Shown one piece after another: positions 1 through 64,000 of a stretch of 64,000 nt of DNA (within the stretch, counting starts at the first letter, position 1; each line of letters opens with the position of its first letter). The translations under genes were made by a program, and so were the position numbers. The notes beneath the pieces are model-generated. The model searched no databases. It saw only the letters and a list, made by a program, of their open reading frames with translations, and was not told the DNA's origin. Source of the stretch: Euonymus europaeus (taxonomy: Eukaryota > Streptophyta > Magnoliopsida > Celastrales > Celastraceae); assembly GCA_963580455.1 (NCBI GenBank), contig OY756958.1, forward strand, positions 13,032,501 to 13,096,500. The letters run 5' to 3'.

Positions 1-384
1 AGAAGAACAACAAAAAAGTGTACACCGAACAACTTTGATAGTCCGAAGTTGCTCAACTGACTCTATGGAGGAGCTTTTAACGTTTTTATCCATTTGTCTT
101 ATAAAGTTGGTGTTTTCGCATTGAAATAATCTACGAAGCTTATACTCGTAAAATTTGACATATAAGAACAGTAAAAAGTGTACACCGAGCAACTTTGATA
201 GTCCGAAGTTGCTCAATTGACTCTATGGAGGAGCTGTAAACGGTTTTGTTCATTTGTCATAGAAAGTTAGGGTTTTGTCATCGAAATAATCTAGGAAGCT
301 TATACTCGTAAAATTTGACAGAGAAGAACAACAAAAAAGTGTTCACCGAGCAACTTTGATAGTCCGAAGTTGCTCATGTTACTC

Positions 385-1222
385 TATGGAGGAGCTTTAA
401 ACGGTTTTGTCCATTTGTCATAGAAAGTTGGGGTTTTGGCATCGAAATAATCCAGGATGCATATACTCGTAAAATTTGACATAGAAGAACAATAAAAAGT
501 GTACACCGAGCAACTTTAAAGATTAGAAGTTGCTCAACTCTCTCTATGGAGGAGCTTTTAACATTTTTATCCATTTTTCTTATAAAGTTGGTATTTTCGC
601 ATCGAAATAGTCTTGGAAGCTTATACTCGTAAAATTTGACAAAGAAGAACAATAAAAAGTGTACACCGAGCAACTTTGATGGTCTGAATGTGCACAACTC
701 TCTCTATGGAGGAGCTTTTAACATTTTTGTCTATTTGTCAAAGAAAGTTGAGGTTTTGGGATCGAAATAATCTAGGAAGCTTATACTCGTAAAATTTTAC
801 ATGGAAGAACAATAAAAAGTGTACACTTTGATAGTATGAAATTTCACAACTCACGCTATGGAGGAGCTTTAAACGGTTTTGTCCATTTGTCATAGAAAGT
901 TGGGGTTTTGGCATCGAAATAATCTAGGAAGCTTATACTCGTAAAATTTGACATAGAATAACAATAAAAAGTGTACACTGAGCAACTTTGATAGTCCGAA
1001 GTTGCTCAACTCACTCTATGGAGGAGCTTTAAGCGGTTTTGTCTATTTGTCATAGAAAGTTGATGGTTTCGCATTGAAATAATCGAGGAAGCTTATACTC
1101 GTAAAATTTGACATAGAAGAACAATAAAAAGTGTACACCGAGCAACTTCGATAGGCCGAAGTTGCACAACTCACTCTATGGATGAGTTTTAAACGGTTTT
1201 TTCCATTTGTCATAGAAAGTTA
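385..1222. repeat. Segmental duplicate X, copy 1
   Basis: This stretch recurs at 5653-6490 (offset 5,268) and 9004-9841 (offset 8,619). Private markers are shared by all three copies: 'aatccaggatgc', 'aaagattagaagttgc', 'gtctgaatgtgcac', the 8-bp deletion giving 'gtgtacactttgatag', 'gctttaagcgg' and 'gatgagttttaaacgg'. The shared rare variants show copying of a multi-monomer block, not independent mutation. Confidence 0.85.
817..832. repeat. 8-bp deletion removing hairpin left arm
   Basis: The monomer reads 'gtgtacactttgatag' where others read gtgtacac-cgagcaac-tttgatag. The missing 8 bases include most of the left arm of the inverted repeat. The same deletion is found near 6088 and 9439, at spacings matching the block duplications (5,268 and 3,351 bp), so it arose once and was copied. 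Confidence 0.85.
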
Positions 1223-2430
1223 GGGTTTTGGAATCGAAATAATCTAGGAAGCTTATACTCGTAAAATTTGACATAGAAGAACAATAAAAAGTGTACACCG
1301 AGCAAATTTGATAGTCCGAAGTTGCACAACTCTCTCTATCGAGTTGCTTTTAATGTTTTTGTCAATTTGTCATAGAAAGTTGGGGTTTTGGAATCAAAAT
1401 AATCCAGGAAGCATATACTCGTAAAATTTGACATAGAAGAACAATAAAAAGTGTACATCGAGCAATTTTGATGATTAGAAGTTGCTCAACTCTCTCTATG
1501 GAGAAGCCTTTAACGTTTTTATCCATTTGTCTTATAAAGTTGGTGTTTTCGCATTGAAATAATCTAGGAAGCTTATACACGTAAAATTTGACATGGAAGA
1601 ACAATAAAAAGTGTACACCGAGCAACTTTGATAGTCCGAAGTTGCTCAACTGACTCTATGGAGGAGCTTTAAACGGTTTTGTCCATTTGTCATAGAAAGT
1701 TCGGGTTTCGGCATCGAAATAATCCAGGATGCATATACTCGTAAAATTTGACATAGAAGAACAATAAAAAGTGTACACCGAGCAACTTTAAAGATTAGAA
1801 GTTGCTCAACTATCTCTATGGAGGAGCTTTTAACATTTTTATCCATTTGTCTTATAGAGTTGGTATTTTCGCATCGAAATAATCTTGGAAGCTTTTACTC
1901 GTAAAATTTGAGAAAGAAGAACAATAAAAAGTGTACACCGAGTAACTTTGATGGTCTAAAGTTGCGCAACTCTCTCTATGGAAAGCTTTTAACATTTTTG
2001 TCCATTTGTCATAGAAAGTTGGGGTTTTGGGATCGAAATAATCTTGGAAGCTTATACTCGTAAAATTTGACATTAAAGAACAATAAAAAGTGTACACCGA
2101 GCAACTTTGATAGTCTGAAGTTTCACAACTCACGCTATGGAGGAGCTTTAAACGGTTTTGTCTATTTGTCATAGAAAGTTGGGGTTTTGGCATCGAAATA
2201 ATCTAGGAAGCTTATACTCGTAAAATTTGACAGAGAAGAACAACAAAAAAGTTTACAACGAGCAACTTTGATAGTCCGGTTGCACAATTGACTCTAGGAG
2301 GAGCTTTAAACGGTTTTGTCCATTTGTCATCGAAAGTTGGGGTTTTGCCATCGAAATAATCTAGGAAGCTTATACTCGTAAAATTTGACATAGAATAACA
2401 ATAAAAAATGTACACCGAGCAACTTTTATG

Positions 2431-4365
2431 GTCCGAAGTTGCTCAACTCTCTCTATGGAGTAGCTTTAAAGGGTTTTGTCCATTTGTCATAGAAAGTTGG
2501 GGATTTGGCATCGAAATAACCTAGGAAGCTTATACTCGTAAAATTGGACATAGAAGAACAATAAAAAGTGTACACCGAGCAATTTTGATAGTTCGAAGTT
2601 GCACAACTCTCTCTATGGAGGAGCTTTTAATGTTTTTGTCCATTTGTCATAGAAAGTTGGGGTTTTGGAATCAAAATAATCCAGGAAGTATATACTCATA
2701 AAATTTGACATAGAAGAACAATAAATAGTGTACACCGAGCAATTTTGATAGTCCGAAGTTGCACAACTCTCTCCATGGAGGAGCTTTTAATATTTTTGTC
2801 CATTTGTCATAGAAAGTTAGGGTTTTGGCATCGAAATAATCCAGGAAGCATATACTCGTAAAATTTGACATAGAAGAACAATAAAAAGTGTACACCGAGC
2901 AATTTTGATAGTCCGAAGTTGCACAACTCTCTCTATGGAGGAGCTTTCAATGTTTTTGTCCATTTGTCATAGAAAGTTGGGGTTTTGGAATCAAAATAAT
3001 CTAGGAAGCATATACTCGTAAAATTTGACATAGAAGAACAATAAATAGTGTACACCGAGCAATTTTGATAGTCCGAAGTTGCACAACTCTCTCCACGAAG
3101 GAGCTTTTAATGTTTTTGTCCATTTGTCATAGAAAGTTGGGGTTTTGGCATCGAAATAATCCATGAAGCATATACTCGTAAAATTTGACATAGAAGAATA
3201 ATAAAAAGTGTACACCGAGCAATTTTGATAGACCGAAGTTACATAACTCTCTCTATGGAGGAGCGTTTAATGTTTTTGTCCATTTGTCATAGAAAGTTGG
3301 GGTTTTGGCATCGAAATAATCCAGGAAGCATATACTCGTAAAATTTGACATAGAAGAATAATAAAAGTGTACACCGAGCAATTTTGATAGTCCGAAGTTA
3401 CATAACTCTCTCTATGGAGGAGCTTTTAATGTTTTTGTCCATTTGTCATAGAAAGTTGGGGTTTTGGAATCAAAATATTCCAGGAAGTATAGACTCATAA
3501 AATTTGACATAGAAGAACAATAAATAGTGTACACCGAGCAATTTTGATAGTCCGAAGTTGCACAACTCTCTCCATGGAAAAGCTTTTAATGTTTTTGTCC
3601 ATTTGTCATAAAAAGTTGGGGTTTTGGCATCGAAATAATCCAGGAAGCATATACTCGTAAGATTTGACATAGAAGAACAATAAAAAGTGTACACCGAGCA
3701 ACTTTGATAGTCCGAAGTTGCTCAACTCACTCTGTGGAGGAGCTTTAAACGGTTTTGTTCATTTGTCATAGAAAGTTGGGGTTTTGGCATCGAAATAATC
3801 TAGGAAGCTTATACTCGTAAAATTTGACATAGAATAACAATAAAAAATGTACACCGAGCAACTTTTATGATCCGAAGTTGCTCAACTCTCTCTATGGAGT
3901 AGCTTTAAAGGGTTTTGTCCATTTGTCATAGAAAGTTGGGGTTTTGGCATCGAAATAACCGAGGAAGCTTATACTCGTAAAATTGGACATAGAAGAACAA
4001 TAAAAAGTGTACACCGAGCAATTTTGATAGTTCGAAGTTGCACTACTCTCTCTATGGAGGAGCTTTTAATGTTTTTGTCCATTTGTCATAGAAAGTTGGG
4101 GTTTTGGAATCAAAATAATCTAGGAAGTATATACTCATAAAATTTGACATAGAAGAACAATAAATAGTGTACACCGAGCAATTTTGATAGTCCGAAGTTG
4201 CACAACTCTCTCCATGGAGGAGCTTTTAATATTTTTGTCCATTTGTCATAGAAAGTTGGGGTTTTGGCATCGAAATAATCCAGGAAGCATATACTCCTAA
4301 AATTTGACATAGAAGAACAATAAAAAGTGTACACCGAGCAATTTTGATGATTAGAAGTTGCACAA
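2431..4365. repeat. Left-flank 12-monomer HOR unit, first copy
   Basis: Twelve monomers in the order b-c-d-e-f-c-c-k-a-b-c-d, about 1,920 bp. The unit begins with a b monomer carrying 'ggatttggcatcg' (about 2500), and the same variant returns at about 4420. Two c monomers have the variant 'gttacataactctc', one with 'gagcgtttaatg'. A 1-bp deletion at about 3364 ('aataaaagtg') is shared with 6712 but not with the parallel site at 5281, which helps order the duplications. Confidence 0.8.
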
Positions 4366-5715
4366 CTCTCTCTATGGAGTAGCTTTAAAGGGTTTTGTCC
4401 ATTTGTCATAGAAAGTTGGGGATTTGGCATCGAAATAACCTAGGAAGCTTATACTCGTAAAATTGGACATAGAAGAACAATAAAAAGTGTACACCGAGCA
4501 ATTTTGATAGTTCGAAGTTGCACAACTCTCTCTATGGAGGAGCTTTTAATGTTTTTGTCCATTTGTCATAGAAAGTTGGGGTTTTGGAATCAAAATAATC
4601 CAGGAAGTATATACTCATAAAATTTGACATAGAAGAACAATAAATAGTGTACACCGAGCAATTTTGATAGTCCGAAGTTGCACAACTCTCTCCATGGAGG
4701 AGCTTTTAATATTTTTGTCCATTTGTCATAGAAAGTTAGGGTTTTGGCATCGAAATAATCCAGGAAGCATATACTCGTAAAATTTGACATAGAAGAACAA
4801 TAAAAAGTGTACACCGAGCAATTTTGATAGTCCGAAGTTGCACAACTCTCTCTATGGAGGAGCTTTCAATGTTTTTGTCCATTTGTCATAGAAAGTTGGG
4901 GTTTTGGAATCAAAATAATCCAGGAAGCATATACTCGTAAAATTTGACATAGAAGAACAATAAATAGTGTACACCGAGCAATTTTGATAGTCCGAGGTTG
5001 CACAACTCTCTCCACGAAGGAGCTTTTAATGTTTTTGTCCATTTGTCATAGAAAGTTGGGGTTTTGGCATCGAAATAATCCATGAAGCATATACTCGTAA
5101 AATTTGACATAGAAGAATAATAAAAAGTGTACACCGAGCAATTTTGATAGACCGAAGTTACATAACTCTCTCTATGGAGGAGCGTTTAATGTTTTTGTCC
5201 ATTTGTCATAGAAAGTTGGGGTTTTGGCATCGAAATAATCCAGGAAGCATATACTCGTAAAATTTGACATAGAAGAATAATAAAAAGTGTACACCGAGCA
5301 ATTTTGATAGTCCGAAGTTACATAACTCTCTCTATGGAGGAGCTTTTAATGTTTTTGTCCATTTGTCATAGAAAGTTGGGGTTTTGGAATCAAAATATTC
5401 CAGGAAGTATAGACTCATAAAATTTGACATAGAAGAACAATAAATAGTGTACACCGAGCAATTTTGATAGTCCGAAGTTGCACAACTCTCTCCATGGAAA
5501 AGCTTTTAATGTTTTTGTCCATTTGTCATAAAAAGTTGGGGTTTTGGCATCGAAATAATCCAGGAAGCATATACTCGTAAGATTTGACATAGAAGAACAA
5601 TAAAAAGTGTACACCGAGCAACTTTGATAGTCCGAAGTTGCTCAACTCACTCTGTGGAGGAGCTTTAAATGGTTTTGTTCATTTGTCATAGAAAGTTGGG
5701 GTTTTGGCATCGAAA
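4366..5715. repeat. Left-flank HOR unit, partial second copy
   Basis: Repeats b-c-d-e-f-c-c-k-a of the previous unit at a 1,920-bp offset, with the markers 'ggatttggcatcg', 'ctccacgaagg', 'gagcgtttaatg', 'caaaatattcc' and 'tagactcataa'. It diverges near 5715, where 'aatccaggatgc' replaces 'aatctaggaagc' and segment X begins. Confidence 0.8.
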
Positions 5716-6490
5716 TAATCCAGGATGCATATACTCGTAAAATTTGACATAGAAGAACAATAAAAAGTGTACACCGAGCAACTTTAAAGATTAGAAGTTG
5801 CTCAACTCTCTCTATGGAGGAGCTTTTAACATTTTTATCCATTTTTCTTATAAAGTTGGTATTTTCGCATCGAAATAGTCTTGGAAGCTTATACTCGTAA
5901 AATTTGACAAAGAAGAACAATAAAAAGTGTACACCGAGCAACTTTGATGGTCTGAATGTGCACAACTCTCTCTATGGAGGAGCTTTTAACATTTTTGTCT
6001 ATTTGTCAAAGAAAGTTGAGGTTTTGGGATCGAAATAATCTAGGAAGCTTATACTCGTAAAATTTTACATGGAAGAACAATAAAAAGTGTACACTTTGAT
6101 AGTATGAAATTTCACAACTCACGCTATGGAGGAGCTTTAAACGGTTTTGTCCATTTGTCATAGAAAGTTGGGGTTTTGGCATCGAAATAATCTAGGAAGC
6201 TTATACTCGTAAAATTTGACATAGAATAACAATAAAAAGTGTACACTGAGCAACTTTGATAGTCCGAAGTTGCTCAACTCACTCTATGGAGGAGCTTTAA
6301 GCGGTTTTGTCTATTTGTCATAGAAAGTTGATGGTTTCGCATTGAAATAATCGAGGAAGCTTATACTCGTAAAATTTGACATAGAAGAACAATAAAAAGT
6401 GTACACCGAGCAACTTCGATAGGCCGAAGTTGCACAACTCACTCTATGGATGAGTTTTAAACGGTTTTTTCCATTTGTCATAGAAAGTTA
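5653..6490. repeat. Segmental duplicate X, copy 2
   Basis: This copies 385-1222 with the same ordered private markers, including 'gtgtacactttgatag' and 'aaagattagaagttgc'. At about 6491-6499 ('gggttttgg') it switches abruptly to sequence matching 3149 onward ('aatccatgaagc'). That marks a recombination junction inside a stretch common to all monomers. Confidence 0.85.
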
Positions 6491-6499
6491 GGGTTTTGG

Positions 6500-9400
6500 C
6501 ATCGAAATAATCCATGAAGCATATACTTGTAAAATTTGACATAGAAGAATAATAAAAAGTGTACACCGAGCAATTTTGATAGACCGAAGTTACATAACTC
6601 TCTCTATGGAGGAGCGTTTAATGTTTTTGTCCATTTGTCATAGAAAGTTGGGGTTTTGGCATCGAAATAATCCAGGAAGCATATACTCGTAAAATTTGAC
6701 ATAGAAGAATAATAAAAGTGTACACCGAGCAATTTTGATAGTCCGAAGTTACATAACTCTCTCTATGGAGGAGCTTTTAATGTTTTTGTCCATTTGTCAT
6801 AGAAAGTTGGGGTTTTGGAATCAAAATATTCCAGGAAGTATAGACTCATAAAATTTGACATAGAAGAACAATAAATAGTGTACACCGAGCAATTTTGATA
6901 GTCCGAAGTTGCACAACTCTCTCCATGGAAAAGCTTTTAATGTTTTTGTCCATTTGTCATAAAAAGTTGGGGTTTTGGCATCGAAATAATCCAGGAAGCA
7001 TATACTCGTAAGATTTGACATAGAAGAACAATAAAAAGTGTACACCGAGCAACTTTGATAGTCCGAAGTTGCTCAACTCACTCTGTAGAGGAGCTTTAAA
7101 CGGTTTTGTTCATTTGTCATAGAAAGTTGGGGTTTTGGCATCGAAATAATCTAGGAAGCTTATACTCGTAAAATTTGACATAGAATAACAATAAAAAATG
7201 TACACCGAGCAACTTTTATGGTCCGAAGTTGCTCAACTCTCTCTATGGAGTAGCTTTAAAGGGTTTTGTCCATTTGTCATAGAAAGTTGGGGTTTTGGCA
7301 TCGAAATAACCGAGGAAGCTTATACTCGTAAAATTGGACATAGAAGAACAACAAAAAGTGTACACCGAGCAATTTTGATAGTTCGAAGTTGCACTACTCT
7401 CTCTATGGAGGAGCTTTTAATGTTTTTGTCCATTTGTCATAGAAAGTTGGGGTTTTGGAATCAAAATAATCTAGGAAGTATATACTCATAAAATTTGACA
7501 TAGAAGAACAATAAATAGTGTACACCGAGCAATTTTGATAGTCCGAAGTTGCACAACTCTCTCCATGGAGGAGCTTTTAATATTTTTGTCCATTTGTCAT
7601 AGAAAGTTGGGGTTTTGGCATCGAAATAATCCAGGAAGCATATACTCCTAAAATTTGACATAGAAGAACAATAAAAAGTGTACACCGAGCAATTTTGATG
7701 ATTAGAAGTTGCACAACTCTCTCTATGGAGTAGCTTTAAAGGGTTTTGTCCATTTGTCATAGAAAGTTGGGGATTTGGCATCGAAATAACCTAGGAAGCT
7801 TATACTCGTAAAATTGGACATAGAAGAACAATAAAAAGTGTACACCGAGCAATTTTGATAGTTCGAAGTTGCACAACTCTCTCTATGGAGGAGCTTTTAA
7901 TGTTTTTGTCCATTTGTCATAGAAAGTTGGGGTTTTGGAATCAAAATAATCCAGGAAGTATATACTCATAAAATTTGACATAGAAGAACAATAAATAGTG
8001 TACACCGAGCAATTTTGATAGTCCGAAGTTGCACAACTCTCTCCATGGAGGAGCTTTTAATATTTTTGTCCATTTGTCATAGAAAGTTAGGGTTTTGGCA
8101 TCGAAATAATCCAGGAAGCATATACTCGTAAAATTTGACATAGAAGAACAATAAAAAGTGTACACCGAGCAATTTTGATAGTCCGAAGTTGCACAACTCT
8201 CTCTATGGAGGAGCTTTCAATGTTTTTGTCCATTTGTCATAGAAAGTTGGGGTTTTGGAATCAAAATAATCCAGGAAGCATATACTCGTAAAATTTGACA
8301 TAGAAGAACAATAAATAGTGTACACCGAGCAATTTTGATAGTCCGAGGTTGCACAACTCTCTCCACGAAGGAGCTTTTAATGTTTTTGTCCATTTGTCAT
8401 AGAAAGTTGGGGTTTTGGCATCGAAATAATCCATGAAGCATATACTCGTAAAATTTGACATAGAAGAATAATAAAAAGTGTACACCGAGCAATTTTGATA
8501 GACCGAAGTTACATAACTCTCTCTATGGAGGAGCGTTTAATGTTTTTGTCCATTTGTCATAGAAAGTTGGGGTTTTGGCATCGAAATAATCCAGGAAGCA
8601 TATACTCGTAAAATTTGACATAGAAGAATAATAAAAAGTGTACACCGAGCAATTTTGATAGTCCGAAGTTACATAACTCTCTCTATGGAGGAGCTTTTAA
8701 TGTTTTTGTCCATTTGTCATAGAAAGTTGGGGTTTTGGAATCAAAATATTCCAGGAAGTATAGACTCATAAAATTTGACATAGAAGAACAATAAATAGTG
8801 TACACCGAGCAATTTTGATAGTCCGAAGTTGCACAACTCTCTCCATGGAAAAGCTTTTAATGTTTTTGTCCATTTGTCATAAAAAGTTGGGGTTTTGGCA
8901 TCGAAATAATCCAGGAAGCATATACTCGTAAGATTTGACATAGAAGAACAATAAAAAGTGTACACCGAGCAACTTTGATAGTCCGAAGTTGCTCAACTCA
9001 CTCTGTGGAGGAGCTTTAAACGGTTTTGTTCATTTGTCATAGAAAGTTGGGGTTTTGGCATCGAAATAATCCAGGATGCATATACTCGTAAAATTTGACA
9101 TAGAAGAACAATAAAAAGTGTACACCGAGCAACTTTAAAGATTAGAAGTTGCTCAACTCTCTCTATGGAGGAGCTTTTAACATTTTTATCCATTTTTCTT
9201 ATAAAGTTGGTATTTTCGCATCGAAATAGTCTTGGAAGCTTATACTCGTAAAATTTGACAAAGAAGAACAATAAAAAGTGTACACCGAGCAACTTTGATG
9301 GTCTGAATGTGCACAACTCTCTCTATGGAGGAGCTTTTAACATTTTTGTCTATTTGTCAAAGAAAGTTGAGGTTTTGGGATCGAAATAATCTAGGAAGCT

Positions 9401-9850
9401 TATACTCGTAAAATTTTACATGGAAGAACAATAAAAAGTGTACACTTTGATAGTATGAAATTTCACAACTCACGCTATGGAGGAGCTTTAAACGGTTTTG
9501 TCCATTTGTCATAGAAATTTGGGGTTTTGGCATCGAAATAATCTAGGAAGCTTATACTCGTAAAATTTGACATAGAATAACAATAAAAAGTGTACACTGA
9601 GCAACTTTGATAGTCCGAAGTTGCTCAACTCACTCTATGGAGGAGCTTTAAGCGGTTTTGTCTATTTGTCATAGAAAGTTGATGGTTTCGCATTGAAATA
9701 ATCGAGGAAGCTTATACTCGTAAAATTTGACATAGAAGAACAATAAAAAGTGTACACCGAGCAACTTCGATAGGCCGAAGTTGCACAACTCACTCTATGG
9801 ATGAGTTTTAAACGGTTTTTTCCATTTGTCATAGAAAGTTAGGGTTTTGG
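6500..9850. repeat. 3,351-bp tandem segmental duplication, copy 2
   Basis: Direct copy of 3149-6499. Small differences are visible: 'atacttgtaaaa' near 6530, 'ctctgtagagg' near 7083, 'aacaacaaaaagtg' near 7350 and 'atagaaatttgggg' near 9512. So few changes suggest a recent event. Confidence 0.85.
9004..9841. repeat. Segmental duplicate X, copy 3
   Basis: This matches 385-1222 and 5653-6490. Unlike copy 2 it continues past 9841 into sequence matching 1222 onward ('gaatcgaaataatctagg'), so it is part of the long 8,619-bp-offset duplicate. Confidence 0.85.
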
Positions 9851-12800
9851 AATCGAAATAATCTAGGAAGCTTATACTCGTAAAATTTGACATAGAAGAA
9901 CAATAAAAAGTGTACACCGAGCAAATTTGATAGTCCGAAGTTGCACAACTCTCTCTATCGAGTTGCTTTTAATGTTTTTGTCAATTTGTCATAGAAAGTT
10001 GGGGTTTTGGAATCAAAATAATCCAGGAAGCATATACTCGTAAAATTTGACATAGAAGAACAATAAAAAGTGTACATCGAGCAATTTTGATGATTAGAAG
10101 TTGCTCAACTCTCTCTATGGAGAAGCCTTTAACGTTTTTATCCATTTGTCTTATAAAGTTGGTGTTTTCGCATTGAAATAATCTAGGAAGCTTATACACG
10201 TAAAATTTGACATGGAAGAACAATAAAAAGTGTACACCGAGCAACTTTGATAGTCCGAAGTTGCTCAACTGACTCTATGGAGGAGCTTTAAACGGTTTTG
10301 TCCATTTGTCATAGAAAGTTCGGGTTTCGGCATCGAAATAATCCAGGATGCATATACTCGTAAAATTTGACATAGAAGAACAATAAAAAGTGCACACCGA
10401 GCAACTTTAAAGATTAGAAGTTGCTCAACTATCTCTATGGAGGAGCTTTTAACATTTTTATCCATTTGTCTTATAGAGTTGGTATTTTCGCATCGAAATA
10501 ATCTTGGAAGCTTTTACTCGTAAAATTTGAGAAAGAAGAACAATAAAAAGTGTACACCGAGTAACTTTGATGGTCTAAAGTTGCGCAACTCTCTCTATGG
10601 AAAGCTTTTAACATTTTTGTCCATTTGTCATAGAAAGTTGGGGTTTTGGGATCGAAATAATCTTGGAAGCTTATACTCGTAAAATTTGACATTAAAGAAC
10701 AATAAAAAGTGTACACCGAGCAACTTTGATAGTCTGAAGTTTCACAACTCACGCTATGGAGGAGCCTTAAACGGTTTTGTCTATTTGTCATAGAAAGTTG
10801 GGGTTTTGGCATCGAAATAATCTAGGAAGCTTATACTCGTAAAATTTGACAGAGAAGAACAACAAAAAAGTTTACAACGAGCAACTTTGATAGTCCGGTT
10901 GCACAATTGACTCTAGGAGGAGCTTTAAACGGTTTTGTCCATTTGTCATCGAAAGTTGGGGTTTTGCCATCGAAATAATCTAGGAAGCTTATACTCGTAA
11001 AATTTGACATAGAATAACAATAAAAAATGTACACCGAGCAACTTTTATGGTCCGAAGTTGCTCAACTCTCTCTATGGAGTAGCTTTAAAGGGTTTTGTCC
11101 ATTTGTCATAGAAAGTTGGGGATTTGGCATCGAAATAACCTAGGAAGCTTATACTCGTAAAATTGGACATAGAAGAACAATAAAAAGTGTACACCGAGCA
11201 ATTTTGATAGTTCGAAGTTGCACAACTCTCTCTATGGAGGAGCTTTTAATGTTTTTGTCCATTTGTCATAGAAAGTTGGGGTTTTGGAATCAAAATAATC
11301 CAGGAAGTATATACTCATAAAATTTGACATAGAAGAACAATAAATAGTGTACACCGAGCAATTTTGATAGTCCGAAGTTGCACAACTCTCTCCATGGAGG
11401 AGCTTTTAATATTTTTGTCCATTTGTCATAGAAAGTTAGGGTTTTGGCATCGAAATAATCCAGGAAGCATATACTCGTAAAATTTGACATAGAAGAACAA
11501 TAAAAAGTGTACACCGAGCAATTTTGATAGTCCGAAGTTGCACAACTCTCTCTATGGAGGAGCTTTCAATGTTTTTGTCCATTTGTCATAGAAAGTTGGG
11601 GTTTTGGAATCAAAATAATCCAGGAAGCATATACTCGTAAAATTTGACATAGAAGAACAATAAATAGTGTACACCGAGCAATTTTGATAGTCCGAAGTTG
11701 CACAACTCTCTCCACGAAGGAGCTTTTAATGTTTTTGTCCATTTGTCATAGAAAGTTGGGGTTTTGGCATCGAAATAATCCATGAAGCATATACTCGTAA
11801 AATTTGACATAGAAGAATAATAAAAAGTGTACACCGAGCAATTTTGATAGACCGAAGTTACATAACTCTCTCTATGGAGGAGCGTTTAATGTTTTTGTCC
11901 ATTTGTCATAGAAAGTTGGGGTTTTGGCATCGAAATAATCCAGGAAGCATATACTCGTAAAATTTGACATAGAAGAATAATAAAAAGTGTACACCGAGCA
12001 ATTTTGATAGTCCGAAGTTACATAACTCTCTCTATGGAGGAGCTTTTAATGTTTTTGTCCATTTGTCACAGAAAGTTGGGGTTTTGGAATCAAAATATTC
12101 CAGGAAGTATAGACTCATAAAATTTGACATAGAAGAACAATAAATAGTGTACACCGAGCAATTTTGATAGTCCGAAGTTGCACAACTCTCTCCATGGAAA
12201 AGCTTTTAATGTTTTTGTCCATTTGTCATAAAAAGTTGGGGTTTTGGCATCGAAATAATCCAGGAAGCATATACTCGTAAGATTTGACATAGAAGAACAA
12301 TAAAAAGTGTACACCGAGCAACTTTGATAGTCCGAAGTTGCTCAACTCACTCTGTGGAGGAGCTTTAAACGGTTTTGTTCATTTGTCATAGAAAGTTGGG
12401 GTTTTGGCATCGAAATAATCTAGGAAGCTTATACTCGTAAAATTTGACATAGAATAACAATAAAAAATGTACACCGAGCAACTTTTATGGTCCGAAGTTG
12501 CTCAACTCTCTCTATGGAGTAGCTTTAAAGGGTTTTGTCCATTTGTCATAGAAAGTTGGGGTTTTGGCATCGAAATAACCGAGGAAGCTTATACTCGTAA
12601 AATTGGACATAGAAGAACAATAAAAAGTGTACACCGAGCAATTTTGATAGTTCGAAGTTGCACTACTCTCTCTATGGAGGAGCTTTTAATGTTTTTGTCC
12701 ATTTGTCATAGAAAGTTGGGGTTTTGGAATCAAAATAATCTAGGAAGTATATACTCATAAAATTTGACATAGAAGAACAATAAATAGTGTACACCGAGCA

Positions 12801-12975
12801 ATTTTGATAGTCCTAAGTTGCACAACTCTCTCCATGGAGGAGCTTTTAATATTTTTGTCCATTTGTCATAGAAAGTTGGGGTTTTGGCATCGAAATAATC
12901 CAGGAAGCATATACTCCTAAAATTTGACATAGAAGAACAATAAAAAGTGTACACCGAGCAATTTTGATGATTAGA
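9004..12975. repeat. Long duplicate of 385-4350 (offset about 8,619 bp)
   Basis: About 4 kb collinear with 385-4350. Markers in order include segment X, 'ctatcgagttgctttt', 'catacacgtaaaa'-region variants, 'ctatggaaagctttt', 'gtccggttgcacaattgac' and the first-copy 12-mer. The offset rises to 8,620 after the 1-bp deletion present only in the left copy. Differences include 'gtgcacacc' near 10391 and 'gtcacagaaag' near 12067. It ends near 12975, where e-type sequence starts. Confidence 0.85.
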
Positions 12976-15949
12976 AGTTGCACAACTCTCTCTATGGAGG
13001 AGCTTTCAATGTTTTTGTCCATTTGTCATAGAAAGTTGGGGTTTTGGAATCAAAATAATCCAGGAAGCATATACTCGTAAAATTTGACATAGAAGAACAA
13101 TAAATAGTGTAGACCGAGCAATTTTGATAGTCCGAAGTTGCACAACTCTATCCACGAAGAAGCTTTTAATGTTTTTGTCCATTTGTCATAGAAAGTTGGG
13201 GTTTTGGAATCAAAATAATGCAGGAAGTATATACTCGTAAAATTTGACATAGAAGAACAATAAATAGTGTACACCGAGCAATTTTGATAGTCCGAAGTTG
13301 CACAACTCTCTCCGTGGAGGAGCTTTTAATATTTTTGTCCATTTGTCATAGAAAGTTGGGGTTTTGGCATCGAAATAATCCAGGAAGCATATACTCTTAA
13401 AATTTGACGTAGAAGAACAATAAAAAGTGTACACCGAGCAATTTTGATAGTCCGAAGTTGCACAACTCTCTCCATGGAGGAGCTTTCAATGTTTTTGTCC
13501 ATTTGTCATAGAAAGTTGGGGTTTTGGAATCAAAATAATCCAGGAAGCACATACTCGGAAAATTTGACATAGAAGAACAATAAATAGTGTAGACCGAGCA
13601 ATTTTGATAGTCCGATGTTGCACAACTTTCTCCACGAAGGAACTTTTAATGTTTTTGTCCATTTGTCATAAAAAGTTGGGGTTTTGGCATCGAAATAATC
13701 CAGGAAGCATATACTCGTAAAATTTGACATAGAAGAACAATAAATAGTGTACACCGACCAATTTTGATAGTCCGAAGTTGCACAACTCTCTCCATGGAAA
13801 AGCTTTTAATGTTTTTGTCCATTTGTCATAAAAAGTTGGGGTTTTGGAATCAAAATAATTCAGGAAGCATATACTCGTAAAATTTGACATAGAAGAACAA
13901 TAAATAGTGTAGACCGAGCAATTTTGATAGTCCGAAGTTGCACAACTTTCTCCACGAAGGAGCTTTTAATGTTTTTGTCCATTTGTCATAGAAAGTTGGG
14001 GTTTTGTCATCGAAATAATCCAGGAAGCATATACTCTTAAAATTTGACATAGAAGAACAATAAAAAGTGTACACCGAGCAATTGTGATAGTTCGAAGTTG
14101 CACAACTCTCTCTATGGAGGAGCTTTTAATGTTTTTGTCCATTTGGCATAGAAAGTTGGGGTTTTGGAATCAAAATAATCCAGGAAGCATATACTCGTAA
14201 ACTTTGACATAGAAGAACAATAAAAAATGTACACCGAGCAACTTTTAAGGTCCGAAGTTGCTCAACTCTCTCTATGGAGTAGCTTTAAAGGGTTTTGTCC
14301 ATTTGTCATAGAAAGTTGGGGTTTTGGCATCGAAATAACCTAGGAAGCTTATACTCGTAAAATTGGACATAGAAGAACAATAAAAAGTGTACACCGAGCA
14401 ATTTTGATAGTTCGAAGTTGCACTACTCTCTCTATGGAGGAACTTTTAATGTTTTTGTCCATTTGTCATAAAAAGTTGGGGTTTTGGCATCGAAATAATC
14501 CAGGTAGCATATACTCTTAAAATTTGACATAGAAGAACAATAAATAGTGTACACCGAGCAATTTTGATAGTCCGAAGTTGCACAACTCTCTCCATGGAAA
14601 AGCTTTTAATGTTTTTGTCCATTTGTCATAAAAAGTTGGGGTTTTGGAATCAAAATAATTCAGGAAGCATATACTCGTAAAATTTGACATAGAAGAACAA
14701 TAAATAGTGTAGACCGAGCAATTTTGATAGTCCGAAGTTGCACAACTCTCTCCACGAAGGAGCTTTTAATGTTTTTGTCCATTTGTTATAGAAAGTTGGG
14801 GTTTTGGAATCAAAATAATCCAGGAAGTATATACTCGTAAAATTTGACATAGAAGAACAATAAATAGTGTACACCGAGCAATTTTGATGGTCCGAAGTTG
14901 CACAACTCTCTCTATAGAGGAGCTTTCAATGTTTTTGTCCATTTCTCATAGAAAGTTGGGGTTTTGGAATGAAAATAATCCAGGAAGCATATACTCGTAA
15001 AATTTGACATAGAAGAACAATAAATAGTGTAGACCGAGCAATTTTGATAGTCCGAAGTTGCACAACTCTCTCCACGAAGGAGCTTTTAATGTTTTTGTCC
15101 ATTTGTCATAGAAAGTTGGGGTTTTGGAATCAAAATAATCCAGGAAGTATATACTCGTAAAATTTGACATAGAAGAACAATAAATAGTGTACACCGAGCA
15201 ATTTTGATAGTCCGAAGTTGCACAACTCTCTCCATGGAGGAGCTTTTAATATTTTTGTCCATTTTTCATAGAAAGTTGGGGTTTTGGCATCGAAATAATC
15301 CAGGAAGCATATACTCTTAAAATTTGACGTAGAAGAACAATAAAAAGTGTACACCGAGCAATTTTGATATTCCGAAGTTGCACAACTCTCTCTATGCAGG
15401 AGCTTTCAATGTTTTTGTCCATTTGTCGTAGAAAGTTGGGGTTTTGGAATCAAAATAATCCAGGAAGCATATACTCGTAAAATTTGACATAGAAGAACAA
15501 TAAATAGTGTAGACCGAGCAATTTTGATAGTCCGAAGTTGCACAACTCTCTCCACGAAGGAGCTTTTAATGTTTTTGTCCATTTGTCATAAAAAGTAAGG
15601 GTTTTGGCATCGAAATAATCCAGAAAGCATATACTCGTAAAATTTGACATAGAAGAACAATAAATAGTGTACACCGAGCAATTTTGATAGTCCGAAGTTG
15701 CAAAACTCTCTCCATGGAAAAGCTTTTAATGTTTTTGTCCATTTGTCATAGAAAGTTGGGGTTTTGGAATCAAAATAATCCAGGAAGCATATACTCGTAA
15801 AATTTGACATAGAAGAACAATAAATAGTGTAGACCGAGCAATTTTGATAGTCCGAAGTTGCACAACTCTCTCCACGAAGGAGCTTTTAATGTTTTTGTCC
15901 ATTTGTCATTGAAAGTTGGGGTTTTGGAATCAAAATAATCCAGGAAGCA

Positions 15950-16430
15950 TATACTCGTAAAATTTGACATAGAAGAACAATAAATAGTGTACACAGAGAA
16001 ATTTCGATAGTCCAAAGTTGCACAACTCTCTACCTTGTGGAGCTTTTAATGTTTTTGTCCATTTGTCATAGAAAGTTTGGGTTTTGGCATCGAAATAATC
16101 CAGGAAGCATATATTCGTAAAATTTGACATAGAAGAACAATAAAAAGTGTACACCGAGCAACTTTGATAGTCCGAAGTTGCTCAACTCACTCTATTGAGG
16201 AGCTTTAAACGGTTTTGTTCATTTGTCATAGAAAGTTGGGGTTTTGGCATCGAAATAATCTAGCAAGCTTATACTCGTAAAATTTGACATAGAAGAACAA
16301 TAAAAAGTATACAACGAGCAACTTTTATGGTCCGAAGTTGCTCAACTCTCTATATGGAGTATCTTTTAACAGTTTTGTCGATTTGTCATAGATAGTTGGT
16401 GTTTTGTCATCAAAATAATCTACGAAGCTT
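15950..16430. repeat. h-a-b2 monomer cassette
   Basis: The h monomer ('ctctaccttgtggagc') is followed by an a monomer with 'ctctattgagg' and a b2 monomer ('gtcgatttgtcatagatag', 'gtcatcaaaataatctacg'). After this an f monomer follows instead of i, so the cassette is truncated compared with 18190-18830. Confidence 0.8.
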
Positions 16431-18189
16431 AGACTCATAAAATTTGACATAGAAGAACAACAAAAAGTGTACACCGAGCAACTTTGATAGTCCGAAGTTG
16501 CACAACTCTCTCCACGAAGGAGCTTTTAATGTTTTTTTCCATTTGTCATAAAAAGTTGGAGTTTTGGCATCGAAATAATCCAGGAAGCATATACTCGTAA
16601 AATTTGACATAGAAGAACAATAAATAGTGTACACCGAGCAATTTTGATGGTCCGAAATTGCACAACTCTCTCCATGGAAAAGCTTTTAATGTTTTTGTCC
16701 ATTTGTCATAAAAAGTTGGGGTTTTGGAATCAAAATAATCCAGGAAGCATATACTCGTAAAATTTGACATAGAAGAACAATAAATAGCGTAGACCGAGCA
16801 ATTTTGATAGTCCGAAGTTGCACAACTCTCTCCACGAACGAGCTTTTAATGTTTTTGTCCATTTGTCATAGAAAGTTGGGGTTTTGGCATCGAAATAATC
16901 CAGGAAGCATATACTCTTAAAATTTGACATAGAAGAACAATAAAAAGTGTACACCGAGCAATTTTGATGGTCCGAAGTTGCACAACTCTCTCTATGGAGG
17001 AGCTTTCAATGTTTTTGTCCATTTGTCATAGAAAGTTGGGGTTTTGGAATCAAAATAATCCAGGAAGATTATACTCGTAAAATTTGACATAGAAGAACAA
17101 TAAATAGCGTAGACCGAGCAATTTTGATAGTCCGAAGTTGCACAACTCTCTCCACGAAGGAGCTTTTATTGTTTTTGTCAATTTGTCATAGAAAGTTGGG
17201 GTTTTGGCATCGAAATAATCCAGGAAGCATATACTCTTAAAATTTGACATAGAAGAACAATAAAAAGTGTACACCGAGCAATTTTGATAGTCCGAAGTTG
17301 CACAACTCTCTCTATGGAGGAGCTTTCAATGTTTTTGTCCATTTGTCATAGAAAGTTGGGGTTTTGGAATCAAAATAATCCAGGAAGCATATACTCGTAA
17401 AATTTGACATAGAAGAACAATAAATAGTGTAGACCGAGCAATTTTGATAGTCCGAAGTTGCACAACTCTCTCCACGAAGGAGCTTTTAATGTTTTTGTCC
17501 ATTTGTCATAGAAAGTTGGGGTTTTGTCATCGAAATAATCCAGGTAGCATATACTCTTAAAATTTGACATAGAAGAACAATAAAAAGTGTACACCGAGAA
17601 ATTTTGATAGTTCGAAGTTGCACAACTCTCTCTATGGATGAGCTTTTAATGTTTTTGTCCATTTGGCATAGAAAGATGGGGTTTTGGAATCAAAATAATC
17701 CAGGAAGCATATACTCGTAAAATTTGACATAGAAGAATAATAAATAGTGTAGACCGAGCAATTTTGATAGTCCGAAGTTGCACAACTCTCTCCACGAAGG
17801 AGCTTTTAATGTTTTTGTCCATTTGTCATAGAAAGTTGGGGTTTTGGAATCAAAATAATCCAGGAAGTATATACTCGTAAAATTTGACATAGAAGAACAA
17901 TAAATAGTGTACACCGAGCAATTTTGATTATCCGAAGTTGCACAACTCTCTCCATGGAAGAGCTTTTAATATTTTTGTCCATTTGTCATAGAAAGTTGGG
18001 GTTTTGTCATCGAAATAATCCAGGAAGCATATACTCTTAAAATTTGACGTAGAAGAACAATAAAAAGTGTACACCGAGCAATTTTGATAGTCCGAGGTTG
18101 CACAACTCTCTCCACGAAGGAGCTTTTAATGTTTTTGTCCATTTGTCATAAAAAGTTGGGGTTTTAGCATCGAAATAATCCAGGAAGCA

Positions 18190-18830
18190 TATACTCGTAA
18201 AATTTGACATAGAAGAACAATAAATAGTGTACACCGAGCAATTTTGATAGTCCAAAGTTGCACAACTCTCTACCTTGTGGAGCTTTTAATGTTTTTGTCC
18301 ATTTGTCATAGAAAGTTGGGGTTTTGGCATCGAAATAATCCAGGAAGCATATATTCGTAAAATTTGACATAGAAGAACAGTAAAAAGTGTACACCGAGCT
18401 ACTTTGATAGTCCGAAGTTGCTCAACTCACTCTATTGAAGAGCTTTAAACGGTTTTGTTCATTTGTCATAGAAAGTTGGGGTTTTGGCATCGAAATAATC
18501 TAGGAAGCTTATACTCGTAAAATTTGACATAGAAGAACAATAAAAAGTATACACCGAGCAACTTTTATGGTCCGAAGTTGCTCAACTCTCTCTATGGAGT
18601 AGCTTTTAATAGTTTTGTCGATTTGTCATAGATAGTTGGTGTTTTGTCATCAAAATAATCTACGAATCTTATACTCGAAAAATTTGACATAGAAGAACAA
18701 CAAAAAGTGTACACCAAGCAACTTTGATAGTTCGAAGTTGCTCAACTCACTCTATGGAGTAGCTTTAAATCGTTTTGTCCACTTGTCAAAGAAAGTAGAT
18801 GGTTTTCTTATGGAAATAATCCAGAAAGCT
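18190..18830. repeat. h-a-b2-i monomer cassette (left of central array)
   Basis: Full four-monomer cassette: h ('ctctaccttgtggagc'), a ('ctctattgaag'), b2 ('gtcgatttgtcatagatag') and i ('ccacttgtca', 'gatggttttcttatgg'). Its h monomer lies 2,240 bp (14 monomers) after the previous h. The i monomer marks the left boundary of the regular HOR array. Confidence 0.85.
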
Positions 18831-18990
18831 TATACTCGTAAAATTTGACATAGAAGAACAATAAAAAGTGTACACCGAGCAATTTTGATAGTTCGAAGTT
18901 GCACAACTCTCTCTATGGAGGAGCTTTTAATGTTTTTGTTCATTTGGCATAGAAAGTTGGGGTTTTGGAATCAAAATAATCCAGGAAGCA
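18831..18990. repeat. Representative satellite monomer (type c')
   Basis: One monomer in the register used throughout. Positions 1-60 are A/T-rich ('tatactcg', 'aaaatttgaca', 'ataaaaagtg', then the palindrome gtgtacac). Positions 61-94 are G/C-richer and carry 'gaagttgcacaactctctc' and the type-diagnostic box. Positions 95-160 contain A/T tracts about every 10 bp ('cttttaatg', 'gtttttg', 'catttg', 'gaaag', 'gttttgg', 'gaaataa'). This copy has 'catttggcat', which marks the c' subtype, and ends in 'ggaatcaaaataatcc'. The start point is arbitrary because the array is tandem. Confidence 0.95.
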
Positions 18991-19150
18991 TATACTCGTA
19001 AAATTTGACATAGAAGAACAATAAATAGTGTACACTGAGCAATTTTGATAGTCCGAAGTTGCAAAACTCTCTCCATGGAGGAGCTTTTAATGTTTTTATC
19101 CATTTGTCATAGAAAGTTTGGGTTTTGGCATCGAAATAATCCAGGAAGCA

Positions 19151-20110
19151 TATACTCGTAAGATTTGACATAGAAGAACAATAAAAAGTGTACACCGAGC
19201 AACTTTGATAGTCCGAAGTTGCTCAACTCACTCTGTGGAGGAGCTTTAAACGGTTTTGTTCATTTGTCATAGAAAGTTGGGGTTTTGGCATCGAAATAAT
19301 CTAGGAAGCTTATACTCGTAAAATTTGACATAGAATAATAGTAAAAAATGTACATCGAGCAACTTTTATGGTCCGAAGTTTCTCAACTCTCTCTATGGAG
19401 TAGCTTTAAAGGGTTTTGTCCATTTGTCATAGAAAGTTGGGGTTTTGGCATCGAAATAACCGAGGAAGCTTATTCTCGTAAAATTGGACATAGAAGAACA
19501 ATAAAAAGTGTACACCGAGCAATTTTGATAGTTCGAAGTTGCACAACTCTCTCGATGGAGGAGCTTTTAATGTTTTTGTCCATTTGTCATAGAAAGTTGG
19601 GGTTTTGGAATTAAAATAATCCAGGAAGTATATACTCGTAAAATTTGACATAGAAGAACAATAAATAGTGTACACCGAGCAATTTTGATAGTCCGAAGTT
19701 GCACAACTCTCTCCATGGAGGAGGTTTTAATATTTTTGTCCATTTGTCATAGAAAGTTGGGGTTTTGGCATCGAAATAATCCAGGAAGCATATACTCTTA
19801 AAATTTGACATAGAAGAACAATAAAAAGTGTACACCGAGCAATTTTGATAGTTCGAAGTTGCACAACTCTCTCTATGGAGGAGCTTTTAATGTTTTTGTC
19901 CATTTGGCATAGAAAGTTGGGGTTTTGGAATCAAAATAATCCAGGAAGCATATACTCATAAAATTTGACATAGAAGAACAATAAATAGTGTACACTGAGC
20001 AATTTTGATAGTCCGAAGTTGCAAAACTCTCTCCATGGAGGAGCTTTTAATGTTTTTGTCCATTTGTCATAGAAAGTTGGGGTTTTGGCATCGAAATAAT
20101 CCAGGAAGCA
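19151..20110. repeat. HOR unit, 6-mer (a-b-c-d-c'-g)
   Basis: Six monomers, 960 bp. The b copy has the variant 'gaagtttctcaac' and the c copy 'ctctcgatggagg'. With the preceding c'-g pair it was duplicated to 22.3-23.7 kb at an offset of 3,521 bp. Confidence 0.8.
19197..19224. repeat. Inverted repeat with 9-bp perfect stem (class-A monomer, example)
   Basis: The left arm gagcaactt and right arm aagttgctc are exact reverse complements around the 10-nt loop tgatagtccg. The element recurs in nearly every a and b monomer (b carries the loop ttatggtccg) and in most monomers of the first 2.4 kb. In c-g monomers the arms are gagcaattt and aagttgcac, which leaves one A/A mismatch and one T/G pair. 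Dyad symmetry of this kind can form a hairpin or cruciform. Whether it does so in the cell is not shown by the sequence. Confidence 0.9.
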
Positions 20111-22030
20111 TATACTCGTAAGATTTGACATAGAAGAACAATAAAAAGTGTACACCGAGCAACTTTGATAGTCCGAAGTTGCTCAACTCACTCTGTGGAG
20201 GAGCTTTAAACGGTTTTGTTCATTTGTCATAGAAAGTTGGGGTTTTGGCATCGAAATAATCTACGAAGCTTATACTCGTAAAATTTGACATAGAATAACA
20301 ATAAAAAATGTACACCGAGCAAATTTTATGGTCCGAAGTTGCTCAACTCTCTCTATGGAGTAGCTTTAAAGGGTTTTGTCCATTTGTCATAGAAAGTTGG
20401 GGTTTTGGCATCGAAATAACCGAGGAAGCTTATACTCGTAAAATTGGACATAGAAGAACAATAAAAAGTGTACACCGAGCAATTTTGATAGTTCGAAGTT
20501 GCACAACTCTCTCTATGGAGGAGCTTTTAATGTTTTTGTCCATTTGTCATAGAAAGTTGGGTTTTTGGAATCAAAATAATCCAGGAAGTATATACTCGTA
20601 AAATTTGACATAGAAGAACAATAAATAGTGTACACCGAGCATATTTGATAGTCCGAAGTTGCACAACTCTCTCCATGGAGGAGCTTTTAATATTTTTGTC
20701 CATTTGTCATAGAAAGTTGGGGTTTTGGCATCGAAATAATCCAGGAAGCATATACTCTTAAAATTTGACATAGAAGAACAATAAAAAGTGTACACCGAGC
20801 AATTTTGATAGTCCGAAGTTGCACAACTCTCTCTATGGAGGAGCTTTCAATGTTTTTGTCCATTTGTCATAGAAAGTTGGGGTTTTGGAATCAAAATAAT
20901 CCAGGAAGCATATACTCGTAAAATTTGACATAGAAGAACAATAAATAGTGTAGACCGAGCAATTTTGATAGTCCGAAGTTGCACAACTCTCTCCACGAAG
21001 GAGCTTTTAATGTTTTTTCTCCATTTGTCATAGAAATTTGGGGTTTTGTCATCGAAATAATCCAGGAAGCATATACTCGTAAAATTTGACATAGAAGAAC
21101 AATAAATAGTGTAGACCGAGCAATTTTGATAGTCCGAAGTTGTACAACTCTCTCCACGAAGGAGCTTTTAATGTTTTTGTCCATTTGTCATAGAAAGTTG
21201 GGGTTTTGTCATCGAAATAATCCAGGAAGCATATACTCTTAAAATTTGACATATAAGAACAATAAAAAGTGTACACGAGCAATTTTGATAGTTCGAAGTT
21301 GCACAACTCTCTCTATGGAGGAGCTTTTAATGTTTTTGTCCATCTGGCATAGAAAGTTGGGGTTTTGGAATCAAAATAATCCAGGAAGCATATACTCGTA
21401 AACTTTGACATAGAAGAACAATAAATAGTGTAGACCGAGCAATTTTGATAGTCCGAAGTTGCACAACTCTCTCCACGAAGGAGCTTTTAATGTTTTTGTC
21501 CAGTTGTCATAGAAAGTTAGGGTTTTGGAATCAAAATAATCCAGGAAGTATATACTCGTAAAATTTGACATAGAAGAACAATAAATAGTGTACACCGAGC
21601 AATTTTGATAGTCCGAAATTGCACAACTCTCTCCATGGAGGAGCTTTTAATATTTTTGTCCATTTGTCATAGAAAGTTGGGGTTTTGGCATCGAAATAAT
21701 CCAGGAAGCATATACTCTTAAAATTTGACGTAGAAGAACAATAAATAGTGTATACCGAGCAATTTTGATAGTCCGAAGTTGCACAACTCTCTCTATGGAG
21801 GAGCTTTTAATGTTTTTGTCCATTTGGCATAGAAAGTTGGGGTTTTGGAATCAAAATAATCCAGGAAGCATATACTCGTAAAATTTGACATAGAAGAACG
21901 ATAAATAGTGTACACTGAGCAATTTTGATAGTCCGAAGTTGCAAAACTCTCTCCATGGACGAGCTTTTAATGTTTTTGTCCATTTGTCATAGAAAGTTGG
22001 GGTTTTGGCATCGAAATAATCCAGGAAGCA
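20111..22030. repeat. HOR unit, full 12-mer (a-b-c-d-e-f-f-c'-f-d-c'-g)
   Basis: The longest regular cycle seen, 1,920 bp and 12 monomers. It includes a +1 change near 21018 ('gttttttctcc') and a -1 change near 21276 ('gtgtacacgagc'). The f after c' carries 'gtccagttgtcat', a subtype found in that slot in most units. I take this as the reference cycle; 8-mers and 6-mers look like internal deletions of it. Confidence 0.8.
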
Positions 22031-22671
22031 TATACTCGTAAGATTTGACATAGAAGAACAATAAAAAGTGTACACCGAGCAACTTTGATAGTCCGAAGTT
22101 GCTCAACTCACTCTGTGGAGGAGCTTTAAACGGTTTTGTTCATTTGTCATAGAAAGTTGGGGTTTTGGCATCGAAATAATCTAGGAAGCTTATACTCGTA
22201 AAATTTGACATAGAATAACAATAAAAAATGTACATCGAGCAACTTTTATGCTCCGAAGTTGCTCAACTCTCTCTATGGAGTAGCTTTAAATGGTTTTGTC
22301 CACTTGTCAAAGAAAGTAGATGGTTTTCTTATGGGAATAATCCAGAAAGCTTATACTCGTAAAATTTGACATAGAAGAACAATAAAAAGTGTACACCGAG
22401 CAATTTTGAAAGTTCGAAGTTGGACAACTCTCTCTATGGAGGAGCTTTTAATGTTTTTGTCCATTTGGCATAGAAAGTTGGGGTTTTGGAATCAAAATAA
22501 TCCAGGAAGCATATACTCGTAAAATTTGACATAGAAGAACAATAAATAGTGTACACTGAGCAATTTTGATAGTCCGAAGTTGCAAAACTCTCTCCATGGA
22601 GGAGCTTTTAATGTTTTTATCCATTTGTCATAGAAAGTTTGAGTTTTGGCATCGAAATAATCCAGGAGGCA
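22031..22671. repeat. HOR unit, 4-mer with b/i hybrid (a-b/i-c'-g)
   Basis: Four monomers. The second starts as b ('ggagtagctttaaatgg') and ends as i ('gatggttttcttatgg'), with one extra base relative to register. From about 22281 it matches 18760 onward, so it brings i-type flank sequence into the central array. Confidence 0.8.
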
Positions 22672-23631
22672 TATACTCGTAAGATTTGACATAGAAGAAC
22701 AATAAAAAGTGTACACCGAGCAACTTTGATAGTCCGAAGTTGCTCAACTCACTCTGTGGAGGAGCTTTAAACGGTTTTGTTCATTTGTCATAGAATGTTG
22801 GGGTTTTGGCATCGAAATAATCTAGGAAGCTTATACTCGTAAAATTTGACATAGAATAACAATAAAAAATGTACATCGAGCAACTTTTATGGTCCGAAGT
22901 TGCTCAACTCTCTCTATGGAGTAGCTTTAAAGGGTTTTGTCCATTTGTCATAGAAAGTTGGGGTTTTGGCATCGAAATAACCGAGGAAGCTTATACTCGT
23001 AAAATTGGACATAGAAGTACAATAAAAAGTGTACACCGAGCAATTTTGATAGTTCGAAGTTGCACAACTCTCTCGATGGAGGAGCTTTTAATGTTTTTGT
23101 CCATTTGTCATAGAAAGTTGGGGTTTTGGAATTAAAATAATCCAGGAAGTATATACTCGTAAAATTTGACATAGAAGAACAATAAATAGTGTACACCGAG
23201 CAATTTTGATAGTCCGAAGTTGCACAACTCTCTCCATGGAGGAGCTTTTAATATTTTTGTCCATTTGTCATAGAAAGTTGAGGTTTTGCCATCGAAATAA
23301 TCCAGGAAGCATATACTCTTAAAATTTGACATAGAAGAACAATAAAAAGTGTACACCGAGCAATTTTGATCGTTCGAAGTTGCACAACTCTCTCTATGGA
23401 GGAGCTTTTAATTTTTTTGTCCATTTGGCATAGAAATTTGGGGTTTTGGAATCAAAATAATCCAGGAAGCATATACTCGTAAAATTTGACATAGAAGAAC
23501 AATAAATAGTGTACACTGAGCAATTTTGATAGTCCGAAGTTGCAAAACTCTCTCCATGGAGGAGCTTTTAATGTTTTTGTCCATTTGTCATAGAAAGTTG
23601 GGGTTTTGGCATCTAAATAATCCAGGAAGCA
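22672..23631. repeat. HOR unit, 6-mer (a-b-c-d-c'-g), duplicate of 19151-20110
   Basis: Same order and same private variants as 19151-20110 at a 3,521-bp offset, including 'ctctcgatggagg' and 'gaattaaaataatcc'. It differs at single bases, for example 'catagaagtac' near 23020 and 'gaggttttgcc' near 23280. Confidence 0.8.
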
Positions 23632-25710
23632 TATACTCGTAAGATTTGACATAGAAGAACAATAAAAAGTGTACACCGAGCAACTTTGATAGTCCGAAGT
23701 TGCTCAACTCACTCTGTGGAGGAGCTTTAAACGGTTTTGTTCATTTGTCATAGAAAGTTGGGTTTTGGCATCGAAATAATCTAGGAAGCTTATACTCGTA
23801 AAATTTGACATAGAATAACAATAAAAAATGTACACTGAGCAACTTTTATGGTCCGAAGATGCTCAACTCTCTCTATGGAGTAGCTTTAAAGGGCTTTGTC
23901 CATTTGTCATAGAAAGTTGGGGTTTTGGCATCAAAATAACCGATGAAGCTTATACTCGTAAAATTGGACATAGATGAACAATAAAAAGTGTACACCAAGC
24001 AATTTTGATAGTTCGAAGTTGCACAACTCTCTCTATGGAGGAGCTTTTAATGTTTTTGTCCATTTGTCATAGAAAGTTGGGTTTTTGGAATCAAAATAAT
24101 CCAGGAAGTATATACTCGTAAAATTTGACATAGAAGAACAATAAATAGTGTACACCGAGCAATTTTGATAGTCCGAAGTTGCACAACTCTCTCCATGGAG
24201 GAGCTTTTAATATTTTTGTCCATTTGTCATAGAAAGTTGGGGTTTTGGCATCGAAATAATCCAGGAAGCATATACTCTTAAAATTTGACATAGAAGAACA
24301 ATAAAAAGTGTACACCGAGCAATTTTGATAGTCCGAAGTTGCACAACTCTCTCTATGGAGGAGCTTTCAATGTTTTTGTCCATTTGTCATAGAAAGTTGG
24401 GGTTTTGGAATCAAAATAATCCAGGAAGCATATACTCGTAAAATTTGACATAGAAGAACAATAAATAGTGTAGACCGAGCAATTTTGATAGTCCGAAGTT
24501 GCACAACTCTCTCCACGAAGGAGCTTTTAATGTTTTTGTCCATTTGTCATAGAAAATTGGGGTTTTGTCATCGAAATAATCCAGGAAGCATATACTCGTA
24601 AAATTTGACATAGAAGAACAATAAATAGTGTAGACCGAGCAATTTTGATAGTCCGAAGTTGCACAACTCTCTCCACGAAGGAGCTTTTAATGTTTTTGTC
24701 CATTTGTCATAGAAAGTTGGGGTTTTGTCATCGAAATAATCCAGGAAGCATATACTCTTAAAATTTGACATAGAAGAACAATAAAAAGTGTACACCGAGC
24801 AATTGTGATAGTTCGAAGTTGCACAACTCTCTCTATGGAGGAGCTTTTAATGTTTTTGTCCATTTGGCATAGAAAGTTGGGGTTTTGGAATCAAAATAAT
24901 CCAGGAAGCATATACTCGTAAACTTTGACATAGAAGAACAATAAATAGTGTAGACCGAGCAATTTTGATAGTCCGAAGTTGCACAACTCTCTCCACGGAG
25001 GAGCTTTTAATGTTTTTGTCCAGTTGTCATAGAAAGTTGGGGTTTTGGCATCGAAATAATCCAGGAAGCTTATACTCGTAAAATTTGACATAGAATAACA
25101 ATAAAAAATGTACATCGAGCAACTTTTGTGGTCCGAAGTTGCTCAACTCTCTCTATGGAGGAGCTTTTAATGTTTTTGTCCATTTGTCATAGAAAGTTGG
25201 GGTTTTGGAATTAAAATAATCCAGGAAGTATATACTCGTAAAATTTGACATAGAAGAACAATAAATAGTGTACACCGAGCAATTTTGATAGTCCGAAGTT
25301 GCACAACTCTCTCCATGGAGGAGCTTTTAATATTTTTGTCCATTTGTCATAGAAAGTTGGGGTTTTGGCATCGAAATAATCCAGGAAGCATATACTCTTA
25401 AAATTTGACATAGAAGAACAATAAAAAGTGTACACCGTGCAATTTTGATAGTTCGAAGTTGCACAACTCTCTCTATGGAGGAGCTTTTAATGTTTTTGTC
25501 CATTTGGCATAGAAAGTTGGGGTTTTGGAATCAAAATAATCCAGGAAGCATATACTCGTAAAATTTGACATAGAAGAACAATAAATAGTGTACACTGAGC
25601 AATTTTGATAGTCCGAAGTTGCAAAACTCTCTCCATGGAGGAGCTTTTAATGTTTTTGTCCATTCGTCATAGAAAGTTGGGGTTTTGGCATCGAAATAAT
25701 CTAGGAAGCT
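23632..25710. repeat. HOR unit, 13-mer (12-mer plus hybrid b/c monomer)
   Basis: Order a-b-c-d-e-f-f-c'-f-(b/c)-d-c'-g. The extra monomer near 25071-25230 begins as b ('gcaacttttgtggtccg', 'ttgctcaac') and switches to c ('gaggagcttttaatg'), as expected from unequal exchange between units. The a monomer has a 1-bp loss near 23762. Confidence 0.75.
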
Positions 25711-26990
25711 TAGACTCGTAAAATTTGACATAGAATAACAATAAAAAATGTACACCGAGCAACGTTTATGGTCCGAAGTTGCTCAACTCTCTCTATGGAG
25801 TAGCTTTAAAGGGTTTTGTCCATTTGTCATAGAAAGTTGGGGTTTTGGCATCGAAATAACCGAGGAAGCTTATACTCATAAAATTGGACATAGAAGAACA
25901 ATAAAAAGTGTACACCGAGCTATTTTGATAGTTCGAAGTTGCACAACTCTCTCTATGGAGGAGCTTTTAATGTTTTTGTCCATTTGTCATAGAAAGATGG
26001 GTTTTTGGAATCAAAATAATCCAGGAAGTATATACTCGTAAAATTTGACATAGAAGAACAATAAATAGTGTACACCGAGCAATTTTGATAGTCCGAAGTT
26101 GCACAACTCTCTCCATGGAGGAGCTTTTAATATTTTTGTCCATTTGTCATAGAAAGTTGGGGTTTTGGCATCGAAATAATCCAGGAAGCATATACTCTTA
26201 AAATTTGACATAGAAGAACAATAAAAAGTGTACACCGAGCAATTTTGATAGTCCGAAGTTGCACAACTCTCACTATGGATGAGCTTTCAATGTTTTTGTC
26301 CATTTGTCATAGAAAGTTGGGGTTTTGGAATCAAAATAATCCAGGAAGCATATACTCGTAAAATTTGACATAGAAGAACAATAAATAGTGTAGACCGAGC
26401 AATTTTGATAGTCCGAAGTTGCACAACTCTCTCCACGAAGGAGCTTTTAATGTTTTTGTCCATTTGTCATAGAAAGTTGGGGTTTTGTCATCGAAATAAT
26501 CCAGGAAGCATATACTCGTAAAATTTGACATAGAAGAACAATAAATAGTGTAGACCGAGCAATTTTGATAGTCCGAAGTTGCACAACTCTCTCCACGAAG
26601 GAGCTTTTAATGTTTTTGTCCATTTGTCATAGAAAGTTGGGGTTTTGTCATCGAAATAATCCAGGAAGCATATACTCTTAAAATTTGACATAGAAGAAGA
26701 ATAAAAAGTGTACACCGAGCAATTTTGATATTTCGAAGTTGCACAACTCTCTCTATGGAGGAGCTTTTAATGTTTTTGTCCATTTGGCATAGAAAGTTGG
26801 GGTTTTGGAATCAAAATAATCCAGGAAGCATATACTCGTAAACTTTGACATAGAAGAACAATAAATAGTGTAGACCGAGCAATTTTGATAGTCCGAAGTT
26901 GCACAACTCTCTCTATTGAGGAGCTTTTAATATTTTTGTTCATTTGTCATAGAAAGTTGGGGTTTTGGCATCGAAATAATCCAGGAAGCT
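25711..26990. repeat. HOR unit, 8-mer (b-c-d-e-f-f-c'-f)
   Basis: Eight monomers, 1,280 bp, without a. The e copy has the private variant 'ctctcactatggatgagc', shared with the next unit at 27541. The last monomer is a chimera with 'ctctctattgagg' and 'atatttttgttc'. Confidence 0.75.
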
Positions 26991-28590
26991 TATACTCGTA
27001 AAATTTGACATAGAATAACAATAAAAAATGTACACCGAGCAACTTTTATGGTCTGAAGTTGCTCAACTCTCTCTATGGAGTAGCTTTAAAGGGTTTTGTC
27101 CATTTGTCATAGAAAGTTGGGGTTTTGGCATCGAAATAACCGAGGAAGCTTATACTCGTAAAATTGGACATAGAAGAACAATAAAAAGTGTACACCGAGC
27201 TATTTTGATAGTTCGAAGTTGCACAACTCTCTCTATGGAGGAGCTTTTAATGTTTTTGTCCATTTGTCATAGAAAGATGGGTTTTTGGAATCAAAATAAT
27301 CCAGGAAGTATATACGCATAAAATTTGACATAGAAGAACAATAAATAGTGTACACCGAGCAATTTTGATAGTCCGAAGTTGCACAACTCTCTCCATGGAG
27401 GAGCTTTTAATATTTTTGTCCATTTGTCATAGAAAGTTGGGGTTTTGGCATCGAAATAATCCAGGAAGCATATACTCTTAAAATTTGACATAGAAGAACA
27501 ATAAAAAGTGTACACCGAGCAATTTTGATAGTCCGAAGTTGCACAACTCTCACTATGGATGAGCTTTCAATGTTTTTGTCCATTTGTCATAGAAAGTTGG
27601 GGTTTTGGAATCAAAATAATCCAGGAAGCATATACTCGTAAAATTTGACATAGAAGAACAATAAATAGTGTAGACCGAGCAATTTTGATAGTCCGAAGTT
27701 GCACAACTCTCTCCACGAAGGAGCTTTTAATGTTTTTGTCCATTTGTCATAGAAAGTTGGGGTTTTGTCATCGAAATAATCCAGGAAGCATATACTCGTA
27801 AAATTTGACATAGAAGAACAATAAATAGTGTAGACCGAGCAATTTTGATAGTCCGAAGTTGCACAACTCTCTCCACGAAGGATCTTTTAATGTTTTTGTC
27901 CATTTGTCATAGAAAGTTGAGGTTTTGTCATCGAAATAATCCAGGAAGCATATACTCTTAAAATTTGACATAGAAGAACAATAAAAAGTGTACACCGAGC
28001 AATTTTGATAGTTCGAAGTTGCACAACTCTCTCTATGGAGGAGCTTTTAATGTTTTTGTCCATTTGGCATAGAAAGTTGGGGTTTTGGAATCAAAATAAT
28101 CCAGGAAGCATATACTCGTAAACTTTGACATAGAAGAACAATAAATAGTGTAGACCGAGCAATTTTGATAGTCCGAAGTTGCACAACTCTCTCCACGAAG
28201 GAGCTTTTAATGTTTTTGTCCAGTTGTCATAGAAAGTTAGGGTTTTGGAATCAATATAATCCAGGAAGTATATACTCGTAAAATTTGACATAGAAGAACA
28301 ATAAATAGTGTACACCGAGCAATTTTGATAGTCCGAAGTTGCACAACTCTCTCTATGGAGGAGCTTTTAATGTTTTTGTCCATTTGGCATAGAAAGTTGG
28401 GGTTTTGGAATCAAAATAATCCAGGAAACATATACTCGTAAAATTTGACATAGAAGAACAATAAATAGTGTACACTGAGCAATTTTGATAGTCCGAAGTT
28501 GCAAAACTCTCTCCATGGACGAGCTTTTAATGTTTTTGTCCATTTGTCATAGAAAGTTGGGGTTTTGGCATCGAAATAATCTAGGAATCT
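26991..28590. repeat. HOR unit, 10-mer (b-c-d-e-f-f-c'-f-c'-g)
   Basis: The first eight monomers repeat the previous unit at a 1,280-bp offset and share 'gagctattttgatag' and 'cactatggatgagc'. The unit then adds c'-g. One copy has 'atacgcataaaa' near 27313. Confidence 0.75.
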
Positions 28591-30990
28591 TATACTCGTA
28601 AAATTGGACATAGAATAACAATAAAAAATGTACATCGAGCAACTTTTATGGTCCAAAGTTGCTCAACTCTCTCTATGGAGTAGCTTTAAAGGGTTTTGTC
28701 CATTTGTCATAGAAAGTTGGGGTTTTGGCATCGAAATAACCGAGGAATCCTATACTCGTAAAATTGGACATAGAAGAACAATAAAAAGTGTACACCGAGC
28801 AATTTTGATAGTTCGAAGTTGCACAACTCTCTCTATGGAGGAGCTTTTATTGTTTTTGTCCATTTGTCATAGAAAGTTGGGTTTTTGGAATCAAAATAAT
28901 CCAGGAAGTATATACTCATAAAATTTGACATAGAACAACAATAAATAGTGTACACCGAGCAATTTTGATAGTCCGAAGTTGCACAACTCTCTCCATGGAG
29001 GAGCTTTTAATATTTTTGTCCATTTGTCATAGAAAGTTGGGGTTTTGGTATCGAAATAACCGAGGAATCTTATACTCGTAAAATTGGACATAGAAGAACA
29101 ATAAAAAGTGTACACCGAGCAACTTTGATAGTCCGAAGTTGCTCAACTCACTCTGTGGAGGAGCTTTAAACGGTTTTGTTCATTTGTCATAGAAAGTTGG
29201 GGTTTTGGCATTGAAATAATCTAGGAAGCATATAATCGTAAGATTTGACATAGAAGAACAATAAAAAGTGTACACCGAGCAACTTTGATAATCCGAAGTT
29301 GCTCAACTCACTCTGTGAAGGAGCTTTAAACGGTTTTGTTCATTTGTCATAGAAAGTTGAGGTTTTGGCAGCGAAATAATCTAGGAAGCTTATACTCGTA
29401 AAATTTGACATAGAATAACAATAAAAAATGTACACCGAGCAACTTTTATGGTCCGAAGATGCTCAACTCTCTCTATGGAGTAGCTTTAAAGGGTTTTGTC
29501 CATTTGTCATAGAAAGTTGGGGTTTTGGCATCGAAATAACCGAGGAAGCTTATACTCGTAAAATTGGACATAAAAGAACAATAAAAAGTGTACACCGAGC
29601 AATTTTGATAGTTCGAAGTTGCACAACTCTCTCTATGGAGGAGCTTTTAATGTTTTTGTCCATTTGTCATAGAAAGTTGGGTTTTTGGAATCAAAATAAT
29701 CCAGGAAGTATATACTCGTAAAATTTGACATAGAAGAACAATAAATAGTGTACACCGAGCAATTTTGATAGTCGGAAGTTGCACAACTCTCTCCATGGAG
29801 GAGCTTTTAATATTTTTGTCCATTTGTCATAGAAAGTTGGGGTTTTGGCATCGAAATAATCCAGGAAGCGTATACTCTTAAAATTTGACATAGAAGAACA
29901 ATAAAAAGTGTACACCGAGCAATTTTGATAGTCCGAAGTTGCACAACTCTCTCTATGGAGGAGCTTTCAATGTTTTTGTCCATTTGTCATAGAAAGTTGG
30001 GGTTTTGGAATCAAAATAATCCAGGAAGCATATACTCGTAAAATTTGACATAGAAGAACAATAAATAGTGTGGACCGAGCAATTTTGATAGTCCGAAGTT
30101 GCACAACTCTCTCCACGAAGGAGCTTTTAATGTTTTTGTCCATTTGTCATAGAAAGTTGGGGTTTTGTCATCGAAATAATCCAGGAAGCATATACTCGTA
30201 AAATTTGACATAGAAGAACAATAAATAGTGTAGACCGAGCAATTTTGATAGTCCGAAGTTGCACAACTCTCTCCACGAAGGAGCTTTTAATGTTTTTGTC
30301 CAGTTGTCATAGAAAGTTAGGGTTTTGGAATCAAAATAATCCAGGAAGTATATACTCGTAAAATTTGACATAGAAGAACAATAAATAGTGTACACCGAGC
30401 AATTTTGATAGTCCGAAGTTGCACAACTCTCTCCAAGGAGGAGCTTTTAATATTTTTGTCCATTTGTCATAGAAAGTTGGGGTTTTGGCATCGAAATAAT
30501 CCAGGAAGCATATACTCTTAAAATTTGACGTAGAAGAACAATAAAAAGTGTACACCGAGCAATTTTGATAGTCCGAAGTTGCACAACTCTCTCTATGGAG
30601 GAGCTTTTAATGTTTTTGTCAATTTGGCATAGAAAGTTGGGGTTTTGGAATCAAAATAATCCAGGAAGCATATACTCGTAAAATTTGACATAGAAGAACA
30701 ATAAATAGTGTACACTGAGCAATTTTGATAGTCCGAAGTTGCAAAACTCTCTCCATGGACGAGCTTTTAATGTTTTTGTCCATTTGTCATAGAAAGTTGG
30801 GGTTTTGGCATCGAAATAATCCAGGAAGCATATACTCGTAAGATTTGACATAGAAGAACAATAAAAAGTGTACACCGAGCAACTTTGATAGTCCGAAGTT
30901 GCTCAACTCACTCTGTGGAGGAGCTTTAAACGGTTTTGTTCATTTGTCATAGAAAGTTGGGGTTTTGGCATCGAAATAATATAGGAAGCT
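28591..30990. repeat. Compound HOR unit, 15-mer (2,400 bp)
   Basis: Order b-c-d-a-a-b-c-d-e-f-f-d-c'-g-a. Two adjacent a monomers and a second b-c-d show that two shorter units were fused. Markers are 'gtccaaagttgc' in b, 'gaggaatct', 'gcttttattg' in c and 'gtcggaagttgc' in d. The whole compound repeats at 30991 and, changed, at 33551. Confidence 0.75.
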
Positions 30991-33550
30991 TATACTCGTT
31001 AAATTTGACATAGAATAACAATAAAAAATGTACATCGAGCAACTTTTATGGTCCAAAGTTGCTCAACTCTCTCTATGGAGTAGCTTTAAAGGGTTTTGTC
31101 CATTTGTCATAGAAAGTTGGGGTTTTGGCATCGAAATAACCGAGGAATCTTATACTCGTAAAATTGGACATAGAAGAACAATAAAAAGTGTACACCGAGT
31201 AATTTTGATAGTTCGAAGTTGCACAACTCTCTCTATGGAGGAGCTTTTATTGTTTTTGTCCATTTGTCATAGAAAGTTGGGTTTTTGGAATCAAAATAAT
31301 CCAGGAAGTATATACTCATAAAATTTGACATAGAACAACAATAAATAGTGTACACCGAGCAATTTTGATAGTCCGAAGTTGCACAACTCTCTCCATGGAG
31401 GAGCTTTTAATATTTTTGTCCATTTGTCATAGAAAGTTGGGGTTTTGGCATCGAAATAACCGAGAAATCTTATACTCGTAAAATTGGACATAGAAGAACA
31501 ATAAAAAGTGTACACCGAGCAACTTTGATAGTCCGAAGTTGCTCAACTCACTCTGTGGAGGAGCTTTAAACGGTTTTGTTCATTTGTCATAGAAAGTTAG
31601 GGTTTTGGCATCGAAATAATCTAGGAAGCATATAATCGTAAGATTTGACATAGAAGAACAATAAAAAGTGTACACCGAGCAACTTTGATAGTCCGAAGTT
31701 GCTCAACTCACTCTGTGGAGGAGCTTTAAACGGTTTTGTTCATTTGTCATAGAAAGTTGGGGTTTTGGCATCGAAATAATCTAGGAAGCTTATACTCGTA
31801 AAATTTGACATAGAATAACAATAAAAAATGTACACCGAGCAACTTTTATGGTCCGAAGATGCTCAACTCTCTCTATGGAATAGCTTTAAAGGGTTTTGTC
31901 CATTTGTCATAGAAAGTTGGGGTTTTGGCATCGAAATAACCGAGGAAGCTTATAATCGTAAAATTGGACATAAAAGAACAATAAAAAGTGTACACCGAGC
32001 AATTTTGATAGTTCGAAGTTGCACAACTCTCTCTATGGAGGAGCTTTTAATGTTTTTGTCCATTTGTCATAGAAAGTTGGGTTTTTGGAATCAAAATAAT
32101 CCAGGAAGTATATACTCGTAAAATTTGACATAGAAGAACAATAAATAGTGTACACCGAGCAATTTTGATAGTCGGAAGTTGCACAACTCTCTCCAAGGAG
32201 GAGCTTTTAATATTTTTGTCCATTTTTCATAGAAAGTTGGGGTTTTGGCATCGAAATAATCCAGGAAGCGTATACTCTTAAAATTTGACATACAAGAACA
32301 ATAAAAAGTGTACACCGAGCAATTTTGATAGTCCGAAGTTGCACAACTCTCTCTATGGAGGAGCTTTCAATGTTTTTGTCCATTTGTCATAGAAAGTTGG
32401 GGTTTTGGAATCAAAATAATCCAGGAAGCATATACTCGTAAAATTTGACATAGAAGAACAATAAATAGTGTGGACCGAGCAATTTTGATAGTCCGAAGTT
32501 GCACAACTCTCTCCACGAAGGAGCTTTTAATGTTTTTGTCCATTTGTCATAGAAAGTTGGGGTTTTGTCATCGAAATAATCCAGGAAGCATATACTCGTA
32601 AAATTTGACATAGAAGAACAATAAATAGTGTAGACCGAGCAATTTTGATAGTCCGAAGTTGCACAACTCTCTCCACGAAGGAGCTTTTAATGTTTTTGTC
32701 CAGTTGTCATAGAAAGTTAGGGTTTTGGAATCAAAATAATCCAGGAAGTATATACTCGTAAAATTTGACATAGAAGAACAATAAATAGTGTACACCGAGC
32801 AATTTTGATAGTCCGAAGTTGCACAACTCTCTCCATGGAGGAGCTTTTAATATTTTTGTCCATTTGTCATAGAAAGTTGGGGTTTTGGCATCGAAATAAT
32901 CCAGGAAGCATATACTCGTAAAATTTGACATAGAAGAACAATAAATAGTGTACACCGAGCAATTTTGATAGTCCGAAGTTGCACAACTCTCTCCATGGAG
33001 GAGCTTTTAATATTTTTGTCCATTTGTCATAGAAAGTTGGGGTTTTGGCATCGAAATAATCCAGGAAGCATATACTCTTAAAATTTGACGTAGAAGAACA
33101 ATAAAAAGTGTACACCGAGCAATTTTGATAGTCCGAAGTTGCACAACTCTCTCTATGGAGGAGCTTTTAATGTTTTTGTCCATTTGGCATAGAAAGTTGG
33201 GGTTTTGGAATCAAAATAATCCAGGAAGCATATACTCGTAAAATTTGACATAGAAGAACAATAAATAGTGTACACTGAGCAATTTTGATAGTCCGAAGTT
33301 GCAAAACTCTCTCCATGGACGAGCTTTTAATGTTTTTGTCCATTTGTCATAGAAAGTTGGGGTTTTGGCATCGAAATAATCCAGGAAGCATATACTCGTA
33401 AGATTTGACATAGAAGAACAATAAAAAGTGTACACCGAGCAACTTTGATAGTCCGAAGTTGCTCAACTCACTCTGTGGAGGAGCTTTAAACGGTTTTGTT
33501 CATTTGTCATAGAAAGTTGGCGTTTTGGCATCGAAATAATATAGGAAGCT
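30991..33550. repeat. Compound HOR unit, 16-mer (2,560 bp)
   Basis: Same markers as the previous compound unit at a 2,400-bp offset, with one additional d monomer (order ...e-f-f-d-d-c'-g-a). Private changes include 'gagtaattttgatag' near 31198 and 'ctatggaatagc' near 31873. Confidence 0.75.
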
Positions 33551-36110
33551 TATACTCGTAAAATTTGACATAGAATAACAATAAAAAATGTACATCGAGC
33601 AACTTTTATGGTCCAAAGTTGCTCAACTCTCTCTATGGAGTAGCTTTAAAAGGTTTTGTCCATTTGTCATAGAAAGTTGGGGTTTTGGCATCGAAATAAC
33701 CGAGGAATCTTATACTCGTAAAATTGGACATAGAAGAACAATAAAAAGTGTACACCGAGCAATTTTGATAGTTCGAAGTTGCACAACTCTCTCTATGGAG
33801 GAGCTTTTATTGTTTTTGTCCATTTGTCATAGAAAGTTGGGTTTTTGGAATCAAAATAATCCAGGAAGTATATACTCATAAAATTTGACATAGAACAACA
33901 ATAAATAGTGTACACCGAGCAATTTTGATAGTCCGAAGTTGCACAACTCTCTCCATGGAGGAGCTTTTAATATTTTTGTCCATTTGTCATAGAAAGTTGG
34001 GGTTTTGGCATCGAAATAATCCAGGAAGCATATACTCTTAAAATTTGACATAGAAGAACAATAAAAAGTGTACACCGAGCAATTTTTATAGTTCGAAGTT
34101 GCACAACTCTCTCTATGGAGGAGCTTTTAATGTTTTTGTCCATTTGGCATAGAAAGTTGGGGTTTTGGAATCAAAATAATCGAAGAAGCATATACTCGTA
34201 AAATTTGACATAGAAGAACAATAAATAGTGTACACTGAGCAATTTTGATAGTCCGAAGTTGCAAAACTCTCTCCATGGAGAAGCTTTTAATGTTTTTGTC
34301 CATTTGTCATAGAAAGTTGGGGTTTTGGCATCGAAATTATCTAGGAAGCTTATACTCGTAAAATTTGACATAGAATAACAATAAAAAATGTACACCGAGC
34401 AATTTTGATAGTCCGAAGTTGCACAACTCTCTCCATGGAGGAGCTTTTAATATTTTTGTCCATTTGTCATAGAAAGTTGGGGTTTTGGCATCGAAATAAC
34501 CGAGGAATCTTATACTCGTAAAATTGGACATAGAAAAACAATAAAAAGTGTACACCGAGCAACTTTGATAGTCCGAAGTTGCTCAACTCACTCTGTGGAG
34601 GAGCTTTAAACGGTTTTGTTCATTTGTCATAGAAAGTTGGGGTTTTGGCATCGAAATAATCTAGGAAGCATATAATCGTAAGATTTGACATAGAAGAACA
34701 ATAAAAAGTGTACACCGAGCAACTTTGATAGTCCGAAGTTGCTCAACTCACTCTGTGGAGGAGCTTTAAACGGTTTTGTTCATTTGTCATAGAAAGTTGG
34801 GGTTTTGGCATCGAAATAATCTAGGAAGCTTATACTCGTAAAATTTGACATAGAATAACAATAAAAAATGTACACCGAGCAACTTTTATGGTCCGAAGAT
34901 GCTCAACTCTCTCTATGGAGTAGCTTTAAAGGGTTTTGTCCATTTGTCATAGAAAGTTGGGGTTTTGGCATCGAAATAACCGAGGAAGCTTATACTCGTA
35001 AAATTGGACATAAAAGAACAATAAAAAGTGTACACCGAGCAATTTTGATAGTTCGAAGTTGCACAACTCTCTCTATGGAGGAGCATTTAATGTTTTTGTC
35101 CATTTGTCATAGAAAGTTGGGTTTTTGGAATCAAAATAATCCAGGAAGTATATACTCGTAAAATTTGACATAGAAGAACAATAAATAGTGTACACCGAGC
35201 AATTTTGATAGTCGGAAGTTGCACAACTCTCTCCATGGAGGAGCTTTTAATATTTTTGTCCATTTGTCATAGAAAGTTGGGGTTTTGGCATCGAAATAAT
35301 CCAGGAAGCGTATACTCTTAAAATTTGACATAGAAGAACAATAAAAAGTGTACACCGAGCAATTTTGATAGTCCGAAGTTGAACAACTCTCTCTATGGAG
35401 GAGCTTTCAATGTTTTTGTCCATTTGTCATAGAAAGTTGGGGTTTTGTCATCGAAATAATCCAGGAAGCATATACTCGTAAAATTTGACATAGAAGAACA
35501 ATAAATAGTGTAGACCGAGCAATTTTGATAGTCCGAAGTTGCACAACTCTCTCCACGAAGGAGCTTTTAATGTTTTTGTCCAGTTGTCATAGAAAGTTAG
35601 GGTTTTGGAATCAAAATAATCCAGGAAGTATATACTCGTAAAATTTGACATAGAAGAAAAATAAATAGTGTACACCGAGCAATTTTGATAGTCCGAAGTT
35701 GCACAACTCTCTCTATGGAGGAGCTTTTAATGTTTTTGTCCATTTGGCATAGAAAGTTGGGGTTTTGGAATCAAAATAATCCAGGAAGCATATACTCGTA
35801 AAATTTGACATAGAAGAACAATAAATAGTGTACACTGAGCAATTTTGATAGTCCGAAGTTGCAAAACTCTCTCCATGGACGAGCTTTTAATGTTTTTGCC
35901 CATTTGTCATAGAAAGTTGGGGTTTTGGCATCGAAATAATCCAGGAAGCATATACTCGTAAGATTTGACATAGAAGAACAATAAAAAGTGTACACCGAGC
36001 AACTTTGATAGTCCGAAGTTGCTCAACTCACTCTGTGGAGGAGCTTTAAACGGTTTTGTTCATTTGTCATAGAAAGTTGGCGTTTTGGCATCGAAATAAT
36101 ATAGGAAGCT
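33551..36110. repeat. Compound HOR unit, rearranged 16-mer (2,560 bp)
   Basis: Order b-c-d-c'-g-d-a-a-b-c-d-e-f-c'-g-a. A c'-g pair was added after the first d, and the second half lost one f and one d. Markers are 'gttggcgttttgg', 'aatcgaagaagc' and 'tcgaaattatc'. It keeps 'gtcggaagttgc' from the earlier compounds. Confidence 0.7.
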
Positions 36111-36910
36111 TATACTCGTAAAATTTGACATAGAATAACAATAAAAAATGTACATCGAGCAACTTTTATGGTCCAAAGTTGCTCAACTCTCTCTATGGAG
36201 TAGCTTTAAAGGGTTTTGTCCATTTGTCATAGAAAGTTGGGGTTTTGGCATCGAAATAACCGAGGAATCTTATACTCGTAAAATTGGACATAGAAGAACA
36301 ATAAAAAGTGTACACCGAGCAATTTTGATAGTTCGAAGTTGCACAACTCTCTCTATGGAGGAGCTTTTATTGTTTTTGTCCATTTGTCATAGAAAGTTGG
36401 GTTTTTGGAATAAAAATAATCCAGGAAGTATATACTCATAAAATTTGACATAGAACAACAATAAATAGTGTACACCGAGCAATTTTGATAGTCCGAAGTT
36501 GCACAACTCTCTCCATGGAGGAGCTTTTAATATTTTTGTCCATTTGTCATAGAAAGTTGGGGTTTTGGCATCGAAATAATCCAGGAAGCATATACTCTTA
36601 AAATTTGACATAGAAGAACAGTAAAAAGTGTACACCGAGCAATTTTTATAGTTCGAAGTTGCACAACTCTCTCTATGGAGGAGCTTTTAATGTTTTTGTC
36701 CATTTGGCATAGAAAGTTGGGGTTTTGGAATCAAAATAATCCAAGAAGCATATACTCGTAAAATTTGACATAGAAGAACAATAAATAGTGTACACTGAGC
36801 AATTTTGATAGTCCGAAGTTGCAAAACTCTCTCCATGGAGGAGCTTTTAATGTTTTTGTCCATTTGTCATAGAAAGTTGGGGTTTTGGCATCGAAATTAT
36901 CTAGGAAGCT
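36111..36910. repeat. HOR unit, 5-mer (b-c-d-c'-g)
   Basis: Five monomers, 800 bp, repeating the start of the 33551 unit, including 'gtccaaagttgc' in b and 'tcgaaattatc' at the end of g. The c' has 'aatttttatag'. Confidence 0.7.
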
Positions 36911-38030
36911 TATACTCGTAAAATTTGACATAGAATAACAATAAAAAATGTACACCGAGCAACTTTTATGGTCCGAAGTTGCTCAACTCTCTCTATGGAG
37001 TAGCTTTAAAGGGTTTTGTCCATTTGTCATAGAAAGTTGGGGTTTTGGCATCGAAATAACCGAGGAAGCTTATACTCGTAAAATTGGACATAGAAGAACA
37101 ATAAAAAGTGTACACCGAGCAATTTTGATAGTTCGAAGTTGCACAACTCTCTCTATGGAGGAGCTTTTAATGTTTTTGTCCATTTGTCATAGAAAGTTGG
37201 GTTTTTGGAATCAAAATAATCCTGGAAGTATATACTCGTAAAATTTGACATAGAAGAACAATAAATAGTGTACACCGAGCAATTTTGATAGTCGGAAGTT
37301 GCACAACTCTCTCCATGGAGGAGCTTTTAATATTTTTGTCCATTTGTCATAGAAAGTTGGGGTTTTGGCATCGAAATAATCCAGGAAGCATATACTCTTA
37401 AAATTTGACATAGAAGAACAATAAAAAGTGTACACCGAGCAATTTTGATAGTCCGAAGTTGCACAACTCTCTCTATGGAGGAGCTTTCAATGTTTTTGTC
37501 CATTTGTCATAGAAAGTTGGGGTTTTGGAATCAAAATAATCCAGGAAGCATATACTCGTAAAATTTGACATAGAAGAACAATAAATAGTGTACACCGAGC
37601 AATTTTGATAGTCCGAAGTTGCACAACTCTCTCCATGGAGGAGCTTTTAATATTTTTGTCCATTTGTCATAGAAAGTTGGGGTTTTGGCATCGAAATAAT
37701 CCAGGAAGCATATACTCTTAAAATTTGACGTAGAAGAACAATAAAAAGTGTACACCGAGCAATTTTGATAGTCCGAAGTTGCACAACTCTCTCTATGGAG
37801 GAGCTTTTAATGTTTTTGTCCATTTGGCATAGAAAGTTGGGGTTTTGGAATCAAAATAATCCAGGAAGCATATACTCGTAAAATTTGACATAGAAGAACA
37901 ATAAATAGTGTACACTGAGCAATTTTGATAGTCCGAAGTTGCAAAACTCTCTCCATGGACGAGCTTTTAATGTTTTTGTCCATTTGTCATAGAAAGTTGG
38001 GGTTTTGGCATCGAAATAATCCAGGAAGCA
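36911..38030. repeat. HOR unit, 7-mer (b-c-d-e-d-c'-g)
   Basis: First appearance of the e-d order, in which a d monomer follows e directly in place of the f-rich middle. The c monomer has 'aatcctggaag', a marker also found at 39611, 42171, 43451 and their duplicates. Confidence 0.75.
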
Positions 38031-39310
38031 TATACTCGTAAGATTTGACATAGAAGAACAATAAAAAGTGTACACCGAGCAACTTTGATAGTCCGAAGTT
38101 GCTCAACTCACTCTGTGGAGGAGCTTTAAACGGTTTTGTTCATTTGTCATAGAAAGTTGGGGTTTTGGCATCGAAATAATATAGGAAGCTTATACTCGTA
38201 AAATTTGACATAGAATAACAATAAAAAATGTACATCGAGCAACTTTTATGGTCCGAAGTTTCTCAACTCTCTCTATGGAGTAGCTTTAAAGGGTTTTGTC
38301 CATTTGTCATAGAAAGTTGGGGTTTTGGCATCGAAATAACCGAGGAATCTTATACTCGTAAAATTGGACATAGAAGAACAATAAAAAGTGTACACCGAGC
38401 AATTTTGATAGTTCGAAGTTGCACAACTCTCTCCATGGAGGAGCTTTTAATATTTTTGTCCATTTGTCATAGAAAGTTGGGGTTTTGGCATCGAAATAAT
38501 ACAGGAAGCATATACTCTTAAAATTTGACGTAGAAGAACAATAAAAAGTGTACACCGAGCAATTTTGATAGTCCGAAGTTGCACAACTCTCTCTATGGAG
38601 GAGCTTTTAATGTTTTTGTCCATTTGGCATAGAAAGTTGGGGTTTTGGAATCAAAATAATCCAGGAAGCATATACTCGTAAAATTTGACATAGAAGAACA
38701 ATAAATAGTGTACACTGAGCAATTTTGATAGTCCGAAGTTGCAAAACTCTCTCCATGGACGAGCTTTTAATGTTTTTGTCCATTTGTCATAGAAAGTTGG
38801 GGTTTCGGAATCAAAATAATCCAGGAAGCATATACTCGTAAAATTTGACATAGAAGAACAATAAATAGTGTACACCGAGCAATTTTGATAGTCCGAAGTT
38901 GCACAACTCTCTCCATGGAGGAGCTTTTAATATTTTTGTCCATTTGTCATAGAAAGTTGGGGTTTTGGCATCGAAATAATCCAAGAAGCATATACTCTTA
39001 AAATTTGACGTAGAAGAACAATAAAAAGTGTACACCGAGCAATTTTGATAGTCCGAAGTTGCACAACTCTCTCTATGGAGGAGCTTTTAATGTTTTTGTC
39101 CATTTGGCATAGAAAGTTGGGGTTTTGGAATCAAAATAATCCAAGAAGCATATACTCGTAAAATTTGACATAGAAGAACAATAAATAGTGTACACTGAGC
39201 AATTTTGATAGTCCGAAGTTGCAAAACTCTCTCCATGGAGGAGCTTTTAATGTTTTTGTCCATTTGTCATAGAAATTTGGGGTTTTGGCATCGAAATAAT
39301 CTAGGAAGCT
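38031..39310. repeat. HOR fragments with c/d hybrid (a-b-c/d-c'-g, d-c'-g)
   Basis: Eight monomers. The monomer near 38351-38510 begins like c ('gatagttcgaag') and ends like d ('ctccatggagg', 'taatatttttg'), a crossover product. A g monomer ends in 'ggtttcggaatc', which belongs to e/c, and a d-c'-g trio follows. Confidence 0.7.
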
Positions 39311-41870
39311 TATACTCGTAAAATTTGACATAGAATAACAATAAAAAATGTACACCGAGCAACTTTTATGGTCCGAAGTTGCTCAACTCTCTCTTTGGAG
39401 TAGCTTTAAAGGGTTTTGTCCATTTGTCATAGAAAGTTGGGGTTTTGGCATCGAAATAACCGAGGAAGCTTATACTCGTAAAATTGGACATAGAAGAACA
39501 ATAAAAAGTGTACACCGAGCAATTTTGATAGTTCGAAGTTGCACAACTCTCTCTATGGAGGAGCTTTTAATGTTTTTGTCAATTTGTCATAGAAAGTTGG
39601 GTTTTTGGAATCAAAATAATCCTGGAAGTATATACTCGTAAAATTTGATATAGAAGAACAATAAATAGTGTACACCGAGCAATTTTGATAGTCCGAAGTT
39701 GCACAACTCTCTCCATGGAGGAGCTTTTAATATTTTTGTCCATTTGTCATAGAAAGTTGGGGTTTTGGCATCGAAATAATCCAGGAAGCATATACTCTTA
39801 AAATTTGACATAGAAGAACAATAAAAAGTGTACACCGAGCAATTTTGATAGTCCGAAGTTGCACAACTCTCTCTATGGAGGAGCTTTCAATGTTTTTGTC
39901 CATTTGTCATAGAAAGTTGGGGTTTCGGAATCAAAATAATCCAGGAAGCATATACTCGTAAAATTTGACATAGAAGAACAATAAATAGTGTAGACCGAGC
40001 AATTTTGATAGTCCGAAGTTGCACAACTCTCTCCACGAAGGAGCTTTTAATGTTTTTGTCCATTTGTCATAGAAAGTTGGGGTTTTGTCATCGAAATAAT
40101 CCAGGAAGCATATACTCGTAAAATTTGACATAGAAGAACAATAAATAGTGTAGACCGAGCAATTTTGATGGTCCGAAGTTGCACAACTCTCTCCACGAAG
40201 GAGCTTTTAATGTTTTTGTCCATTTGTCATAGAAAGTTGGGGTTTTGTCATCGAAATAATCCAGGAAGCATATACTCTTAAAATTTGACATAGAAGAACA
40301 ATAAAAAGTGTACACCGAGCAATTTTGATAGTTCGAAGTTGCACAACTCTCTCTATGGAGGAGCTTTTAATGTTTTTGTCCATTTGGCATAGAAAGTTGG
40401 GGTTTTGGAATCAAAATAATCCAGGAAGCATATACTCGTAAACTTTGACATAGAAGAACAATAAATAGTGTAGACCGAGCAATTTTGATAGTCCGAAGTT
40501 GCACAACTCTCTCCACGAAGGAGCTTTTAATGTTTTTGCCCAGTTGTCATAGAAAGTTAGGGTTTTGGAATCAAAATAATCCAGGAAGTATATACTCGTA
40601 AAATTTGACATAGAAGAACAATAAATAGTGTACACCGAGCAATTTTGATAGTCCGAAGTTGCACAACTCTCTCTATGGAGAAGCTTTTAATGTTTTTGTC
40701 CATTTGCCATAGAAAGTTGGGGTTTTGGAATCAAAATAATCCAGGAAGCATATACTCGTAAAATTTGACATAGAAGAACAATAAATAGTGTACACTGAGC
40801 AATTTTGATAGTCCGAAGTTGCAAAACTCTCTCCACGGACGAGCTTTTAATGTTTTTGTCTATTTGTCATAGAAAGTTGGGGTTTTGGCATCGAAATAAT
40901 CCAGGAAGCACATACTCGTAAGATTTGACATAGAAGAACAATAAAAAGTGTACACCGAGCAACTTTGATAGTCCGAAGTTGCTCAACTCACTCAGTGGAG
41001 GAGCTTTAAACGGTTTTGTTCATTTGTCATAGAAAGTTGGGGTTTTGGCATCGAAATAATCTAGGAAGCATATACTCGTACGATTTGACATAGAAGAACA
41101 ATAAAAAGTGTACACCGAGCAACTTTGAAAGTCCGAAGTTGCTCAACTCACTCTGTGGAGGAGCTTTAAACGGTTTTTTTCATTTGTCATAGAAAGTTGG
41201 GGTTTTGGCATCGAAATAATCTCGGAAGCTTATACTCGTAAAATTTGACATAGAATAACAATAAAAAATGTACACCGAGCAACTTTTATGGTCCGAAGAT
41301 GCTCAACTCTCTCTATGGAGTAGCTTTAAAGGGTTTTGTCCATTTGTCATAGAAAGTTGGGGTTTTGGCATCGAAATAACCGAGGAAGCTTATACTCGTA
41401 AAATTGGACATAGAAGAACAATAAAAAGTGTACACCGAGCAATTTTGATAGTTCAAAGTTGCACAACTCTCTCTATGGAGGAGCTTTTAATGTTTTTGTC
41501 CATTTGTCATAGAAAGTTGGGTTTTTGGAATCAAAATAATCCAGGAAGTATATACTCGTAAAATTTGACATAGAAGAACAATAAATAGTGTACACCGAGC
41601 AATTTTGATAGTCCGAAGTTGAACAACTCTCTCCATGGAGGAGCTTTTAATATTTTTGTCCATTTGTCATAGAAAGTTGGGGTTTTGGCATCGAAATAAT
41701 CCAAGAAGCATATACTCGTAAAATTTGACATAGAAGAAGAATAAATAGTGTACACTGAGCAATTTTGATAGTCCGAAGTTGCAAAACTCTCTCCATGGAG
41801 GAGCTTTTAATGTTTTTGTCCATTTGTCATAGAAAGTTGGGGTTTTGGCATCGAAATAATCCAGGAAGCT
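39311..41870. repeat. Block P, copy 1 (16-mer)
   Basis: Order b-c-d-e-f-f-c'-f-c'-g-a-a-b-c-d-g. Markers are 'ctctctttggag' in b, 'aaatttgatatag' in d, 'tttttgcccagttgtc' in f, 'catttgccat' in c' and 'ctcagtggagg' in a. These recur together in order at 45231 (offset 5,920) and 54191 (offset from copy 1 14,880). Confidence 0.8.
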
Positions 41871-42990
41871 TATACTCGTAAAATTTGACATAGAATAACA
41901 ATAAAAAATGTACACCGAGCAACTTTTATGGTCCGAAGTTGCTCAACTCTCTCTATGGAGTAGCTTTAAAGGGTTTTGTCCATTTGTCATAGAAAGTTGG
42001 GGTTTTGGCATCGAAATAACCGAGGAAGCTTATACTCGTAAAATTGGACATAGAAGAACAATAAAAAGTGTACACCGAGCAATTTTGATAGTTCGAAGTT
42101 GCACAACTCTCTCTATGGAGGAGCTTTTAATGTTTTTGTCCATTTGTCATAGAAAGTTGGGTTTTTGGAATCAAAATAATCCTGGAAGTATATACTCGTT
42201 AAATTTGACATAGAAGAACAATAAATAGTGTACACCGAGCAATTTTGATAGTCCGAAGTTGCACAACTCTCTCCATGGAGGAGCTTTTAATATTTTTGTC
42301 CATTTGTCATAGAAAGTTGGGGTTTTGGCATCGAAATAATCCAGGAAGCATATACTCTTAAAATTTGACATAGAAGAACAATAAAAAGTGTACACCGAGC
42401 AATTTTGATAGTCCGAAGTTGCACAACTCTCTCTATGGAGGAGCTTTCAATGTTTTTGTCCATTTGTCATAGAAAGTTGGGGTTTTGGAATCAAAATAAT
42501 CCAGGAAGCATATACTCGTAAAATTTGACATAGAAGAACAATAAATAGTGTACACCGAGCAATTTTGATAGTCCGAAGTTGCACAACTCTCTCCATGGAG
42601 GAGCTTTTAATATTTTTGTCCATTTGTCATAGAAAGTTGGGGTTTTGGCATCGAAATAATCCAGGAAGCATATACTCTTAAAATTTGACGTAGAAGAACA
42701 ATAAAAAGTGTACACCGAGCAATTTTGATAGTCCGAAGTTGCACAACTCTCTCTATGGAGGAGCTTTTAATGTTTTTGTCCATTTGGCATAGAAAGTTGG
42801 GGTTTTGGAATCAAAATAATCCAGGAAGCATATACTCGTAAAATTTGACATAGAAGAACAATAAATAGTGTACACTGAGCAATTTTGATAGTCCGAAGTT
42901 GCAAAACTCTCTCCATGGACGAGCTTTTAATGTTTTTGTCCATTTGTCATAGAAAGTTGGGGTTTTGGCATCGAAATAATCCAGGAAGCA
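41871..42990. repeat. Block Q start, 7-mer (b-c-d-e-d-c'-g)
   Basis: Markers are 'aatcctggaag' with 'actcgttaaatttg' near 42196. Duplicated at 47951 (offset 6,080); its c-d-e-d-c'-g part is copied again at 50991. Confidence 0.8.
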
Positions 42991-44270
42991 TATACTCGTA
43001 AGATTTGACATAGAAGAACAATAAAAAGTGTACACCGAGCAACTTTGATAGTCCGAAGTTGCTCAACTCACTCTGTGGAGGAGCTTTAAACGGTTTTGTT
43101 CATTTGTCATAGAAAGTTGGGGTTTTGGCATCGAAATAATATAGGAAGCTTATACTCGTAAAATTTGACATAGAATAACAATAAAAAATGTACATCGAGC
43201 AACTTTTATGGTCCGAAGTTTCTCAACTCTCTCTATGGAGTAGCTTTAAAGGGTTTTGTCCATTTGTCATAGAAAGTTGGGGTTTTGGCATCGAAATAAC
43301 CGAGGAATCTTATACTCGTAAAATTGGACATAGAAGAACAATAAAAAGTGTACACCGAGCAATTTTGATAGTTCGAAGTTGCACAACTCTCTCTATGGAG
43401 GAGCTTTTAATGTTTTTGTCCATTTGTCATACAAAGTTGGGTTTTTGGAATCAAAATAATCCTGGAAGTATATACTCGTAAAATTTGACATAGAAGAACA
43501 ATAAATAGTGTACACCGAGCAATTTTGATAGTCCGAAGTTGCACAACTCTCTCCATGGAGGAGCTTTTAATATTTTTGTCCATTTGTCATAGAAAGTTGG
43601 GGTTTTGGCATCGAAATAATCCAGGAAGCATATACTCTTAAAATTTGACATAGAAGAACAATAAAAAGTGTACACCGAGCAATTTTGATAGTCCGAAGTT
43701 GCACAACTCTCTCTATGGAGGAGCTTTCAATGTTTTTGTCCATTTGTCATAGAAAGTTGGGGTTTCGGAATCAAAATAATCCAGGAAGCATATACTCGTA
43801 AAATTTGACATAGAAGAACAATAAATAGTGTACACCGAGCAATTTTGATAGTCCGAAGTTGCACAACTCTCTCCATGGAGGAGCTTTTAATATTTTTGTC
43901 CATTTGTCATAGAAAGTTGGGGTTTTGGCATCGAAATAATCCAGGAAGCATATACTCTTAAAATTTGACGTAGAAGAACAATAAAAAGTGTACACCGAGC
44001 AATTTTGATAGTCCGAAGTTGCACAACTCTCTCTATGGAGGAGCTTTTAATGTTTTTGTCCATTTGGCATAGAAAGTTGGGGTTTTGGAATCAAAATAAT
44101 CCAGGAAGCATATACTCGTAAAATTTGACATAGAAGAACAATAAATAGTGTACACTGAGCAATTTTGATAGTCCGAAGTTGCAAAACTCTCTCCATGGAC
44201 GAGCTTTTAATATTTTTGTCCATTTGTCATAGAAAGTTGGGGTTTTGGCATCGAAATAATTCAGGAAGCA
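42991..44270. repeat. HOR unit, 8-mer (a-b-c-d-e-d-c'-g)
   Basis: The clearest 1,280-bp 8-mer. Markers are 'gaagtttctcaac' in b, 'catacaaagttgg' in c and 'ggtttcggaatc' at the end of e. Copies are at 49071 and 51951. Confidence 0.8.
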
Positions 44271-45230
44271 TATACTCGTAAGATTTGACGTAGAAGAACA
44301 ATAAAAAGTGTACACCGAGCAACTTTGATAGTCCGAAGTTGCTCAACTCACTCTGTGGAGGAGCTTTAAACGGTTTTGTTCATTTGTCATAGAAAGTTGG
44401 GGTTTTGGCATCGAAATAATATAGGAAGCTTATACTCGTAAAATTTGACATAGAATAACAATAAAAAATGTACATCGAGCAACTTTTATGGTCCGAAGTT
44501 GCTCAACTCTCTCTATGGAGTAGCTTTAAAGGGTTTTGTCCATTTGTCATAGAAAGTTGGGGTTTTGGCATCGAAATAACCGAGGAATCTTATACTCGTA
44601 AAATTGGACATAGAAGAACAATAAAAAGTGTACACCGAGCAATTTTGATAGTTCGAAGTTGCACAACTCTCTCTATGGAGGAGCTTTTACTGTTTTTGTC
44701 CATTTGTCATAGAAAGTTGGGTTTTTGGAATCAAAATAATCCAGGAAGTATATACTCATAAAATTTGACATAGAACAACAATAAATAGTGTACACCGAGC
44801 AATTTTGATAGTCCGAAGTTGCACAACTCTCTCCATGGAGGAGCTTTTAATATTTTTGTCCATTTGTCATAGAAAGTTGGGGTTTTGGCATCGAAATAAT
44901 CCAGGAAGCATATACTCTTAAAATTTGACATAGAAGAACAATAAAAAGTGTACACCGAGCAATTTTGATAGTTCGAAGTTGCACAACTCTCTCTATGGAG
45001 GAGCTTTTAATGTTTTTGTCCATTTGGCATAGAAAGTTGGGGTTTTGGAATCAAAATAATCCAAGTAGCATATACTCGTAAAATTTGACATAGAAGAACA
45101 ATAAATAGTGTACACTGAGCAATTTTGATAGTCCGAAGTTGCAAAACTCTCTCCATGGAGGAGCTTTTAATGTTTTTGTCCATTTGTCATAGAAATTTGG
45201 GGTTTTGGCATCGAAATAATCTAGGAAGCT
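44271..45230. repeat. HOR unit, 6-mer (a-b-c-d-c'-g)
   Basis: Marker 'gcttttactg' in c, also at 50760 and 53640. The final c'-g pair carries 'ccaagtagc' and 'agaaatttggggtt' and leads into block P copy 2. Confidence 0.8.
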
Positions 45231-47950
45231 TATACTCGTAAAATTTGACATAGAATAACAATAAAAAATGTACACCGAGCAACTTTTATGGTCCGAAGTT
45301 GCTCAACTCTCTCTTTGGAGTAGCTTTAAAGGGTTTTGTCCATTTGTCATAGAAAGTTGGGGTTTTGGCATCGAAATAACCGAGGAAGCTTATACTCGTA
45401 AAATTGGACATAGAAGAACAATAAAAAGTGTACACCGAGCAATTTTGATAGTTCGAAGTTGCACAACTCTCTCTATGGAGGAGCTTTTAATGTTTTTGTC
45501 AATTTGTCATAGAAAGTTGGGTTTTTGGAATCAAAATAATCCTGGAAGTATATACTCGTAAAATTTGATATAGAAGAACAATAAATAGTGTACACCGAGC
45601 AATTTTGATAGTCCGAAGTTGCACAACTCTCTCCATGGAGGAGCTTTTAATATTTTTGTCCATTTGTCATAGAAAGTTGGGGTTTTGGCATCGAAATAAT
45701 CCAGGAAGCATATACTCTTAAAATTTGACATAGAAGAACAATAAAAAGTGTACACCGAGCAATTTTGATAGTCCGAAGTTGCACAACTCTCTCTATGGAG
45801 GAGCTTTCAATGTTTTTGTCCATTTGTCATAGAAAGTTGGGGTTTCGGAATCAAAATAATCCAGGAAGCATATACTCGTAAAATTTGACATAGAAGAACA
45901 ATAAATAGTGTAGACCGAGCAATTTTGATAGTCCGAAGTTGCACAACTCTCTCCACGAAGGAGCTTTTAATGTTTTTGTCCATTTGTCATAGAAAGTTGG
46001 GGTTTTGTCATCGAAATAATCCAGGAAGCATATACTCGTAAAATTTGACATAGAAGAACAATAAATAGTGTAGACCGAGCAATTTTGATAGTCCGAAGTT
46101 GCACAACTCTCTCCACGAAGGAGCTTTTAATGTTTTTGTCCATTTGTCATAGAAAGTTGGGGTTTTGTCATCGAAATAATCCAGGAAGCATATACTCTTA
46201 AAATTTGACATAGAAGAACAATAAAAAGTGTACACCGAGCAATTTTGATAGTTCGAAGTTGCACAACTCTCTCTATGGAGGAGCTTTTAATGTTTTTGTC
46301 CATTTGGCATAGAAAGTTGGGGTTTTGGAATCAAAATAATCCAGGAAGCATATACTCGTAAACTTTGACATAGAAGAACAATAAATAGTGTAGACCGAGC
46401 AATTTTGATAGTCCGAAGTTGCACAACTCTCTCCACGAAGGAGCTTTTAATGTTTTTGCCCAGTTGTCATAGAAAGTTAGGGTTTTGGAATCAAAATAAT
46501 CCAGGAAGTATATACTCGTAAAATTTGACATAGAAGAACAATAAATAGTGTACACCGAGCAATTTTGATAGTCCGAAGTTGCACAACTCTCTCTATGGAG
46601 GAGCTTTTAATGTTTTTGTCCATTTGCCATAGAAAGTTGGGGTTTTGGAATCAAAATAATCCAGGAAGCATATACTCGTAAAATTTGACATAGAAGAACA
46701 ATAAATAGTGTACACTGAGCAATTTTGATAGTCCGAAGTTGCAAAACTCTCTCCACGGACGAGCTTTTAATGTTTTTGTCTATTTGTCATAGAAAGTTGG
46801 GGTTTTGGCATCGAAATAATCCAGGAAGCATATACTCGTAAGATTTAACATAGAAGAACAATAAAAAGTGTACACCGAGCAACTTTGATAGTCCGAAGTT
46901 GCTCAACTCACTCAGTGGAGGAGCTTTAAACGGTTTTGTTCATTTGTCATAGAAAGTTGGGGTTTTGGCATCGAAATAATCTAGGAAGCATATACTCGTA
47001 CGATTTGACATAGAAGAACAATAAAAAGTGTACACCGAGCAACTTTGATAGTCCGAAGTTGCTCAACTCACTCTGTGGAGGAGCTTTAAACGGTTTTTTT
47101 CATTTGTCATAGAAAGTTGGGGTTTTGGCATCGAAATAATCTCGGAAGCTTATACTCGTAAAATTTGACATAGAATAACAATAAAAAATGTACACCGAGC
47201 AACTTTTATGGTCCGAAGATGCTCAACTCTCTCTATGGAGTAGCTTTAAAGGGTTTTGTCCATTTGTCATAGAAAGTTGGGGTTTTGGCATCGAAATAAC
47301 CGAGGAAGCATATACTCGTAAAATTTGACATAGAAGAACAATAAATAGTGTACACCGAGCAATTTTGATAGTCCGAAGTTGCACAACTCTCTCCATGGAG
47401 GAGCTTTTAATATTTTTGTCCATTTGTCATAGAAAGTTGGGGTTTTGGCATCGAAATAATCCAGGAAGCATATACTCTTAAAATTTGACATAGAAGAACA
47501 ATAAAAAGTGTACACCGAGCAATTTTGATAGTCCGAAGTTGCACAACTCTCTCTATGGAGGAGCTTTCAATGTTTTTGTCCATTTGTCATAGAAAGTTGG
47601 GGTTTCGGAATCAAAATAATCCAGGAAGCATATACTCGTAAAATTTGACATAGAAGAACAATAAATAGTGTAGACCGAGCAATTTTGATAGTCCGAAGTT
47701 GCACAACTCTCTCCATGGAGGAGCTTTTAATATTTTTGTCCATTTGTCATAGAAAGTTGGGGTTTTGGCATCGAAATAATCCAAGAAGCATATACTCGTA
47801 AAATTTGACATAGAAGAACAATAAATAGTGTACACTGAGCAATTTTGATAGTCCGAAGTTGCAAAACTCTCTCCATGGAGGAGCTTTTAATGTTTTTGTC
47901 CATTTGTCATAGAAAGTTGGGGTTTTGGCATCGAAATAATCCAGGAAGCT
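45231..47950. repeat. Block P, copy 2 (17-mer, rearranged 3' end)
   Basis: Collinear with 39311 onward at an offset of 5,920 up to about 47305. There a b monomer ('cgaggaagc') joins d-type sequence ('atatactcgtaaaatttg', 'aaatagtg'), skipping c. It then has d-e-d/f-g, where the d/f hybrid combines 'gtgtagacc' with 'ccatggagg'. The net change is +160 bp, which explains the shift from a 5,920 to a 6,080 offset downstream. Confidence 0.8.
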
Positions 47951-49070
47951 TATACTCGTAAAATTTGACATAGAATAACAATAAAAAATGTACACCGAGC
48001 AACTTTTGTGGTCCGAAGTTGCTCAACTCTCTCTATGGAGTAGCTTTAAAGGGTTTTGTCCATTTGTCATAGAAAGTTGGGGTTTTGGCATCGAAATAAC
48101 CGAGGAAGCTTATACTCGTAAAATTGGACATAGAAGAACAATAAAAAGTGTACACCGAGCAATTTTGATAGTTCGAAGTTGCACAACTCTCTCTATGGAG
48201 GAGCTTTTAATGTTTTTGTCCATTTGTCATAGAAAGTTGGGTTTTTGGAATCAAAATAATCCTGGAAGTATATACTCGTTAAATTTGACATAGAAGAACA
48301 ATAAATAGTGTACACCGAGCAATTTTGATAGTCCGAAGTTGCACAACTCTCTCCATGGAGGAGCTTTTAATATTTTTGTCCATTTGTCATAGAAAGTTGG
48401 GGTTTTGGCATCGAAATAATCCAGGAAGCATATACTCTTAAAATTTGACATAGAAGAACAATAAAAAGTGTACACCGAGCAATTTTGATAGTCCGAAGTT
48501 GCACAACTCTCTCTATGGAGGAGCTTTCAATGTTTTTGTCCATTTGTCATAGAAAGTTGGGGTTTTGGAATCAAAATAATCCAGGAAGCATATACTCGTA
48601 AAATTTGACATAGAAGAACAATAAATAGTGTACACCGAGCAATTTTGATAGTCCGAAGTTGCACAACTCTCTCCATGGAGGAGCTTTTAATATTTTTGTC
48701 CATTTGTCATAGAAAGTTGGGGTTTTGGCATCGAAATAATCCAGGAAGCATATACTCTTAAAATTTGACGTAGAAGAACAATAAAAAGTGTACACCGAGC
48801 AATTTTGATAGTCCGAAGTTGCACAACTCTCTCTATGGAGGAGCTTTTAATGTTTTTGTCCATTTGGCATAGAAAGTTGGGGTTTTGGAATCAAAATAAT
48901 CCAGGAAGCATATACTCGTAAAATTTGACATAGAAGAACAATAAATAGTGTACACTGAGCAATTTTGATAGTCCGAAGTTGCAAAACTCTCTCCATGGAC
49001 GAGCTTTTAATCTTTTTGTCCATTTGTCATAGAAAGTTGGGGTTTTGGCATCGAAATAATCCAGGAAGCA
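47951..49070. repeat. Block Q copy 2, 7-mer (b-c-d-e-d-c'-g)
   Basis: Matches 41871-42990 at offset 6,080, including 'actcgttaaatttg'. Single-base changes include 'aacttttgtggtcc' near 48001 and 'aatctttttg' near 49010. Confidence 0.8.
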
Positions 49071-50350
49071 TATACTCGTAAGATTTGACATAGAAGAACA
49101 ATAAAAAGTGTACACCGAGCAACTTTGATAGTCCGAAGTTGCTCAACTCACTCTGTGGAGGAGCTTTAAACGGTTTTGTTCATTTGTCATAGAAAGTTGG
49201 GGTTTTGGCATCGAAATAATATAGGAAGCTTATACTCGTAAAATTTGACATAGAATAACAATAAAAAATGTACATCGAGCAACTTTTATGGTCCGAAGTT
49301 TCTCAACTCTCTCTATGGAGTAGCTTTAAAGGGTTTTGTCCATTTGTCATAGAAAGTTGGGGTTTTGGCATCGAAATAACCGAGGAATCTTATACTCGTA
49401 AAATTGGACATAGAAGAACAATAAAAAGTGTACACCGAGCAATTTTGATAGTTCGAAGTTGCACAACTCTCTCTATGGAGGAGCTTTTAATGTTTTTGTC
49501 CATTTGTCATACAAAGTTGGGTTTTTGGAATCAAAATAATCCTGGAAGTATATACTCGTAAAATTTGACATAGAAGAACAATAAATAGTGTACACCGAGC
49601 AATTTTGATAGTCCGAAGTTGCACAACTCTCTCCATGGAGGAGCTTTTAATATTTTTGTCCATTTGTCACAGAAAGTTGGGGTTTTGGCATCGAAATAAT
49701 CCAGGAAGCATATACTCTTAAAATTTGACATAGAAGAACAATAAAAAGTGTACACCGAGCAATTTTGATAGTCCGAAGTTGCACAACTCTCTCTATGGAG
49801 GAGCTTTCAATGTTTTTGTCCATTTGTCATAGAAAGTTGGGGTTTCGGAATCAAAATAATCCAGGAAGCATATACTCGTAAAATTTGACATAGAAGAACA
49901 ATAAATAGTGTACACCGAGCAATTTTGATAGTCCGAAGTTGCACAACTCTCTCCATGGAGGAGCTTTTAATATATTTGTCCATTTGTCATAGAAAGTTGG
50001 GGTTTTGGCATCGAAATAATCCAGGAAGCATATACTCTTAAAATTTGACGTAGAAGAACAATAAAAAGTGTACACCGAGCAATTTTGATAGTCCGAAGTT
50101 GCACAACTCTCTCTATGGAGGAGCTTTTAATGTTTTTGTCCATTTGGCATAGAAAGTTGGGGTTTTGGAATCAAAATAATCCAGGAAGCATATACTCGTA
50201 AAATTTGACATAGAAGAACAATAAATAGTGTACACTGAGCAATTTTGATAGTCCGAAGTTGCAAAACTCTCTCCATGGACGAGCTTTTAATGTTTTTGTC
50301 CATTTGTCATAGAAAGTTGGGGTTTTGGCATCGAAATAATTCAGGAAGCA
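49071..50350. repeat. Block Q copy 2, 8-mer (a-b-c-d-e-d-c'-g)
   Basis: Matches 42991-44270 at offset 6,080 with 'catacaaagttgg'. The variant 'gtcacagaaag' near 49668 is shared with the later copy near 52548. The copy-specific change 'taatatatttg' is near 49970. Confidence 0.8.
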
Positions 50351-50990
50351 TATACTCGTAAGATTTGACGTAGAAGAACAATAAAAAGTGTACACCGAGC
50401 AACTTTGATAGTCCGAAGTTGCTCAACTCACTCTGTGGAGGAGCTTTAAACGGTTTTGTTCATTTGTCATAGAAAGTTGGGGTTTTGGCATCGAAATAAT
50501 ATAGGAAGCTTATACTCGTAAAATTTGACATAGAATAACAATAAAAAATGTACATCGAGCAACTTTTATGGTCCGAAGTTGCTCAACTCTCTCTATGGAG
50601 TAGCTTTAAAGGGTTTTGTCCATTTGTCATAGAAAGTTGGGGTTTTGGCATCGAAATAACCGAGGAATCTTATACTCGTAAAATTGGACATAGAAGAACA
50701 ATAAAAAGTGTACACCGAGCAATTTTGATAGTTCGAAGTTGCACAACTCTCTCTATGGAGGAGCTTTTACTGTTTTTGTCCATTTGTCATAGAAAGTTGG
50801 GTTTTTGGAATCAAAATAATCCAGGAAGTATATACTCATAAAATTTGACATAGAACAACAATAAATAGTGTACACCGAGCAATTTTGATAGTCCGAAGTT
50901 GCACAACTCTCTCCATGGAGGAGCTTTTAATATTTTTGTCCATTTGTCATAGAAAGTTGGGGTTTTGGCATCGAAATAATCCAGGAAGCA
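50351..50990. repeat. HOR fragment, 4-mer (a-b-c-d)
   Basis: First four monomers of the 6-mer at 44271, with 'gcttttactg' in c. The expected c'-g is missing; the sequence instead jumps at about 51060 to a c monomer matching 48181. Confidence 0.75.
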
Positions 50991-51950
50991 TATACTCTTA
51001 AAATTTGACATAGAAGAACAATAAAAAGTGTACACCGAGCAATTTTGATAGTTCGAAGTTGCACAACTCTCTCTATGGAGGAGCTTTTAATGTTTTTGTC
51101 CATTTGTCATAGAAAGTTGGGTTTTTGGAATCAAAATAATCCTGGAAGTATATACTCGTTAAATTTGACATAGAAGAACAATAAATAGTGTACACCGAGC
51201 AATTTTGATAGTCCGAAGTTGCACAACTCTCTCCATGGAGGAGCTTTTAATATTTTTGTCCATTTGTCATAGAAAGTTGGGATTTTGGCATCGAAATAAT
51301 CCAGGAAGCATATACTCTTAAAATTTGACATAGAAGAACAATAAAAAGTGTACACCGAGCAATTTTGATAGTCCGAAGTTGCACAACTCTCTCTATGGAG
51401 GAGCTTTCAATGTTTTTGTCCATTTGTCATAGAAAGTTGGGGTTTTGGAATCAAAATAATCCAGGAAGCATATACTCGTAAAATTTGACATAGAAGAACA
51501 ATAAATAGTGTACACCGAGCAATTTTGATAGTCCGAAGTTGCACAACTCTCTCCATGGAGGAGCTTTTAATATTTTTGTCCATTTGTCATAGAAAGTTGG
51601 GGTTTTGGCATCGAAATAATCCAGGAAGCATATACTCTTAAAATTTGACGTAGAAGAACAATAAAAAGTGTACACCGAGCAATTTTGATAGTCCGAAGTT
51701 GCACAACTCTCTCTATGGAGGAGCTTTTAATGTTTTTGTCCATTTGGCATAGAAAGTTGGGGTTTTGGAATCAAAATAATCCAGGAAGCATATACTCGTA
51801 AAATTTGACATAGAAGAACAATAAATAGTGTACACTGAGCAATTTTGATAGTCCGAAGTTGCAAAACTCTCTCCATGGACGAGCTTTTAATGTTTTTGTC
51901 CATTTGTCATAGAAAGTTGGGGTTTTGGCATCGAAATAATCCAGGAAGCA
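50991..51950. repeat. Block Q copy 3, 6-mer (c-d-e-d-c'-g)
   Basis: Matches 48111-49070 at offset 2,880, including 'aatcctggaag' with 'actcgttaaatttg'. One private change is 'gggattttggc' near 51280. Confidence 0.8.
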
Positions 51951-53230
51951 TATACTCGTAAGATTTGACATAGAAGAACAATAAAAAGTGTACACCGAGC
52001 AACTTTGATAGTCCGAAGTTGCTCAACTCACTCTGTGGAGGAGCTTTAAACGGTTTTGTTCATTTGTCATAGAAAGTTGGGGTTTTGGCATCGAAATAAT
52101 ATAGGAAGCTTATACTCGTAAAATTTGACATAGAATAACAATAAAAAATGTACATCGAGCAACTTTTATGGTCCGAAGTTTCTCAACTCTCTCTATGGAG
52201 TAGCTTTAAAGGGTTTTGTCCATTTGTCATAGAAAGTTGGGGTTTTGGCATCGAAATAACCGAGGAATCTTATACTCGTAAAATTGGACATAGAAGAACA
52301 ATAAAAAGTGTACACCGAGCAATTTTGATAGTTCGAAGTTGCACAACTCTCTCTATGGAGGAGCTTTTAATGTTTTTGTCCATTTGTCATACAAAGTTGG
52401 GTTTTTGGAATCAAAATAATCCTGGAAGTATATACTCGTAAAATTTGACATAGAAGAACAATAAATAGTGTACACCGAGCAATTTTGATAGTCCGATGTT
52501 GCACAACTCTCTCCATGGAGGAGCTTTTAATATTTTTGTCCATTTGTCACAGAAAGTTGGGGTTTTGGCATCGAAATAATCCAGGAAGCATATACTCTTA
52601 AAATTTGACATAGAAGAACAATAAAAAGTGTACACCGAGCAATTTTGATAGTCCGAAGTTGCACAACTCTCTCTATGGAGGAGCTTTCAATGTTTTTGTC
52701 CATTTGTCATAGAAAGTTGGGGTTTCGGAATCAAAATAATCCAGGAAGCATATACTCGTAAAATTTGACATAGAAGAACAATAAATAGTGTACACCGAGC
52801 AATTTTGATAGTCCGAAGTTGCACAACTCTCTCCATGGAGGAGCTTTTAATATTTTTGTCCATTTGTCATAGAAAGTTGGGGTTTTGGCATCGAAATAAT
52901 CCAGGAAGCATATACTCTTAAAATTTGACGTAGAAGAACAATAAAAAGTGTACACCGAGCAATTTTGATAGTCCGAAGTTGCACAACTCTCTCTATGGAG
53001 GAGCTTTTAATGTTTTTGTCCATTTGGCATAGAAAGTTGGGGTTTTGGAATCAAAATAATCCAGGAAGCATATACTCGTAAAATTTGACATAGAAGAACA
53101 ATAAATAGTGTACACTGAGCAATTTTGATAGTCCGAAGTTGCAAAACTCTCTCCATGGACGAGCTTTTAATGTTTTTGTCCATTTGTCATAGAAAGTTGG
53201 GGTTTTGGCATCGAAATAATTCAGGAAGCA
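51951..53230. repeat. Block Q copy 3, 8-mer (a-b-c-d-e-d-c'-g)
   Basis: Matches 49071-50350 at offset 2,880 with 'catacaaagttgg' and 'gtcacagaaag'. The private change 'ccgatgttgc' is near 52494. Confidence 0.8.
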
Positions 53231-54190
53231 TATACTCGTAAGATTTGACGTAGAAGAACAATAAAAAGTGTACAACGAGCAACTTTGATAGTCCGAAGTT
53301 GCTCAACTCACTCTGTGGAGGAGCTTTAAACGGTTTTGTTCATTTGTCATAGAAAGTTGGGGTTTTGGCATCGAAATAATATAGGAAGCTTATACTCGTA
53401 AAATTTGACATAGAATAACAATAAAAAATGTACATCGAGCAACTTTTATGGTCCGAAGTTGCTCAACTCTCTCTATGGAGTAGCTTTAAAGGGTTTTGTC
53501 CATTTGTCATAGAAAGTTGGGGTTTTGGCATCGAAATAACCGAGGAATCTTATACTCGTAAAATTGGACATAGAAGAACAATAAAAAGTGTACACCGAGC
53601 AATTTTGATAGTTCGAAGTTGCACAACTCTCTCTATGGAGGAGCTTTTACTGTTTTTGTCCATTTGTCATAGAAAGTTGGGTTTTTGGAATCAAAATAAT
53701 CCAGGAAGTATATACTCATAAAATTTGACATAGAACAACAATAAATAGTGTACACCGAGCAATTTTGATAGTCCGAAGTTGCACAACTCTCTCCATGGAG
53801 GAGCTTTTAATATTTTTGTCCATTTGTCATAGAAAGTTGGGGTTTTGGCATCGAAATAATCCAGGAAGCATATACTCTTAAAATTTGACATAGAAGAACA
53901 ATAAAAAGTGTACACCGAGCAATTTTGATAGTTCGAAGTTGCACAACTCTCTCTATGGAGGAGCTTTTAATGTTTTTGTCCATTTCGCATAGAAAGTTGG
54001 GGTTTTGGAATCAAAATAATCCAAGAAGCATATACTCGGAAAATTTGACATAGAAGAACAATAAATAGTGTACACTGAGCAATTTTGATAGTCCGAAGTT
54101 GCAAAACTCTCTCCATGGAGGAGCTTTTAATGTTTTTGTCCATTTGTCATAGAAATTTGGGGTTTTGGCATCGAAATAATCTAGGAAGCT
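53231..54190. repeat. HOR unit, 6-mer (a-b-c-d-c'-g), copy of 44271-45230
   Basis: Offset 8,960 from 44271 and 2,880 from 50351 for the first four monomers. Private changes are 'tacaacgagc' near 53271, 'catttcgcat' near 53981 and 'actcggaaaatttg' near 54036. Confidence 0.8.
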
Positions 54191-56560
54191 TATACTCGTA
54201 AAATTTGACATAGAATAACAATAAAAAATGTACACCGAGCAACGTTTATGGTCCGAAGTTGCTCAACTCTCTCTTTGGAGTAGCTTTAAAGGGTTTTGTC
54301 CATTTGTCATAGAAATTTGGGGTTTTGGCATCGAAATAACCGAGGAAGCTTATACTCGTAAAATTGGACATAGAAGAACAATAAAAAGTGTACACCGAGC
54401 AATTTTGATAGTTCGAAGTTGCACAACTCTCTCTATGGAGGAGCTTTTAATGTTTTTGTCAATTTGTCATAGAAAGTTGGGTTTTTGGAATCAAAATAAT
54501 CCTGGAAGTATATACTCGTAAAATTTGATATAGAAGAACAATAAATAGTGTACACCGAGCAATTTTGATAGTCCGAAGTTGCACAACTCTCTCCATGGAG
54601 GAGCTTTTAATATTTTTGTCCATTTGTCATAGAAAGTTGGGGTTTTGGCATCGAAATAATCCAGGAAGCATATACTCTTAAAATTTGACATAGAAGAACA
54701 ATAAAAAGTGTACACCGAGCAATTTTGATAGTCCGAAGTTGCACAACTCTCTCTATGGAGGAGCTTTCAATGTTTTTGTCCATTTGTCATAGAAAGTTGG
54801 GGTTTCGGAATCAAAATAATCCAGGAAGCATATACTCGTAAAATTTGACATAGAAGAACAATAAATAGTGTAGACCGAGCAATTTTGATAGTCCGAAGTT
54901 GCAAAACTCTCTCCACGAAGGAGCTTTTAATGTTTTTGTCCATTTGTCATAGAAAGTTGGGGTTTTGTCATCGAAATAATCCAGGAAGCATATACTCGTA
55001 AAATTTGACATAGAAGAACAATAAATAGTGTAGACCGAGCAATTTTGATAGTCCGAAGTTGCACAACTCTCTCCACGAAGGAGCTTTTAATGTTTTTGTC
55101 CATTTGTCATAGAAAGTTGGGGTTTTGTCATCGAAATAATCCAGGAAGCATATACTCTTAAAATTTGACATAGAAGAACAATAAAAAGTGTACACCGAGC
55201 AATTTTGATAGTTCGAGGTTGCACAACTCTCTCTATGGAGGAGCTTTTAATGTTTTTGTCCATTTGGCATAGAAAGTTGGGGTTTTGGAATCAAAATAAT
55301 CCAGGAAGCATATACTCGTAAACTTTGACATAGAAGAACAATAAATAGTGTAGACCGAGCAATTTTGATAGTCCGAAGTTGCACAACTCTCTCCACGAAG
55401 GAGCTTTTAATGTTTTTGCCCAGTTGTCATAGAAAGTTAGGGTTTTGGAATCAAAATAATCCAGGAAGTATATACTCGTAAAATTTGACATAGAAGAACA
55501 ATAAATAGTGTACACCGAGCAATTTTGATAGTCCGAAGTTGCACAACTCTCTCTATGGAGGAGCTTTTAATGTTTTTGTCCATTTGCCATAGAAAGTTGG
55601 GGTTTTGGAATCAAAATAATCCAGGAAGCATATACTCGTAAAATTTGACATAGAAGAACAATAAATAGTGTACACTGAGCAATTTTGATAGTCCGAAGTT
55701 GCAAAACTCTCTCCACGGACGAGCTTTTAATGTTTTTGTCTATTTGTCATAGAAAGTTGGGGTTTTGGCATCGAAATAATCCAGGAAGCATATACTCGTA
55801 AGATTTGACATAGAAGAACAATAAAAAGTGTACACCGAGCAACTTTGATAGTCCGAAGTTGCTCAACTCACTCAGTGGAGGAGCTTTAAACGATTTTGTT
55901 CATTTGTCATAGAAAGTTGGGGTTTTGGCATCGAAATAATCTAGGAAGCATATACTCGTACGATTTGACATAGAAGAACAATAAAAAGTGTACACCGAGC
56001 AACTTTGATAGTCCGAAGTTGCTCAACTCACTCTGTGGAGGAGCTTTAAACGGTTTTTTTCATTTGTCATAGAAAGTTGGGGTTTTGGCATCGAAATAAT
56101 CTCGGAAGCTTATACTCGTAAAATTTGACATAGAATAACAATAAAAAATGTACACCGAGCAAATTTTATGGTCCGAAGATGCTCAACTCTCTCTATGGAG
56201 TAGCTTTAAAGGGTTTTGTCCATTTGTCATAGAAAGTTGGGGTTTTGGCATCGAAATAACCGAGGAAGCTTATACTCGTAAAATTGGACATAGAAGAACA
56301 ATAAAAAGTGTACACCGAGCAATTTTGATAGTTCAAAGTTGCACAACTCTCTCTATGGAGGAGCTTTTAATGTTTTTGTCCATTTGTCATAGAAAGTTGG
56401 GTTTTTGGAATCAAAATAATCCAGGAAGTATATACTCGTAAAATTTGACATAGAAGAACAATAAATAGTGTACACCGAGCAATTTTGATAGTCCGAAGTT
56501 GCACAACTCTCTCCATGGAGGAGCTTTTAATATTTTTGTCCATTTGTCATAGAAAGTTGG
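54191..56560. repeat. Block P, copy 3
   Basis: Collinear with 45231 onward (offset 8,960) and 39311 onward (offset 14,880): 'ctctctttggag', 'aaatttgatatag', 'tttttgcccagttgtc', 'catttgccat', 'ctcagtggagg', and 'gttcaaagttgc' near 56331 matching 41451. It keeps the original b-c-d order that copy 2 lost. Confidence 0.8.
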
Positions 56561-57710
56561 GGTTTTGGCATCGAAATAATCCAGGAAGCATATACTCTTA
56601 AAATTTGACAAAGAAGAACAATAAAAAGTGTACACCGAGCAATTTTGATAGTCCGAAGTTGCACAACTCTCTCTATGGAGGAGCTTTCAATGTTTTTGTC
56701 CATTTGTCATAGAAAGTTGGGGTTTTGGAATCAAAATAATCCAGGAAGCATATACTCGTAAAATTTGACATAGAAGAACAATAAATAGTGTAGACCGAGC
56801 AATTTTGATAGTCCGAAGTTGCACAACTCTCTCCACGAAGGAGCTTTTAATGTTTTTGTCCATTTGTCATAGAAAGTTGGGGTTTTGTCATCGAAATAAT
56901 CCAGGAAGCATATACTCGTAAAATTTGACATAGAAGAACAATAAATAGTGTAGACCGAGCAATTTTGATAGTCCGAAGTTGCACAACTCTCTCCACGAAG
57001 GAGCTTTTAATGTTTTTGTCCAGTTGTCATAGAAAGTTAGGGTTTTGGAATCAAAATAATCCAGGAAGTATATACTCGTAAAATTTGACATAGAAGAACA
57101 ATAAATAGTGTACACCGAGCAATTTTGATAGTCCGAAGTTGCACAACTCTCTCCATGGTGGAGCTTTTAATATTTTTGTCCATTTGTCATAGAAAGTTCG
57201 GGTTTTGGCATCGAAATAATCCAGGAAGCATATACTCTTAAAATTTGACGTAGAAGAACAATAAAAAGTGTACACCGAGCAATTTTGATAGTCCGAAGTT
57301 GCACAACTCTCTCTATGGAGGAGCTTTTAATGTTTTTGTCCATTTGGCATAGAAAGTTGGGGTTTTGGAATCAAAATAATCCAGGAAGCATATACTCGTA
57401 AAATTTGACATAGAAGAACAATAAATAGTGTACACTGAGCAATTTTGATAGTCCGAAGTTGCAAAACTCTCTCCATGGACGAGCTTTTAATGTTTTTGTC
57501 CATTTGTCATAGAAAGTTGGGGTTTTGGCATCGAAATAATCCAGGAAGCATATACTCGTAAGATTTGACATAGAAGAACAATAAAAAGTGTACACCGAGC
57601 AACTTTGATAGTCCGAAGTTGCTCAACTCACTCTGTGGAGGAGCTTTAAACGGTTTTGTTCATTTGTCATAGAAAGTTGGGGTTTTGGCATCGAAATAAT
57701 CTAGGAAGCT
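56561..57710. repeat. Right end of central HOR array
   Basis: Order e-f-f-d-c'-g-a, resembling 29871-30990 at offset 26,720. Private changes include 'ttgacaaagaag' near 56606, 'ccatggtggagc' and 'agttcgggtt' near 57155-57200. The regular array ends here. Confidence 0.75.
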
Positions 57711-58986
57711 TATACTCGTAAAATTTGACATAGAATAACAATAAAAAATGTACATCGAGCAACTTTTATGGTCCGAAGTTGCTCAACTCTCTATGGAGTA
57801 GCTTTAAAGGGTTTTGTCCATTTGTCATAGAAAGTTGGGGTTTTGGCATCGAAATAACCGAGGAAGCTTATACTCGTAAAATTTGACATAGAAGAACAAT
57901 AAAAAGTGTACACCGAGCAATTTTGATAGTTCGAAGTTGCACAACTCTCTCTATGGAGGCGCTTTTAATGTTTTTGTCCATTTGTCATAGAAAGTTGGGG
58001 TTTTGGAATCAAAATAATCCAGGAAGTATATACTCGTAAAATTTGACATAGAAGAACAATAAATAGTGTACACCGAGCAATTTTGATAGTCCGAAGTTGC
58101 ACAACTCTCTCCATGGAGGACCTTTTAATATTTTTGTCCATTTGTCATAGAAAGTTGGGGTTTTGGCATCGAAATAATCCAGGAAGCATATACTCTTAAA
58201 ATTTGACAATGAAGAACAATAAAAAGTGTACACCGAGCAATTTTGATAGTCCGAAGTTGCACAACTCTCTCTATGGAGGAGCTTTTAATATTTTTGTCCA
58301 TTTGTCATAGAAAGTTGGGGTTTTGGCATCGAAATAATCCAGGAAGCATATACTCGTAAAATTTGACATAGAAGAACAATAAAAAGTGTGCACCGAGCAA
58401 TTTTGATAGTCCGAAGTTGCACAACTCTCTCTATGGAGGAGCTTTCAATGTTTTTGTCCATTTGTCATAGAAAGTTGGGGTTTTGGAATCAAAATAATCC
58501 AGGAAGCATATACTCGTAAAATTTGACATAGAAGAACAATAAATAGTGTAGACCGAGCAATTTTGATAGTCCGAAGTTGCACAACTCTCTCCATGGAGGA
58601 GCTTTTAACGTTTTTGTCCATTTGTCATAGAAAGTTGGGGTTTTGTCATCGAAATAATCCAGGAAGCATATACTCGTAAAATTTGACATAGAAGAATAAT
58701 AAAAAGTGTACACCGAGCAATTTTGATAGTCCGAAGTTGCACAACTCTCTCTATGGAGGAGCTTTTAATGTTTTTGTCCATTTGTCATAGAAAGTTGGGG
58801 TTTTGGAATCAAAATAATCCAGGAAGCATATACTCGTAAAATTTGACGTAGAAGAACAATAAATAGTGTACACCGAGCAATTTTGATAGTCCGAAGTTGC
58901 ACAACTCTCTCCATGGAGGAGCTTTTAATGTTTTTGTCCATTTGTCATAAAAAGTTGGGGTTTTGGCATCGAAATAATCCAGGAAG

Positions 58987-59622
58987 CATATACTCGTAAA
59001 ATTTGACATAGAAGAACAATAAATAGTGTACACCGAGCAATTTTGATAGTCCAAAGTTGCACAACTCTCTACCTTGTGGAGCTTTTAATGTTTTTGTCCA
59101 TTTGTCATAGAAAGTTGGGTTTTTGGCATCGAAATAATCCAGGAAGCGTATATTCGAAAATTTGACATAGAAGAACAATAAAAAGTGTACACCGAGCAAC
59201 TTTGATAGTCCGAGTTGCTCAACTCACTCTATTGAGGAGCTTTAAACGGTTTTGTTCATTTGTCATAGAAAGTTGGGGTTTTGGCATCGAAATAACCTAG
59301 GAAGCTTATATTCGTAAAATTTGACATAGAAGAACAACAAAAAGTGTACACCGAGCAACTTTTATGGTCCGAAGTTGCTCAACCCTCTCTATGGAGTAGC
59401 TTTTAACGGTTTTGTCGATTTGTCATAGATAGTTGGTGTTTTGGCATCAAAATAATCTACGAAGCTTATACTCGTAAAATTTGACATAGAAGAACAACAA
59501 AAAGTGTACACCGAGCAACTTTGATAGTCCGAAGTTGCTCAACTCACTCTATGGAGTAGCTTTAAATGGTTTTGTCCACTTGTCATAGAAAGTTGATGGT
59601 TTTCTTATGGAAATAATCCAGG
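58987..59622. repeat. h-a-b2-i cassette, right flank copy
   Basis: The h ('ctctaccttgtggagc' near 59067), a ('ctctattgagg'), b2 ('gtcgatttgtcatagatag') and i ('gatggttttcttatgg') monomers occur in the same order as at 18190-18830. The a monomer has a 1-bp loss ('gtccgagttgctc'). Confidence 0.85.
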
Positions 59623-60299
59623 AAGCATATACTCGTAAAATTTGACATAGAAGAACAATAAATAGTGTACACCGAGCAATTTTGATAGTCCGAAGTTGCA
59701 AAACTCTCTCCATGAAGGAGCTTTTAATGTTTTTGTCCATTTGTCATAGAAAGTTGGGGTTTTGGCCTCGAAATAATCCAGGAAGCATATACTCGTAAAA
59801 TTTAACATAGAAGAACAATAAATAGTGTACACCGAGGAACCTTGATAGTCCGAAGTTGCTCAAGTCACTCTGTGGAGGAGCTTTAAACGGTTTTGTTCAT
59901 TTTTCATAGAAAGGTGGGGTTTTGGCATCGAAATAATCTAGGAAGCTTATACTCGTATAATTTGACATAGAATAACAATAAAAAATGTACACCGAGCAAC
60001 TTTTATGGTCCTAAGTTGCTCAACTCTCTCTATGGAGTAGCTTTAAAGGGTTTTGTCCATTTGTCATAGAAAGTTGGGGTTTTGGCATCGAAATAACCTA
60101 GGAAGCTTATATTCGTAAAATTGGACATAGAAGAACAATAAAAAGTGTACACCGAGCAATTTTGATAGTTCGAAGTTGCACAACTCTCTCTATGGAGGAG
60201 CTTTTAATGTTTTTGTCCATTTGTCATAGAAAGTTGGGGTTTTGGAATCAAAATAATCCAGGAAAGATATACTCGTAAAATTTGACATAGAAGAGCAAT

Positions 60300-60600
60300 A
60301 AATAGTGTACACCGAGCAATTTTGATAGTCCGAAGTTGCACAACTCTCTCCATGGAGGAGTTTTTAATATTTTTGTCCATTTGTCATAGAAAGTTGCGGT
60401 TTTGGCACCGAAATAATCCAGGAAGCATATACTCGTAAAATTTGACATAGAAGAACAATAAAAAGTGTACACCGAGCACTTTTGATAGTCCGAAGTTTCA
60501 CAACTCTCTCTATGGAGGAGCTTTCAGTGTTTTTGTCCATTTGTCATAGAAAGTTGGGGTTTTGGAATCAAAATAATCCAGGAAGCATATACTCGTAAAA
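60300..60600. repeat. 1,280-bp-offset duplicate (d-e pair, copy 1)
   Basis: A d monomer with 'gagtttttaatattt' and 'gttgcggttttgg' is followed by an e monomer with 'gagcacttttgatag' and 'gaagtttcacaac'. The same pair recurs about 1,280 bp later (61580-61880), matching an 8-monomer step. Confidence 0.75.
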
Positions 60601-60905
60601 TTTGACATAGAAGAACAATAAATAGTGTAGACCGAGCAATTTTGATAGTCCGAAGTTGCACAACTCTCTCCATGGAGGAGGTTTTAACGTTTTTGTCCAT
60701 TTGTCCTAGAAAGTTGGGGTTTTGTCATCGAAATAATCCAGGAAGCATATACTCGTAAAATTTGACATAGAAGAATAATAAAAAGTGTACACCGAGCAAT
60801 TTTGATAGTCCGAAGTTGCAAAACTCTCTCCATGGAGGAGCTTTTAATGTTTTTGTCCATTTGTCCTAGAAAGTTGGGGTTTTGTCATCGAAATAATCCA
60901 GGAAG

Positions 60906-61385
60906 CATATATTCGTAAAATTTGACATAGAAGAACAATAAAAAGTGTACACCGAGCAACTTTGATAATCCGAAATTGCTCAACTCACTCGATGGAGGAG
61001 CTTTAAACGGTTTTGTTCATTTGTCATAGAAAGTTGGGGTTTTGGCATCGAATTAATCTAGGAAGCTTATACTCGTAAAATTTGACATAGAAGAACAATA
61101 AAAAGTATACACCGAGCAACTTTTATGGTCCGAAGTTGCTCAACTCTCTCTATGGAGTAGCTTTTATCGGTTTTGTCGATTTGTCATAGATAGTTGGTGT
61201 TTTGGCATCAAAATAATCTACGAAGCTTATACTCGTAAAATTTGACATAGAAGAACAACAAAAAGTGTACACCGAGCAACTTTGATAGTCTGAAGTTGCT
61301 CAACTCACTCTATGGAGTAGCTTTAAATGGTTTTGTCCACTTGTCATAGAAAGTTGATGGTTTTCTTATGGAAATAATCCAGGAA
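60906..61385. repeat. a-b2-i cassette without h
   Basis: An a monomer ('ctcgatggagg'), a b2 ('gcttttatcgg', 'gtcgatttgtcatagatag') and an i ('gatggttttcttatgg') follow a g-like monomer rather than h. The b2-i-c stretch matches 63500-63960 at 2,400 bp. Confidence 0.8.
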
Positions 61386-61579
61386 GCTTATACTCGTAAA
61401 ATTTGACATAGAAGAACAATAAAAAGTGTACACCGAGCAATTTTGATAGTTCGAAGTTGCATAACTCTCTCTATGGACGAGCTTTTAATGTTTTTGTCCA
61501 TTCGTCATAGAAAGTTGGGGTTTTGGCATCGAAATAATCCAGGAAGCATATACTCGTATAATTTGACATTGAAGAACAA

Positions 61580-61880
61580 TAAATAGTGTACACCGAGCAA
61601 TTTTGATAGTCCGAAGTTGCACAAATCTCTCCATGGAGGAGTTTTTAATATTTTTGTCCATTTGTCATAGAAAGTTGCGGTTTTGGCATCGAAATAATCC
61701 AGGAAGCATATACTCGTAAAATTTGACATAGAAGAACAATAAAAAGTGTACACCGAGCACTTTTGATAGTCCGAAGTTTCACAACTCTCTCTATGGAGGA
61801 GCTTTCAATGTTTTTGTCCATTTGTCATAGAAAGTTGGGGTTTTGGAATCAAAATAATCCAGGAAGCATATACTCGTAAA
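61580..61880. repeat. 1,280-bp-offset duplicate (d-e pair, copy 2)
   Basis: Carries 'gagtttttaatattt', 'gttgcggttttgg', 'gagcacttttgatag' and 'gaagtttcacaac' as at 60300-60600. A further d with 'gttgcggttttgg' lies near 62275-62335. Confidence 0.75.
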
Positions 61881-62940
61881 ATTTGACATAGAAGAACAAT
61901 AAATAGTGTAGACCGAGCAATTTTGATAGTCCGAAGTTGCACAACTCTCTCCATGGAGGAGCTTTTAATGTTTTTGTCCATTTGTCCTAGAAAGTTGGGG
62001 TTTTGTCATCGAAATAATCCAGGAAGCATATACTCGTAAAATTTGACATAGAAGAATAATAAAAAGTGTACACCGAGCAATTTTGATAGTCTGAAGTTGA
62101 ACAACTCTCTCCATGGAGGAGCTTTTAATGTTTTTGTCCATTTGTCATAGAAAGTTGGGGTTTTGGCATCGAAATAATCCAGGAAGCATATACTCGTAAA
62201 ATTTGACATAGAAGAATAATAAAAAGTGTACACCGAGCAATTTTGATAGTCCGAAGTTGCACAACTCTCTCCATGGAGGAGTTTTTAATATTTTTGTCCA
62301 TTTGTCATAGAAAGTTGCGGTTTTGGCATCGAAATAATCCAGGAAGCATATACTCGTAAAATTTGACATAGAAAAACAATAAATAGTGTACACCGAGCAA
62401 TTTTGATAGTCCGAAGTTGCACAACTCTCTCCATGGAGGAGTTTTTAATGTTTTTGTCCATTTGTCATAGAAAGTTTGGGTTTTGACATCGAAATAATCT
62501 AGGAAGCATATACTCGTAAAATTTGACATAGAAGAACAATAAAAAGTGTACACCGAACAATTTTGATAGTCTGAAGTTGAACAACTCTCTCCATGGAGGA
62601 GCTTTTAATGTTTTTGTCCATTTGTCATAGAAAGTTGGGGTTTTGGCATCGAAATAATCCAGGAAGCATATACTCGTAAAATTTGACATAGAAGAATAAT
62701 AAAAAGTGTACACCGAGCAATTTTGATAGTCCGAAGTTGCACAACTCTCTCTATGGAGGAGCTTTTTATGTTTTTGTCCATTTGTCATAGAAAGTTGGGG
62801 TTTTGGAATCAAAATAATCCAGGAAGCATATACTCGTAAAATTTGACAAAGAAGAACAATAAATAGTGTACACCGAGCAATTTTGATAGTCCGAAGTTGC
62901 ACACCTCTCTCCATGGAGGAGCTTTTAATGTTTTTGTCCA

Positions 62941-62983
62941 CTTGTCATAGAAAGTTGATGGTTTTCTTATGGAAATAATCCAG
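62941..62983. repeat. d/i hybrid monomer junction
   Basis: A monomer beginning as d ('ctccatggaggagc') continues with the i-type end ('ccacttgtcatagaaag', 'gatggttttcttatgg'), not preceded by b2 as in the cassettes. This is a recombination product between cassette and non-cassette monomers. Confidence 0.7.
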
Positions 62984-63146
62984 GAAGTATATACTCGTAA
63001 AATTTGACATAGAAGAACAATAAATAGTGTACACCGAGCAATTTTGATGGTCCAAAGTTGCACAAGTCTCTCTATGGAGGAGCTTTTAATGTTTTTTTCC
63101 ATTTGTCATAGAAAGTTGGGGTTTTGGAATCAAAATAATCCAGGAA

Positions 63147-63785
63147 GCATATACTCGTAAAATTTGACATAGAAGAACAATAAATAGTGTACACCGAGCA
63201 ATTTTGATAGTCCAAAGTTGCACAACTCTCTACCTTGTGGAGCTTTTAATGTTTTTGTCCATTTGTCATAGAAAGTTGGGGTTTTGGCATCGAAATAATC
63301 CAGGAAGCATATATTCATAAAATTTTACATAGAAGAACAATAAAAAGTGTACACCGAGCAACTTTGATAGTCCGAAGTTGCTCAACTCACTCTATGGAGG
63401 AGCTTTAAACGGTTTTGTTCATTTGTCATAGAAAGTTGGGGTTTTGGCATCGAAATTATCTAGGAAGCTTATACTCGTAAAATTTTACATAGAAGAACAA
63501 TAAAAAGTATACAACAAGCAACTTTTATGGTCCGAAGTTGCTCAACTCTCTCTATGAAGTAGCTTTTAACGGTTTTGTCGATTGGTCATAGAGAGTTGGT
63601 GTTTTGGCATCAAAATAATCCAGGAAGCATATACTCGTAAAATTTGACATAGAAGAACAACAAAAAATGTACACCGAGCAACTTTGATTGTCCGAAGTTG
63701 CTCAACTCACTCTATGGAGTAGCTTTAAATGGTTTTGTCCACTTGTCATAGAAAGTTGATGGTTTTCTTATGGAAATAATCCAGG
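63147..63785. repeat. h-a-b2-i cassette, rightmost copy
   Basis: Full cassette with h near 63230, a near 63390 ('ctctatggagg'), b2 near 63550-63620 ('gattggtcatagagag') and i near 63720-63780. It lies 4,160 bp (26 monomers) after the h at 59.07 kb and is followed by a c with 'ctatggacgagc' and 'cattcgtcg'. Confidence 0.85.
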
Positions 63786-64000
63786 AAGCTTATACTCGTA
63801 AAATCTGACATAAAAGAACAATAAAAAGTGTACACCGAGAAATTTTGATAGTTCGAAGTTGCATAACTCTCTCTATGGACGAGCTTTTAATGTTTTTGTC
63901 CATTCGTCGTAGAAAGTTGGGGTTTTGGCATCGAAATAATCCAGGAAGCATATACTCGTAAAATTCGACAAAGAAGAACAATAAAAAGTTTACACCGAGC

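What the first reader, a model, noticed from the sequence alone, without database searches (positions are those of the whole stretch)
18831..57710. A variable-length higher-order repeat built on a 12-monomer cycle
Monomer types follow a fixed order. The fullest unit is a-b-c-d-e-f-f-c'-f-d-c'-g (20111-22030, 1,920 bp); 8-mers (1,280 bp, e.g. 42991-44270) and 6-mers (960 bp, e.g. 19151-20110) look like internal deletions. HORs of this regularity are classic in human alpha satellite and are less often documented in other lineages. This may be an undescribed HOR satellite family.
Basis: seen in the sequence. Interest (0 to 1): 0.75.

Follow-up and report, generated by a model that had tools for sequence, protein, structure and literature searches.

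The report
Plant centromere-type satellite with nested repeats
This stretch is part of a multi-megabase block of 160-letter repeats in a plant chromosome, where slightly different copies recur in a 12-step order that has been cut, skipped and re-copied; the pattern is real, but of a kind already known from human and plant centromeres.

Summary
The whole window, not only 18,831-57,710, is an uninterrupted 160-bp satellite (400 copies). The complete 12-mer occurs uninterrupted only once, and the strongest period is 8 monomers (1,280 bp). 'Internal deletions' is half the story: of 26 junction classes, 11 read most simply as skips, 13 as back-steps, 2 equally. The window is C2:13.03-13.10 Mb of a plant genome (443 Mb, 16 large contigs). 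The satellite was found at all 27 places sampled from 8.6 to 13.86 Mb of C2 and in one internal block on each of 5 large contigs sampled, so it is very probably the centromeric satellite. In 14 of 20 C2 stretches a local order exceeds all shuffles. Best mechanism: unequal exchange or break-induced replication between out-of-register monomers, then recent copying of 3-5 kb multi-HOR blocks. A new member of a known kind; nearest in form is the human chromosome 8 HOR. Species unnamed.

The parts
18852..57731 (+). Variable-length HOR domain explained by a 12-monomer circle D1 E2 C3 B4 A5 F6 F7 A8 H9 B10 A11 G12 (243 monomers)
20132..22051 (+). The only uninterrupted complete 12-mer (reader: 20111-22030); it lies in a 16-monomer in-order run that starts at 19652
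19172..20131 (+). 6-mer DECBAG (reader: 19151-20110)
43012..44291 (+). 8-mer DECBABAG (reader: 42991-44270)
36772..36931 (+). Example of a chimeric G12::D1 monomer (one monomer skipped); 9 such junctions in the span
40932..41091 (+). Example of a chimeric D1::G12 monomer (back-step of one); 6 such junctions in the span
20157..20184 (.). 9-bp inverted repeat GAGCAACTT / AAGTTGCTC with 10-bp spacer, intact in the consensus of types D and E, 6-7 of 9 pairs in types A, B, C, F, G, H
42031..47309 (+). Recent multi-HOR block, copy at 50991-56269 (lag 8,960 bp), 99.68% identical
41456..45026 (+). Recent multi-HOR block, copy at 47536-51106 (lag 6,080 bp), 99.66% identical
48111..51105 (+). Recent multi-HOR block, copy at 50991-53985 (lag 2,880 bp), 99.77% identical
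1..12770 (+). A second HOR of the same satellite (blocks MNOPQ, JKID, ECBAF); block 379-3366 recurs at 8998-11985 (lag 8,619, 99.77%), block 3112-6499 at lag 3,351 (99.73%)
12771..18851 (+). Less ordered satellite between the two HOR domains
57732..64000 (+). Less ordered satellite to the right of the HOR domain

Best explanation
This is a segment of the main, very probably centromeric, 160-bp satellite of a plant chromosome. Shown: the array is head-to-tail; monomer variants recur in a 12-step order; departures from that order can be written as jumps that keep the 160-bp register, and a number of them fall inside monomers that are 5'/3' chimeras of two types; blocks of several HORs (3 to 5.3 kb) recur at 99.7% identity; other parts of the same contig's array carry other local orders. 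Inferred: the variants arose by mutation; unequal exchange between sister chromatids, or break-induced replication that restarts at an out-of-register monomer, first amplified a block with 12 types, then kept deleting and duplicating parts of it, and lately copied multi-HOR blocks. Also inferred: the array as a whole is where CENH3 nucleosomes and the kinetochore form; the unit is close to nucleosome length.
For: One 160-bp array, no tRNA, no Rfam family, a single ORF of 120 aa or more, without a homologue. Order far beyond chance, 12-cycle test, six parameter settings and half-held-out test. 59 jumps in 26 classes; 51 of 243 monomers hold a jump, 192 none. Position-specific variants recur across units (A5: 77C and 96T against A11: 77T and 96G; B10: 159G). 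Recent block copies. Window at C2:13,032,501-13,096,500. On C2, 27 of 27 stretches sampled between 8.6 and 13.86 Mb hold this satellite at a mean of about 88-94% identity; three of them are only partly satellite and also hold retroelement-type sequence; 8.2 Mb holds a 72% relative; 14.1 and 14.5 Mb hold none. One internal run of positive points on C1 (5 of 20), C9 (4 of 17, plus one diverged), C16 (1 of 9) and C5 (3 of 11, plus one diverged). Local orders elsewhere on C2: 14 of 20 stretches exceed all 500 shuffles, for example lag 17 in L012, 19 in L017, 33 and 10 in L021.
Against: No CENH3, methylation or read data are available, so centromere function and assembly correctness are untested. 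Only 5 of 16 large contigs were sampled, at points 1.5-2 Mb apart outside C2; the genome-wide pattern count did not complete. 6 of 20 C2 stretches (L018, L020, L023, L024, L025, L031) do not exceed all shuffles. Lag 12 is not enriched across the span. Unequal exchange and break-induced replication predict nearly the same pattern and are not separated here.
Confidence: 0.83

Rival explanations
1. The 12-mer is the ancestor and all shorter units are simple internal deletions of it.
For: 6-mer, 8-mer and 10-mers can be written as skips inside the 12-cycle; G::D and A5->H9 junctions fit single deletions.
Against: 13 of 26 junction classes are shorter as back-steps; D::G monomers are extra copies; the full 12-mer is uninterrupted once; H is itself a chimera of F (5') and C (3') and also occurs outside the domain.
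Confidence: 0.3
2. The variable order is a product of misassembly of collapsed or chimeric reads.
For: Near-identical 3-5 kb blocks are hard to assemble.
Against: Block copies differ at 0.2-0.35% of sites, which would not follow from one molecule placed twice; the same junction classes recur with the same breakpoint intervals; local orders occur in 14 of 20 other stretches.
Confidence: 0.05
3. The array is a non-centromeric (pericentromeric or knob-like) satellite that happens to be large.
For: Populus has non-centromeric arrays with HORs and no CENH3 peak (PMC12046899, passages); no CENH3 data here.
Against: One internal run of positive points on each of 5 of 5 contigs sampled; on C1, C5 and C9 the outermost positive points lie 4 to 6.4 Mb apart.
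Confidence: 0.12
4. The HOR preserves a protein-binding dyad: D and E monomers are kept because a centromere factor binds GAGCAACTT/AAGTTGCTC, while dyad-poor monomers amplify between them.
For: D and E are the only intact-dyad types of the cycle and are among the most visited states (D1 39, E2 36, against F7 7, A8 11); the consensus of 1,487 window and C2 monomers keeps the dyad.
Against: G12, which lacks the dyad, is visited as often (38). The intact-dyad share varies widely along C2 (15-62% of monomers per stretch outside the window). A D monomer does not fold better than shuffles (z -0.75). Visit counts of related copies are not independent.
Confidence: 0.05

Closest known systems
Human chromosome 8 alpha-satellite HOR (D8Z2; the name is recalled)
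   Same: An 11-monomer HOR intermixed with derived 4-, 7- and 8-monomer HORs, in layers (PMC8997354, passages).
   Different: Unrelated 160-bp plant sequence; monomers here are about 91% alike, against 50-70% within a human HOR; no CENP-B box within one mismatch in the window (motif recalled).
Populus Palv156 and Brachypodium CentBd/CentBs centromeric satellites
   Same: Plant satellites of similar unit length (Palv156 by its name; the CentBd length is recalled) arranged in HORs (PMC12046899; PMC10910784; passages only).
   Different: Their monomer sequences were not at hand, so no sequence comparison was made.
Arabidopsis CEN178 arrays with ATHILA insertions
   Same: Long satellite arrays with local HORs and Ty3-type insertions (general knowledge; the satellite is named).
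   Different: 178-bp unit; a different sequence (recalled, not compared).
Rosa CANR4 (about 159-160-bp pericentromeric satellite)
   Same: Unit length, 64% A+T (PMC7262465, passages).
   Different: Neither published CANR4 primer matches the window with up to 3 mismatches; roses have a base number of 7 (recalled; the paper gives 2n = 5x = 35), against 16 large contigs here.

Membership tests
Higher-order repeat satellite | Distinct monomer types recur in a fixed order; same-type copies more alike than neighbours | tested here: met
   0.980 against 0.918; entropy 1.06 against 2.74 bits
Higher-order repeat satellite | A dominant tandem period | tested here: met
   Lags 8 and 16 exceed all 300 shuffles, of lags 1-40; lags 6, 12 and 15 do not
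Higher-order repeat satellite | The order holds in data not used to define the unit | tested here: met
   Right half: 26 jumps against a minimum of 76 in 30 permuted orders; the consensus letters came from the left half, but type labels and order came from the whole
Plant centromeric satellite | One large internal block per chromosome | tested here: inconclusive
   Met in 5 of 5 contigs sampled at points; 11 of 16 large contigs not sampled
Plant centromeric satellite | CENH3 enrichment | not testable with these tools
   No chromatin data
Human alpha satellite | About 171-bp unit and a CENP-B box in a subset of monomers | tested here: not met
   160-bp unit; 0 CENP-B box matches within 1 mismatch, 4.4 expected by chance
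Rosa CANR4 | CANR4 primer sites | tested here: not met
   0 matches with up to 3 mismatches for both primers

The most novel reading that the evidence does not exclude
The array works like the A/B-box organisation of alpha satellite, but in a plant and without CENP-B: an adjacent pair of monomers with an intact 9-bp dyad (D-E) is kept in nearly every unit as an anchor for a sequence-specific centromere or replication factor, while dyad-poor monomers derived locally are gained and lost between the anchors.
Probability: 0.05. Interest if true: 0.75.

Novelty: new member of a known kind. Interest (0 to 1): 0.36.

Why it matters
The domain gives a base-level record of how a HOR grows and shrinks in a plant: 26 classes of in-register junctions, skips and back-steps at the same monomer pair (G::D and D::G), and recent multi-HOR block copies, all within 64 kb. 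With reads or a second haplotype it could help to test whether unequal exchange or break-induced replication drives satellite turnover, a long-standing question. It does not reveal a new kind of system.

Tried and rejected
Naming the species: exact-pattern scans of viral and prokaryotic contigs, a distant search of plasmids, a protein search with the one ORF over 120 aa (8 candidates, none at E <= 10) and paper searches gave no identification. Acer yangbiense has a 160-bp putative centromeric repeat, but at 41.25% GC (passages), against about 35% here; its sequence was not compared. Sixteen contigs are 22.6-32.8 Mb (23 of 30 contigs measured), which narrows the species but does not name it.

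Alternative cycles (6, 8 and two of 10 monomers) were fitted and are worse in likelihood; they use fewer reference monomers. The nearest, a 10-circle, has 393 mismatches and 67 jumps against 363 and 59. At one of six settings the 8-circle uses fewer jumps than the 12-circle (53 against 57), with 568 mismatches against 369.

Coding function: a single ORF of 120 aa or more (158 aa) in the window, no homologue; rejected. RNA families: none at gathering threshold. Cruciform function: the dyad is real, but a D monomer does not fold better than shuffles (z -0.75) and a B monomer folds worse than all 200; not pursued.

Mutation spectrum: transitions per site are highest at CG (12 in 92 sites), then CHG (5 in 48) and CHH (35 in 545). 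This is in line with plant methylation, but the counts are small.

Results against the reading: lag 12 is not enriched across the span; the strict 12-mer occurs once; in the right flank no 4-type word recurs at thresholds 0.03 and 0.04; 6 of 20 C2 stretches show no order beyond all shuffles; G12 lacks the dyad and is visited as often as D1.
Full report
What is there. The window is one head-to-tail satellite of 160 bp from end to end (400.2 copies, 91% matches), GC about 35%. I cut it into 400 monomers (the last is cut at 120 bp), 376 of them exactly 160 bp. All pairs are on average 0.909 identical. There is no tRNA, no Rfam match and a single ORF of 120 aa or more, without a homologue.

Is the order real? 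Same-type copies are 0.980 identical and neighbours 0.918.

Is it a 12-cycle? I built 12 consensus monomers in the order of the fullest unit and let a hidden Markov model walk round that circle, with jumps allowed only in register. It explains 38,880 bp with 363 mismatches (0.93%) and 59 jumps; 192 of 243 monomers hold no jump. With the same monomers in 40 permuted orders the minimum is 115 jumps; with the data shuffled 40 times, 192. Circles of 6, 8 and 10 monomers have lower likelihood, the best 10-circle giving 393 mismatches and 67 jumps; over six settings the 12-circle always has the best likelihood of the three sizes tried (12, 10, 8), though at one setting the 8-circle uses fewer jumps (53 against 57) with 568 mismatches. 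With consensus letters taken from the left half of the span, the circle explains the right half (121 monomers) with 26 jumps, against a minimum of 76 in 30 permuted orders. In that test the type labels and the circle order came from the whole data set, so it tests the letters more strictly than the order. The same circle fits the rest of the window poorly: 5.0% mismatches in 1-12.77 kb, 3.0% in 12.77-18.85 kb, 3.8% in 57.7-63.8 kb, with about 0.5 jumps per monomer against 0.24 in the span.

The full 12-mer is uninterrupted only once. Cutting after each G gives 29 pieces of 2 to 18 monomers; DECBAG is the commonest (6), then ECBABAG, ECBAFFAHAG and DECBABAG (3 each). Across the span only lags of 8 and 16 monomers, of lags 1 to 40, exceed all 300 shuffles.

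How the units vary. Jumps fall into 26 classes by partners and breakpoint interval; the shorter reading is a skip in 11, a back-step in 13, equal in 2. A number lie inside monomers that are 5'/3' chimeras: G before E carries 3' variants of D (G::D, 9 times), and the first D of a D-D pair carries 3' variants of G (D::G, 6 times). Gain and loss at the same monomer pair is what exchange between out-of-register copies predicts. Most of their breakpoint intervals differ (130 for 7 of 9 G::D; 89-129 for 5 of 6 D::G), so most are separate events; one D::G and two G::D share the interval 131-138, so two products of one exchange are not excluded for these. Type H looks like a chimera of F and C, and R of B and E. 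On top of this lie recent copies of multi-HOR blocks: 5,279 bp at lag 8,960 (99.68%), 3,571 bp at lag 6,080 (99.66%), 2,995 bp at lag 2,880 (99.77%), and in the left domain 2,988 bp at lag 8,619 (99.77%) and 3,388 bp at lag 3,351 (99.73%).

Where it lies. The window is C2:13,032,501-13,096,500 of a genome of 443,421,123 bp in 30 contigs (40 of 2,423 candidates were scored there). Sixteen of 23 contigs measured are 22.6 to 32.8 Mb. Of 20 contig starts fetched, 4 are CCCTAAA telomere repeats and 7 read N. RuBisCO large-subunit fragments on two nuclear contigs (3 matches, 2 over the cut-off), the plant-type telomere and the Ty3-type elements mark it as a plant. On C2, all 27 stretches sampled from 8.6 to 13.86 Mb carry the satellite; orientation is + at 8.6-9.8, - at 9.88-12.6 and + from 12.8 Mb on. 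Three of the stretches are partly other sequence: reverse transcriptase, RNase H and integrase domains in L024, reverse transcriptase and RNase H in L018, and a protease match just below its curated cut-off in L031. The name Athila for L024 and L031 is by eye and recall. C1, C5, C9 and C16 each have one internal run of positive points. The 13 satellite pieces of 400 bases from those four contigs match C2 sequence at 88-92% and other contigs at 83-93%; the C2 pool is far larger, so these pieces can show no more than that no strong chromosome-specific sequence is seen.

Other HORs. In 14 of 20 sampled 10-kb stretches of C2 the best lag exceeds all 500 shuffles of the same monomers. The strongest are lag 17 and 34 in L012 (96% of pairs at 0.97 or more), 33 in L021 (100%), 19 in L017 (83%), 33 in L015 (64%) and 14 in L016 (60%); L018, L020, L023, L024, L025 and L031 do not pass. 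L029, at 13.24 Mb, holds a D-E-(C or A)-B series like the window's inside an 11-monomer order. So the window's HOR is one of many local ones.

The dyad. The consensus of D and of E carries GAGCAACTT-10 bp-AAGTTGCTC; the types that dominate the window have 6-7 of 9 pairs. The consensus of the 1,487 window and C2 monomers has the intact form; the share of intact monomers is 15-62% in other stretches and 20% in the window. That the window's common types are a local derivative is an inference. A role for the dyad is untested; G12, without it, is visited as often as D1 (38 against 39), and a D monomer folds no better than shuffles.

Mechanism and known kinds. [quoted passage not shown] I take this to be chromosome 8 from the next passage. 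It is the nearest match in form. Plant HORs are reported in Populus, Brachypodium and soybean (passages). I therefore file this as a new member of a known kind. That the family is undescribed cannot be claimed: the searches were made, in an open-access library only.

Confidence in the best explanation went from 0.85 to 0.83 and the dyad odds went down by 0.01-0.02, because of the stretches that fail the control and the G12 count.

Noticed in passing
window 1-12770: A separate HOR of the same satellite with blocks MNOPQ, JKID and ECBAF, and block copies at lags 8,619 and 3,351 bp (99.7-99.8%); three monomers are 152 bp long.
   Followed up: partly
G000:C2 between 9.81 and 9.87 Mb and between 12.61 and 12.80 Mb: The satellite changes orientation twice on C2 (+, -, +); C1, C5 and C9 also show both orientations at sampled points. 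Inverted satellite subarrays are discussed for Tribolium (PMC13081366, passages).
   Followed up: partly
L032 (C2:8.2 Mb), L090 (C9:13.5 Mb), L117 (C5:17 Mb): Diverged relatives of the satellite, about 70-75% identical, next to the runs of positive points: possibly an older layer.
   Followed up: no
L015 and L028: Recurrent 206-209-bp variant units inside local orders.
   Followed up: no
L018 7264-10000, L024 1-7088, L031 5346-10000: Non-satellite sequence with Ty3-type retroelement domains (weak in L031) inside or beside the C2 array.
   Followed up: partly
L101 (C17:10001-10400): Five small contigs measured are 13-35 kb; the one piece read has GC 54%, higher than the nuclear pieces; possibly a contaminant.
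   Followed up: no
L099 (C30) and L100 (C28): C30 (152.5 kb) reads by eye like a plastid accD region and C28 (327 kb) is of plant mitochondrial size; not tested.
   Followed up: no
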